Part shown: positions 1 through 64,000 of the stretch, in pieces
How positions within the stretch are numbered: the first letter of the stretch is position 1
Layout of the letters: each line of letters opens with the position of its first letter
Assembly: GCA_015657535.1 (NCBI GenBank)
Contig: JADHZB010001711.1
Span: forward strand, 6,244 to 70,243
Reading direction: 5' to 3'
Source: Nephromyces sp. MM_2019
Lineage: Eukaryota > Apicomplexa > Aconoidasida > Nephromycida
DNA: 64,000 nt
Program-made: the position numbers and the translations under genes
Notes under the pieces: model-generated
What the model saw: the letters and a program-made list of their open reading frames with translations, nothing else
What the model was told of the DNA's origin: nothing
The model's database searches: none

Positions 1-87
<87 letters not shown>
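1..87. repeat. (GT)n microsatellite at the window edge
   Basis: Nearly pure GT dinucleotide run that continues past the left edge of the window. It is the longest of many (TG/AC)n tracts here. The flanking 90-1000 region is AT-rich and I see no convincing exon in it, apart from a possible very short one near 150 on the minus strand that I could not confirm. Confidence 0.95.
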
Positions 88-89
<2 letters not shown>

Positions 90-1020
90 GTGTGTTTGTG
101 TGCGCAATTCAATGTGCTAACTTCAGAGATTGCCTACCTCAAAAGGTTATGCTCTAAACGAGAGATAATAGAGGGATGAAAAATGTTGGCAACCAAAAAA
201 AAAGCTGTCACCTTCAGCAGAAAAAGAGCTCTTCTAGTCAATTACACACACTAGTATAATAGGTCAAAGAGAAAACAACACACACAAGTAATATTTTCGG
301 CCGTTTAAAAACTCAGAGAAACCCTGTATCTATGCTTTATAAGCTGCAATATCTTTCTGACATTTTTTGTTTGCAATACAAGTTTATGAGTGAAAAAAAT
401 TCTGCAATTTTTTAAAGACAAAATTTCTGATTCTTTTTTCGCTAAAAACTAGAATTCGCTGTTTTTTTGTCAATAAAAAAAAGTAAAATCGTCAATTTTC
501 AGCACCAAAGGCCAGAATTTACTTAGAATGCCTAAAAACAGCAATAAATTCCTAAAAAACAAGCAAATTTGTGAAGAAAATGATTAAAAATTGGGCAAAT
601 CGAAAGGATAAAATCATTGAAAAACTCAAAACTAAATTTAATGCAGAAAATCACATCTTAAGCAGCTTTTAAATTCGCTTGATCCTCCTTCACCGCTAAA
701 ATTTCAACACACACACAAAGCTTTCCTGAGCGAGTGTTTGCTTCGCTGGCTCACACCTTTTCACGAGTGCAAATAACAGTTTATTAACAAAAATACGCCT
801 CTATACCTCAGAAAAAAGCCTTTAGCTTGGCTGTTTGAAGAGTCTGAAGATGCTTTGGTATATAAAGAGGGTGTGTGTGCGATTTCTCGCATGATGAGCA
901 GATGCATCATTAAGAATACAGATTAGAAGATTATAATTTGCCAAAGACTCTCTCGCGCTCTCAGCCGTGACTTAAACATACTATGTGAGTAGAAAAAAAA
1001 AGCTTTCAAAAAGCACCAAC

Positions 1021-4000
1021 CATATTGGAGGGATAATCATAGCTTTCCTAGGAGACAAAGGCATCGGAGAGAGTGCAATTTCTAGCGGAATATCACCAAA
1101 GAGGGATCGAACTACTGTAATTGATAAAATCACAGGAAACTCCTAAAGAAGAGAGAAAAAAGCTGAAATGAGAGGTGCAGTTTCCCTATGTGAAGTGCTT
1201 GCTGGGCAAAAATGCCTAGTAGATGTTCTGAGACTAGAAGCAGACGCTGAAGATAGATGCTTTCGGATGAAACTTGAAATTAAAGCATAAATTCATCAAA
1301 AAATCTGCCTTTTATGATATTTTGGCTGCAAGATTTGAAAATGTGGCTGATTTTGTGGGAGAAGGAAGGAATTTTCACAAAAAAAGGAAAGTAGGGAGGA
1401 AAATCTCAGAAAATATTGAAAATTGGGGGGTTTTGGTGTGTATTTGTGTGTGTGTGTGTGTGTGGTTTTAAAGCCATTTTTTAGGCTAGTTTATGTGAAG
1501 AGAAGGAATCACTCTGATTTAATCAACTTAACACACTATAATCTTTAAGTTATATAAGGTAAAAGTAGCTGAAGAGATTAGTAAAAAACCCTACTGTGAG
1601 ATTATACAGGGGGGTGGGTTTGGTGTAGAGGGGGGTTGATTAGCGTGTGCAGGGGGTTGATTAGCGTGTGCAGGGGGTTGATTAGCGTGTGCAGGGGGTT
1701 GATTAGCGTGTGCAGGGGGTTGATTAGCGTGTGCAGGGGGTTCAGTAGGGTGTGGAGGGGGATGATTAGGATATTGAGGGGGGTCGAGTAAGGTGTCTAG
1801 GGGGTTTAATATAACAAAACAGGAGGGACTGATTAGACTAGGGCAGATCTCTAATAAAAATATATCCATCCAGTTACTCAATCTACACACAGGTGGCTAT
1901 TCCGCATCTAAGCGTATAATCAGAATGACAACACTACTTTTATGCTTCTAATTCCTATGTTTATATCATCACAACACACACATACAATTGTGCTTATATC
2001 TCAACTACATATTACTATACACATCGCTCTACACTACATTTTCAACATACCAACAAACCAAAAAGCACTCACACACGCCAGGTAATCCATCCAGCTCCAT
2101 ACACTACTATACTCTGTAGCACACACAATCAAAAAACTATCCAGAAGCTTTTTCAGCATTTGAAGATATGCCTAAATGGAGAGCTTTACCTCTTCATCTA
2201 TTAGACGGCATTCCTCCTGCAGTCCAGCACTCCAAGCTGATATCTTCTTAGCAGCCTTGTCTACAGCTCGAAGGCGAAGAATAGCCTCCCCAGCTTCTGT
2301 ATCTACCAGATGTCCATGCCTGCACACACGATACCAAAAGAAAAAGCTTGAAGAGTAAACATTGAGAGATGTATAGTAATAAAACTAAAGGAGATTTGCA
2401 GAAAAAGGCTTTTTTCGGGGTTTTCTTCGATAGTAAAAGAGCTGTGTGTTCATCAATATTTCAAGTTCAAAACTATAATACAGTGGAAAAGACGAAACTC
2501 AACAGCTTCTCGTGAAAATCACAATAATAGAAGCAAAAAAAATGGCGTGATTAGCTGTAAAAAACTACTAAAAATAAGTTTCTTGTGTGTGCTAAATTGG
2601 CAGCAATGAGAGCATTTTACGCAGTGCAAATATCCGCAAGGAGTGAAAATAAAAAAAAGTGGAAGTTATAAGGAAAAGGAGGCATGAAGAAGCTCAACGT
2701 AAGGGCGAACTCAGAGCTTTAAGGAGCTCAAAATCTTCACCAAAACAAGGGCATTTTTCACATGTTAAACACACTAGATAGCTTTCTCGGAAGAAACTCA
2801 CACATACTGCAACACACACAAGATAGCTTTATCAGAGCAAATGCTCTTTTTTTCCAGCCCGAAAGGCAATTCTCCCTACTTAAGCAGTTTATAACTCTCT
2901 ATAGACACACACATCACCCCCACTCTTTTATAGGTATACACTGAAATAAGCCCTAAGAATTTCCCTTAGAGCAGATTCTCTGGGCTACGACTAGTGGAAT
3001 CAAGCTGAAGCTCACGAAAAGGCGGTGCATGTGTGTGCTTTTTTGAGGATATGCACACACACAATAACCAGAAATACTCGAAATTCAAACAACACACAAA
3101 ACTCCAAAAAAAGCAGTAGAAGACATTAGAAATTATCTACCGAGCAAGTTGAAATGATAACAAGAGTCTTTGGGTAATATTCTTTGCTGATCCTCCGTAT
3201 AAAGACTGTACACCTGCATCCTCACAAGAACTCATAAGCTGCAACTGGGCATCTTCAAGCTCACTCAAAGTATCTACAACACACACACACACACACACAA
3301 ACGAGGCTATAATAAAAAAAAATACAAAATTTTTCATAGCTTAGAGAGCAGCTTCAAGTTAGCCTAGAAATACAGAGAAAAAACGCTAAAGAAATTGAAA
3401 AATGAACAAACTCGTAGAGGCAGAGCTACCTCCTCAGTAGTCTTGCCGTAATGAGTGTATGTAAAAAAGGAGGAAAAGCTGGTATTTTCCGGTTGCTTTT
3501 GGGCTTAATAGAGGTGCTAATTGTAGCAACACTAGAAAATCAGCTTTTTCCAATAGGTAATATATTGAGGTGAAGATAGGATAAAAGAGAGATAAAAAAC
3601 ACGCACACACCACAATCTAGCAGTCATATACACACACCGAAAGAGGAAACACGCACTCAAATAAGAAGAAAAGTACCTCATAATAAGGGTAAAAGCACCA
3701 AAAGGGATAAACCCTAGTTTGAAAAACAAACACACACACACACACATCCACACACACACACACACACACACAAGCAGACAGTAAAGTTTACGACTAGTGT
3801 ATAGCATATGAATTAGATCCGTTTAAGCAAAAACATCGCGAAATTTCGCAGCTTAAAGCACTCACATACTGCCATTAAGCACACATCTGAAAACACCCCC
3901 AGAATCGTCAACAAAAACAAATCCCACACACAACTACTATAACCAACGCAGCTCTCTCATCTCCAAGATCTGCTATGCTTTCAGTTAAAGTCCTCTCATT

Positions 4001-4749
4001 CCCACACACACAAGCACAGCTTCCTACCTAAATTATTGCCCTTGATTTGATCCACACACAAGGGTCGCAAGGCAAGCAGTCTATAGAAGGGACTCCATGG
4101 AGGCGATACGACGGGATGATATTCTTCAGAGGGGTGGAAGATGTGGCCTCCTACTTCTACTAATCCCCTAAAATAAGGAAAAATACCTAATTTCTATAAA
4201 AACTAAAGGAAAAAGATGCATTATATGCCTATATGACATATAAAAAAAGCACACACACACACACCCCAGAGCTTTAGCATACCAAGCCATACAAACAACG
4301 CAAAAAATACGAAATAATGATTGAGAAGGAGTTAAATACACCAAGAAACACACACACGCTGAAGCAACATGCCAAAAAAAAGCAGCAAGCGTAAAAGCAT
4401 AGCTTTTTCTGAAGAATAAATGAAAAGTGATGGAAACACGCTGGAAAAGATAGAATTTTCAGAGTCTCTATGAGAAAGAAGTAGGAAAAAAAAGAAGCTT
4501 CTATTAAACTGAAAATAAAGGAAGAAATTCCACCATTAAATAAAGGAAATAGTAGAAAAATTCATCAATTTAGCAGCTCAAGAAAAAGAGAGAAGTGGAA
4601 TAGACGCAAATCAGCAAAAAAACTGTGTGTACTTCTCTTCATCCTTTTTTTTGGTTCACCGTCGTGAAACGAGCGTAAACCCGTCTCCTCAGTAAAAAAA
4701 AACATATGCACCAGCTCATATCCTATACCCAAGCAGTTATCTTTAGAAT

Positions 4750-4785
<36 letters not shown>

Positions 4786-4786
4786 N

Positions 4787-4817
<31 letters not shown>

Positions 4818-6500
4818 CACATTATCCAATGAGATTTCTTAAGAAAAAAATGTGAATTAGCAGCTTCGATTACTGTAAAACAGCTAAAAACAGGTAAATA
4901 CTGCGTTTAAACGATTTAATGAAAAAAAGCATAAAAAAAAAGAACTTCAGGCGAGAATATCGGGAAAAAGCAGCGATCGCCTGTCAGACGTATCGCTAGC
5001 AATGTGAAGAGCATGTTGAAGATGAACGCTCAAGGAAGGAGGATCTAGGAGTACACCAAATCTCTAGGAATGAAAGAAATTTCGTATGATTAGCTTGAAT
5101 AAAAGGGTGCGTGGTTTTTTGGGGGGATTTTTTTGGGGAGTTTCTTTTCTGGGGTTTTTTTGGAGGGGTTTGCTTTGGGGGGTTTAATTAGAGGGTTTAA
5201 TGTGAGGGTTTTTCTGTGGGGTTTTTTTTGGGGGGTTTGCTTTGGGGGTTTTCACGTGAAGGGTAGTGTTTTGCGTCCCAAAGTATAGATACGAAGCACA
5301 TACGCGTACTGAAAGAGGATGAAAAAAAGGCTCACAAGCAACTTCTTCAAAGTGCAATTTCGTGTGGACGAAAACGATTTAAACAGCTTTCAAACTTCAA
5401 AGAATTTCAATAAATACCGAGATTTACCTTATAACTCTAAAAAAAATTGATCCGTATATCTTTAAAGACTCTCCTTCCCGGAGTTTGAATAAATAGGCAG
5501 GGATGGATGGACGTTTTACAGGCTTCAAATCTTCATTTAGCTCAACATTAGGGTCGAGCAAACCATCTCTGTGGTTGCACCAAAAAGATTCCCCATCTTC
5601 CTCCTAAAAAAATGAGATTTTATGAAGTTTATTAGCTAAAAAGAGTCGAATATATAATCCTCCGTACCTACACCCCCCAACACTCCCGTCTTCTTCCTAA
5701 AAACACACAAAATATACGATCTTTTCCAGCCAAAAAAGCTCAACCACACCACCTTCTGTACTTAGACCCTAAAAATTCCCGTTTTCTTCCTGCAAAAATA
5801 TCACATTTCCACATCACCCTCCACCCTGCTACTATTCCAACGAAACATCACAATTTTCCTTATTAACTTGCATCTTCAGTTTACTGCTTTAAAGCAATGA
5901 CACAACATCATGTCTTGCCTGAAGATTATTTAGATTGATATTGGCCGGGACTTCTTCATCTCTTTGCGAAACCAATTTCTGCTGCCAATCTCCCCCATCA
6001 AAAGCGGTGTCTTGTTGCATGGTAGTCAGCATACCCTTTACCTAAATTTTCAGTACTAAAAAGGTAGTTCAAGCACACAATAAAGCTCTTCAACAAAATT
6101 TGGGCAAAAAATTGAAGAAAAACCTCTTTTTACGTCTTCTATTGACTTTTAGGTAATTATTTTAAAGTCGAATTGACGACTTTGGGCCTCAAATAGACTT
6201 TTTTTCGCAAAAAATAAAGCCAGGATGAGGTATTTTTTGGGAAGATTAGGGGGCTTTCCATAGAAACAAAATTAGAGACAGGATGCTAAAGAAACGTACA
6301 TTAAATAGAGAAATATCTACAAAGCGCGCAGAAAGATCTATATTTGGATATATAATGTGGGGGATTATTAGCTTTAGCAGTTCGTATACAAGTAGAAAAG
6401 GTAAGTTTGAAAGGAGGGTAGATGTGATTGGGTAAGAGAGCGAGAGCGGTGAGTTGGTGCGTATGATCATTGCTTGGAAGAAGATGTTGTGTGCAGACAT
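1021..6500 (-). CDS. Multi-exon gene, unrecognised protein (3' end unresolved)
   Basis: I do not recognise the family. Exons in transcript order: 6500-6300 (tentative, begins ATG, hydrophobic), 6041-5919, 5603-5428, 5061-4990, 4167-4028, 3273-3141, 2319-2190, then one starting at 1246. Phases agree at every junction in this chain: 0, 0, 2, 2, 1, 2, 0. The 2319-2190 exon encodes a charged helix (LRLRAVDKAAKK) and the 1246 exon starts RLLLVSEHLL. A further coding-like piece from 1114 downward (SLFGDIPLEIAL) follows, but I could not find a donor that joins it cleanly. The intron 5918-5604 starts with GC (AG|GCAAGA), and its acceptor region is triplicated. Introns carry AC on the + strand, hence TG in the transcript. 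The product looks soluble and mostly helical after the first exon. The middle exons are the surest part; both ends are provisional. Confidence 0.6.
1630..1810. repeat. 21-bp minisatellite, about five perfect copies plus diverged flanks
   Basis: The unit is GGTTGATTAGCGTGTGCAGGG, with degraded copies continuing to about 1800. On the minus strand it is open and would read PPAHANQ repeatedly, but the neighbouring exons (2319-2190 and the one from 1246) join in phase without it. I therefore place it inside an intron of the minus-strand gene. An alternative Pro-rich exon cannot be excluded. Confidence 0.8.
3720..3775. repeat. (AC)n microsatellites in an intron
   Basis: Two AC runs separated by CATCCAC, within the intron between exons 4167-4028 and 3273-3141 of the minus-strand gene. 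Similar runs lie at 3279-3300 and 4250-4264. In the transcript these read UG. Confidence 0.9.
4750..4821. repeat. (AC)n - N - poly(A) - (AC)n composite tract
   Basis: AC repeats, one ambiguous base (N at 4786), an A run, then AC repeats again. The N and homopolymer suggest the read or assembly is uncertain here, so the tract length should not be trusted. Confidence 0.9.
5105..5260. repeat. G/T-rich tract resembling degenerate telomeric repeat
   Basis: Blocks of GGGG or GGGGGG alternate with T runs, including GAGGGTTTAATGTGAGGG, which is close to TTTAGGG-type telomere units. It lies in the intron between exons 5603-5428 and 5061-4990, so the transcript would carry the C/A-rich strand. It has G-quadruplex potential on the + strand. 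Confidence 0.6.
5511..5882 (-). repeat. 93-bp tandem triplication of a 3' splice site
   Basis: Three acceptor-plus-exon starts lie at 5789, 5696 and 5603 on the minus strand, spaced exactly 93 bases apart. Each is a T-rich tract, then AG, then a GARGAARAYGGGRA-like exon start. Only the last copy (5603) opens into a long reading frame. The copy at 5696 hits TAG just at the next acceptor, and the copy at 5789 hits TAG after six codons. The upstream two look like decayed duplicates or splicing decoys. Confidence 0.75.
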
Positions 6501-7100
6501 ATAAGATGACTATGATTGCTATAAAGAAGCCAGCTATTCTGGATGCGATATTCTAGAGAACACTTTAAATCTGTATAACATGGTAGATATAGCAGCACGT
6601 CAAGTCAAATGCTTTGATTGTTGTGAACTCTAAACATGCACCAGCTTGAAGAAACGAAAGCTTTGGTATTCTAGGGTGTAGGAATTTCCGGTTAGCTGAT
6701 ACTTTGAGATTCGTGTAGGCAGACAGTTGAAATGAGAAGGAAATACTTGAAATCTAAGCAAAAATCAGTTGCAATTCATATATACCGACAGTATTGAAGG
6801 CAAACAAATAAATCGTGAGAGTTCTTTATCATGAAATGAAGTTTTAAGTGTAACGGACTCAAAAAATGCGATTATTGTAAAAAGTAATCTTAACACTACA
6901 AAGAAGGAGGGGTTTTAGTGAAAGTTGGGCAAAATTTTTGTGAATTTGGGTGAATTTTGATGAAATTTAAGCAACTTATAAAGCCTGACTTTCATTCGAA
7001 ATGAAGGTGGAAATTACCAAAAATCCCCAATTTTTACATCATCCAATGCAAAAAGAAAATCATATCGACATGCATTCATTGCAAACACTAAGAAAGCCAA
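6501..7100. other. No gene seen
   Basis: AT-rich, without splice-flanked open frames that I trust on either strand. It lies upstream of the 5' end of the minus-strand gene and may hold its promoter. Confidence 0.5.
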
Positions 7101-7149
7101 ACAAATTGCAATTTATCAAGAGAAAGAGCAGCTCGCTAGGCGCAGCTTA

Positions 7150-7690
7150 ACACGCTGAGGAGCCGATATCATCTGGTTCAGCTAGGTTCCGCATATACGA
7201 GAATCAGCTAGGCTCCTCACACACTGTTTCGTACCTCACACCACCATAAACACGAACATAACGATGTAATCACCAATACACCCAAAATGTTAAACCTCAC
7301 CTCCCCCACCTATTCAAATACTATTTTAGAACAGGGATACACACATTCCTCAAAGTTGTATCATACAACTTTACTGCTGTCGTCGCAGGGCTTTTGAATC
7401 CGCCCTTTCTATGCACCAAGTTTTCCTCCTACCGAGGCAGTTATAGGAGAAGTCTTCCGAAAACCGTCACTCACATCACACACGCAGTTGAAACACTCCG
7501 ACCGCTTTCACAGTGCATCATTTCGGAAATTTCATAGAAAAACATTCCGCCCCACCGCAGAGCACACATCAGACCTCGTTAATAGGCCGTAGACCCTACT
7601 CCCGCTCTCCAAAGTGGGGAGAAGAGGAGTACGCCTAAGAAACGACGACGGGTGAAGAAACATGCAAGTTTCGTGTTTCATGCAGAGTAG
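7150..7690. ncRNA. Possible structured RNA locus (inverted-repeat cluster)
   Basis: This stretch is more GC-balanced than its surroundings and holds several inverted repeats. TGAGGAGCC at 7156-7164 pairs with GGCTCCTCA at 7211-7219. A perfect 10-bp arm palindrome with a one-base centre spans 7352-7372 (AAAGTTGTAT / ATACAACTTT). AGGGC/GCCCT lies near 7388-7407 and TCTCC/GGAGA near 7606-7622. Direct repeats TCAGCTAGGTTCC and TCAGCTAGGCTCC sit inside the first loop. There is no credible coding frame. I could not match it to a known RNA class by eye, and neither strand is favoured. Confidence 0.3.
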
Positions 7691-8587
7691 GTTATAGGTG
7701 TACACACCACAGACACATCACTCCGCACACAAGCAGAAACAATCTTCCACACACGCAGAAATACAATCCTCCACACACACTACTCCACGCGCACACCTTA
7801 CTTAGCACACACACACATTACTCCCCACACACACGCAGACACAATCCTTGACACGCGCACATACTCGTCGACACGCACACACAATCCTCGACGCGCACAC
7901 GATGACTCTAAACCCTTTTAAAAATCTCCTAACCAAAATCTCGCCTATATGTGAAAGGTGTATTTTCCTATTCATCTCTCTCATATGTAACCACATAATC
8001 CTCACGGAAAGACTAGAGATTTTTCCCTGCTTTTTACTCCGAAAGCAGCTGCAAATCATCCCATCGCTGTTACATGTGTGAATACCGAGATGCCCATGAA
8101 AGCTGTTGTGTGTGGCGTTGATGAACTGGCAGTTAAGGAGGACCTTTAAAGCAGTTTGTAGAGTGAAATGTGGGTTTAGCTTTTTGCAGAAAAATCTTTC
8201 ATTTAAACAAACTTGTGGAGGGGGGGCTAAATTGGTGTATTCAACGAGTATCTTGTAAAGAGCAAAACTGAGAGGTGTATGTACGCGCATGTTGTATATG
8301 GGAGATATGTGAGAGGTAATCGAGAGATGTCTAACATTTCTGATTGAGTCTTACTTTCTGTAAAACAATTTGTTCTGCTGCATGCGTCATATTGATTTGC
8401 TATGATTGCTTTGGAGTTTTGAACTTCCTCTTTGTGAGAGTGAGAGAGAGTGGAGATAGAGAGAGTGGGAGAAAGAGGATTTTTTTCTCCCTTTCTCATC
8501 TTCTTCTTCTGATAGAGGGTATTCTTCTCTCTTTTTTTTAACCTTCTTCCTCTTCTCTCTTTTTCATCTTTTTCCTCTTTGATAAAG

Positions 8588-9602
8588 GTTTGTTCCCCGA
8601 ATGCTTTGCGCTCATTCAGAGCATGCTTAACACTGTAGCGGAAGATTTTCGCGAAACCAAAAGGGGCTTTTTTTTTGCTTTTTACCAACTGAAAGGCCGC
8701 CAGTTTTCGATATTATTTTTGGACTGCCGTGCCAGTTTCCTCCCAATTATCTAGAGATATTTGGACCGCCTCCTTTTGCTGCATTCGTCTTCAGTTTGAT
8801 GTTTTTCTTTCTCTAGTTTCTGCTCTTTGTGACACTTTCGAGCTCTGCATGTTGTAATGAATAAGAGGAATTATTTGTATTTCTTGTTTTAGCTTTGTAA
8901 ATTTTCGCTTTTATACTCGCAGATACTATGCTTGCCAATCGTCTTTGTTGTCTATCCTCTCCCTCCGTTAAAACGCATGCCGCAGTCTCTTGCATTCGAG
9001 CTTCTTTGCTTTCACAATCTAGTCTTACGCATCCTTTTATTTTTACCTTCCCTGCATTGTGTGTGTGCATTCGTCTGATTCCTGCTGTCTGTCCGTTGAA
9101 GCTCACGAACAAAACTGTGAGAATTTCCCTATTTTCTAGCAGTTTTGTATAATCAACAGTTTTTTCTTGGGGAATTTAGGAATTTTCCCCATTTCTCGCT
9201 CTTTTTGGCATATACTGCTTATTTCATATTGATATAATCGATGAAGCATGTGTGTTGCTAGAATCATGATTCACGAGCAAGTTTGAGGTAACTTTTTTAT
9301 TGAAGAGAAAAAATCGCATTGGCCATTTATTAGCTGTAGCGCAATCCTCGCGCTCGTGGAAGGGATTTGCAGCATCCTCTCCAGTTTATAGTTTCATTAT
9401 TGATAAAATTGGTGGGGCTCACTCTCTTTTTGCTGGATGTATGCATCGTTAGGAAGGTGTTTTACTCTCTTACAGTTTGCATGAGGTTTTGGAAGTAGCT
9501 CGGCGATTTTTCAGCCTTAAATCCAGAGGAGCGATTCGCTTCTCTCGTTTTAGATTATTCCTTGGTGATGTTTCTGGAGCCACGCACTGCTTTTTGTTCT
9601 AG
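8588..9602 (+). CDS. Tentative coding segments, unrecognised
   Basis: Three open segments follow plausible acceptors: 8588-8754 (after a long CT tract; contains NTVAEDFRETKRG), 9306-9452 (RIGHLLAVAQSSRSW), and 9476-9602 (LHEVLEVARRFF..., ending at TAG 9600-9602). Another possible exon lies at about 8929-9056. I could not reconcile donor and acceptor phases between the segments, and part of the first also reads open on the minus strand. Treat this as evidence that a plus-strand gene may exist here, not as a model. Confidence 0.3.
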
Positions 9603-9764
9603 AAGAGGGCTATTTCCGTATTTATGCTTAAAATGTATATCGTACACACACCTGACAAGCTTCAATGCTTATACGCAAATAGAGAAATGAGATAGATGAT
9701 TCCAGTATGTGGCGTGTGGATTTATCCTGGGCATGCATACTTTTAGATTATATATGTTAATAAT

Positions 9765-9910
9765 CACCATTAGACTTTACGCAAACATAATCTCCACTAG
9801 ACTTTGCACACAGGCCTATTCACCGCTAGACTTTGCACGCATACACCTAATCAACACTTGACTTCGCACACACATAATCGCCGCTAGACTTTGCATACAC
9901 GCCCACGCGT
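9765..9910. repeat. Degenerate ~33-bp tandem repeat
   Basis: About four or five diverged copies built around CGCTAGACTTTGCACACA with AC-rich spacers. Non-coding by appearance. Confidence 0.65.
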
Positions 9911-10362
9911 AGTATTATGAGGATGAATTTTCAGCAAACTCTAGCTTGAGAAAGTGGTGATAACAGTTGGTGGAAGATGAGATACTTTTGATATATATAT
10001 ATATTGCAGAGCAAGCCTCGGTGAATCACAATTTTAAAATTCTAAGCCTCTAAAAACCGGCTCCTTAACTGAAGTCCCTACGATATATAGTCTGCCGCTC
10101 TTTTAGTAGGAAAAAGACGAAATTTCCCAGCAACTCCTTCCGAATATGCTCCCTTGTCGTTCCAGAGATTCATGGTTTTTGAAGGAAAAATGCCTCTTTA
10201 CTCTACAGATGTATAAAAAATAGTAGGATAGATGAAGAGGAGCTTACCATAAAACACCAAAGTCCTATAAGGTATATCTATGCTCTGCTGAGTGTGATTG
10301 GGCTGATTTGCCTTGTCGCTTAATCTCCTTGAGGTCGGGTGATGTCTGTATGTGTGTATGTT

Positions 10363-10460
10363 TGTGCTGTGCTGTGCTGTGCTGTAGTGTGCTATAGTGT
10401 GCTGTGTGTGCTTTGTGTGCTGCGGTGTGTTGTGCTGTGTTGTGCTGTCGCTGTGTGCGT
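10363..10460. repeat. GTGCT/GTGTGCT-type simple repeat
   Basis: Interrupted 5-7 bp units (GTGCTGTGCTGTGCTGTGCTG). Low complexity and intergenic, upstream of the CPSF6-like gene. Confidence 0.8.
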
Positions 10461-11530
10461 GAAGTCTGCAAAAAAGATTTTTTCTCCTTTCAACTGCGAT
10501 TCCCTTTTGAAGTGTTGAAGTTACTTCTACGGAACTGATATCTCCAGCGATTCATTGTTTGAATAATACGTTTATGCAGCAGATTCTGGATACCTCAAAT
10601 CTCTCTCTAACACGCACACACACACACACAAGAAGTTTTGAGTTTCACTCGAGTGTAGCGGATGTTTCAAAGATCGGTGCTGCAAGAATCGAGATGCAAA
10701 TTTTTGCAAAAAAATCCCACAATTCCATGGGAAAATGCTGTTAAAGTAGTATATGCGGGATTTGAAGATCTCTTAACGTTTGTGTCTTAGCCATTAGAGA
10801 CTCCAGTCATAGTACTGTACGCTTCTTAAATCTTTTTCTTGTATATTTTGATTATTTTTGTGTGTTTTTCTGCTTCTTTATAGTCAAATAGCTCCCACTT
10901 GAAGCTCGTTCTTTCGTAGTTCTAGGGTTTTTGTAGGCTTTCATGAGTTATTTTTGGGCGTTTGTGTATGTGTGTGTGCCTGCTTTTGGTTTGCTTGGGT
11001 ATGATGCAGAATGTATGCAAAAATATAGGAGGAATATTCATTGTGTGCAGCATATATATAGAGGTAGATACGTATATATATAGCAATTGAGAAAATTGAG
11101 AGGTGTATGCACATCTATATATTGTATAGGGTAATCACTTGTTTATGCTCTTGGGCGTGGAGGCTGCTTCCAGATGCATATCAAAGTAGTTGGCTAGTGT
11201 GTGGAGTAGGCGTGTGTGGATATTTGCGTGCCCTTATTGTGTGTGTAAGCTGGAAGAATAGGTTTGACATAGGAGAGTGGGGCAAGAAGCGAGAAGAAGA
11301 TGCAGATAAAGCATAGAAGAAGATGAAGAGGAAGTTTAGCAGATTAAGACAAACTCATTGAATTTGAAAATTAATTTCATCATTTCACTGATCTTGGATG
11401 AAACTGAGTTTGTGTGTGTGTCACTTTGCAGGAGGGAGGCGTGTGATGCTGGCTTATGGCTAAGCTCTAAGTTATACTTAGCACCTTAAAACTGGATGGT
11501 CATTGTGCTGACTAGACACTGAAGATCCAT

Positions 11531-14500
11531 ATGGAGGTAAGTTCTTCAATAGCTGATGCTGCAGATGGGGTATCTCTGATATCAATCTGCCTTCTAAAGC
11601 CTCTTTGTGTGTATGCCTGTATGCATCGAAATGTTTAGATGATTCCAGTATAGGTTGGTTTGTGTGTGTGGGTGTGTCGATTTGTATGTGTGAGTTTGTG
11701 TGTGGTTATGTTTGTGGTTGTGTGTGGATGTGTGTGTGTGTTTGTGTGTGTGTGATTCCCAGATTGAAGTGATTTAAATTTATTTTCTTGCATGTGTGTG
11801 CATACACTCGGGATAATAAGCTTATCGCATTATATTTACTGTTTTATGCTCATCCTAAGATTGTGTGTGTGTGTGTGTGGATTTTGATGCATTTTTGCTG
11901 CTCTATCTTCTCTCAGAATAAGTATACTGTTACGGAAGACTCAAATGGGGGTTTGGATTTGTATGAGGGCATCTTTGATGAAGCCGAGGTAACATAAAAA
12001 AGTGAATAGCTGCCCATGATATACTCTGTTGTTGCTGTTTAGCATGTGTGTGCAGTTGTTTGTGTGTGAGCTTTTTGGTGTGCAGCTATGTGTGTGAGCT
12101 TCGTCATTTTGCTCTTTATGCTTGCTTTCTTCTGGAATGGGCTTTTTTTTCCAAAAATCTCTCTTAAGCATTGGTGTGTGCGAGTTATTTGGGCTCATAT
12201 TTCCGATGTTTAGACATTCTTCTTGTTTCATAATGTGCGAATCCTCCACCTCTCTTTTGATGAAATCTCAAGTGTATAGTGAAATCCCATCATGTGTGCT
12301 TCGCGTTTTATTGCCAAGAATATCCCACACACGGGAGAAAAGTAAGGAAGTGAGCGAAGAGGCTCCCACGCACGCCAAACAGTACCCCTATATGCCGAGA
12401 ATCTTGCATACACACGCCAAGAAGCGCTTATTCAAGCTGAAAATCTCGCACACACGCCGTTAAAATCGACATAAACGTCGAGAATCTCGCACACGCTCGT
12501 GCTTCATATGAAAATAGTGTTTGTGTGTGTAGTAATATCTGCCTCTTGTGTGTGTTTAATCTTCATGATGATTTTCTTGCAAAATTCTTCGGCATTAGCT
12601 GCATGACATTCCGACTTTTTTGCAGGCTCCTTGGCAAGCAAACGCCGATGTAAATATCGCTCCTTCAGTGATTGAATCGGTTGCAGCAGGCAGGACTGAC
12701 GCTGATACAACACACAATGAAGATGTGCGTGAATCTATAGAATCAACATCGGGAAATAAACACACACACGTCAATTCTGATGCAAGAAGCACTCTCAGCC
12801 CTGCCCATGAAACTCTTGGTGAAACATACACATTCGAGAATGAAGTGAAGCCCGCTCCTAGTCAGCACAAAGCTGGCGTTAGTAGCTTGGTAAGAAGGTG
12901 TAAGAATGATGAGTATAGTGGAACTTGGTTAGATGATGAGTTGGCGCACACACACATACAATTTCATTCAAAGTTTACACACAGAGTTTTACCCAAAGTT
13001 TCAGGCACACACTATTTCATCCAAACCTTACACGCACCATTCCTATCCTTTCTTCCGTCATATGAAGTATTTTAATAGTCCTAAACTCCATCGAAATTTG
13101 GTATTCAAACTTTTCAAGCTTCTAATGTTTTTGAGGCTTTTTCCATAGTTAGAATTCCCCACACACACAGCCGTTTTGATGGTGGTATCCAGCAGGCTGC
13201 GTGTGTGTCACTGCCCCTGCGAATGTGTGCGATTCTCATCTCTGGCTGAACTGCTTCTTCTGCGAACAAACTCCTCTCCAAACATCTTATTTTTCCTATA
13301 CATTCCAGGAGATTGCCCTTTTTTTTAAAGCCTTTATATATTCCTGGTTTTTTGCTTTCTGTGTGTTATTTTTCTATCTAGCTGCAAGCATCAAAGCGAA
13401 TCTTAATCTGCTGCTACTTATTCCTCTTCTAATCCTCGCTTTTTCTTCCAATGCGTGAGCGAAATTGTGTGTGTGTGCTCTTGTAGAGTCGATATAAAGC
13501 CGATTTACGTGGAGGAAGGAGGGCGACTCCTCGAAGGCTTCACAAGAAGACTAGCACCGGATTTTTACGAAAAGGTGAGCTTTTACTGAAGTTTTCTAAG
13601 GGAAGAGAGCTCGAATTTTTGGAGGCAAATTCTTGAAAAACTCACATTTCTTGAGCTTTTTTGGTGTTTGGGGCTATGAATATTTTAGGTCTAGTATGTT
13701 TGTGTATGTATGTATGTTTGTGTATGTATGTATGTATGTATGTGTGTGTGTGTGTGTGTGTGCGTATATCTTTCTCTTTTTTTTGTATGTGTTTCTCTCT
13801 TACTTGCTTACTCTTTCATTTTCTGTGTGTGTGTGCGTTCTTTTTTCTGTTTTACTGTATGATTTTGATGAGCCTTTTTGCTTGTTTATGCTTCTTATTA
13901 CTGTTGCTTATATTTGTAGAGTATAAGATTTCATTTACTTGCATGGTGGGGGTTTCTCTTGGTTTCTATTTCATGTGTGCGTCTTCTCGTAGGTTGATTG
14001 AGCTACCCATCCTACAATGTGGGAAAAATCTTCAGTGTCGTGTATGTTAACTACATTCCCATTCTATTGGTTTTGTGCGTAGATGTTCCGCTGTTTTTGG
14101 GGATTCCTCCTTCAATTCCGGCTTTTGAAGCAGAAGAGTCGAACGAGTTGGTGTTGCTAACTAGCAATCTCGGCTGGGTAATTTTATCTTGTGTGTGTGT
14201 GTGCGTGGGAGAAGGAGCTTATGACGGCTTGGGTGTGTTTGTGTATGGGGGAACTTGAAATGATGTATTATATGTTGCACATTCCAGCGTGTTAAATGTG
14301 TGTGTTAGTTTAGAATACGAAGTTAGACCAGTGTGTGAGAGTCTCAGCATTTTTCGCCACACTGTGCTCCAGTAGGTGCGAAATTTCTGGTTATTATAAT
14401 ATGGAAAGTTTATTTTTCAGAAAATATAGAATTATGCAACACGCGCACAGGGAGATACACACAAGTGCACACACATCAACACACACATCCACACACACAT

Positions 14501-17500
14501 CCAGAAGCACATACACAATTCCTCTGTCGTATCCATCCGCTTGTGTTTATAGTGGCTGAATGACATTACCATCCGGGAGATCGCCAGTGAGTGTGGGCAC
14601 GTGAGGAGTATAAAAATATTGGATCATCCTTTCAATGGGCTATCCACCGGGTATATGTTTATGTGGGATCTTCTGTGTGTGTGTGAAAGTTGCTCTGTGG
14701 AAGGCAGGCTCTCTAAGACTTATCCCCTGTGTGTACAAAATTTAATCCTTTTCTCCTCATTTTCCCTCTTAGTCCTTTTTTTTCCTCCCCTCTTCCTCCT
14801 CTTCTTTGTCATCTTCCTAATACTCTACACAGTCTTTTGTATACCCCTGTTTATTATTTCTTCTCAGGGTAGCCTTGATTGAGTATACCAACAAAAATGA
14901 TGCTGAAATGGCGCTTTCTACGCTTCCTCGCAGGTGATTACAATGTGTGAAAATGATGGTTTCTGCGTAGAAACATCCGTTTTTTTACTGTTTTAAACAG
15001 GAATGTATGATGGTGTTATGAAGATGCGAGTTTTATGGGCTAAATAGGCTGGAATTGGTGATATTTGCGTCAAAAAATTGTCAATAAATAGTAGAGGCCT
15101 TCAATGCTTAGAGACCCTGTGTGTGCAAAGTGTGTGTTATTTGATAGTTTTATAGGAGGGAAGCCACAAGAAGAGAATTTCTCGGTGTTACTTTGTGGGT
15201 TTTGTTGTTTTTTCAAAAGAAATTGACTTTTTTGCGTATGTTTGTGGATGATTTCGCTGTGACGAATGCTAATTCTGGGATTTCTAAGAAGGTTGAAGAG
15301 GAAGAGGAGGGAGAAAGAGGAGGGAGAAAGAGGAGGGAGAAAGAGGAGGAAGAGGAGGGAGGAAGAGGAGGGAGAAAGAGGAGGGAGGAAGAGAAGGGAG
15401 GAAGAGGAGGGAGGAAGAGGAGGGAGAAAGAGGAGGAAGAGGAGGGAGAAAGAGGAGGGAGGAAGAGAAGGGAGGAAGAGGAGGGAGGAAGAGGAGGGAG
15501 AAAGAGGAGGAAGAGGAGGGAGAAAGAGGAGGAAGAGGAGGGAGAAAGAGGAGGAAGAGGAGGGAGAAAGAGGAGGGAGAAAGAGGAGGAAGAGGAGGGA
15601 GAAAGAGGAGGAAGAGGAGGGAGAAAGAGGAGGAAGAGGAGGGAGGAAGAGGAGGGAGGAAGAGGAGGGAGGAAGAGGAGGGAGAAAGAGGAGGAAGAGG
15701 AGGGAGGAAGAGGAGGGAGGAAGATGAGGGAGAAGAGAAGCCGAATAAGATTGATCCCTCTACTTCCCCCTTTCTCCCTCTTCTCTCTTTAGAGCTGATA
15801 CAGCGACTCTATGAATTCTGATGTGTGTAAAAAGTAGCTTTTTTTATCTTTTTGATGATAAGTCTTTATTTGTTTTATACTATCTTCGCCTCTTTGTTTT
15901 GTGATGAAATCGTCTATCCCGCCCCTCTATTTCTTATATTCAGTTTAAGTGAAATACAACATAAGCGACCAGTGAAGGTTCAAGTCCTATCTAAGAAGCT
16001 TTGGGCTTCATTGTGCGAAAATGAGAGTCATTGGAGCCTGGGGGGTGCGATGACGTTTACGCAGGTAGTTGGATATTTCTGTGTGTGAGTCTCCGTTGGT
16101 TTTACATACTGGTTGAAGATGATGTAATTTTGAAACAGAAGAGTCTGAAAGCTTTGTTGAAGCACGCACACAGACAGAATTGCACACACGTGACCGGGGC
16201 CAAAACAAAAAAAGTATGCAGCCAAAGTCACACAGCCCCACGAATAACCAAAGCCACATGCGCACACAACCGAGATTGCGCGACCAAACGCACACACACA
16301 CTTGGACCCACTTACGCCTGACCACTCGCACACGCATGCACACACCCAGGCACACTCTCACGCACACCCAAACACACACAAGAATAAGAGAAAAGGCTCA
16401 CCACCTCTATCTAAGAGAAATTAACACATTTTTGCAACAAGAGCAATTCGTATAGCATACCAAGAACACCACAGCATACATGCGTCCAAACAAACGAGCT
16501 TCATGAGGTTTATACTACACGAAACGCCATTTGCGTGTTATGTGTGCATGTTTGTGTGTGTGCATATGTTAGTTTTTGGGCTGCTTTTTGAAGTAGCCAC
16601 TATAAAGCCATTTAAAGCGATTTTTCAAGGAGCAATTTTTCATCCCTAGAAGGTATTGATGAAGAGGAAGAAGCACATTGAAGAAACCACCTACAGAAGC
16701 AAAATAGCCTCATTTATTGCATCAATCAAAGCTTTAAAAATAGAGAATAATATTCCCTAAATTAATGCTAGAAAACCTCCAAAAAGGCAACTGGAAGGGT
16801 TTTTTATGAAGATTTTGGATGATAAAGCTTAAAATAAACAGTAAAAAAGGAGGAATTTTTAGTGTATTACTAGCTGAAACACCTAGAAATTATAGGCTAT
16901 ACTGTAGATGATTAGATATGTGTGTGTGCGAAAGTTTTACGCTCGCACACACACATAGTGTTCAAGTCCTACTGAGTGTTTTTTTTCAATTTATAAATCC
17001 ACATGAAAGGGGTTTTAACTGTGAAATTTCCTCTTCTCTCTCAGCTACACGAGCTCTACGACTTAGAAGCTCTCTTGCAACACACACTTTTTGCACACAC
17101 CTTAAATATGAAATTTCTTCGCTCTCAGTTACAAGAGCTCTATGATTTGGCAGGAGTCCCTGCGCCTGTTAGGCATGTGGCTATGGCGGGCTCTGGAAAC
17201 TTCGGCAGGCTATCGCTGCCATACAACTCGATAATGGCAGCTTCTTCACGATCTTTTAACTCGAACTCAGCCTCGATTAAACAAGGAGATGAAGGAAATC
17301 GACGAGGTATATGTGTATATGTGGGTTGGTGTGTGTTGTGTGTGCGTGTGTCGGTATGTGTCTATGGTTTAAGTGTGTGTGCGTATGTGTGTGTGTTTAC
17401 TTTGTGGGTTAGTGTCTTTTATTATAGAAAAATGTGGCTATACTATCCGCTCGTGTATTGTGCGAATCCTCAAAATTTAAGCGTTTTTAAAGAGAAGCAT

Positions 17501-17582
17501 TTTCCAGAGGAGGAGCTTTCAATAGCTTGCAGCTGAATGATGCTTTTATTACAGAATCACCTGAATTTGCTGTTTATCCTTG

Positions 17583-17616
<34 letters not shown>

Positions 17617-20600
17617 ATATCAATTATCATCTTATTTTATTAGATGCCATTTACAAAGCAAAGCCTTGATACTTTTCTCCTAATAGTTTCTTCTCACTCT
17701 TTAGATTCTTTGATTGTGTGCCAGTTTGAGAGGTGTTAATCCTTTTCTTCCCCTTGTGTGTGTGTTTGTGGCCTCTTAGGGACTCACAGCTCTTCAAAGC
17801 CTCCAGAACCCTGGACTCATACGTAAGCTGAAGAATTTTTGCTGTGAAGCTCGTCTTATGTGCTGCAGAAATGTGTTAGCATTTTCGATTAATTTTTTTT
17901 TCTTGTCTTCATAGTGGAGTGTTTGCCGTATTTGCCTACCAATTAGTGATTAGAGTTAGATCTCTTTCTTAGAGTTCCTGTTTTTTCTTTTCTCTGATTG
18001 ACTCTCTTTTTACTCTTCTCTATTCTTTTATGTGTCTTTTATCCCTCTCTTCCTCTCTCTTCTCTTTCTCTCATCCTCTCTTTCATCCCCCTCTGAAAAA
18101 GGAGGGTTAGACTGTACTTTCTTCCCCTTCATATAGCTGAGGGAATTTTTCGCTGATTGACGATTTAACTGGCATTTTATTGCGCCAAAATATGGTTTTT
18201 TTGGGGATTTTTTCAAGAAAAAGTGCGAAATAGTTGGTATGTCTTGCATTTTTGTCATCTTATAACATTTTTTCTGCTGCTATTTTCTCTCCCGGACTTG
18301 TTCTGTTTCACCCCCCTTTTTCAAAATTGCACACAGAAACTTCTGTTTAACCTGTAATCAGTTGAGCTCTTTTAATTTTTTGATATTTTTTTGCTGCAGA
18401 TTTTATATTATACCTGATGTTTTGCATGACATTATCTGCGTAAAGGCAGATGTGAAGACGCCTAGTCCACTTTATTTTTATCTATAGGTTTTTGCCTAGA
18501 TGATGTGGAATCAATAAATTATTTTGGTAAATATTCAATCTATTTGCTCCTGTTGGAGTTCTACGCTGTTTTTCGATGTTTTTTTGGTGTTTTTTGGAGG
18601 TTTTTCACTTTTGATTTATTCAATGAGATATTCCTCTTTAAAGGTTTCCGAGCTTCGACCCTCAAGTTCTCATGCCCAAGAAGCGCGATAAAAGAAGCAA
18701 AAGTTCTCTAGGTATCAGCAGCAGCTCATCTTCAGGCAGGGATAAGGATGTGAGTCTTGAGAAGAAAAAGAAGAAAAAGTCAAAAAAAGCTCACAAGCAA
18801 GCGAAGCATCAAGAGTAAGTGCCAGACCCAAAATTAGTTGTTTTTGTGAGTAATTAAGTGTCTTCGTGTTGCCTCGTGATGTGTCTCTGCATATCTGTGT
18901 GTGATTACGCGTCTATGTGTGTGTGACTATGTGTCTGTGTGCGCGTATGCTGCTATCGGCATCAGGCTTTTTCGGTAAATCTTACTTCTACTTTTATACT
19001 TATTCATACATTTTAATTTTCTTGGCTTTTTCTCTTCTCTGGTGTTTTGGCCGGTAAAATTTAGCTTCTTTCGCAGTGTGTTTGTGGGTTCATTCGCTTT
19101 AGAGGAGTTACGAGCTTATAATTTGAGTTTCCCTCAACTCTTTCTCCCTTCTTCATCTTCTGAAGAGCATAAAACATGATTTTTCTTCGACTCTCCCTCT
19201 CTCTTACGCATTCTTTGCTCTGTTATTTTGTCTTTTTCCCTACCCTACAGCCTAAGAGCTTGTTTATTGCTTGACTTGCCGGTGTCTTGCTTCTTTTCTA
19301 ATGCTCTTCAGCTTGTTTCACGAGCTAGCTTAATCTCCAAAGATTTCAACACAAATCTTCATCGCCTCTTCTAGCCCTTTTTCTCCCTTTTCTACAGATC
19401 CTCTTCGAGGCATTATCCATCATTAGGGAAGGATTCTATCAAACATTCTAAGCATTCCAGAGATACCGAGAATTGCGGCCTTCTTCACTCATCATCTACC
19501 GGAGAGACATTAAGAAATCCCATGGAGAATTATCATACGATGCCACAGCAGGCAGCACCGAACACACAGGCGATTCCTTCGTCAGGGCAGCGGTTGGAGC
19601 CTCCTTTTAGAGCTGGTTGTTATGGAAATGCAGGAGAGTCTAATTCGCTTATGAATGGGGCTCCTTCTAATGGTAAGCATTTGCTGATTAGGCGTTGAGT
19701 GTGTGTTTGAGCTGCGGATCTGTTGATTCATCGAGCTACCAGTATAAGGAGACAGCTGGTTAAAGAGGGTATATCTGTGTGTTTCTCGGGTTAAACGTTT
19801 TTGATGTACATACATTTCACGCAGATTTCACTGCTTAGATGTTTTAGCATAGTAAAATATTCTCTTTCGAAGTTGCACATTTCCTTTTGCAAATCTACTG
19901 AGCGTATTACCTAGATATAGCGCTTCCAGTTACAGATTAGCTTATTATGTTAGGACAAATGGTTGATTATACACACACACCTATTTAAGGGAAATCTTTA
20001 AAAAGATTACTCCATTTGCGAAATAGGTGCCTGCATGCTAGGTAGAATATCTTTATACATGTGTCTGCACATATGTAGATATCGCTATATATATATATGT
20101 CTAGCTACCTCATCAAGCAAGCTACCACTTCTTCTACTCATGCACGCAGACGCACGCACGAAAGACTCTCTTGGCTGAGTTTTTTTCGTTTCCCCCTTTT
20201 TTTTTACTTAAACGAATATATGTTTCTAAACATATACACATCTCTATGTATATATCTAAGTTTCTCTTTCTATATATATGTATCTCTAGCTTCTCCCCCA
20301 CTCAAGCGACCACGTCTTCTGCTAACACACAATACACACACCCGAGTGACTGTCTTCCATGATTTGTAAACCATTCTCCCTATTTTATACTTAAACAGCC
20401 CTATATTATCAACAACTTCGGCAGCATCATGCTAATCAGTTTAACCCCCCTACGCTCACCCCTGGAAGTAGTTTTGCTAATCAGCTTCAAGCTGATTCTG
20501 CTCCTTTTGGGACTAACGATGCTGATCCTACAAAGATGCACTTACGGGGTGGCTTCAACTCCTCTTCTTTAGCACCTGCATCTCATTCGTTCGGTCTAAC

Positions 20601-22266
20601 AAGGGCAACGCCTCCCTTTACAGATACAGAGAGACAAAAGCACGGTGGTGTATTATTGAGACCTCCACCACAACCTCCTCACTTGGAAGCTACGCAAGGC
20701 GTAGGTATGCATTTGAGGGGGGATCATATGAATTATTATATAACGAATAAGCCGAATAATGAGTCGTACCATCACCCTAGAATTATTGATCAATCTTATA
20801 ATCTATGTGCGCCGTATATGAATCCTCCTCTTCGTGAGGAGGGAGCTGCTGCACCTGCAGTATTTAATAGAGGAATAAGTACTGCTGGTAGTGGTAATCC
20901 ACCCCCCTTTCATCATGATAGTATCAAGGCCTTAAATACAATGGGGGAGGAGCGGCCTATGAAACAGGGAAGAAGTGGGTCTACGCCAAGGTCTTTTCAT
21001 GGTAATTTTGGGGGCCCCAAATGGGGAGATCACCGTTTGCAGTATCCTAGTAATAATGGTAATGGAGGTTCAGAAATGGGGTATACTACCTCAAGAAACT
21101 TCTCCTTTGGAGTAGCAGGAGATTTTTCTTCTTTTTCGCCTCCCTTAGCTTACGGGGAAGGTGTAAATGCTGCATTCTATGGATCCCAAGAAATTCATGG
21201 AGGAGGGAGGGATGTAGCTTATGCAAATTATAATGGTGCTCAGCAGTTAAATCCCGGACAATTTGGTTATGCTGATTCGATGACAGGTATGTGTGTGGCC
21301 CTTGCACTAATAGTAAGTATGCGAGTGTGTGTGTGTGAGTCTGTATTCGTGTCTGTGTGTGTCTGCGTGCGTATGTATGTGTTAATTACGGTGGAAGTTC
21401 TCCAAAAAAAACCTCTTGGGTAGGCAGGCCTCTGCGGCTTCTTTAGGGAGTATCTTTCCCCCCTCTTCATCCTCGGGGCAGGAATGTAAAAGAGAGCACT
21501 TTAGAAGCGCACTAAACCTCGCGCTAGAGAATCCTCAACCACGATACTTGTTTTATGAACAAGAGGGTGGTGTTATTACCAATGCATTGAATTCTGTTCA
21601 TGGACTTTTCGCGGGAGTAGCACACAATACTGTTTGCGAAAATGATGTAGTACTAAGTATCAAAGTGAAGGTACTACTAGCTAAAGCAGTAGTTTCACTA
21701 GCATAAAAGGAAGAAAACCATTGGAATTCATTTTTACTGAGAGTGTCCCATGTCACCTGTGGTAGTACCAATTGAGAGTAGAGAATACGTCTCGGTGACA
21801 AAGGGGTATACCGAGCAGGTTTTAGTGTATCTGCTTATGGCAAGCTCGAGGTTGGGGTTCATTGCTTTAATATCTGTGGAACTCGCAGATATCTACATTT
21901 TTGTTGTTAATAATAACGACAAGATATGAGTGAAAATTATGCTGGTGGGCTTACCCGTAATAAGTCTGGTAAAAACTTGCTTAACTATGATGCTCAGTAT
22001 ACGGATTTTTACAGTGAAACACAGCTTAGCGTTATTAATTTTAGGCATGGTCCTAAAGAGTTGTTCAAAAAACCGCTTCTCTTGCTGCAGGTGATGTGCT
22101 GGATAGAGGTAGAAAACCTGAGAAGTATAGCTCGAGCCATAGGAGGACCTCTAATAGCGATCATCAAAGAGATGCTACTGGCGTTCATTCTACTTGGTCA
22201 AGCAGTAGTATGTGGGAAGACCATTCCCAGTTACGTAGACCTGCATCAATGAGTGGAGATTATTAA
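11531..22266 (+). CDS. CPSF6/CPSF7-like cleavage factor I subunit (RRM protein), 14 exons
   Basis: RNA-binding subunit of nuclear cleavage factor I, which acts in pre-mRNA 3' processing and poly(A)-site choice. Exons: 11531-11536, 11917-11988, 12626-12889, 13487-13574, 14083-14177, 14553-14650, 14868-14933, 15944-16064, 17129-17306, 17780-17822, 18644-18814, 19398-19672, 20399-21286, 22091-22266. They total 2,541 bases (846 aa plus TAA) and all phases agree. An acidic N-terminus with [12 protein letters not shown] resembles the family's 'DLYDDV' start. The RRM begins near residue 165: an RNP2-like [11 protein letters not shown] (166-176) carries the WW typical of CPSF6/7, and an RNP1-like STGVALIEY is at 206-214. 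A Lys-rich stretch follows ([12 protein letters not shown]), then a Gly/Asn/His/Pro-rich tail ending in an R/S-rich segment ([11 protein letters not shown]). The first coding exon is only ATG GAG. An alternative donor at 21313 could feed an extra exon near 21428. CPSF6 versus CPSF7 cannot be separated. Confidence 0.85.
13690..13763 (+). repeat. TGTATG/TG simple repeat in an intron
   Basis: TTTGTGTATGTATGTATG units grading into pure TG, on the sense strand of an intron of the CPSF6-like gene. Confidence 0.9.
14455..14515. repeat. ACACACATCC-type repeat close to a 3' splice site
   Basis: AC-rich repeat (ACACACATCCACACACACATCC) lying within 100 bases of the acceptor at 14552. It is one of the few places in this gene where AC, not TG, is on the sense strand. 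Confidence 0.8.
15287..15735 (+). repeat. ~450-bp pure purine tract (GGA/GAA mosaic)
   Basis: Almost uninterrupted A/G made of mixed GAGGGAGAAAGAGGAGGAA units on the sense strand of the intron between exons 14868-14933 and 15944-16064. All three frames are open and read Arg/Glu/Gly/Lys, but that is a trivial result of the base composition. The flanking exons join in phase without it. Such mirror-like purine tracts can form triplex DNA, and GGA/GAA RNA binds SR proteins. Confidence 0.9.
16165..16385. repeat. AC-rich stretch in an intron, reversed orientation
   Basis: CACACGCACAC-type sequence within the intron 16065-17128 of a plus-strand gene. It is an exception to the TG-on-sense pattern seen in most introns here. 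Confidence 0.8.
17020..17160 (+). repeat. 84-bp duplication of a 3' splice site and exon start
   Basis: GAAATTTCCTCTTCTCTCTCAG followed by CTACACGAGCTCTACGACTTAG (acceptor at 17043-17044) is repeated as GAAATTTCTTCGCTCTCAG followed by TTACAAGAGCTCTATGATTTGG (acceptor at 17127-17128). Using the upstream site would add exactly 28 codons in frame with no stop, so either acceptor gives a readable CPSF6-like mRNA. Confidence 0.8.
17585..17613 (+). repeat. (GT)14 microsatellite in an intron
   Basis: Pure GT run on the sense strand within the intron 17307-17779. Confidence 0.95.
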
Positions 22267-25200
22267 GCACGTGTGCTCACAAGTTTAACCGTACGAGTAA
22301 GGCAGATGGAATTATACTATAAACAACACTGAAAAAATTACTAGTAATTGCTTTTTATATATATTTGAGATCCCTAGTAACTTGCTCTTGTGACTGGCAT
22401 AAAAAAGATGGTGTTGAAACCTTGCAGATATGCACAGGGGTTTCAAGGAATATAAAAGCTAGCGAATAGTGCAGTAGTTTATACAGTATACAGATTCTTG
22501 CATGATCTGGTACCGCGCAAAAGAGCCTTCGCTGGATGTTCAAGCGCACTTGATTCAAAGTGTATGAACCGAATTAATCCTCGCAAGTCTCAGGGAAGCT
22601 AGTCATCATATAAACTAGAATGTAGAGAGATATTGTATCCGTAGTGTTCCGTAGTGCGAGAGAGTAGTACTGGATCGAAAGTGACTTATGTCCTGGTGGT
22701 GCAGCCAAGGTTATTTTTTTAGAAGTACAAAAAAAAACTGCGCTTAGATGCATCGTTGCAGGTACTCGGAGCTTGCAATTGAATTTAGCTCATTGTACTA
22801 TTCTGACAATGCAGACGCATTTGTGAGTGTACTGATGTTTACTCTGGATAAGTTTAACTTTCTACGTTTTGTGACGTTATCTATCGGGCACGAGGGGTAG
22901 TTGCTTTCCGTATTTTCCTTTTTGATGCTTGTGAAACCATCGTTGCTGCAGGTATTCCTTGCTGGCGTATGTTGATATTTTTATGTGGCAGCCGGTTAGT
23001 TTAGCTGCACGAGTTTTGTGCAGAGTGGCAATTGTTAAGGATGTTCTAATCTTGCTGTGCTGGCTAGTGTGACTGACTTTTTTTTTCTTCCTTAATGGAT
23101 GGCTGGCATGACTTGCCTCTTACTGAAGGTCACAATTTACAAGGCAGGAGGTTTCCCGCCAATTTTTATTTTAGTTTATTTCAAGGTGAATAGTCTTGTG
23201 CTAACATTTTTTTGGCAACATTTCGGCTTTTTAAAAAAGATTGAGTGGGGTGCTTACGGTAATCTATGTTTGGTCACATGCGGATGGCTCAGGGGGTTCG
23301 TTGGTTTACTTGAAACACGCTGTCATGTGTGCGACTTCCTCTATATAAAGAACAGAGGAAACTATTATAATAATCAATGTGGCTGAGCGCCGATTTGCTG
23401 ACTCTTTTTGCAACTTACCGAGGACTTGTTTTCTGGATCGTTAGTACTGCCAAGTAGCGTAGCCCGCAATCACCCCGTTATTTACTTTTGGCACTGATAT
23501 GGTTGTTGGTTAGATAAAAGGAAGCTCCGCTTAGAATCGCGTCAGCGCAATGTCTTGTGGTTGCTGTCAAGAGACTCTTTTGACCCAATTTGTGCTATAG
23601 TTGGGCGGAGAATACTCGGTAGGTCGAAGTGGATCACCGAATCAAGTAGCTTCCTGACATGAAGGCATGATGAAACTGAACTGCAGTTAGTACGGGAAAA
23701 AACGCACGCACCAACTGGACGGTGGAGGCATGCTAAGACTGAGCTGCAGAGTTAGTACTGGAAAAAGTGCATACACAGCCGCACATACACATAAATTGTA
23801 AAACTAGTTTTTCTTGTAGTTGTAGTCCTGTATATATGTGAATCCCCTCTTCGTGTAGGCACTATGCAACCACAAGGGACACTAGTGGATAGAGTTTAGC
23901 ATGTTGTAGGAAGCGCTCCTGTCAGAATGCCTTTTCAGCGGCGATGAATAAGATGTGAGGGGTCAATGAAAGAACACTGTAGCTTGTGGATCCTGCTTAT
24001 AGGTCTTCACAATCACGTAAATATTAGAATATATCCTTTACCTTTTAGGTTTGCATCTATCTCCCTTCTCTGAACAAGAGTGATTCCGTTTGCATGTTAC
24101 CCCACTGGCGCGTTACCCATGTTTGATACCTTTTGTAGCGCTTTTTTCCCCACGGAATTCATGCATCTCTTAATAGGTTTAATACGCTCGAAGCATGAGG
24201 CAAAAGCGATAATACTGAATACACACCCATCTGTACGCGTTTTCATCTGCTCCTGCCAGAAAAAGCGTGCATTTTTGTGCCATTACCTCTCGTTTTTGTG
24301 TTCATCCGCCACCTTGAGCCCGTTAAAAAAAAATTCATCCTATCTCAGCTGGCAAAAGGGTAAAAAAAACCCAAAAAAATTCTAGAAAACCTAGGTATTA
24401 TATTTTCAAATCATAAAACCTAATAATATATCACCATGGTACTTGTATTACCCAAGTCCCTAACTTTTTTCTGCAATAAGAGACATAGTATGAGGGTCGC
24501 AATAAGCTAATGTTTGATCTTCCTTAACCTCATCCCCTGCCAAAAAAAAAGCAACTCAATCCGCTATTTTCGCTGCTTTTTCACAGGTTTTTAAATGATC
24601 AGCCTCAAGCAAACCTGAAAGTGCAGTTTCTTTCATAATTCTTACATTTTAAGCTATGAGCATTGGCGTTCCCACGCCCTTACCTTTATGTATATAAAAA
24701 TTCACAGAATGCCCAAAGAGGATACTGCGCAAAAGGGCAGATGAGGATGCCAGTTACACTCGAACAATGGTTCCCTTGCTCAAAACTAAACGTTGTATTT
24801 TTCGGTGTGGAAGAGGCGAAGGGTTCCACAAAACGCAACAGAGGCCCTTTGTGGATATTTTTTTTTGAGAGCCCGCAATATTAATGTGTGTGTGCGACTT
24901 TACATTAACCCTTCTTGGTGTTTAATCCGAGGAACACAATGTTGGCGCGAAAAAAGCGCTGAGCATCCCACATAGGTAACTCATTCAAAATAGTCGCGAT
25001 AGTGGCAGTTATGACAGTGCTTGTTGTGCATAAGTAGTGTCGAGCTCGTCCCTTTAAGTAGTTTTCCAACTGCCTGTACTGAAGTTTATACCGACTTCAG
25101 CCCACTTTTCTGCGCGTGCGGTGTGTTTTCTCAAAATGATGGGTACTCCAAGTATATCATGTCTCATGCAAATTGAAAGGTATTCATACGAAAAAGATAG

Positions 25201-25584
25201 CTTAAAAACTCAGAGGAATCTGTGGAACTTCTGCCTTTGCCATTACACGTAAAATACTCTGAGGGAATTCAAACAAAGTCACGCTCTTTGCCTTGAAGCA
25301 AAAATCATCAAAAATAGCGGATAAGCGAATCTTTAAGCTTTTTTGGGTAGTCCGAGGTAGCCTTCGGAGCAAATTTCAGAGTAAAATCCTAAAGGTAGTA
25401 TTAAATTTTTTTCAAGTTCACTAAAAAAAACCTAATTCATCCATAGTTGATGCGGAAATGTCTCTAATCTTTTCTACCCCTTAAAAATACAACTATTACT
25501 ATAAACAATTCCTATTAACTTGTCAAGTAGCGCAAAAAAATTTGCGCAAACTCTATATATCGTATAACTCTTTCGCTAAACTAC
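22267..25584. other. Convergent intergenic region
   Basis: Lies between the 3' ends of the CPSF6-like gene (+) and the NYN nuclease gene (-). It contains no TG/AC microsatellites and no splice-flanked frame that I trust. Open frames near 23099-23386 and 24080-24385 lack support. Confidence 0.55.
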
Positions 25585-28500
25585 TTAATACGGCCATACA
25601 AAGTCGGGATTGGGGAAAAATTCATCTTCAACAAAAGCATAAGAGATGAGATGGGCTTTCATCCAACTCTTTGCAATATCCTTCCTCTCCGATTTTGCAA
25701 CGTAGTCTCTATACATATCATTGGTCACTATGACTCCTTCATGGGCCAAGGCATACTGAAAAAAAATATACACAAGGTATTGGTACAGGATTTACCTCAG
25801 TAAAAGCAGTGAGAGATTGCAGACCAGAACTTCAGAAGCAGCAGCTAAGCTCTCACTTCTGAAAAAGTAGTGTAAGAAGCTCAAATAATCTAGTTTTGAG
25901 GATAAAGTTACACACACAAAGATAAAATGAAAAAAAAAATTTTGGTAGGCCGAATCTGTGGACCTTCAAATCAAATTTCGACAAAAAAAAGCGGAAAACA
26001 CAACAGCCTTATATTTCCAAATAATCAATGCTATTTCAAAGCCTCAAAAAAAATGCCACTACTGCCCAGTAATCTCAAATCTTCAAAAAAAATGCTACGA
26101 TTGCTCAGTGATTTCCTCTAAAACACTAAAAAAAATTGGTTTTCCCGAGAAACAAAGCCCTCCAACTTGAGTTTTCCGGCAAAGCTCAAGGCTTACGCGA
26201 GCATCTTTCGTAAGGTGACCCAAACTCTCCTGCTCAATATAAATACAGAGAAGCCACTTGAATGCAAAAAGGGTGATTTTCGCAGAAAACATCTCACAAA
26301 CCGCCTATCAGTTCTTGGAGATCTAACAACTGCTGATATTCCTTCCTACAAAACTCTACCTGTATGGCATACGAGTCGTCATAATCTTGAGGAGGAGTTG
26401 TTGTTAGCAGACCAGAATTCCTGAGCTCCCTAAGAATTGTTGGCGAATCTGGTGCCTTAGCCTGACTAATCTTTACGTTTATAGCAATCGCTCTTTTAGC
26501 AGCAGCAACTTCTTCATAATTTAGCGTAAATTCAGGCACAAAAACTAGCACCTACCGGGGGAAAAAAAGGGGAAAAAATCACATTTCACCATTGTGTGAA
26601 TACATATAAAAGATAACTAAATTTCATTCATTATAAACAGGGATATCAACAAAGATTCCAGCTTATGTAGTACCTGTGGATTGTATCAAAATTTCATCAA
26701 AGAACGCTAGAAAAGTAAGCAGAAAGCCTTGAATTTCCTTTTAAAACGAACAAATCCACGAATTAGCTTGGAAAGACTTTTGCAATAAACTAATAAAAAC
26801 ACACTTTGCCTGCTTTATGAGATAAACCTCGGCAATACCAAGAGAATTTTCCTTCAAAGTATGAAAACTGCAAAATGCAAACTCTCATTATATTCCTCCT
26901 TCAGACTATCCGCAGTTTATCAATTTCACATTAGAAATGCACCGCAAAAACGCCGTGAAATCAAATTATAAGGCAGCATATCAAGTTAATATCCCAGCTC
27001 TAAGTGCAATATGCCAGTAACCTCTGCAACGCTAGCTATAAGTTTGCAAAAACTTTAAGTTTGTGAAAAATAAATCCTAATTTTAAAGAAACCCCAATTT
27101 TACACCAGAAAAACCTGAAACTTTGACAAAATCCTAATTTTTCACCTCAAATAATCTCTAGCGTTCAAGCAAAAAAACCTAACCTTACAGCCAAGGGCGA
27201 GATAATAGTTAACGACAATTTTAATTCCCGCACACGAGAAAGTTCCTTTCTGCAACTGGCCATGCCGTATAGCTACGTTTGGGCCATCTATTACTACCAA
27301 TTGTCCAGCAAGCGGACCTTGGTTTCTCTGCTGGAGAGTTCTAGGCATCTTCAATGATTCAGAAGAAGATAGTGCATGACTGCTGCTATCAAACGTGTTG
27401 CTCGCTGCTTTGGTAATATATTTGACGCTCGCCGTAGCGACTGCTGCATCAGATGTGTGTGCGATGCTCCCATTTGCTTCGGAGGGAGCAGAGGTGGTAG
27501 CGTTTGATGTTTTTTCAAGATAAAAAACCGTTTTGGAATCTGCTTCCTTCCTTCTCATTGAAGAACTTGGGATTTTGACCTCTTCTTTACACGGAAGATT
27601 GTGCTCTGGACTAGCATCCAAATCTACTCCAGGATCTGTGGAAGATGCCCTAACTACATCCTTTGCTTCTTCTCGCGATGGAGTCGCCTTCAAATCGCCC
27701 TCAATCTGTGGTTTATCTTTACCATCAAAACCTTCAAAAGATACCTCGTTAGTAGAGGCTTGTTCAGCCTCATAGGCATGCACTCTTACCATTTCCTGCT
27801 GGGTCGTCAAATCACCTAATTTAGCAACTCTGGAGGAGTGTACAGACTGAAACGAAGCACCTAATCGTTCCACTTGATCGCTGCTAGCATACACTTTATC
27901 TGAGTAATTGCGAGCTTCACTATAAAGATTGCTTGAAGGATAGTGAGGAACTTTGCCCCCTCGTGGTAGTGTGCGCGTGTTCCCGGGACCTTTCCCACCT
28001 CCTCTTCCACCCCATCCTCCGCTATACCCCCCTCCAGCTTGCCTTTGTCTATGATGCACCATTCTATCCATTTGAGACCGATCAATATTCCGTAAAGATG
28101 AGGCTCCATCAAAGTCGACAGAGCCGCCATAAGAATGAGCCTCAAATTCCCGACCTTGGGTGCTATTAGGCGTAGCATCAAAAGCTAGTTGATGATGATA
28201 ACCATCACCACCGGAGGAGCAGAAGGATAAGGAAGCATTTAACATCATTTTTCTGGATGTTGCCCCCGATGATGGTGATTGCTGCCGCTTTGACCACCAA
28301 CCAGAACTTTTGCTAGAATGGAGACTGGAACTTGGAGGAGCCTCAACCTCTGACTGGGAAAAGTAGGGAAGAAATGGGGTGCCAGGGAAATTGTAAGAAT
28401 TGTCACTCTCCGCGATGTGGCCAGAATCAGTTTCATTAGCAAAATCTGCCCTCCTACCCTGCGATCTTGGACCGGGCCCCTGTATGCGTGGAGCGCGTGC

Positions 28501-30428
28501 CTGCATGTTTGGACTAGTTTCCTGTGTGTTTGGACCGAAATCCTGTATCTCCCTCCCTCCAACGTCTCTCACTCCCATCACTCTCTCGGTATCACTCCAT
28601 CTTGTCGAGCTAGTTTGCCCTTCCCAAGGCCACTCAGCAGCAACTTTCAAAGAAGCAGATGGAACATTCTTGTGTGTGACCGGATGGGAAGGTGCAGGCT
28701 GCTGTGATAGTGGAACTGCTAACCTTAGCTTCGGCTCTACGCCAGGTAACGAGAAAACTGCAGATTTTTGATCATCTTCATATCCATGAACGTTGTTCGT
28801 AGTAATCATAGGTACTCCCATACCCTCAGAGACAACCCCCATAGAGCCTGCACCATGGTAACCCCCACGGTTCCTACCCATACCACCGACTAGCTGCTGT
28901 TTACGCTGAGTTCCTAGGGTAAAAGGCTGCTTACCAATAAACGAATGTTCCCCAGCGTAACCTCCCATTGGATGATCAGCAAAGGGAAGCAGATTGTAGC
29001 TACTAGCGAATGGCATATCATGTCCACTACCCATCCTCCTCTCAGAGCTAGCAGGTCTACTCATTAAACAGTCTCTTGAATTGCTAGTATAGTAGGATCT
29101 TTGATGAGAGTGGGAGTAGCGCCTAGCCTCCACTGATTGGTGCTGCAAAGAGTAGGAGTGTGGCTCAACAGCAAATACTGACTGGTCTAACAGACGAGCA
29201 TTGGCAGTCTCTGAGAGATTCCAGGCTAAGTATATCAACCTGGCGGCATATACAAACGCTAGATCAGGCTGACTAAGTGAATTTCCTGATAGCTTCGAGA
29301 TTAACTGATCAAAAGATGAGCTTTGTGTGTTAGGAGAGGCATCAGATTGCAGTGAACTTGAAGAGAGTGAATTCTCAGCAGATGTGTGTGAATCTTGTTT
29401 TCTACCCTCTCGTTTCTCCGCGTAGGAACTCCAAGTTAAATCTGCAGGAATTAGCTCCATTGAACTCAGGAGCAGACTATCGGGAAGCTTCAGTTTATCA
29501 CGAATACAAGAGACGCCTTCTGTGTGTGAGAGTGGAAGTCCAGCCAGGGCCTGGCCTGCAAAGTGGGAAATAAAACTAGAGGAGGTAAGAGAGAGCAATT
29601 TTACGCTAAAAAGTTGGGGAAGGTTGAGGAGAACTGGCAAGAGAGAGAGAGAAATATATATATATATAAATCCAGCGGAGTGAGCGCACTAATAGACACA
29701 CAAGCTCGCATGCAGAGGGGTTCACACAGATAAGCACATACAATAGGGAGATACACACACACAAACAGAGATACACACACATATCCACACACACAACAGG
29801 GAGATACACATATACATGCACGCAAACGCACACAAACATGCACACACACACACATTCTGCGACCTTCATTAAATACATTTTTCGCCACAGCGGAAGTCCG
29901 ATAGTCCCACTCAGGAGGAAAACGTATTGGGAAAGGAACTAAACCTACTAAAAGTTCATCGTAAGGTAGAGAAAACCTCAGCGCCTTGCCTATACATAGC
30001 AAAAAGCATATAAATCGCTTGATGAAGTAGATGAGGAAGATATTCACACAAGAGTAAGGATAGGAGAAAAAATCAAAGAGATTAGCCCTTCAACCAGAAA
30101 AATCTGCACTCTTTAGAATACAAGAAGTGATACACACACAAACATATTAGAGAATGCATAAATATGCATACATACACGCTCTAGCACACACAGAAAGCCC
30201 ATTTCCCCCTCAAAGGTACCACACACACAAATATAAAATCCACACGATTGAGCCAAGAAAAATACCTAGAAAAGTCTCAGTAAATGCAAAATGAACCTCC
30301 AATCGTACAGCCAAAAATGAGAGGCTTCTCCTTAGATTTAAGAACTTGAAGGCATCCTCGTTACCTTCACCACTAAAACCTGTAGAATAGATAATATAGT
30401 GTATCGCATCGGTAGCAGGCAGATTCAT
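25585..30428 (-). CDS. Zc3h12a/N4BP1-type NYN (PIN-like) endoribonuclease, 5 exons
   Basis: Predicted Mg-dependent endoribonuclease of the RNase_Zc3h12a (NYN) family, whose studied members cut mRNA. Exons: 30428-30266, 29989-29864, 29555-27184, 26551-26360, 25755-25585. They total 3,024 bases (1,007 aa plus TAA), with phases 1, 1, 0, 0. The nuclease domain is at the C-terminus, about residues 848-1007: VVIDGPNVAIRHG (D853, N856), FSCAGIKIVVNYYLALGCK, LVFVPEF, DSPTILREL, DYDDSY (D945, D946), and VTNDMYRD (D964, D968). These match the acidic residues and spacing of the MCPIP1 active site (D141, N144, D225, D226, D244, D248). The first ~840 residues are Ser/Gly/Asn-rich disorder with an RGG-like patch near 603-625 that may bind RNA. 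I see no CCCH zinc finger or KH domain. Introns carry TG in the transcript. Confidence 0.88.
27055..27183. other. A/C-rich intron start after the large NYN-gene exon
   Basis: Directly beyond the donor at 27183 on the minus strand. The + strand shows CAAAATCCTAATTTT-like units resembling degenerate telomeric repeat, and no coding frame. Confidence 0.4.
29645..29855. repeat. AC-rich tracts in the second NYN-gene intron
   Basis: ATATATATAT followed by repeated CACACACA blocks between exons 29989-29864 and 29555-27184, read as UG-rich RNA from the minus strand. Confidence 0.85.
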
Positions 30429-30604
30429 TCTCTATAGTAATAGCGGCTTCAATGAAGATGAAAATATCCTTGAAAATTTCAGATTAGCCACATCATCTGG
30501 GAAGCTGCTAATCACATACACGGACATACATATACGCAAGCACACACACACAGACGCAGACGCACACACGTACACACACATACATATGTGCACGCACATA
30601 CACC

Positions 30605-30795
30605 TATACGCAAGCACACACACACGGACACAGACGTATAAGCACACACACACGGACACAGACGTATAAGCACACACACACGGACACAGACGTATAAGCA
30701 CACACACACGGACACAGACGTATAAGCACACACACACGGACACAGACGTATAAGCACACACACACGGACACAGACGTATAAGCACACACAAAACA
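30605..30795. repeat. 28-bp minisatellite, six to seven copies
   Basis: Unit AAGCACACACACACGGACAC plus AGACGTAT, nearly identical between copies. It starts about 180 bases upstream of the first ATG of the NYN nuclease gene, so it could lie in its promoter or 5' leader. Confidence 0.9.
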
Positions 30796-32164
30796 CACCT
30801 ACACACAAACAACACACCCATACACCCACACACACACAAAACACACCTAAACACTAAAATTCCACATCAGACTCCCTCTTAAGCTTGCATTTCTTAACCA
30901 TATAAAAAAGTCAAACAAAACTGCATTTTTGACCCTCCGGCTAACCAGTGCTGTTTAGACGAAGCCAGTAAACTCCTAGAGCACAGGCAGCAAGGAGCCG
31001 ATAGTTTGAAGAAGCAAACTCAATCAAATCTACGATAATTTCCTCAAAAAGCTGCACAAGAAAGAGAGTTACGAGAAGAAAAAAGATGAAGAGGAGAACA
31101 CTTTTCTCATCATTCAGGGAAATTCATTCAATTCCAAGTCATTTCACACATTTTAATAAACCGCACACAAATCTACGCTACAACTGGAAACTCATAACAA
31201 AAGGTTGCAGTAACCCCAAATATTGGCACACTAAAGCGACACACACAACAGAAGAAACTCGGAAAAGATCTCACAAAAAGACTGAATCCAAAACTCCAGA
31301 AATATACCCAAGTGAGAAGCATAAAGCAAATTGAAGAAGCATTTCTTCGCCATCACAAACTACTATTAACCAGGAAGAATGCTATATAAAGTGACAGAAT
31401 TTTCTTGCTGAAGTTGCTCATGTTCTTGCACATTGTGAAAATACTCGAAAAAGGTAGATAAATACCAAAGAAGATAAAGAAAAAGAGGAAAAACCCCGAA
31501 AAACTTAAAAAATTAATTTGAATTTCATGAAAACAAACAAAAACGGCAGAAAAGTATCGTCAAAGAAGAAAAAGAGAAAAAACTCAAATTTCCATGAAAT
31601 TCCATCCCTTTAAAGGTGAACACAGCACTTTCAAAGACGAGAAAATCCAGCAGAAATGCATCAGAACTTGAAAGTCACATTACCTGCAAACACATTGTCA
31701 ATCTTTCATTGCTTCCGGAATAACGAAAGTCAACTGCAGAAGCTGAAAAGATGAAAATTCAAAGAAACATGAAGATTTGAAAAAAACTTTCTGCAACAAG
31801 AGGGAAAAATTTGCTACTTTCTGCCGTTTTTCGCATAAAAATCCCTTCAAATAGCCTCAAGAACTTGCAATCTTGTGAAGAGGAAACTGATGAAAAAATG
31901 CATAAAAAAAATCAAAAAGCAGACAAAATGTTGGGCTTTAAAAAAGCTTTTTCACACAAATTCATCATATGAAGAGGCTAACATATAGCTAAAATCGGTT
32001 AGAAGAAGACTCATTACATCTATACAACGAGCTAAGCAAGTTGCAGGCTTTTAAGGAGCTTTTGAAAAAACAAAAAATAACACACAAAATAAAATAAGGA
32101 GACACAGGTATACATATAGACGCTCAAATATACACCCATACTCTCAGAGATAACCACATCCACT

Positions 32165-32295
32165 CAGACACACACCACCCAACACACCCAGAAACACCAA
32201 CACACACCCAGAAACACCAACACACACCCAGAAACACCAACACACACCCAGAAACACCAACACACACCCAGAAACACCAACACACACACAACACA
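32165..32295. repeat. 20-bp minisatellite, five to six copies
   Basis: Unit CACACACCCAGAAACACCAA. It lies just past the proposed stop codon (32427) of the EST1-like gene, i.e. in its 3' UTR or flank. Confidence 0.9.
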
Positions 32296-32426
32296 AAGCT
32301 TCCACTGACTAGCTCAGTTACTGTAGCCACAACATAAAAGCACACGATAAAAATCAAAGAGCCAGGCCAGCTCATCGCTTGAAGTTGAGATAGGCTAATC
32401 AATAATCTAACGTTTATAGAAGAGGC

Positions 32427-34753
32427 CTAGAAGATCTTCATAAAAGATGGAGGAGTCCATGGTAGCTGCTGCAAGAAGAAAAACCGAAGAAACGCATCAA
32501 ATTCCCTTCTCTGAGTATAAGTGAGTAGCAACCTGCAAAGTGTAGTTGCTAGCTAGCGTGTGTGTGCACCTTCTTCATAAGAATTTTTGGTTTTTCGATC
32601 GTAAGAAGATGCCGCTATACGCATCTTTCACACACACTTATACCCAGGGAAATCCCTTGCATCTTTCACACACAAAAAGGCTTAAAAAAAAGCTTGAAGA
32701 AGGCGAGGAGGAACGACAAAAACTCGAAAGCAGAGGTTTCAGCAATGCAGTCGCTATAGGGAATCCTTCAAGTTACCCCGAAAGCAGCGAAGTGAAGATC
32801 AAAACACAATACGCATTTATATAGCGAAACATACAAAATATACGCAACTACATATATAACCAACCAAACACATGCAGACGTAACAAAGCAAACACACTGA
32901 AGCACACACATTACAAAGAGAAGCACGCACACACAACACACACACATCCACACTACCATAAACAAACCCGCATTCTTAGCTTGAGCCTTCTCTTGAAGAT
33001 CGTGGAATGTATTTGTAACGTCCAAAAGAAGGCAAATGAGTGTTAGCACAGTCTGCACACACCTTTTCTCCATCTTCTCTGCTGAGCTACTTAAGAAAAA
33101 ACGCAAAGCCTCTCTTGTACAGCTTATAGCATGAGGAAATAGCTCAACAGAGACCTTTGAAAAGACTATTTGGCAGCATCTTAAGAATCTAAAAAGAAAA
33201 AGAAAAGATGCACTTTTAGCTCTATATCACGTACACATACATAATGAGAGGCACACACACAAAGAGAAGCACGCACACACAGCAAAGCACATACACATGT
33301 ATTCACACAAAGATAATCACACAAGAAAGAAACAGAGAAAAGAACGGATTACAGGCAAAAAAAAGACCTTCATCAGTAAAAAACCTCAAAACAAGCAATT
33401 ATCAGAAACATTCATTGAAAATTTCATGCAAAGAGAGCAACCGTTGATTGAAAAACTTGAACTCATCGCCAGGCTTGGGGTAATCTGACGGAAAAAACTT
33501 CTTCAGCGAGTGTTGCTCCAGGAAAAGCGGAAAATCGCTAGTGGAATCGATTGGAAAGATACTAGGCACACAAGAAGAGAGCTTATCTTCAAAAAAAAAA
33601 AGTTAAAGTTCGATTGTATGAAGGAAATACGAGAAAAAACCTCCTTATTTAGGAAACAGAAGTCTGAAAAGTATCACTATAAGTTGGAGGAGCTACCTAA
33701 TCACTCAAGTGCAAAGAAGCACACACACAGTTCAACGAGAGATATATACGTATATGTGTAGCCTATAGAAAACAGAAGAGTGCACCTCCAACGATGAGCA
33801 AGAGTAAAGCAACACACATGCTTGAAGCAATTCACACACACTCGAGGCACGCAAAACATGCTCCAAGCACAAACACTCAGAGTACGTACTTAGAGCACAC
33901 AATCTCAGAGAACACGTAATTAAAGCATGCACCACACATCCATAGCACACACACTCGTAGCATACAGATGAAAGAATACACATACTCCTAGCACACTCAC
34001 AGTCACCAAACCAAACATCTTTTGGCCTCCTTGACATACCACTACACACTACGGCGGCCTACAATACTCACCACTGTCGCACACGCAGTAAACGGCAGGC
34101 TGCCATTAGAGGGCTTTGGTTCTCAGCCTTTAACATCTGAAAGTTACTAAACCACACACCATAGAAGGGAAATAGCCAGATAGAATCTCTATATGATTGC
34201 TTGGCTTTGCTTCGCATCTCTTCATCCTTAGCTGGAAAATTGTGATTATAACTAAGAAGCAGGGAGGGGGGAGGAGTTTACAGGTGGAAAGCTCTGGTAA
34301 TCTGATAGTGAATCTCTCATCAAATTGTAGTGTGTGCTAGCTGGTGTGTGCTGGCTGGTGTGTGTGTATGCATTTGCAGTATAACACCACTGAAGAGACA
34401 GGAAGGAACTAAGGATTTTTTCATTTAAATCTCATGAAATGCATGAATTTGCGTTTTTATATGATTTAAGAGAAAGTGTTGAAGGAAACATCAAAAAAGA
34501 GGCAATCGTGTTCTTCAAGGAAGTGGGGGGTAGGGGGGGAGACAGAGGGAGGGGGAGATAGATAGAAGACAATGCGAAGGGAGATAGAGAGCCTGTTGTC
34601 GATAGACAGAACAACAGATTTGCATACACACAAATGTACACAGGGAGGTATAGCTGTATATGCATAACAGATAAGCAAGATTATCACACACAAAAGCAGA
34701 TTTGAAGATAGAAAATCACATGCATACCCACATACACACACTCACACACACAC

Positions 34754-34784
<31 letters not shown>

Positions 34785-36987
34785 GGTAATGATCTCTATC
34801 TTAACCACCTCGGAGAGCAAAAAGCAGCAAAAAACTTCCTACTTTGTGAACTTCGCCTATTATATATGCAAAATGCGCGTCTCGCTGCAGAACTGCAGAT
34901 GGTTTGGAGACCCAGCGAGCTACACAGCGTGTGCAGCACAATACCTTCGTAAAACGCGCAAATCTACAGATTAAAGGAGAATATGGCATCTTAAAAAATC
35001 CACAATTAAGAAGCTCCCTCTAGGGGTGGTGTAGGGGAGAAGTGGGGGAAAGTAGCAGCGTTAGAGCGCAACACATACCCAAGGGAAAAATCTCCACCAA
35101 ACCACACACACAAGGGAAAAATCTCCAAACCACACACACAAGTGGACAAAATTGCAACAGAATTACATAAAAGGAGTTGTTTCGAATGTTTCTACATAAA
35201 CAACAAGATAAAATTCCTAAAAAAGATGCTTTATCGCACTTTGAAGGTGACCCTACTCTCTCGTGTGTGCGTCTGCGAAAAAAACTTTCAAGAAACTGAT
35301 GCTAAGCTTCAGAAAATACCAGCGAAAGTACCTTAAACGATACAAATCTCCACATATTCCTCGTAGCTTGGAGAGTAGATATAGAGCTTCCATGCTATTG
35401 GAGCGCTGCTCCTAAAAAGTTTTGATATAATGAAAAGCTTTTGTGTATGCGTTGCATGTGTGTTGTGTGTGAGCTTTGCGTTGCATGTTTGCTGTTTGTG
35501 TGCTTCTTTTTGCGTTTGCTTTGCGTGTTTTATACGTGCTGTATACGTTTTGCACGTTGTGTGTGCACTGTGTGCTGTCTTGTGCGTGTGTTGTGTGCTG
35601 CGTGCATATCTGCATAGCTTGCATGCAAAATCCATAGTTTTTTGAAGTTTAGACTCGCTTCTACTGCATATTTGGCAGATATAAGCAATGAAACTCGAGT
35701 ATTGTATCTACAAAATAACCCCTTTTAAAGAAAAACCTGAAAAAAACCCGAATTTTACATTTCCTGGAAAATGAAAGTGAAAAAACCTCCAAAACCCTCA
35801 CAAAACCCCAAAAAACCCTCATTTCCCCCGTCTCAACCCACCAAAAAGACGTTTATCTTCGTTACATCGAGGATACTCGCATCTCCGCTTAAAGCCTTCT
35901 CAATTATAGAGTTGTAAAGTTCTTCAAAGAAGACTATGCTATCTCTTATGCCTTCATCAATGGAATCGCTCAGAGGCTTGAGTGAGGCAAATATATCTTC
36001 ACCCTCCTTATTCTCAGAGCCTACCCATGAAGATTGCACTCTCAGACTTCTCCTCTTCCTAATAAGCTTTTTACTAGATCTCAAGCGATCTATTGAAGAG
36101 CGTATTATATCGTAGAAGTAGGTCTTCCACAACACACCTACAAGATACAAACACCTTACAGAAGGGAAATTCTCTAAGATATCCCTCTTCAAAGCAGAAA
36201 TCTCTTCAAGTCTCTCTTTATCTTCTTCATCTTCTTCATCTTGTTGCGGTTTTTCTGCTTTATAAGATGCCTTCGACTCTAGCTGATTAGGGTTAGCTTC
36301 TTTTTGGTAGGATAAGGGGGGGGTTGTTTTGGGGGAGCTGGAAGGGGAGTGGGGGGTGGTGTTGAGGGAGGAGTTGGGGGGGGAATCGGGGGGTGCACTG
36401 TGGGGTGCATTGGAGGTTGCAACTTGGGGTGCATTCGATGCTCCACTCGATGCTCCATTCCTGTTATACTCGCTAACTGGTAAAGCATTAGATGATGAGA
36501 AAGAAGAGGAAAAACTTCCATTTAACGTGGTGCTTTGCGTACCAAACTCTCTCTGTGAATGCAGAGGGTTTGCCTCAGAATGAAGACGATGAGAAGAAGC
36601 AGAACGAGGTGTTTCCTCTATGTTTTCTTCACACTGAAAAAGTTTCCTCGCAGGAGTCTTTGCTGTTTGAAGAGCTGATTTCCGAGATATCAACGGTGCG
36701 TGTCTCGTTGCAGTTTGAGGAGCTCCATTTGAAGCGTACGTTGAATCTGGCGGTTGAGAGGAGCCTTGAGAGTTTGAAGCGGATAGATGTGCAGTAGAAG
36801 ATGTGTGTGGGTGTCTTCTGTTGCGACTCACTGTAGCCGGGCGAGTTTTCTGCTTCATGCCGAGACTCTTGTTGAAAAGATGATGCAATTTTTTCGCCTC
36901 AACGGCATGTTTAGAAAGAGCTTCCTCATCGAAGAGATCGTCTATTAGCTCACCCACCCCATTGCCTGATGAAGAAGGCTTGCGCAT
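32427..36987 (-). CDS. EST1/SMG5-7-like protein, 6 exons
   Basis: Relative of the EST1/SMG proteins, which have a 14-3-3-like TPR domain that binds phospho-UPF1 in nonsense-mediated decay or acts at telomeres. Exons: 36987-35842, 35411-35332, 34251-34072, 33537-33410, 33081-32957, 32510-32427. They total 1,743 bases (580 aa plus TAG), with phases 0, 2, 2, 1, 0. The ATG follows an in-frame TAA. Residues 1-270 are Ser/Pro-rich. After that comes the family pattern: LWKTYFYDII (from 286), FFEELY (~353), a GDLYRL helix, then KQSYRDSIWLFPFYGVWFSN, matching the 'Y..A..L.P..G..YNQLA' segment. An 'R-L...PF' equivalent (LLRVRQ, DFPLFLEQ) and RLLSLHEIFNE follow. There is no C-terminal PIN domain, so SMG7 or EST1B-like is more likely than SMG5/6. 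The last exon and the weak donor at 33409 are the least certain parts. Confidence 0.75.
34520..34790. repeat. G-rich tract and (AC)n run inside an EST1-like intron
   Basis: GGGGGGTAGGGGGGGGAGAC and GAGGGAGGGGGAG near 34525-34565, then (AC)n at 34735-34785, within the intron 35331-34252. The AC run reads UG in the transcript. Confidence 0.85.
35740..35830. repeat. AAAACCCTC-type tract next to a splice donor
   Basis: Series of CCTCCAAAACCCTCACAAAACCCC-like units, just inside the first EST1-like intron. On the transcribed sense strand it is G/T-rich (GGGTTTT), resembling degenerate telomere units like those at 5105-5260, but there the G-rich strand is antisense. Confidence 0.55.
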
Positions 36988-37046
36988 CTTCTTCAGACTA
37001 TACTTTTAATGGGGTGAAATGATGATTACTCGGAAGGATATCGACA

Positions 37047-39060
37047 TCAGCCTTGAAAGCGATTGAACACCCCGCGATAACGCGCACTTTTAGCTGTAGC
37101 ATCAACTTGAGGAGGTGCATAAACACACACACAGCTAAATCCGGACATTCCGTTGTTTTTTTTGAAGAAAAAGATGAGATTTGTGGGAGAAATCCATTGA
37201 AAAGCAGGTTCGCCTTTATCAGAAGCTCGATGGTGAAGATGAGTATGAAGATAGAACAAACTTATTAGGGAAATCGGGAAAAGTATTGACTAAATCCAAT
37301 TTTATTGGGAGGAAAGTAACGGATTCTCTGGGCTTGTAGGGTGTCGCCGGCTTTTGCGTGTTTCCGTGAGTTTCAGTTCTTTTGGAGGCTACTGTAACTT
37401 TCACCGATGCTTCTGGAGGTTTTCCGAGTTTTTCTCTTCTTCTTAGCATAAGAAGACTGCTATTGCAAACCCACACACACAAGAAAAAAGCAAATAATCT
37501 TCTAAAGTGAAGACTTTCCTAAAATTCCTCCAAAAAAAAAGTAATTTCCTCAAAATTCTCGGATTTACTGCTCCAGAAAAGTCGCAGAAGAAGACTCTCT
37601 ATCTGAGCGAAAGCAACAAGGGATAGAGACTGTTGAAACATCCAAGAAGATTCACTTTTTATAACACAGAAGCATCATAAGCATCTCTACTCCTTAGCGT
37701 TTGAACAGTGTGTGTGCATGTGCGCTTGCCAGTGCAAGGGAGGAAGAAGCGAATTCATCGCTACCAGGAAACCCACGAAAAAACCGGTGATAGCACTAAT
37801 TGCTTAATAACTAAAAGAAACAGCACGAGATGCATTATAGTGCCAAGTAACTAACAACACACACCAAAGCATATGCATACACCCGCGCACCAACACACAC
37901 TGGTATACAACCACACACACATAGAAACACCCAAAAATATCAAAATACAACGATCCGTTCGTACACACACCAACACACACGCACACTAACACACACACAC
38001 CCACCCATAAATACACACACACAATCAAAAGCTCGAAACTTATTCTACACACTAGCAGCAGGAAAATCAATCTTCCCACCAAAATAAAACTACTTACTCA
38101 ATCCTATTATCATTATGATAAGAATGCAAGCAAAATCCAGCAATCACAAGGAGGTATTATCCACCAAATGCTCTGAAGCTTATACCTTCTTGCATCTTTC
38201 AAATCTAATCCCTCCCTCCATAACTCACTCTGCAGCAGATTCAATGAGAAAACGGTCATATTTCGCAGATTTTCTCGATTACTAGGAAAAATCCAAAAAA
38301 TCGGCTTTTTATACATTTATTCTCTTTATTAGCTCATTAAACTACGCATAACATCAAGAGTAGTTTGGAAAATATATTGTCTATCAGAACTTTGCAGTCT
38401 CTTGATGCGTGTGCAGAAAGAAATGTAGATTCTCATAGGAAAAAGCGTGAAAACCTTGAAAAATGGAAAAGAATGATGCAGTTGACGGATTGGTATGCAT
38501 GTGGGAGTTGATCTGTGTGTTGGTGGATTGGTGCGTGTGTGCGTGTGGTAGTTTATGTGCATGATGGTGTGTGTGTGGTAGTTTATGTCCATGTTGGTGT
38601 GTTGGCGTTTGTCTGGGAGATTATGTGTGCATCGGTGTATGCTTCTGTGTATTAGTTTATCTGCATATTTGTATGTTACTGTGTGATAGTTTATGTACTG
38701 TTGGTGTGCTGGAGTATGTGTGTCTGGGAGTTTATTTGTGTGATGGTGTGTTCATATGTCTGTGTGTTCCTGTGTCTTTTTCTTGCTGTGTGTTTCTCAG
38801 CACTACTTTACCTGCATGATTCTGCGTGCGCAAGTTGATGAGAGCCCTCCTACTATCAGCAAATAAAAACCCCCAAAAACAAGAAAAAGATGTTTTTTCG
38901 GGAAAAAATCGAAAATTTCTCCGGTATCTCCAGACAAACCACAACACACAAGGTTCTCAGTCGATTTGTTTGCTACTCAAAAACACCAAGGTATTGCCAG
39001 CCCGAATTAGTTATTACATATGCAACTGACGCGAAAGTATAGCAACTTACTGCCATGAAG
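37047..39060 (-). CDS. Tentative multi-exon gene upstream of the EST1-like gene
   Basis: Several minus-strand segments look coding and have good splice sites: 38852-38812 (RRALINLRTQNHAG, donor GTAAAG), about 38400-38329 (RLQSSDRQYIFQTT), 38281-38186 (NRENLRNMTVFS..., donor GTATAA), 37629-37569 (SLSLVAFAQIESLLL, donor GTAAAT), and about 37458 to 37230 (LLMLRRREKLGKPPEAS). A last segment ends at TGA 37047-37049 (VDATAKSARYRGVFNRFQG). I could not make all phases agree, so exons are missing or misplaced. A possible start lies near 39055 (donor GTAAGT). The intervening + strand is AC-rich at 37855-38030, consistent with minus transcription. Family not recognised. Confidence 0.4.
38480..39060. other. 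TG-rich stretch overlapping the tentative minus gene
   Basis: TG-rich on the + strand (38510-38790), against the local orientation. Either these are introns of the minus gene in reversed orientation, or the gene's 5' part is misassigned. Confidence 0.4.
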
Positions 39061-39599
39061 ATGCAGCAGAGGCATATCAACAGAGAAAACGTCGCTCAAA
39101 ACCAAAAATAGTCAGACATCCTCCGGGAGGGAGAGATATCGCATCGAAGAAGCGGGGAAAATTTTAAAAAAACATTAAAACAGCTGATTTGCATATATAG
39201 TTCCAAAAAACACACAAAAAATGGGAATATATACTTCTTCATAGATTGCATACCCTACCAAAAGAAACACATTCCAAGGAAAATTTGGTGCACAAAGTGG
39301 CGTGCAAAAAAAGCGACAAATTCAGCTAAGCAAGGGTAAAAAAAGCGACGAAAGCACTTTTTTGCCGAAAACAGCGCCAAAAAAGAAGCGCACACTTTTC
39401 CAAACGAAAAGAATAGTTCTCGGCAGGAAAAAGGCTTCAAGAAGAAACAAACTGCCAACAAATTTTATGAAGTACTCAAAAGTGGTACCGGGGTAATGAA
39501 AAGCAAAAATTGCAAGACTTTCTCGCGTTGTAACAGGTTTACAAATATTTTTTTCGTAGCAGGAAAGAGGGATGAAGGTTTTTCAGTAGAATTCACATA

Positions 39600-39765
39600 G
39601 AAATGTGTGTGTGTGTTGGTGTGTGTGCTGTGTGTTGGTGAGTGTATTGTGTGTATTGTGTGTTGGTGAGCGTATTGTGTGTGTTATGTGTGTTTTGTGT
39701 ATCGCACGTTGTGTGTAGGCGTGTGACGTGTGTTGTGTGTGTGTGCGTCACGCGTTTGTAGGTGT
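39600..39765. repeat. TG/GTGTTGGTGTGT simple repeat
   Basis: Degenerate TG-rich repeat in the divergent region between the minus-strand 37-39 kb gene and LSM5. No coding frame. Confidence 0.85.
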
Positions 39766-41230
39766 TGGTGTTGGTTCGTGCTGCACGTGTGAATGTGCGT
39801 ATGCTAATCTCAGCGTGTGCTCGAGTGTATGCCAATCTAATCATCACATTGTGAACAGATTAACACGCACACACACACATAGGTGCATTGTGAACAGCAG
39901 ACATAGGCTTTATCGTAACTGATCAGGTCACACCATTTACCAAGTAAACGCCTTATTTTTGGAAAATATAAAAGTAAAAAGACACCCCTTTAATAATATC
40001 AATATACTAATGAAGAAAATGTTTTATTGGGGATTTGAAAGTTCAGAAAAGTAAGCACTTCCTCCTGAATATGCGCAAAAATGATGAAATCAGTGAGTTT
40101 TTGCCAAAAATACACAAAAATGACGAAATTTGCAGTTTTTTGGGTATCAGCGGTACTTTCTCTTTAAAAATACAAAAAAATCACGGTAACTACAAAAAAA
40201 CCCACAAAATTCATCATTTTCACCAGCTTCTACTAAAACTCACAAGCAAATCCCACAAATTATCCCTCAAACAAGTCTACCAAACAAGGAAGCCACGCTT
40301 TAAATTCTGCGATTACCTATCTCCTGGTTCTTCCGAGATACCAACACCCTAGAAGTACGCAAGCAGCAGATGATGAGGACTCTTCACATCTGTACTTCAA
40401 CCTGAAAAGTACTAATAACCTCTTGTGTGGCCAGTAATGAACTTTTTTCGTTTTTCATCAGATTACTAGAGATTTTCTGCAGAAAGTGCAATTTAATAAA
40501 TTCTTCAAAAACATACTTTGACAAAAAAAACATCAAAGTTAGCATAAAGTTTTATTGACAATGAAGACTTCTACTTGGAATTATGCTCTGTAGCAACGTG
40601 TGATTTTCCTTGAAAAATATCATCATCTTGTAAGCTATAATCTGTGAAAATCTCGTAAAATAAATTTTTGAAATATCACAGAAAATGCAGAAAAAGGTGA
40701 TTATTCTTCAATTTTACATACTCAAATAAGCTGCTTTTCTAGTGTGTTTAGAGGTTTGTGGGATGGAAGAATTTTTTTCGAAGATTTAATCGCTGATAAT
40801 CTGGTATAGATGAAGAGGTGATGCTGTCTCACACTCAATTATGTGTTGCCGTGTGCTATGAAGGCTGAAAAAGTTACTCCTTATCAGTGTCTGCTGGAGT
40901 GCTATAAAAGCTCGCTGATATTAGGTACCCACATGCTAAACGAAAAACATTAAAATTACTAGACGCACACAGCCTATCCTGCTCAACTCTCTCTGATCCT
41001 TCTCTTTTTCCGCCCTGTTTTCTCCCTTCTCAACGCCGCATACAATTTTGACTGAATCTGCTTCTTCATCTTTATACCTTTGGAGAGCAGATCTTTTTAA
41101 TCCCTTGTTAGCCAATTTTAGCGAATTCCCTTTACCTTTGGATGTTTTTTCATGATTCCCTTCTCATCTCAAAGTAGATGATTAGCAGGTATAAAACGTC
41201 TCTGATGCTACTTAAAAAGAGTTGGGTGCT
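39766..41230. other. Intergenic, no gene seen
   Basis: AT-rich sequence with A-rich open frames (for example 40035-40352) that lack splice sites or recognisable motifs. Confidence 0.45.
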
Positions 41231-41400
41231 AGTTATTCCGGTAGTTTTTCTTTTGAAGCTTCTAAACTAGTGAAGAAGGAGAGGAAGTTTGGCATAGCTT
41301 TAAAGTCACCGCAGACCCACCGTGTGTTTCATAAAGTGACAGCTGTGTACGATGCAATTGCTTCACAACATGCAGAGCTTTTTCAAACATCGTTTATGTG
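41231..41400 (+). CDS. Possible terminal exon, unrecognised
   Basis: An open plus-strand frame after an AG at about 41227 reads YSGSFSFEASKLVKKERKFG... and ends with TGA at 41398-41400. Codon use looks coding-like, but I found no upstream exon. It sits 470 bases before the LSM5 start, so it could be the 3' end of an upstream plus-strand gene or chance. Confidence 0.25.
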
Positions 41401-41424
41401 AATAAGAGGGGTTTTGTGAAGAAT

Positions 41425-41520
41425 AGCGATTTCATTAAAAGTGGCGGAATTTCATCAAAAGTGGCGGAATTTCATCAAAAGTGGCGGAATTTCATCGAAA
41501 TAGGCGGGATTTTATTACTT
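41425..41520. repeat. 20-bp tandem repeat with GGCGGAA core, upstream of LSM5
   Basis: Three to four copies of TTTCATCAAAAGTGGCGGAA, followed by AGGCGGGATTTT and, on the other strand, AATTCCCGCC at about 41531. The cores resemble E2F-type TTCCCGCC sites. The array lies about 350-450 bases upstream of the LSM5 ATG and may be part of its promoter; that role is inference. Confidence 0.7.
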
Positions 41521-41873
41521 TCTTGTTTTTGCAAATTCCCGCCGCTAATTATTTGCTTTTTTTGTATTTCTTGGCATATTTCTTGAAATTTTTTGACCCG
41601 TGGTAACTGTGAAGCAATTTTTTATGGGGGAATAGGTTTTTACCTCTTCTTATCCCCAGTTGTATCACTGAGCGCTGTTTTGGTTTTTTTTTTGTTGGCA
41701 TTACAATTTATCTCATCTTCATGTATTTTTTCCAACTTTTTGCCAGAAAGTTGACTGAACTTTGTAGTTATGAGATGATGTTTGTGAGCTAAAATTTTCT
41801 TTGGTCGCTCCCCTGCCCCAGATTTATGCTTTTTTGCAGCTTCTAATTGTGTGCTGTTGAGCTGCAAAGAAAG

Positions 41874-42883
41874 ATGGCTACTATTACTGGCGGTCCGAGT
41901 TATCTACCTCTAGCTCTTATCGACAAGTGTATTGGAAGTCGCATTTGGATCATCATGAAGGGGGACAAGGAGTTAGTGGGAACTTTGAGGGGATTTGATG
42001 ACTATGTCAATATGGTGAGAGTGTAGAATAGTGGATAAAAGTATACTAGCGATAATTCTTTTCCAATTTCAGCGGGTATGATGAAGAATATGAGACAATT
42101 TTGTATGAGTGAGATCATTTCTGATAAAATTTGTATGAGCGCCTCACTTTATGCTGCAATTGAGATTTTTAAAATGCAAAAAATTGCAGTAAGTTGAGCA
42201 TTGTTTGGCACTAACGCAAAGGGATATAATTATGAGATGCTTTATGGTTTTCCGGCTTATATGCTCATGCTACCTATTAGCTGCGGTATATACCTCAATG
42301 GCTGCTTCTTTTACATGGGATTACAACTTTTTACAAGTCCACATTGGTGTTTTAATTTGTGACTACCATGCATGTCTTGTCACACACACAAGATCCTCTT
42401 CTTTGATGTTCTTCTCAGCGATACCTTTTACTCTTCCTCATGTACTTTTAATGCCCCTACTGAAGAAATGCATTTTACTACCGTGGTTTATTATTTTCAT
42501 ATGTCTACATTTTATTTGAGAAAGCTGCGTTTTTCCCTTCTAAATACCTTGCCAATGCTGCAATGCTTTGGTGGATGTTTTTCTCGCTTTCATTGCATGT
42601 TTCTGTTTGCCCTGTATTACTTTAAGCTATGCTTTTTCTTTATTTTCTTAAACAACTAAAAATTCAAACTCTTTAGGTACTGGATGATGTGGCTGAGTAT
42701 ACGTTTACTCCAGAAGGTAGAAAATGTAATCATCTGCGAAGTATACTATTAAATGGCAGTAACATTACGATGTTGGTTCCCGGCGGAGAGCCTGCAAATG
42801 AAGGCAATGAAGGGGGGGTGGATGAGGCTGATGAAGATGCTGTCGCTGGTACCGAGGAAGACAATGATGCTTCTAATCAATAG
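41874..42883 (+). CDS. LSM5: U6 snRNA-associated Sm-like protein LSm5, 2 exons
   Basis: Subunit of the LSm2-8 ring that binds the U6 snRNA 3' end in the nucleus and of the LSm1-7 ring in cytoplasmic mRNA decay. Exons 41874-42014 and 42677-42883 with a 662-base phase-0 intron (ATG|GTGAGA ... TTTAG|GTA) give 115 aa. The Sm fold is complete: [31 protein letters not shown] followed by [15 protein letters not shown] (Sm1, junction between M47 and V48), then [12 protein letters not shown] (Sm2, residues 70-81) and PGG. These are diagnostic for LSm5, including ALIDKCIG and EYTFTPEG. After residue 84 there is an acidic Glu/Asp/Asn tail of about 30 residues that human LSm5 (91 aa) lacks. The intron has no TG repeats, unlike neighbours to the left. 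The open frame at 42205-42519 is intronic. Confidence 0.96.
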
Positions 42884-44940
42884 AACAGCTCATCGCATTC
42901 TATGTATGATAAACATTGAGACAGTGTATATTTCAATCAATATATGAGAATCAGATTACACTGTCTTTACAGCAAAAGGGGGTCATCGGCTTGCTCAGTG
43001 TTTTCATGTATTCTACACACACGCCCTTCGCATCTTTTTCAATAGAATCTTCACTGTTTTTTCAGTGAAAAGCAGATAAGCTTGCTTGGTTTGATGAGGT
43101 CTGCCTGCTGAGATAACTTTTCTGAAATGGGTGCTCCCCTGCTCAAAAGGTTAAGATTGAGTTGCAGTTTAATATTTATGGAATAAAGCTTTAAAGAGAG
43201 GTTAATAATATATCTTTGGAAGGCAATAAAACTGAACATTTGTGGTGAATATATGAGGATTTGAACACCCTTGTTTTCTTTGTAGCCCTCCTTGGTTTCT
43301 TCATTGATGAGAACCTGTCAATTTGTAAACTATTTATTTCCAGAGCGGAAGTTATGCTCTCCACCTTGGTGTGGGGGATTATCCTAAGATGCAGCCTTTT
43401 ATAAAAGGATTTCCCTATTGTCTTTTGTGCAATTTTTAAAGAAATCGGCATCTTACTGGCGCGAAACCCAACGGTTCTCTTAGTACTCTGGCTAAAGTTT
43501 GTATAATAGGAATAAAGTTATATTCGCGAATCAAGTTCAATAGCATACTTAATAGACGGGTAATAACTAAGTTTATTAATTGATTTGCCTAGCAGAGTTT
43601 TTTCGGCTCTCCCTTTGCTTTTTTGCCACCCAGATTATGTCATTTTCCCTAACGTCAAGCACAAACTCCCCCTGTAAGCTTCATGAGGGGTTTGGATAAC
43701 CATTTCTCCTCTGCTTTTTTGGCACTAGCTTTTGTTATTTTATAAAATTTGTGACTGAACTGTAAGCATCTTGCCGTCTATGAAGCATCTATGCATAATT
43801 ACGAAGAAAATTCACTCCTTAAGTTCTTTCAATAGTACCTTTTTCAACCGCTGTCATCGCCCTCGTTGACTCTGGCGCTAATTGTGTAAAATTACCTCCA
43901 AAGTCTTGCTAAATGGTTTTCTGAAGCTCTTTCGCCAGCTGGCTCACCTCGTCGAATTAGTCTGCCTTGCTATGTACTACTTCTTCACATTAATGGAGGC
44001 TGTTCCCTTATAGAATAGCATTTTCTTACTTTCCTCTGCTATTCAGCCAGACATACACAATTTCCTAAGCCTGAAATTGGGATATCAGTTTATTTGAAAT
44101 GAAGCTTTCTGCTTGTTTGATCTTTTTGTGTTTACACAAATATGTATAGGAATGTTCGGTTCTCCAGATCACGCTATTGCCAATGCTTGTCCGTTTATCT
44201 CCTTTGGGTTCGTAACTCATTGCCTTTTATAACCCTTGATTAAACAATTTTTTGAGGGGGAGTTACGCCTCGAATTGAGTAGTAATCCCGCACAGATATC
44301 TACCCGCTAAAATTTCAATTATCATCCTGTACAAATATTTTAATTATTCGATTTACTGCAGCTCATTCATTGTGTCTATATTCATCACTTTTTTTGCCGA
44401 TACTAGAAGTTGCTGTACTATTATTACGTTATTTTACCAATTTCCTAGGAGGATATATTAGTTAGGGGTAAAATTCCCACTACAGAGTTTGGGTTGCTTA
44501 AAGCATTCTTTTTTTGGTCGGAAAAATTATCGACTAACTGGATGTATCATTTGCACCCCCGATATTACCCTCTTTAGCTTGCAATACTGGTTGTGGCTGC
44601 TATTGTAAGCGTTAGGGAAATGCGATGATTCATTGAGACATATCTTTGAGCAGAGCTTTAGCCTACTACCTTGTGGTACCTCAGCAGTTGAACTTAGCTC
44701 TAGCGTAAAGCTGATACTTCTTGCTGTTCCATATTTTTGCTTTTTTTAAATTTTCACTAATGCCTATATTTTTGCTGGATTATGGATTACTCACGGTACT
44801 TAGATAGGTTTGTTTATTATATTTCTTTAGGTGGTAGGAATAGGGTTTGGCACGTATAGTCAAATTTAGCAGCATTACCACCTTTATCCATCTCAAAGAC
44901 ACTGTTTTTTAGGCTTGTGACCAGTTGCTGGGCTAGCGGT
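42884..44940. other. LSM5 downstream region
   Basis: AT-rich, with no microsatellites and no splice-flanked frames that I trust. A minus-strand open frame at 43191-43451 is basic and unsupported. Confidence 0.45.
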
Positions 44941-45149
44941 GGGTTTTGTGTGAGCCAGACTCGCATTTAGTCCTCCAAATCGGCTGCATCGTTTCACCTT
45001 GGTTTTCTTTTGTTGATAGCCATTATGTAGGGTATTTTGAAGCTATTATAAAAAAAATTGTTACTACCAGCTGTGCTGAGTTTCTGGACAGTTATGGCGG
45101 AAATCAGTGCGCTAGTATACGAAGGACTATTCAAATAAGTTGGCTCGTG

Positions 45150-48100
45150 TATCTTAATTTGATTAGCACGTTTGCTCATTTAATTAATACTCCAAGCTCA
45201 GACTTTGTCCAGCTGGCATGCGCAGCCACGATGGCTTTAAGTGCTTCATAAGACTACGTATTTTTGAATATAGAGCAAATATCTGGTTCGGTATGATTAA
45301 ACAATAAGATTATTTCTCCTCCCGAGTTGTTCCTGCAATGTTTTCAACGGCAAAGCTCACGAAATTCTGTCACTTTTATAACGCGTTCCAAACCTAGAAT
45401 AGCTATTATAAGCGCGAGTCTGCGGCAGATACACACGGACGTGACAATTCACTTTTGAGCGTGTACACACATTATGTAGCTTGCCAATTTAGTGCTAAGG
45501 CAGCCTGTCAACCTAGAGTTAAAGCAACCGTAGCTTACAATTTCGAGAAGCTTCCTATTTTGTCCTGAAATCTTATTAAAAACATGATTGGCTATTACGT
45601 ATTTCGCAATACTGCAGCTGTATTGGGCTTTAAAGCTTATTCTCACTCTAGGCAACGAACCTGATATTTTGTCCAAGACTGACTTTTCCGCACTAACCTA
45701 CAGTACAACGTTGCGCGCCTTGCATAAATTTATTGAGGAGAATTGCCAGGTAATGACTTAATGTTTGTGTTTTATAGTAGCTTCGAGGGGCAACCGATGA
45801 TTTCAAATTATAAGGATATGCTCACAAAGCAGAGTTTAACTAGCATACAAGCATAAGCAACGCTGAGTTGTCGCTTTTACGCCGCGAAGAAGCTCGTCTA
45901 TATTCCTAGGTCCTCCGAGGTGTGCTAGCAACAGAGCCAATAAATGAGTCTACGCCTAGCTTGGCCTAGAGCCTGGCGGCGGCCACCAACAACAGGAGAA
46001 TGGCGTAATCATAATTTTTGCGGACGATTACAGTGCATATTGGTAACTTGGAGGGATAAACGATTCAGAATATCTGCAGTGTTCCCTCTTCCCAAGTGAA
46101 TATTCAGCTTTTGGCTTGCTTCAAAAACTAATTAACATATTACCCGCGAAGTGAGCGTGCTGCATTGTGTTGAAATGGAGCATTTCGTTGGATTTACCAC
46201 ACCCTCCATGCACCATTGGTGAATTAAAATACTGAATTCATAGCGCCAGAGCTTCTGTATTCTCGAGTTTATGTTATCAAGTATTGTTTCCGAGAATTGT
46301 CTCCCTTAAGCAGCGAATAAACTACAGCTTAAAACCTAAAGCACAGCACAAGCCGCTTATATTTGAGTTTACTGTTGATACTGCTACAGGGAATAGCTTT
46401 GGTGCTCTAGCGCCATAATTGAAAAATAAGGCAAATCAGGGTTATTTACAAACTAGCTGAAAATTCCGCTGGCAGCAACGAAACCGGACTCTTTGTGGCT
46501 CGGCCACACAGCATGGGGAAGTACATAAAGTGAGCAACGCGAGTATTATGAAATGAAGTACCAAAATTGAAAAATTACCACCACTTGCTAGTTATGCTAT
46601 TGCCTCAAGCTTTTTTAAACGAAATATTTCGATCCCATAGGCATGAGTGAGATTAAACCCATAAAAACAGCATAAGCCTCCCTTGGAACAAACCCTTGTC
46701 AATTAATACTGGATATGCAAGCTACTAGAGAATTGCTGTGACCCTCTTCAAGTCAAGCAGAAAAAAATGATGGATGAAGGTCACTAACGGAGTTATCTCT
46801 CGAAGAATACACAACTGGTATAAAGCTCTGGTGGCTTCCTTAGCGATGGCAGAGAATTTTGTGAGAAACCAGGTAATAGTCATAATCCTTAGGCCAGAAA
46901 GCATCCTCCATTCACCGTGTAGCCCTTTGTAAATATTTTTTAGTTGGTTGAATTCATCCTGCTGTAGCAGCTACCTTTAACTAAGTGATATTCGCTAGTT
47001 GCCGTAATATAAAAGCAAAGTTTCTTACACGGAAAACTATTAAATGCCTTTCTAGAGGGTCATGGAGCTCATATTAGAGTTTATTGTGCTTATCGCTAAC
47101 CTTGACATATTTAAGCGCATGAGCATGCACAGTGGTAGAAATAGGGTGAATTAAATAGTACTATCACATTAAAGTGTTTGATCATGTATTCCACTGCTAT
47201 GAAGCGGAAGCTCTTTCAAGGGGTGAATAAGGCTATATTCTTAATTAAGGAATATTCCTGATGAAATACGTCGTGTTGCTCGCTGGCCTGACCACTGAAA
47301 ATGTGGACCACTGGCACAAACTACATTAGCGAACCTGATAAAATTGCTGCTGGTAGCTGCAAGTGATTAGTGAGTTGTTTTTAAATATACAAAGAGAAAC
47401 TAAGTATGGCAGCCCTGTATTCAAATCTTTTTTTGAGGTGCATGGTAATATTCTGTTTTATATGCTTACCCACTTTGTTTTCAGTGCTTTCTCTTTACAT
47501 GGTTCACACTATACCTCATTGCATTCTACAAATTTTTTGCAGAATGGCGTGGATGTTGAGAGCTGAGTTGGAGGGCTTGCTATGCTCGTTATCAATAATG
47601 CTGGATGATGCCAAGCATGACAGACTTATACATTACTCTTTAATACTGAGTGATGCTTGTAACTCTAGTCCCGTCTTCTTGCACTTTGTCGAATTGGGAA
47701 CGAAGATACTACTTGACACCATGGATATAAACCCTGCGTCGCTACATGTCTTTGAATCACAATACCTCAAATGCGCCGCTGCTGCGGCTGTCATTGACGA
47801 AGTTAACCTAGCTCATGTTATGAATGTGCTACGCATTGAAGAGCTTATTGAAGGATATATCAGCGAGCTTTCCATCGGCATGTCGGCTAAAATCATGCTA
47901 GCCGTATTAGGTCAGTTGTGCTTGCAGTCACATGGGATATAGTAAAAACACAAGGGCATTTGTGAATGCTTTACACCCGGGATTCACAGTTTTTTGTCTA
48001 TAATAGACACTCTAATTCAGTAACATAGCGGATCTTTTATATTCTGTGCTCTATAGCAAGTGGCCTTCGATCGTAGAAACAAGTCAATTTTACTTACAGG

Positions 48101-51100
48101 AGCTGCTTTGCGTAGTTGCGCAAACACTTTGTTAATATACCTAGATTTGACGCTCCGCTCTGCTATCTTAAGGCTTACTAACTGGTGAAGTAACTATAAA
48201 CGAAAAGCAGTTAATGTGTTGTATGTAGCAAGTAGGCGCGCATTCTAGCATACAAGCTATAGCACAAAAAAGGTAGGAATGGCAAAAACTGCGGATAGAT
48301 ATTGGAAAAAGCAGGTTGAACAAAAGCTAATATTTCTTAGATGAAAAGCCACATGAAGAGACTAGAAAAATACACAAAAAAGGAGCTTGCACAGATTATG
48401 TTTGGTCTTCTTATGCCCATTTAGCACCTATTGTGAGGTCATTTTTAGGGCGCAAAGGGAGTCATCATGCTTTGCGGGCTGAGTTGCAGCCCGCATATAA
48501 AAACAGCAGCGGAGAGCATAGCGAAGTAGCATCAATATCTGGTGCTTACAGATTCAGTTTTCGCAGAAGATTTATCTGTATTCAATATGCTAGACGATCA
48601 TTAAATGGTGTAACTAAAGGATAAGCCATTACACACAAATTTCTAGGGTAATTAAAGAAGCTGAAACATTTTGTTGCGTGCATGGCGTCCATCGTGGTGG
48701 TACCAAAATTAGGCATTCTAAATACGCCGACCTTCGTTGACCAATGCTTATTCAAACATTTCAAAACATCGGTATTTTCATGAGAGGAATCTTGCCAAAT
48801 TTTCAATAGAAGCTTATTTGTACAATTATTTGGCTAATGAAAATTCCAGGAGAATTGCGTGAAAACAACTTAACGGAAAGCATCGATCAGCGTGCTGGTG
48901 TAGAAAGTGTTGCATCTGACACCGACTCTGGTCCAGCTGGTTCCTGGAAGGGTGACGCTACCTTGCTACATGCGTTGCTAGCGCTTATAATGGAATCTGG
49001 CAGAGACCGGTATACTTATATTAAGGAGCTGGTACTAAGTCCATCCATTACTGTTCCTAGGGCGGATAGAGGCAGTATCGGTGAGATAAGTCACAATTCT
49101 TATCGCAAATAATTTGATTATACTTTTCTGGTAGTCTGAAAGTATTTTCTTTTGGATTTTGAATCTCCTTATTGATTCAACTATTCACCAGCACTTATGG
49201 GCACAATAAATGAAAGAAAATACCTTAAGAGGGAGGCTCATTTAGCTATGATATCGTCTTTCCACAGCTATAAGAGCAACTCCTTCCACTACAGCCAACA
49301 AGAAAATTCGATATGCACATGACATATTTTTCCCAGAATTATTACCTTGAAATATCTCTATGATAAGAACGCTGGTATCAGAAGTAATTCATTCCAAATG
49401 ATAACTTGACCATTCAATCATGGGAAGAAGTCAATACTTGCAAGTCCAGCAACGTTAACTTGATAGTGCTATTGAGCAACAAAAAAAAATATCTTCCAAT
49501 ACATATTTCAGTTCATTAATTTCGAGTTAAACCTAAGAAAATTATGACGCCCGAACTTTCTGCATTTCAGTTTCATTTCAGCGTTTTGATATCGGCTTTA
49601 GCGGGTATTCTCAGATACTGCAGAAAGAAAAGGATAGGAGTGATAGACGCCTTATAGAGTTGTTTCTAAGCGAATATTACAAGTTTTTCACTCATTATGT
49701 GTTATATAGACCCGAATAGATGGAAAAGGGATATGCTTTTGGCCGAAAATGATGTCTCCGGATTGGCTAAAATACTAGGAAACGATCTGAATAACGGTAA
49801 TTTAGACGTTATTGGGAGATTGAAATTACCACCGAGTATATCAGCAGCATACGCAAGAGGCGATCCGATTTTAGAAGGCTATCTACAAAGTGGATCAATA
49901 TGCAGCATTCGCCATAGGCTAGAGACGTTGTACAGCGACTCTAATTCCAGCAATAACTATGCTCAAATGATTCGATGGTCCGTTATAAGGCAAATTCCGC
50001 GGCTTAACAGGTGACACACTGGTTGCAAAAAGTACTTGTAGAGAGTTTTAATATGTAGCATTTGAATTTGTTACAACCGAGCCTGATATAGATAGTACAG
50101 GAAAATCAGGTAATGTAAAACAAAAACTAAGCCATGAAATATAATTTAAAGGCTTCTTAGTAAAAATTATTTTTCTAGCTGATAAAAGGCCTCATTCAAT
50201 ATCTGAGAAAGCTCCTTCGAATCAATTTTTGTTGCAGCAGTTATTTTATAGGTTTTTTTTGGCTGTACGTCGTAAATTTAGCTTAAATGATAACACTACA
50301 ATTATTCTTTGAAAGAAATTTAACTACTTGAAGTTGGAAAGCTTAACGATGATTCAGTACATTTATTTTCAGGGCAAGGCAGCTAATTTTTACGCGCCTG
50401 CTTCAATCGCTAGCTAATCCTCCATGGAAAGGTTCACTGTGGGAGCAAAACTTTGCGGGAAATATCAAGGGCAATACCAGAGATACTATTATGAAGGGGA
50501 AGCTATTAAAAATTCTCTCAACTGCTTTCATAGAATCTGGTACGATGATTAAATGCAGAGGCAACAAACATGGATGCATTTAACGAAACTGTTAATAAAG
50601 CTTATATCAGATTAAGGCTAATATCACCAATGTGGATAGTTACATAGGAGCAGTACTTCAGCACATCAATCATTGCAAGCTTCTCCTATTTTATCTCTTT
50701 ATTCAGCAGAATCAAAGATTCCAAATTGCAAAAAGTCAAACTATTATTATTAGGTAAAATAACCCTCAATTTGATGCACTATACCTTTACTCTTCTTGGG
50801 TACCTCTGCTACAACTAGTGTCTAAAGAAGCTTTACTAGCTGGTACTCAGGAAACTTTGCTGGTATTTTTAAGTCCTTAGATCGAAGCACGCACCTTTAA
50901 TCGCACATATGTACTGTACGATGCTGATTCTATTTGAATAAGGACAACATGAAGATTGTCATAAGCCTAGAGTAGCTGGCCATAAGCTGCCGCACATTAA
51001 AAGTGTGTGCTGAAGTTACCGCGAAAAGCACAACTGATGAAATGGAGTTTTAATGCAAAATTTTAGTAGCTGCCTGTACTCCACTCCTTAAAATATTTAA

Positions 51101-54100
51101 GAAAAATATAATACAGTTGCTTTGTGGCAAATTCTTTTTTAATATTAGAAACCAGCGAAAACAGTGCCATCATGAGAATCCTTTGAATAGTTTCATTTTT
51201 TGTGGAGATTCTTTTCTTAATGCCTTATTTAATTTTCTTGGAAATAATATACGAGGCACTTGGTTAACCAATAAAAGTAGAGGTAGCATAAATTATGTAT
51301 ACTTCATTTGAAATTATTAGGTAACTGCGTATAAAAATCCACCTAATATTACAACTATTTTAGGTAGATATCTTTATAATAAGTCAGTGCTCATACAAGC
51401 ATGCCTAATAAAATAAAAAAACGATGAAGGGTTCATATAAAGGCCAGCTGAAATATAAGATATTCAGAAATATCTCCAGTGGTTTAGCGCTGATAGGTGT
51501 TGGAAAACCAAGGAAATTATATTTTGTAAAAAAAATATATTCAAGCAACGACAAAAAGCATTCAGCACAAAAAAATAACATAAAAAAAATGAGGTAGAGC
51601 GAAATATTAATAAACAGATAAAAGAAGCAAGACAAGCAGTTTAAAACTGCCGCGAAAGGATTGATGACGCGCAAAATCTTGGAACAATCACCCCGATATT
51701 AATAACTCACGACAGCCACAATAACTAGATGTAGCTTTGCTTCAAAAAAATACAGTGGAAGAGGCTAAGTATTTATGAAGGCTACATATTGCTCCACATA
51801 TATGGTGCTTATATATTTATATTTAAACCCGCTGAACTCTTTAACTTTAGGGATTCGAATATGGTGCTATGAAAATGAAGGGCAGCGCCTAGACTTATTG
51901 AAAACAGCTTTATTGCCAGGACACATTTCAAGCCAGCTGGTAGACATCCTCTCGGTTCCAGTGGATAGAGGGTGAGTTTTTTTATTTTAGCATATATTGA
52001 ATCATTAGCTTATATTCGGCAATATGTTTATATAGCTACTTTGAAACACAAAAAAGTATCCTGCAGTGCGCTACAGCAGGGTTTAATAAAAATTCTTGGG
52101 TTAAATCAGATTATCAACATGAACAGTAGACATAAAATACTTCGAGAAATATTCATGAGATGTAGCCGTTCAATGAGAATACGAAGTTCTACATGAATCA
52201 AATTGCATGAGGTCCTCCGGAATCAAAAGAGCAGTACAGAAATTAGTTGGCTGCGCGACTGGCTACACCCGAATCCGCACATCACCGCTGGTAAACATGC
52301 TTAATATCTCGGCAGCAGCACTTTACAGCGAATAATACCCTCAACTAAATTACCGGAAGGTGAATTAATTGGTACCACCGTATGCTTAACTCTCACTTAT
52401 CGGCTAAGGGAGTCCTTTTCTCAAGCGCATTTATTCAGCGAATACATGTAGGGAGATTTTGCAGCTTTGACGTTGGGCGCACAATGAGATAATGGAGCAG
52501 AGGGCGTAGTTATACAGCACCCCAGGATTAGTATAACAATGACGAAGAAATGAGGATACAAAACTTTAGCTTGCATATAAACGCCACATATATTTCTTGA
52601 AAGAAAATTATGCTACTAAAGATCCTCCTGATTTTGCTAATAGCTTTCAACATGTAGAAGCGATATTTAGATATGCTTAGCCGCAGTTTCAGTTACATTG
52701 ACTAGAAATATCAGAAATGTTAACATGGAGAACTCCAAGGAAAAAAATATTGGTATTCAGCTGCAGTGCACGTCAATCTTGAATTACAAAGGCATGAAAC
52801 ACCTTCCGCGATATTGATCAATAGGAAGCTTTATTTAAAAAAATGTATACATCCGTAAGCCCTAAAGCTAGAAGCATACGTTACACCTTTTTTTGTGTTG
52901 CTTTCAGAATGGTCGACATGCCACTGAGCAATATGCCACAAAACTCAGAAGCACTGACTGAAATGTTTAATGATTGGAAAAGGGACTTTAAAGAATGTGA
53001 GTCACTTTTTGATCGAAATTTTGCTGATGGCAATATGGACATCTTTAAGAAGGAACGGGAGCCTTATGATATTGGTAAGCTTTTTGCATAAAGTGATGCT
53101 ATAGCACGATGATTTTCTTAAAGGAAAAAGTAGATTTTATACATGCTTATTCAACAAGCAAGAAACATTATTTTTTTTTTGATAAGAGTTACAATGTAGC
53201 TGGCTTGACTCAAAATATTTGGTGATGAACTAAGCTAACATATTGTAAATATTACACAACAGAATTGAGAAAAACAAAAAAAAAACTCATAAGGGATTGG
53301 ACTGCAGAATATTTTTTCATCTTGAAAATATTAGCAGTATGTTAAGAGGTTCAAATGATCATGGGCTCTGTGCGATACTGAAGGATGACGGTACCGTGCA
53401 TATTCATACGTTATAAAGTTTTGTAGACGTGGTATTGTGATTAAGAACAGCCTATAATAATGTAACTGCACACAAAATTACAGGCACTCTAACTACACTC
53501 ACCTTTTTCGAGTAAATTTTTTTAATAATAACATACAAGAGCTAGCAGTTTATTATTGGCCGTTGCGCTTCCTCAAGATGCTAATACTTTTTTTCGCGTT
53601 TTTCTGTAGGACTTTTTTTAAATGGCGCCATCACCCACCGCCATATCTAGAAGTTAATATTTTTTTCAAGCGGCATATATATTGCTACCTGGCTGAAATG
53701 AAGTAGGCAGTGACGCAGCGTAAAGTACATTAGATGACTTGAAAAAGCTAGTGCCATTAAGCCAGGAAAAAATAATTGCGACAAAAAACTTATATACATT
53801 GGCATTTAAATAAGTTCACCCGCTATCGTGATTGGAGCTTGCAATAATGCTGCATACCCTTAAAAATAATCACGTTTCTATATATGGAGAGACAAAGACA
53901 TATTCTGCTTTGCACTCTCTACATGTACTGATGGCCGAATACACACCTCGCGAATTTTCCTGGGATATAGCGACGCCCTCCACAAAGTACACCATAACTT
54001 TGTAACTACTGAAATGATTTGGTGACTCTGCACCAAAAAGTTGAAATACTGAATGGAAATTTTTACTTACAAAGTTTAAAGCTGCTTCAGCACAATTTGA

Positions 54101-54625
54101 ACTTAGGATATAGCAAAAATCCTTCGTTTCAGATTGCAATTTGTTGTGATTGATGAAATATATTATCCCCTTGACTTAGCACTTTGCCCACAAGAAATTT
54201 GGCAACCAATTTACCTGTATAATACTCTTGAAACATACATGGAATTGCTTATTATGATCGCGGTTTTAAGTGCCAAATTCTGCTAGTTTCAGCTGCCTTA
54301 TGTTAGTTTTAGTATTTAAAAATATTTCGTACTGTTGACTGGCTCACCAAAAAATACTTTCAAGCAACCTAATAATGGTCAACATATTTCTTGCGAAACT
54401 TGCACAGGATATCTGCAATATCCACCGCCAATGAGATTCTCTGGACCAAGGTTTCACCTTGGTCAACCAAGCCTAGGAGTGGCAAACGAGATGAATTTTT
54501 TCAAAAATCCTTTGCTGTCTTCGTCACTGTCTAGGAACAAGTTTTTCGAGACAGTAGTGGGCCTCTTATCCCGGAGTAACAACCAAGCTCAAAAGAAGCA
54601 TGATATAGTTTCAGAGGAGATTTAG
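45150..54625 (+). CDS. Long multi-exon gene for a helical-repeat-like protein, unrecognised
   Basis: A phase-consistent chain covers the 3' part: 46774(or earlier)-46872, 47056-47134, 47364-47437, 47568-47910, 48425-48607, 48850-49080, 49710-50010, 50373-50539, 51851-51971, 52067-52290, 52360-52447 (weak), 52908-53074, 54408-54625 (TAG). Upstream candidates: about 45165-45248 (FVQLACAATMALSA), 45704-45749 (LRALHKFIEENCQ), and 45919-45953. Predicted sequence is mostly amphipathic helix (LEGLLCSLSIMLDDAKHD, RLEELIEG-like runs, LLHALLALIMESG, LLAENDVSGLAKILGNDL), suggesting an alpha-solenoid such as a nucleoporin, karyopherin or scaffold. I cannot name it. Oddities: an in-frame TGA at 52194-52196 inside one exon, and overlapping frames around 49571-49719. 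The join into 47568 uses an AG far from its pyrimidine tract. The 5' end is not defined. Confidence 0.6.
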
Positions 54626-56504
54626 CTTCTAGAGAACTATCTGGATTACAAACGGCTTTTCTCGTTTGTCTGAAGTTTGCTTGCTTTTAGCACAAAAGTT
54701 TGTGTGTAACTGCGATTTTTTTTCTTGATTCAGCCTTTTGGTTGAGGGTTCATCATCTACTATACTATAGTACTTGTCTTAAAAAGTACCTCAAATTTCA
54801 TTCCACAGTATTTTAGCTCCCTTGAGAGGATTTCAAACTAGTTACTTCTGAATTTTATTCCTTTTTAGCCCACTACCCAATTCGTTGTAAGGCTTTAAAC
54901 GGAGCTTTATGTTTTTAATTTTTCCTACTAACGCACGGCCTGCTGGGGACACGCGGAATTTTCCTACCTTCGTCGCGTATTTCTTGTTGCAAAAAGCATA
55001 CTCGAATTCGTAATAACATAAAAAAAGTTAAAACCCCAAATCATCCTGGGTTCACCAGTAAGAGTGTGCATATCAGTATTAAATTGAACAGCTTCCCGAT
55101 GTTAATTTCTCCTGGAGTCTACTGAGGCTTGCAAAGGTACCATTTTAGTAGCGCAAAAGCACAGCTTACCTCAAGTGAACAAATGGATGCACAAAAAGCT
55201 ATACAACACGCCTTCCGTAGCTAACGTATTGAAATTGCAGGATGCCTGGAAGAGCCACCAGGAGGTTTTTACTTAAACTAGTTTCATGCATAACTAGCGT
55301 CCTTACCGCGACGAAAGGCTTACCATCCAAAGCTTATTCACAACAGTATTATTCTCATTGAGGTAATAAACTTTTGATTAAATAGTGCGCAAAAAAATTA
55401 GCCTTAGAAAATAAAACTAAGCATAACCGTTATATCAATGAAGCCAGAAAAGGGGCTGGTATGAATAGAATGCCTACGGTTGTACAGAATTAAATGAATT
55501 TTTTCGGTAAAGAACCAAATACAGGAGCCAATCATGAAGAAAAAGTACCTTTATATGCAAAATGCTGATTATATAGGTTAACTTAAGAAGCTACAATGCC
55601 AAAGGTATATTGCTGAAAAATTAAGTTTTAAACCATGAATGAAGTTTTGGATAACAAAGCACAAGAAATTTCAAGCCGCGAAAAATAAAGAGTTCCAATA
55701 GTTTTTTCATATTAAAAAGCTTCAAGACGCTATACCAAATATACAGATTTCAAAATTTATACAGCAATATAGCACAAGCATGAAGTCGGAGAGTTTATTC
55801 TTAAAAAAATAGCTGAATGCCCTAACATAATCCCTTGCATTACCATTGGTGCTATAATCTACTAGCAATTGTTAAAAATGCATCTCGTCCTGACGCAAAC
55901 TACCTATCCCAGTGGCAGCTACGGTGACTCTTGAGTTCGTACCGTCAAGTTAATTATATCTACGCAAATTTCACGGCGAAAATATTTTCGAAACATTGCA
56001 GGCTTCTAAGAGCAGCCAAAATGTCGAAAAAAGTGAAAATTTGAGAAGTGTCTTGAAATGAGCGTGTGTTGCTGAAGAGTTTGTATCTACAGTAAATGTT
56101 TTGTTTTATCTCTAGTAAATCTGTCTTTGGCTAGTAAATCTCTGCAAATTTTGTCTATAGTAAACCATTACTTTCATCTATCCTAATCTTCGTATGAAGG
56201 GTTCCGGTTTCGCCGTTTTAATTCATACTTTCTACACAACGAAGCTGTGCGGAACTTGTTAGCTATGAAGTCACCGTAATAATGAGGGTAAGTCCTAGCC
56301 CAAAAAATCTAAGTGAAGCAACCAATGCTTATCAGGCATATAGGCTTTATACGGGGATGTATCCAGTATTCAATGCCGGCGGAAAAAAATATTTTTTAAG
56401 GAAAAGAAATAGTGTGTTTTTCCCTCTTCTGCACTTCTGGACTATGTTCGGAGGCGTACTTCTCTGTGTAAATTGTATGTTTGGCAACTTCTCTGAATGG
56501 GCCA

Positions 56505-56700
56505 CAAATCTGGGCAGCTACTCTGGGAAAGTACTCTGGGCAGTTGCTCTGGGAAAGTACTCTGGGCAGTTGCTCTGGGAAAGTACTCTGGGCAGTTGCT
56601 CTGGGAAAGTACTCTGGGCAGTTGCTCTGGGAAAGTACCCTGGGAAACTACTCTGGGCGACTAGTCTGGGAAACTACTTTCGGCAGCTACTCTGCCCAGC
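56505..56700. repeat. 26-bp minisatellite made of two 13-bp half-units
   Basis: CTCTGGGAAAGTA alternates with CTCTGGGCAGTTG about five times, then decays into CTCTGGGAAACTA-type copies. 26 is not a multiple of three, so the frames rotate through each other, which explains the long overlapping open frames here. Probably non-coding. Confidence 0.9.
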
Positions 56701-59327
56701 TTCTTAAAAGGCAACTTCTCTGCTTCTAACGCCCATTTCCGCTCATTTCCGCCTTATCGCTAAAGTAGAAGTTGGAGATCGTGTATCAAAATCTGATGGT
56801 GTTTCCCACGTAGCTTTTCATTCAACATGTATGCTGCTTTTACCTAGTCTTACAAGTTGCTTCGTCGCGTAGACTTTTTTTTTACCAATTTTCCGCGCAT
56901 ATCTTCATTACTGGCTCAACCTCAAGCATACGTTGAAGAATACTGGGATTTTGTGCGGTTAATTCCCAAGTTCCTCGTTTCGATGGCTTGTTATGCGATA
57001 TGGAGTGCCTCTTGTTTGATTCACGACAAAGGTTCCACCTTCGATCCCTAAAAGCTGCGCGCAAGGATAGCCGAGCAGATTAGAAAATAAAATTCAGGAA
57101 ATATCTCAGCTTGTGGAAAACATGTACGGCGCAGTACTGATCTGCCATTTCTATGGAAGAAGTGTATAAAAGGAATGGAACCTTCTTAAGCCATAAGCAT
57201 GAAGTATTTGGGGAATTGAAGAATACCGGAGATATTAGAGCGCACGGCTTGCTTGCATGACCGGCAGTGGAGGGGAAGAATAAGAAAAGTATGCGTCCCT
57301 TGAAGGTATACTGATTTGGAGTGCTCCTGTTTGCATAACTTCTGTGTTTAGCGATTCTTGCGATTAGAGAGGCAATAGTTTTACAAATATATCTGCTCAG
57401 AGCAATAAAGGCTTGCAGTGAGCCCTCCTTCTATAGCTGAAATATATATTGTACTAAAAAAAGGATTTCTAGGATTTAGCAGTTTGTATTTCACGGTTAG
57501 CTCTGCGTAACTGAAATGGTTTGCAGCCCTAAGCTGCATAAAATAGTAGTATGTAGCATTGCTGCGAATAAGTACCCATGAGCCCCCCAAATATATTACG
57601 GATTTCTCATGAGGAGTATGATAAGGGTGGCTAAATGCTTTTCAATAAGCGCGTAGAATTAAGCAGCCTCCCTCTTCAAGGCATAAGATTGATTGGAAAG
57701 AATAGAAACGAAGACGCTACCTCTAGGGTAACTTAGCTATTCCTTCAAATTCACTTTTTCCTCTCATGGTTAATAGGCGGCATTGGTTGGCGCCAGTCTT
57801 TCGAACTGCTTTTCCTGGCTGTTCATCACTTTGAAAGCCTCCCACCTGCAGATTTTCTTTTTTTTTTCAAAAAATGCTGCCATGATAACGCCCTTACCAA
57901 AAGCAATGTTTTAGAGAGATTTTTAATATTCCGGATGAATGCTTAAATATTCCAAGGAAATTGCGCCTACACGCGCTATTTGAATGTATTTGATATTATA
58001 ACCTAATTAAGGCAAAATATGTATAAATTCTGATTCCTTCAGCGATCTTTCTGCGCTGGATGGTATCCCCGTGCTTATTAGCTTGAATACGCTGCATGCA
58101 GTTTGGAGTAGAGTCAATGAATTACTGACAGCAGAAATCAGGGCCCACCATCAAAGATAAAACCACGATTAGCTCCCATTAACCTGCTTGTTAGGACATA
58201 ATTTGTAGATGAAAAGCACCCAGTAGGGAGTATTTCTGAATGAACTGAGGAGGGAGTGATGATTTTTCTCTTTGAAAGCAGTTTATTTTTTTTTCATTAT
58301 TTTGATGATCAGAGCATCCAAAGGCTGTCTTTTTAAGGCGTTTGGTCCAACACGTCATATGATTGATATTGAGCAAAATGAATTGCTAGAAACTGCATGT
58401 TTTTCTTTTCTTTTGCGGGACTAATTTATCAAGTTTCGTCGATTTTCGCCGCCGTAATGATTTCCAAAATATTAAAAAGTTTGAGGGAATTTCATCGTTA
58501 TTTTTTGAGGGATAAAATATCCATCTATGCTAATTGGTACTTGGATATACTTGAGCCTGTCTGTAATTTCAAGAAGTCTGCACACAGTCCAAAGATTAGG
58601 TTTAAAGCTATTTTCAGTACTTCGGCATCATGTCTATGATTACCGGAATATTTCTCTGTCGAAATCTGCTGAGAACATCTACGAAAGGGGCCATTTTTGG
58701 GGGTTTTTCTCGATTTTGTCTTTGTTTCTTCTCTCTTTCTTGGTTTCTCTTTTGTGAAGATTTTGTTGTTGCTCTTTCTCCTTACTTTCTTCCGTCTCTC
58801 TTCTCCAATTTACGATAAACCATTCAATGAAAGCATATAAATTGCAAATAAAGACTCAGACTACGAATTTGAATCGCACACTTGGTCTGGTTGAGATTTA
58901 AAGCTGATTTATAGTATAAATTATTGAGAAGAAAAAATCGATTTGAGCTCTAAATTCCTCCAAGTTTTAGTTGAAATTCAAGTTAATGCTCTTAACTTGT
59001 GTGTTCTTCAGTTTTCTTCAAAGATGAAGTGATTTTGCATATTCTCGTGATAAAATCGCCAGAAAAACAGGGATATCTTCATTAGGGATTTTTTCAGGAA
59101 CAGCTGTCTTCTTGAGCTTGAACTTTGTGTGCTGTGAAAGCTAGCGAGTAGTTTTTATTCCTCTTTGGGTGATTTTTTTTGAGTATTTAGGGGTTTAAGT
59201 TTTTGAGATTTTCTACTCCCTCAGTATTCTATTTTTTGAGCTTCGGCTTTACCTGTGGATGCTCAGTTGCAGTTTTTTGAGAGATTGTGCACGTGTTTGT
59301 GCGTTTCTGCACGGGAAAAAATTGTGT

Positions 59328-59460
59328 GGTGTGCGTTAGTCTGTGTGTGTGGTTGCGTTTCTCTATATGTGTGTGCGTGTTAGCCTGTGTGTGTGGTTGC
59401 GTTTCTCTATATGTGTGTGCGTGTTAGCCTGTGTGTGTGGTTGCGTTTCTCTATGTGTGT
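59328..59460. repeat. ~44-bp tandem repeat, nearly three copies
   Basis: Units contain TGTGTGTGTGGTTGCGTTTC then TCTATATGTGTGTGCGTGTTAGCC. TG is on the + strand, upstream of the plus-strand gene starting at 59977. Confidence 0.85.
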
Positions 59461-59976
59461 ACATTTTTATGAGCTATACAAAATATTTCACTTTTTTAAT
59501 CGCATTTCTATAAAATATGCAAAACGGCACACTAGTGTGTGTGTCTCTGTTTAACCTCGAACCCCCCACCAAATGTTTTCGCCTATTCATCCCCTTGCGT
59601 GCAAGCATTACTCTAGCGTGCCGCTTTCGCTACTTCATGCTCTTCCACCCATAGAAATGGGCCATTTTTATCTCTTTCTATTAATGAAAAAATGCTGTTT
59701 CCTTTGGAATTTTTTACCAAAAACTCGGCAAAAAAAGAGTTTTCTTGACGAAATGCTTTTCAATCTTTCTTTTCTCCTGGGTAGCATATTGCTTTGTGTG
59801 TGCTTAAGTGTTTTAGCCTCGTTTCTCTCAGTTAATGCGTTGAAATTTGGAGTTTTCAGTAAGTTTTTTTCTTTATAGTTTAGGGTTTATAATGTAAAGT
59901 TTGAAGCTTTTTCTTCTAATCTGCATCGTCGAATTGAAGATAAATTTTGTTTAAAGAGTTCAAATTTATTCAGAAA

Positions 59977-60430
59977 ATGAAGGAGAGAGCAGCGAATAAT
60001 GTTGCTGATACCCTCTTTGCCGTAGAAAACTTGCCTGACTGGTTTGACCATCGGATTTTTACAGGTGATTTTATCATAGGATGAAAAGGACGTTTTGGGG
60101 ATGTGTGCGGATGTGAGAATATCTTGAAAATACCTATTTTTGATGATTTGTTGTCTTAATTTGATGAAAAAAGTGAGGAAAAATGAGGCTTAAAGCGTGC
60201 TGGGTGTTATCGTGATGAGTAGAAAAATGAGTGTGTGCACTTATGTAGAAGCTTAGTGTGTTTTTTTAGAGCAGGCAGAAGCCTATATGTGTGTTTTGAG
60301 TGTTTATGGATATGTGTGCATGTTTAGCCTGTTTTGATCGAGGAGGATGAGGATATGTTTGTTTCAAGTTTGTGGATTTGGTGCATATTTAGCCTGTTTT
60401 GTTTTAGGAAGAAGAATACCTGTGTATTTC

Positions 60431-60463
<33 letters not shown>

Positions 60464-63400
60464 GATTATCTTCGTATTTACTCTATTTTCCCTGAGGAGG
60501 CCAAGATGTGTGTTTTGAGTGTGTGTGCATATACATATATATTTTCTCGTTTCTCCTCCAGGAAGCCGATATTTTCATTGTTTCGTGCAGTAGTCAAGGA
60601 TTCACCATGTATAAGTTATGAAGGTAGGAGATGTAAGCTTCTCGACCTTTCATCGGCTTCGCATAAAATTGTCAAAGAAAGTAGCAAAAACTTTGTTTTT
60701 TGTGGTAAATTTGATGCTTTAGTTAGACATTTTCGGAGATGAAGAAGAAACTAAAACGGGAAGAAGCTGAAATAAACACATTTGACGCTATTTTGTCTGT
60801 TTGTACTCTCAGAGTCGGATTCTCATTTTTTTCATCGTATAAAATCTAGAGAGATTCATAAGTATCCGCTGGAAGTAAAAGAGAGCGACAAAAATCCGAT
60901 TGCCGATATCGATGAAAAGAACAATGAAAATTTGGATTTAAACTACTTTGGAGCAGTTTCTGTAAGTTCAGGGTGGTGGTTTTACTTAAAATGGCTTCAC
61001 ACACAGAAGAGTCATTCTACTTTTATGGAGGGAAAAGTGCACTTTAAATCGTCTAAAATGATAGCTTAGCTTTGAAATTTGCTTCTTGATGTTTTGTTAT
61101 ACTTATCGCTTGAATATGTATACGAGGGATAAGATTGAAGGTGTGTTAATAGGCGATGTTATTCCTGCTTTTTGCTCCAAAGAGATATGCTGAAATGCTC
61201 TAGGAATAGGCTGAATATGAGGTTGAGATGCGGAGATATCGCTAGCACAAAAAAAGTGTGGTACTAAGCTCCCTGCTGATCTATCCACTAACACACACAG
61301 CTGCACTGATCAGCTTCGATAAGTCTACATGCTGGTCTTGCCACTAACACACGTACAACTGCTTTGGTTAAATCTTCCCCCGCGGTTAGCCTCAACTTTT
61401 CACATTTTCTCCATAAGGCTTTGCTTTCTTCGCTGATTTTTGTGGACACACGTATAGTGGCTAATCCCCTTAATCTTCGAAGCCTCTCATTTTACTCCCA
61501 AAAAATGCTCGTATATATGTATATAACCCAGCAATTCATGCTCTCTTAGGTTAAGGCTTTAGGGTTTTCCCCCCTCTGATAACATCTAAATTTAATCACT
61601 TTTTTCCTTGTCTCTCTCTCTCTCTGTCTCTCTGTCTCTTTCATGTGTTTGTGTGTGTGATAGATGTGTCATTATTCAACCTTTTCGAACAGTTTCAGCG
61701 AGCAGTAAAGCCTCAGAATGAGAGAATTTCTCCTTGGAGTAACATCGAGGCTCTACAACGGAAGAGTTTCATCAGAACCACACACACTTTCAGAACTTCT
61801 GAAGATTTCAGCCCTGAGGATTCTACGGAGTGGAAGAAGCCTCTACGAAGAAGCAACAGCCTAAAGAGAATCAAATCTTTGAATAATGTGATTGTCCTGA
61901 TATTTAAGTTTGCTTTTGATCCCCGAGATCTTCCTATCTTCAAGAGAGTTAATCGCTCTGGTTTAAGGTACTACACACATGCGATTGAGAGGATAATACC
62001 TTTAATAAGTGTGTATCCTAGCTTACCGGGCTCCTCTGGTGGTTTCAGGAAATTTTTAAGGTGCTGTGTAGGCTGCAGGATTCATGATGAACCAAGTGAA
62101 GATGGATCTCATAAAGCAGCTAATGATGGTAAAAACGTCAGTGAGGAAGGAAAAGAAGACAGATTTTTCCAAGGCTTTCATCAAAAACCAAAGAGAACAG
62201 CACCTCCTCCTTCGCATCCTCTTCTGTGTCGTTCACAACCAATTGAGAGGCACGGAGTAGCTGATTCGTCTTCTTTCTCAGGTTATCCCAAGTCGTTTGC
62301 TAGCCTTGTAAATGACTTTGAAACAGTTTTTAACGATCGAGAAAAGGTGGATTTTCAGGGTCTACCGGTGTGTAGATCAAGGATTGAAGCATTGTCAGGC
62401 AAAATGATGGATTTGCAACCTTCATCAATGCAAGAATTCGGGAGATCTTCGCATGAAGAGGGAAAAATAGCTGGAAAAACGGATGAAAGCGAAGCTCTAG
62501 AAGCTTCTGTAAGTGCTCTTAATCCTCAAGAAGAAGGAAGAGGGCTTTTTCCGATGATTTCCGCTGCTTTAGATGGAATTCTCTCATTTTCTTACAATTT
62601 TAACTCGAATAAGAGTTTGACTCCTGGAGGAGGCGAGCTTCATTCTTCTCTTCCAGTTGAAGATGCCTCACACACTTCGGCTCCTACATTACTCCAAAGG
62701 TTAAGATCCTCTATTCCGGGTATGCTAATGTCTCCTTCAGGCACCAACGGCGTCATGTGTGATGAAAAACTGAATTATAGCAAAGAGTCACAGAAGGAAT
62801 GGGGCTCGCCACAAAATCTTCAAGGAGGAAGTGGGAGGTCAGAAAAGACTATAAATCTGGAGAAAAATTCTAGGAGGGTTGCAGAAAATGACGGATTATC
62901 ACTTTATCATATATATAGAGAGAATGCGGAATGTGATGCAAGATCTCAAGCAACACACACACACTATAGTCGTGATGGGAGCAGTGAAAACGCAAGAGAC
63001 CAGGTTTTCAGGCCCACTGGCTCTCCAGTAGGAGAATCTCTTGATGAAGGAGGAAGTATTATCTTCAATGCTCCTGTGGATATGCAATATGACGCGCGTG
63101 TGTCTGCCAGTCGCAACTCCATAATGCCTTCTGCCCTGCCTGGTACTCACTCTGCTGCTTATCCCACTGAATCTGCTACTCGTCTCATTCACCCCCCCTC
63201 TGCTCATCCCACTCAAGCCCCCTCACACCCTCCGCCATTACTAAGTGCAATATCGTGGATGTTAAACTGCAATCACAACCACTCAGACTGGACTGTTTGG
63301 TGTGCTCAATCAGACGTAGGAAACCCCCGGGAAATATCGTACAAAATCGCGCCAAACTACGTGGCTTTGCTGCTTCTTCTTCGCCGATACGTAGTGTTAA

Positions 63401-64000
63401 GCGGAACAAACAGAACTGCTAGGGTAAATGGTGAGAAAGTCGTATACGCTGAGGGAACGTGCTTCGTTCCTCCTGCGGAAAATCTACTTTCTGATGATTT
63501 TATGGTTGAAGCCTTTGAAATTGCTGTAGAATACTACTTGAAGTGGGGAATCAAGGGGATGCCCAAGAGGGTGAAAGAGGAGGGGGAAATCGACACACAC
63601 ACGGCTCAGGGTAAGTTCTATAATGCATTAAAAGAGGGGGAGCAGCAGCCCGAGAGGTTAGTACATAATAGTAGCTTTGTGAGTGAAAAATCAGCATCTG
63701 CGAGAGCGAGTGGAAGTAATAGGGGTAGATTAACGTATAATTATATGTTAATACCTCCTCCTCCTCCTCCTCCTCCTCCGTTTTATGAGTTAAGTGGAAG
63801 AACGATAGGGCAGATGAAGTCTGATATGATAAGGCTAGCGATGCATAAAGGGAAAACGGCAGGAAACGCTCTTTTTTTCGTGGGAAGGGAAGAATCATTT
63901 AACGCAGTAAAAATAGCGAGAGATTCGCTGAAGAGGGAGGGATTGCAGGGTTCAGCGAAGGAGTCTTACAATGATAACTCTTTTTTGAATGTTATTAGTA
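59977..64000 (+). CDS. Multi-exon gene running off the right edge, unrecognised
   Basis: Exons 59977-60064 (ATG; contains ENLPDWFDHRIF), 60591-60704, 60813-60961 (ends at GTAAGT), and 61693-64000, which is still open at the window end. Phases are 1, 1, 0. The last exon may start at 61699 instead. The fourth exon is a stop-free frame of about 769 codons, so the protein exceeds 885 aa. It has a Ser/Glu-rich central region, a His/Pro-rich stretch near 63110-63235 and a Pro9 run at 63751-63780. Two compact segments may be folded: around 63245-63540 (DWTVWCAQSDVGNPREI, YVALLLLLRRY, FEIAVEYYLKWG) and after the prolines (GRTIGQMKSDMIRLAMHKG). I find no family signature. Intron 1 carries a long sense-strand (TG)n. 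Confidence 0.75.
60433..60463 (+). repeat. (GT)15 microsatellite in intron 1 of the 60-64 kb gene
   Basis: Pure GT run on the sense strand, 130 bases upstream of the acceptor used for the second exon. Confidence 0.95.
63751..63780 (+). repeat. In-frame (CCT)n encoding polyproline
   Basis: Nine CCT/CCG codons in a row inside the long open exon, giving Pro9. A likely flexible spacer or SH3/profilin-type ligand. Confidence 0.9.

Follow-up and report, generated by a model that had tools for sequence, protein, structure and literature searches.

TG repeats between the exons of genes in this assembly usually lie on the gene-sense strand, and this bias is strongest near the start of introns. In the window, which is the whole 64,000-nt stretch of DNA analysed here, alternating runs of at least 8 nt on the plus strand numbered TG 5 and AC 19 at 1–5 kb, TG 36 and AC 12 at 11.5–22 kb, TG 6 and AC 48 at 29.6–38 kb, and TG 9 and AC 2 at 59–61.5 kb. 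Many of these tracts are minisatellite copies (for example, 28 nt × 6.4 at 30612–30790 and 44 nt × 3.1 at 59323–59460), so raw tract counts overstate the number of independent events. When we divided the window into 500-bp bins, the association of strand with gene orientation persisted despite the tandem copies (TG:AC 14:4 in plus-gene territory and 4:20 in minus-gene territory; Fisher p = 1e-4), which confirms the claim of the first-pass annotation that the TG or AC strand follows gene orientation. The three exceptions named there were also recovered as runs of at least 6 nt: 14455–14515 (TG 0, AC 4), 16165–16385 (TG 0, AC 7) and 38510–38790 (TG 10, AC 0).

Gene strands were assigned with a coding HMM that scored both strands alike with the tracts masked; the reversed window served as control, at a level of 17.3 apart from a GA-rich minisatellite. 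Segments above control lay at 19.4–19.7, 20.4–21.3, 42.7, 47.6 and 61.8–64 kb on the plus strand and at 27.2–29.4 and 35.8–37.0 kb on the minus strand, with weaker same-strand segments at 17.1 and 22.1 kb (plus) and 26.3 kb (minus). At a low threshold, more segments came from the reversed window (35) than from the real one (26). The segment 15242–15743 was rejected as coding; it is the GA-rich minisatellite. The features are as follows, with the ends of window intervals, as counted, up to 9 nt off.

2190..5603, minus strand: putative gene fragment with exons at about 5603-5428, 3273-3141 and 2319-2190 (sense order) and introns between them
3275..5425, minus strand: intron interval as counted, with sense runs of at least 6 nt numbering TG 13 and AC 1
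12626..22266, plus strand: gene placed from HMM segments, with borders set by eye
12760..12769, plus strand: AC tract within coding exon 12626-12889
12890..22090, plus strand: five intron intervals of the 12626..22266 gene, with sense runs of at least 6 nt numbering TG 38 and AC 21
14455..14515, plus strand: AC-rich stretch (named exception), at most about 100 nt 5′ of the 3′ splice site that precedes exon 14553-14650
14674..14685, plus strand: TG tract about 23 nt 3′ of the donor of exon 14553-14650
16165..16385, plus strand: AC-rich stretch (named exception) inside the long interval 14651-17044
27241..29381, minus strand: long coding exon; the last part of its open frame is the start of a Zc3h12a-like NYN ribonuclease domain
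29753..30838, minus strand: AC-on-plus (sense TG) cluster upstream of exon 27241..29381, partly tandem copies
35848..37000, minus strand: coding exon with a sub-threshold Hamartin-like match only
38510..38790, no strand assigned: TG-rich stretch (named exception) between a minus-strand unit and a plus-strand unit
59342..60460, plus strand: TG cluster, made up in part of 44-nt tandem copies, 5′ of the plus-strand exon from 61799

The exons of the 12626..22266 gene lie at about 12626-12889, 14553-14650, 17045-17306, 19398-19672, 20399-21286 and 22091-22266 (stop), and a further exon may be hidden in the interval 14651-17044. The AC-rich exception at 14455–14515 sits ahead of a 3′ splice site. 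The minus-strand exons of 2190..5603 were read by eye as open frames with AG/GT borders, with no homology support, and the HMM segment there (2189–2315, minus strand) scored 11.4, under the control level. In the intron interval 3275..5425, one TG run of 21 nt stops about 5 nt short of the 3′ splice site. Among 10 window ORFs compared with Pfam, 8 had no match at E 0.1, one matched above its cut-off and one only below. None of 7992 scored candidates matched an 848-aa window ORF at E 0.001, and a PDB search with 61555–63999 gave no match.

Genes outside the window show the same bias. We located 58 genes in the assembly by protein family, with 67 kb between exons after open-frame spans were removed; in these, sense runs of at least 6 nt numbered TG 383 and AC 159; TG exceeded AC in 30 genes, AC exceeded TG in 8 and 20 were tied (p = 5e-4). 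The corresponding numbers were 19, 1 and 6 for genes in the GC range of the window, and 11, 7 and 14 for low-GC genes, which is not significant. Six open-frame spans were removed (957 and 66 nt on C320, 981 and 1869 nt on C884, 60 nt on C531 and 57 nt on C225), with C884 lost entirely, and C711 was removed from the gene set as a single match; elsewhere, family matches that shared one open frame were not counted as introns. Loci L107 and L108 were left out. An earlier 60-gene set that includes the rows later removed (TG 389, AC 167; 31 genes versus 9) underlies the whole-span composition expectation and the per-gene skew, fourfold-site and span-order/co-occurrence tests described below. The assembly, very probably that of Nephromyces, a single-celled symbiont of tunicates, is a mixture of lineages, several of them related, some with tracts and some without.

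The first-pass annotation had named a bias in introns but not in intergenic DNA as the outcome that would support it; the bias between exons stood, but the flank counts gave no support for its confinement to introns, as flanks are biased oppositely by GC class. We counted 1.5-kb flanks of 49 genes, leaving out the C1065 genes; these flanks may include more introns or neighbouring genes and may themselves be transcribed. Pooled, they appear unbiased, but this is the cancellation of opposite trends in two GC classes, and we rejected the pooled count as proof of an intron-only bias. On contigs with GC of at least 0.36, the flanks held TG 72 and AC 34 upstream and TG 67 and AC 29 downstream (genes with more TG v more AC: 6 v 6 upstream, 9 v 4 downstream), and on lower-GC contigs TG 15 and AC 88 upstream and TG 36 and AC 52 downstream (by gene, 5 v 16 and 5 v 13). 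In the 17 genes common to the flank and span sets, TG and AC numbered 59 and 29 upstream (genes 4 v 5), 44 and 16 downstream (8 v 4) and, for 16 genes (8 v 1), 88 and 40 between exons.

Within introns the bias is graded. In 31 intron intervals of at least 400 nt (24 with script-placed borders and 7 from the window), TG:AC was 105:10 in the first 200 nt, 92:23 in the middle and 34:31 in the last 200 nt. The first, middle and last parts gave 65:1, 44:6 and 21:9 in the 15 of the 24 scripted introns with GC of at least 0.36, and 26:5, 7:4 and 10:14 in the 9 with lower GC. The script found no candidate for 4 of 56 pairs, and its posterior was below 0.7 for 5 of 52 placements overall and 3 of 24 among introns of at least 400 nt; it put the C530 donor inside a TG tract, where by eye we would place it at GCAAACAG/GTGAGG, and the scripted version was retained. 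By gene, polarity was positive in 10, negative in 3 and zero in 8 of 21 (sign test p = 0.09, Wilcoxon p = 0.003). Of the spans that held both kinds, 21 had TG ahead of AC and 12 had the opposite order (p = 0.16). Over the final 150 nt of spans, TG exceeded AC in 11 genes and AC exceeded TG in 12.

Base composition changes along the same introns. With tracts masked, 40 of 60 genes had more T than A on the sense strand (Wilcoxon p = 2e-4), and along the introns this excess was constant (T-A skew 0.18 in the first and 0.20 in the last 200 nt; p = 0.48). G exceeded C in only 33 of 60 genes (p = 0.27), with the reverse in the last 200 nt, whereas with tracts included it did so in 42 of 60 (p = 0.003). 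The masked G-C skew was +0.07 over the first 200 nt and -0.21 over the last 200 (paired p = 6e-4). This flip was weak in tract-free introns (n = 14, p = 0.28), and part of it may therefore be eroded repeats.

The explanation we favour, and hold to be somewhat better than an even bet, is that strand-skewed intron composition seeds short runs, which strand-blind slippage and tandem duplication amplify. On the sense strand of these introns T outnumbers A throughout, G tends to outnumber C close to the donor, and over the final ~200 nt leading to the acceptor C outnumbers G; this composition would be set by splice signals (G/U-rich on the donor side, pyrimidine-rich on the acceptor side) and a general sense T excess. 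Across most of an intron, short runs on the sense strand would then form as TG more readily than as AC, with the two about balanced near the intron end. Strand-blind replication slippage, the presumed amplifier, would lengthen TG and AC seeds alike, and local tandem duplication would multiply the lengthened seeds into clusters. TG orientation would thus track gene orientation because the seeds are skewed before slippage and duplication act on them. The earlier statement that slippage alone is insufficient holds in that slippage alone picks no strand; slippage on strand-skewed sequence can.

What the counts show directly is a sense bias between exons that is graded within introns, a flip in composition, and tract ratios that match composition. 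With clusters collapsed, TG:AC was 23:7, 39:14 and 21:16 in the first, middle and last parts (ratios 3.3, 2.8 and 1.3), with wide intervals (21 gene keys) that overlap the composition expectations of 7.0, 2.45 and 1.01. Seeds of 4–5 nt followed the same order (76:22, 104:49 and 48:55), although such a skew is also expected under selection for short UG elements, and the seed test does not separate the two. For runs of at least 6 nt over whole spans, the 27 genes with GC of at least 0.36 gave an observed ratio of 2.80, with 2.71 expected. Both TG and AC tracts were more numerous than under a first-order model (TG 389 vs 33.5, AC 167 vs 17.6; 60 genes), and log(TG/AC) correlated with skew in the 30 genes with at least 3 tracts (rho 0.88 unmasked, 0.59 with tracts masked). 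Counting against composition, low-GC genes showed a whole-span ratio of 1.79 with 1.38 expected, and the uncollapsed first-200 ratio of 10.5 exceeds 7.0, although the collapsed 3.3 does not. Flanks with GC of at least 0.36 also have tract ratios fairly near those of introns, which is unexpected for a splice-linked cause unless those flanks are mostly introns.

CELF and TDP-43 are UG-binding splicing factors, and the first-pass annotation suggested that UG repeats might be put in introns for a protein of this kind. In one form of the idea, selection keeps UG repeats 3′ of donors as splicing enhancers. We consider this unlikely, and such selection is not needed: the TG:AC ratio shows no steady rise with growing tract length, the collapsed ratio in each intron part is predicted by composition with no sense UG excess over it, and when at least 4 units are required, 30 of 60 genes lack a tract or are tied. 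Selection of this kind would fit the density of sense TG in the first 200 nt (105 vs 10) and the donor-like context MAG(GT)5G (341 vs 162 for its mirror), for which the background ratio was 1.20–1.22 at 0–1 repeats and 0.84–1.00 at 2–3, from few background counts at 2–5 repeats. The search for UG-binding RRM proteins did find predicted CELF-like proteins, on two contigs. For the C-terminal RRM of one (L039), CUG-BP1 chain 2cpz is a match at E 2.5e-24, outranked only by a poly(A)-binding protein that matches in three stretches, and L046/L048 have the same layout as L039 by eye; TDP-43 was seen only as a weaker match of L060. This survey examined 30 of 65 RRM matches as loci and searched two proteins against PDB. 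RRM proteins of the CELF-like kind are widespread, so their presence is weak evidence and does not discriminate between the ideas.

Transcription-coupled mutation or repair, which would enrich T and G on the sense strand of entire transcripts, as reported for vertebrate genes, seems to us slightly less probable than selection by a UG-binding factor. It would account for the constancy of T over A along introns, and flanks with GC of at least 0.36 are also richer in sense TG (72 v 34, 67 v 29), but by gene this excess is not significant (6 v 6, 9 v 4) and it is reversed in low-GC contigs. Fourfold sites, for which 47 of 166 exon pieces were discarded for stops, gave a divided answer. T+G was higher in TG-biased genes with GC of at least 0.36 (424:320 v 406:415; gene permutation p = 0.016, 27 genes), and fourfold T-A followed masked intron T-A (rho 0.42, p = 0.002; 51 genes), but the permutation over all 60 genes gave p = 0.125 and fourfold T+G skew did not correlate with tract ratio (rho -0.05). 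For G-C, fourfold sites and introns gave rho 0.18 (p = 0.20). As the sole cause, a uniform transcription-coupled skew is disfavoured by the G-C skew, which reverses within introns, unexpectedly for a uniform process. The grading from TG to AC would also suit a pairing in which UG repeats from the start of an intron and CA repeats from its end bring the splice sites together, and individual introns have strong predicted own-end pairing, for example one of 386 nt on C1018, with TG at the donor and a 17-nt AC run at the acceptor, and one of 591 nt on C533. However, among 35 introns own ends paired no better than ends swapped between introns (permutation p = 0.70) or than when the 3′ end was reversed (p = 0.44), and a 5′ TG with a 3′ AC occurred in 11 of 79 spans, with 8.4 expected from the margins. 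We therefore rejected own-intron end pairing, which we regard as very improbable. A mirror test of AC tracts running into AG (3112 v 2032 genome-wide) was set aside as uninformative, as ACAG v GACA is already 1.45 in 333 kb. It is improbable, though less so than such pairing, that introns of some lineages are end-marked, with UG from the donor (exon/GTGTGTGTG) and CA into the acceptor (ACACACAG/exon) replacing the polypyrimidine tract, and serving intron definition through protein binding or, in a subset, end-to-end pairing.

Intron composition and ordinary slippage can thus explain the sense TG bias without a special RNA-binding factor, and local composition with strand-blind slippage provides a quantitative null for claims of functional intronic UG repeats. 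In a genome that lacks annotation, microsatellite orientation might cheaply indicate which way genes run and where introns begin and end. Because the assembly holds related lineages with and without tracts, repeat gain at fixed splice sites could be tracked directly.

As in CELF and TDP-43 systems, UG repeats here lie in introns near splice sites and a CELF-like protein is encoded; a difference is that there is no excess over composition with clusters collapsed. Lin et al. reportedly described zebrafish introns that have (AC)m at one end and (GT)n at the other. Some introns here similarly have TG-type repeats at one end and AC-type at the other, but general own-intron pairing was not found. 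Transcription-associated strand asymmetry in vertebrate genes is described in PMC2927911. Green 2003 and Touchon 2003 reportedly described it as well. The sense T over A excess in introns resembles that asymmetry, whereas here the G-C skew reverses from intron start to end and some genes have large skews (T-A up to 0.61). Finally, as in introns with a polypyrimidine tract and splice-linked composition (PMC10946897), the sense 3′ end is pyrimidine-rich; the differences are that the C-rich zone here extends over ~200 nt and that microsatellite orientation shifts with it.

In line with the first-pass annotation, which had proposed that the strand of TG and AC repeats follows gene orientation, we found that the two are associated across the window. 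Exact tracts of at least five units number 32 for TG and 48 for AC in the window, and a recount bore out the strand described for the tracts at each position. Gene strands came from a coding model that was symmetric between strands and run with tracts masked; the strand of the gene at 2-6 kb and the exon borders were read by eye from reading frames, without homology support. Because clusters are partly tandem copies, we also counted 500-bp bins, which gave 14 TG and 4 AC bins in plus-gene territory and 4 TG and 20 AC bins in minus-gene territory (Fisher p = 1e-4). The three stretches previously singled out as exceptions (14455-14515, 16165-16385 and 38510-38790) are listed with other features of the window.

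14455-14515, plus-strand gene: an AC-rich stretch lying no more than about 100 nt before the 3' splice site of the next exon
14553-14650, plus strand: that exon, with a TG tract after its donor; by eye it resembles part of an RRM domain; a Pfam search of its open frame at E 0.1 found nothing
15298-15734: GA-rich minisatellite built of 36 copies of a 13-nt unit; several frames stay open, mimicking coding sequence
16165-16385: exception that may precede an unrecognised exon
27241-29381, minus strand: coding exon; the last part of its open frame is the beginning of a Zc3h12a-like NYN ribonuclease domain
30612-30790 and 32182-32287: minisatellites, the first with 6.4 copies of a 28-nt unit and the second with 5.3 copies of a 20-nt unit; the copies match 100% and are therefore recent or homogenised
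38510-38790: exception lying between two units on opposite strands
40000-59000: nearly tract-free (0 TG and 2 AC runs that reach 8 nt) and high in GpC odds (1.3-1.6), on the same contig as tract-rich parts

The association extends to genes elsewhere in the assembly (48.28 Mb, 1127 contigs). Pfam families searched over all of it gave 139 kinase, 65 RRM, 38 kinesin, 30 myosin and 38 DEAD matches, from which we took sixty genes whose matches all lay on a single strand, picked by exon count and not by tracts. Over the 72,527 bp between their matches, sense TG runs of three or more units outnumbered AC runs by 389 to 167 (31 genes against 9, 20 tied), as did runs of four or more units (180 to 74; 22 genes against 8) and of five or more (89 to 40; 18 against 8, p = 0.08). 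Genes led by TG prevailed on both the plus strand (17 against 4) and the minus strand (14 against 5). Removing six spans that were each one open frame, and contig C711 with its single match, left 58 genes with 383 TG and 159 AC runs (30 genes against 8, 20 tied, p = 5e-4).

Pooled statistics over this assembly mix lineages. Nephromyces contigs have been reported to carry urate oxidase and allantoicase genes (PMC6320678). We found uricase matches on three contigs (C1018, C548 and C1090), allantoicase matches on two (C328 and C1087) and, by eye, two U1-70K-like genes (L036 and L037) and two poly(A)-binding-protein-like genes (L051 and L053, on C531 and C320); compositions also fall into separate GC and GpC classes. 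The assembly thus appears to hold several co-assembled lineages. Among the 58 genes, those with GC of at least 0.36 carried 245 TG and 81 AC runs (19 genes against 1, 6 tied), and those below 0.36 carried 138 and 78 (11 against 7, 14 tied, p = 0.48). The sense TG bias is therefore firm in the composition class of the window and unproven in the low-GC lineages.

Within introns the bias is graded. Of 56 exon pairs that were near-contiguous in the family profile, 52 received GT-AG borders from a script (donors AG|GTRWGT-like, acceptors mostly YAG); the position set comprised 7 window intervals and the 24 placed introns at least 400 nt long.

Sense TG:AC by part of the intron (first, middle, last)
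All 31 intervals (first and last 200 nt): 105:10, 92:23, 34:31
Placed introns, GC >= 0.36 (15): 65:1, 44:6, 21:9
Placed introns, lower GC (9): 26:5, 7:4, 10:14
Collapsed clusters: 23:7, 39:14, 21:16
Seeds of 4-5 nt: 76:22, 104:49, 48:55
Ratio expected at 6 nt from masked composition: 7.0, 2.45, 1.01

At the gene level, polarity was positive in 10, negative in 3 and zero in 8 (p = 0.09 by sign test and 0.003 by Wilcoxon test). In the window's class TG stays ahead even at the intron end, at about 2 to 1 instead of 65 to 1. The window intervals by themselves gave 22 TG and 7 AC in the first 400 nt and 3 and 8 in the last 200 nt; a counter-example is a 21-nt sense TG run directly before the acceptor near 3274.

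To ask where the strand comes from, we measured composition after masking alternating runs of at least 4 nt. T-A skew was similar at the two ends (0.18 in the first 200 nt, 0.20 in the last; p = 0.48), and G-C skew moved from +0.07 to -0.21 (p = 6e-4). A uniform transcription-coupled process accounts for the excess of T over A, but leaves the G-C reversal inside introns unexplained. At fourfold sites, TG-biased genes of GC >= 0.36 were richer in T+G (p = 0.016), although the test over all 60 genes gave p = 0.125, and the flanks of this class also lean towards sense TG. Given this partial support, a transcript-wide component may contribute. Tract numbers exceeded a first-order model about tenfold on both strands (TG 389 versus 33.5, AC 167 versus 17.6), and whole spans lacked a steady growth of TG:AC with tract length (1.42, 1.54, 2.17, 2.33, 2.68, 1.57, 4.00, 1.50 and 1.50 in length classes rising from 4 nt to at least 20 nt). 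These results suggest that tract abundance would need an amplifier blind to strand, and that composition alone could suffice for orientation.

A strong bias in introns but not in intergenic DNA had been named as support for the proposal. The bias is present between exons. We also counted tracts in 1.5-kb flanks, using 49 kinase and RRM loci that do not form the same set as the span genes. Their near-even pooled totals (upstream TG 87, AC 122; downstream 103, 81) are a cancellation of opposite trends: 72 v 34 upstream (genes 6 v 6) and 67 v 29 downstream (9 v 4) in the 19 genes of GC >= 0.36, and 15 v 88 (5 v 16) and 36 v 52 (5 v 13) in the 30 of lower GC. These counts therefore do not establish that the bias is limited to introns. 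Upstream of the matched exons in these 30 of 49 loci, AC is the commoner sense repeat, opposite to the window's class, which could reflect intron 3' ends or promoter DNA.

A UG-binding splicing factor had also been suggested. CELF-like proteins are indeed encoded, but composition alone would suffice for orientation. Locus L039 matches CUG-BP1 (chain 2cpz, 2.5e-24), and L046/L048 shares its layout by eye; L039 and L046 have an apparent WW domain beside the RRMs, also by eye. In some introns the repeat begins right at the donor (C540, C1018 and C678), and in some AC repeats abut the acceptor (the second intron of C540 and the first of C1018), which would be compatible with a functional role. No support was found for pairing of an intron's own ends as a general rule. 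In one intron, a TG-rich minisatellite unit near the start has an inverted copy, CAACACACACTACG, farther along (L085:304-399 and 624-646), whose complementarity extends to non-repeat bases. Among the titles listed by a literature search, with subscription journals mostly outside its coverage, none dealt with strand bias of repeats in the introns of Nephromyces, and 'microsatellite' was absent from the papers listed in one such search (best 8 of 12).

A G- and U-rich donor side and a pyrimidine-rich acceptor side are ordinary intron anatomy. The skewed composition that would seed the tracts may be this same pattern, G/U-rich towards the donor and pyrimidine-rich towards the acceptor, extended across a few hundred bases; the pyrimidine-rich 3' end is known intron anatomy (PMC10946897).
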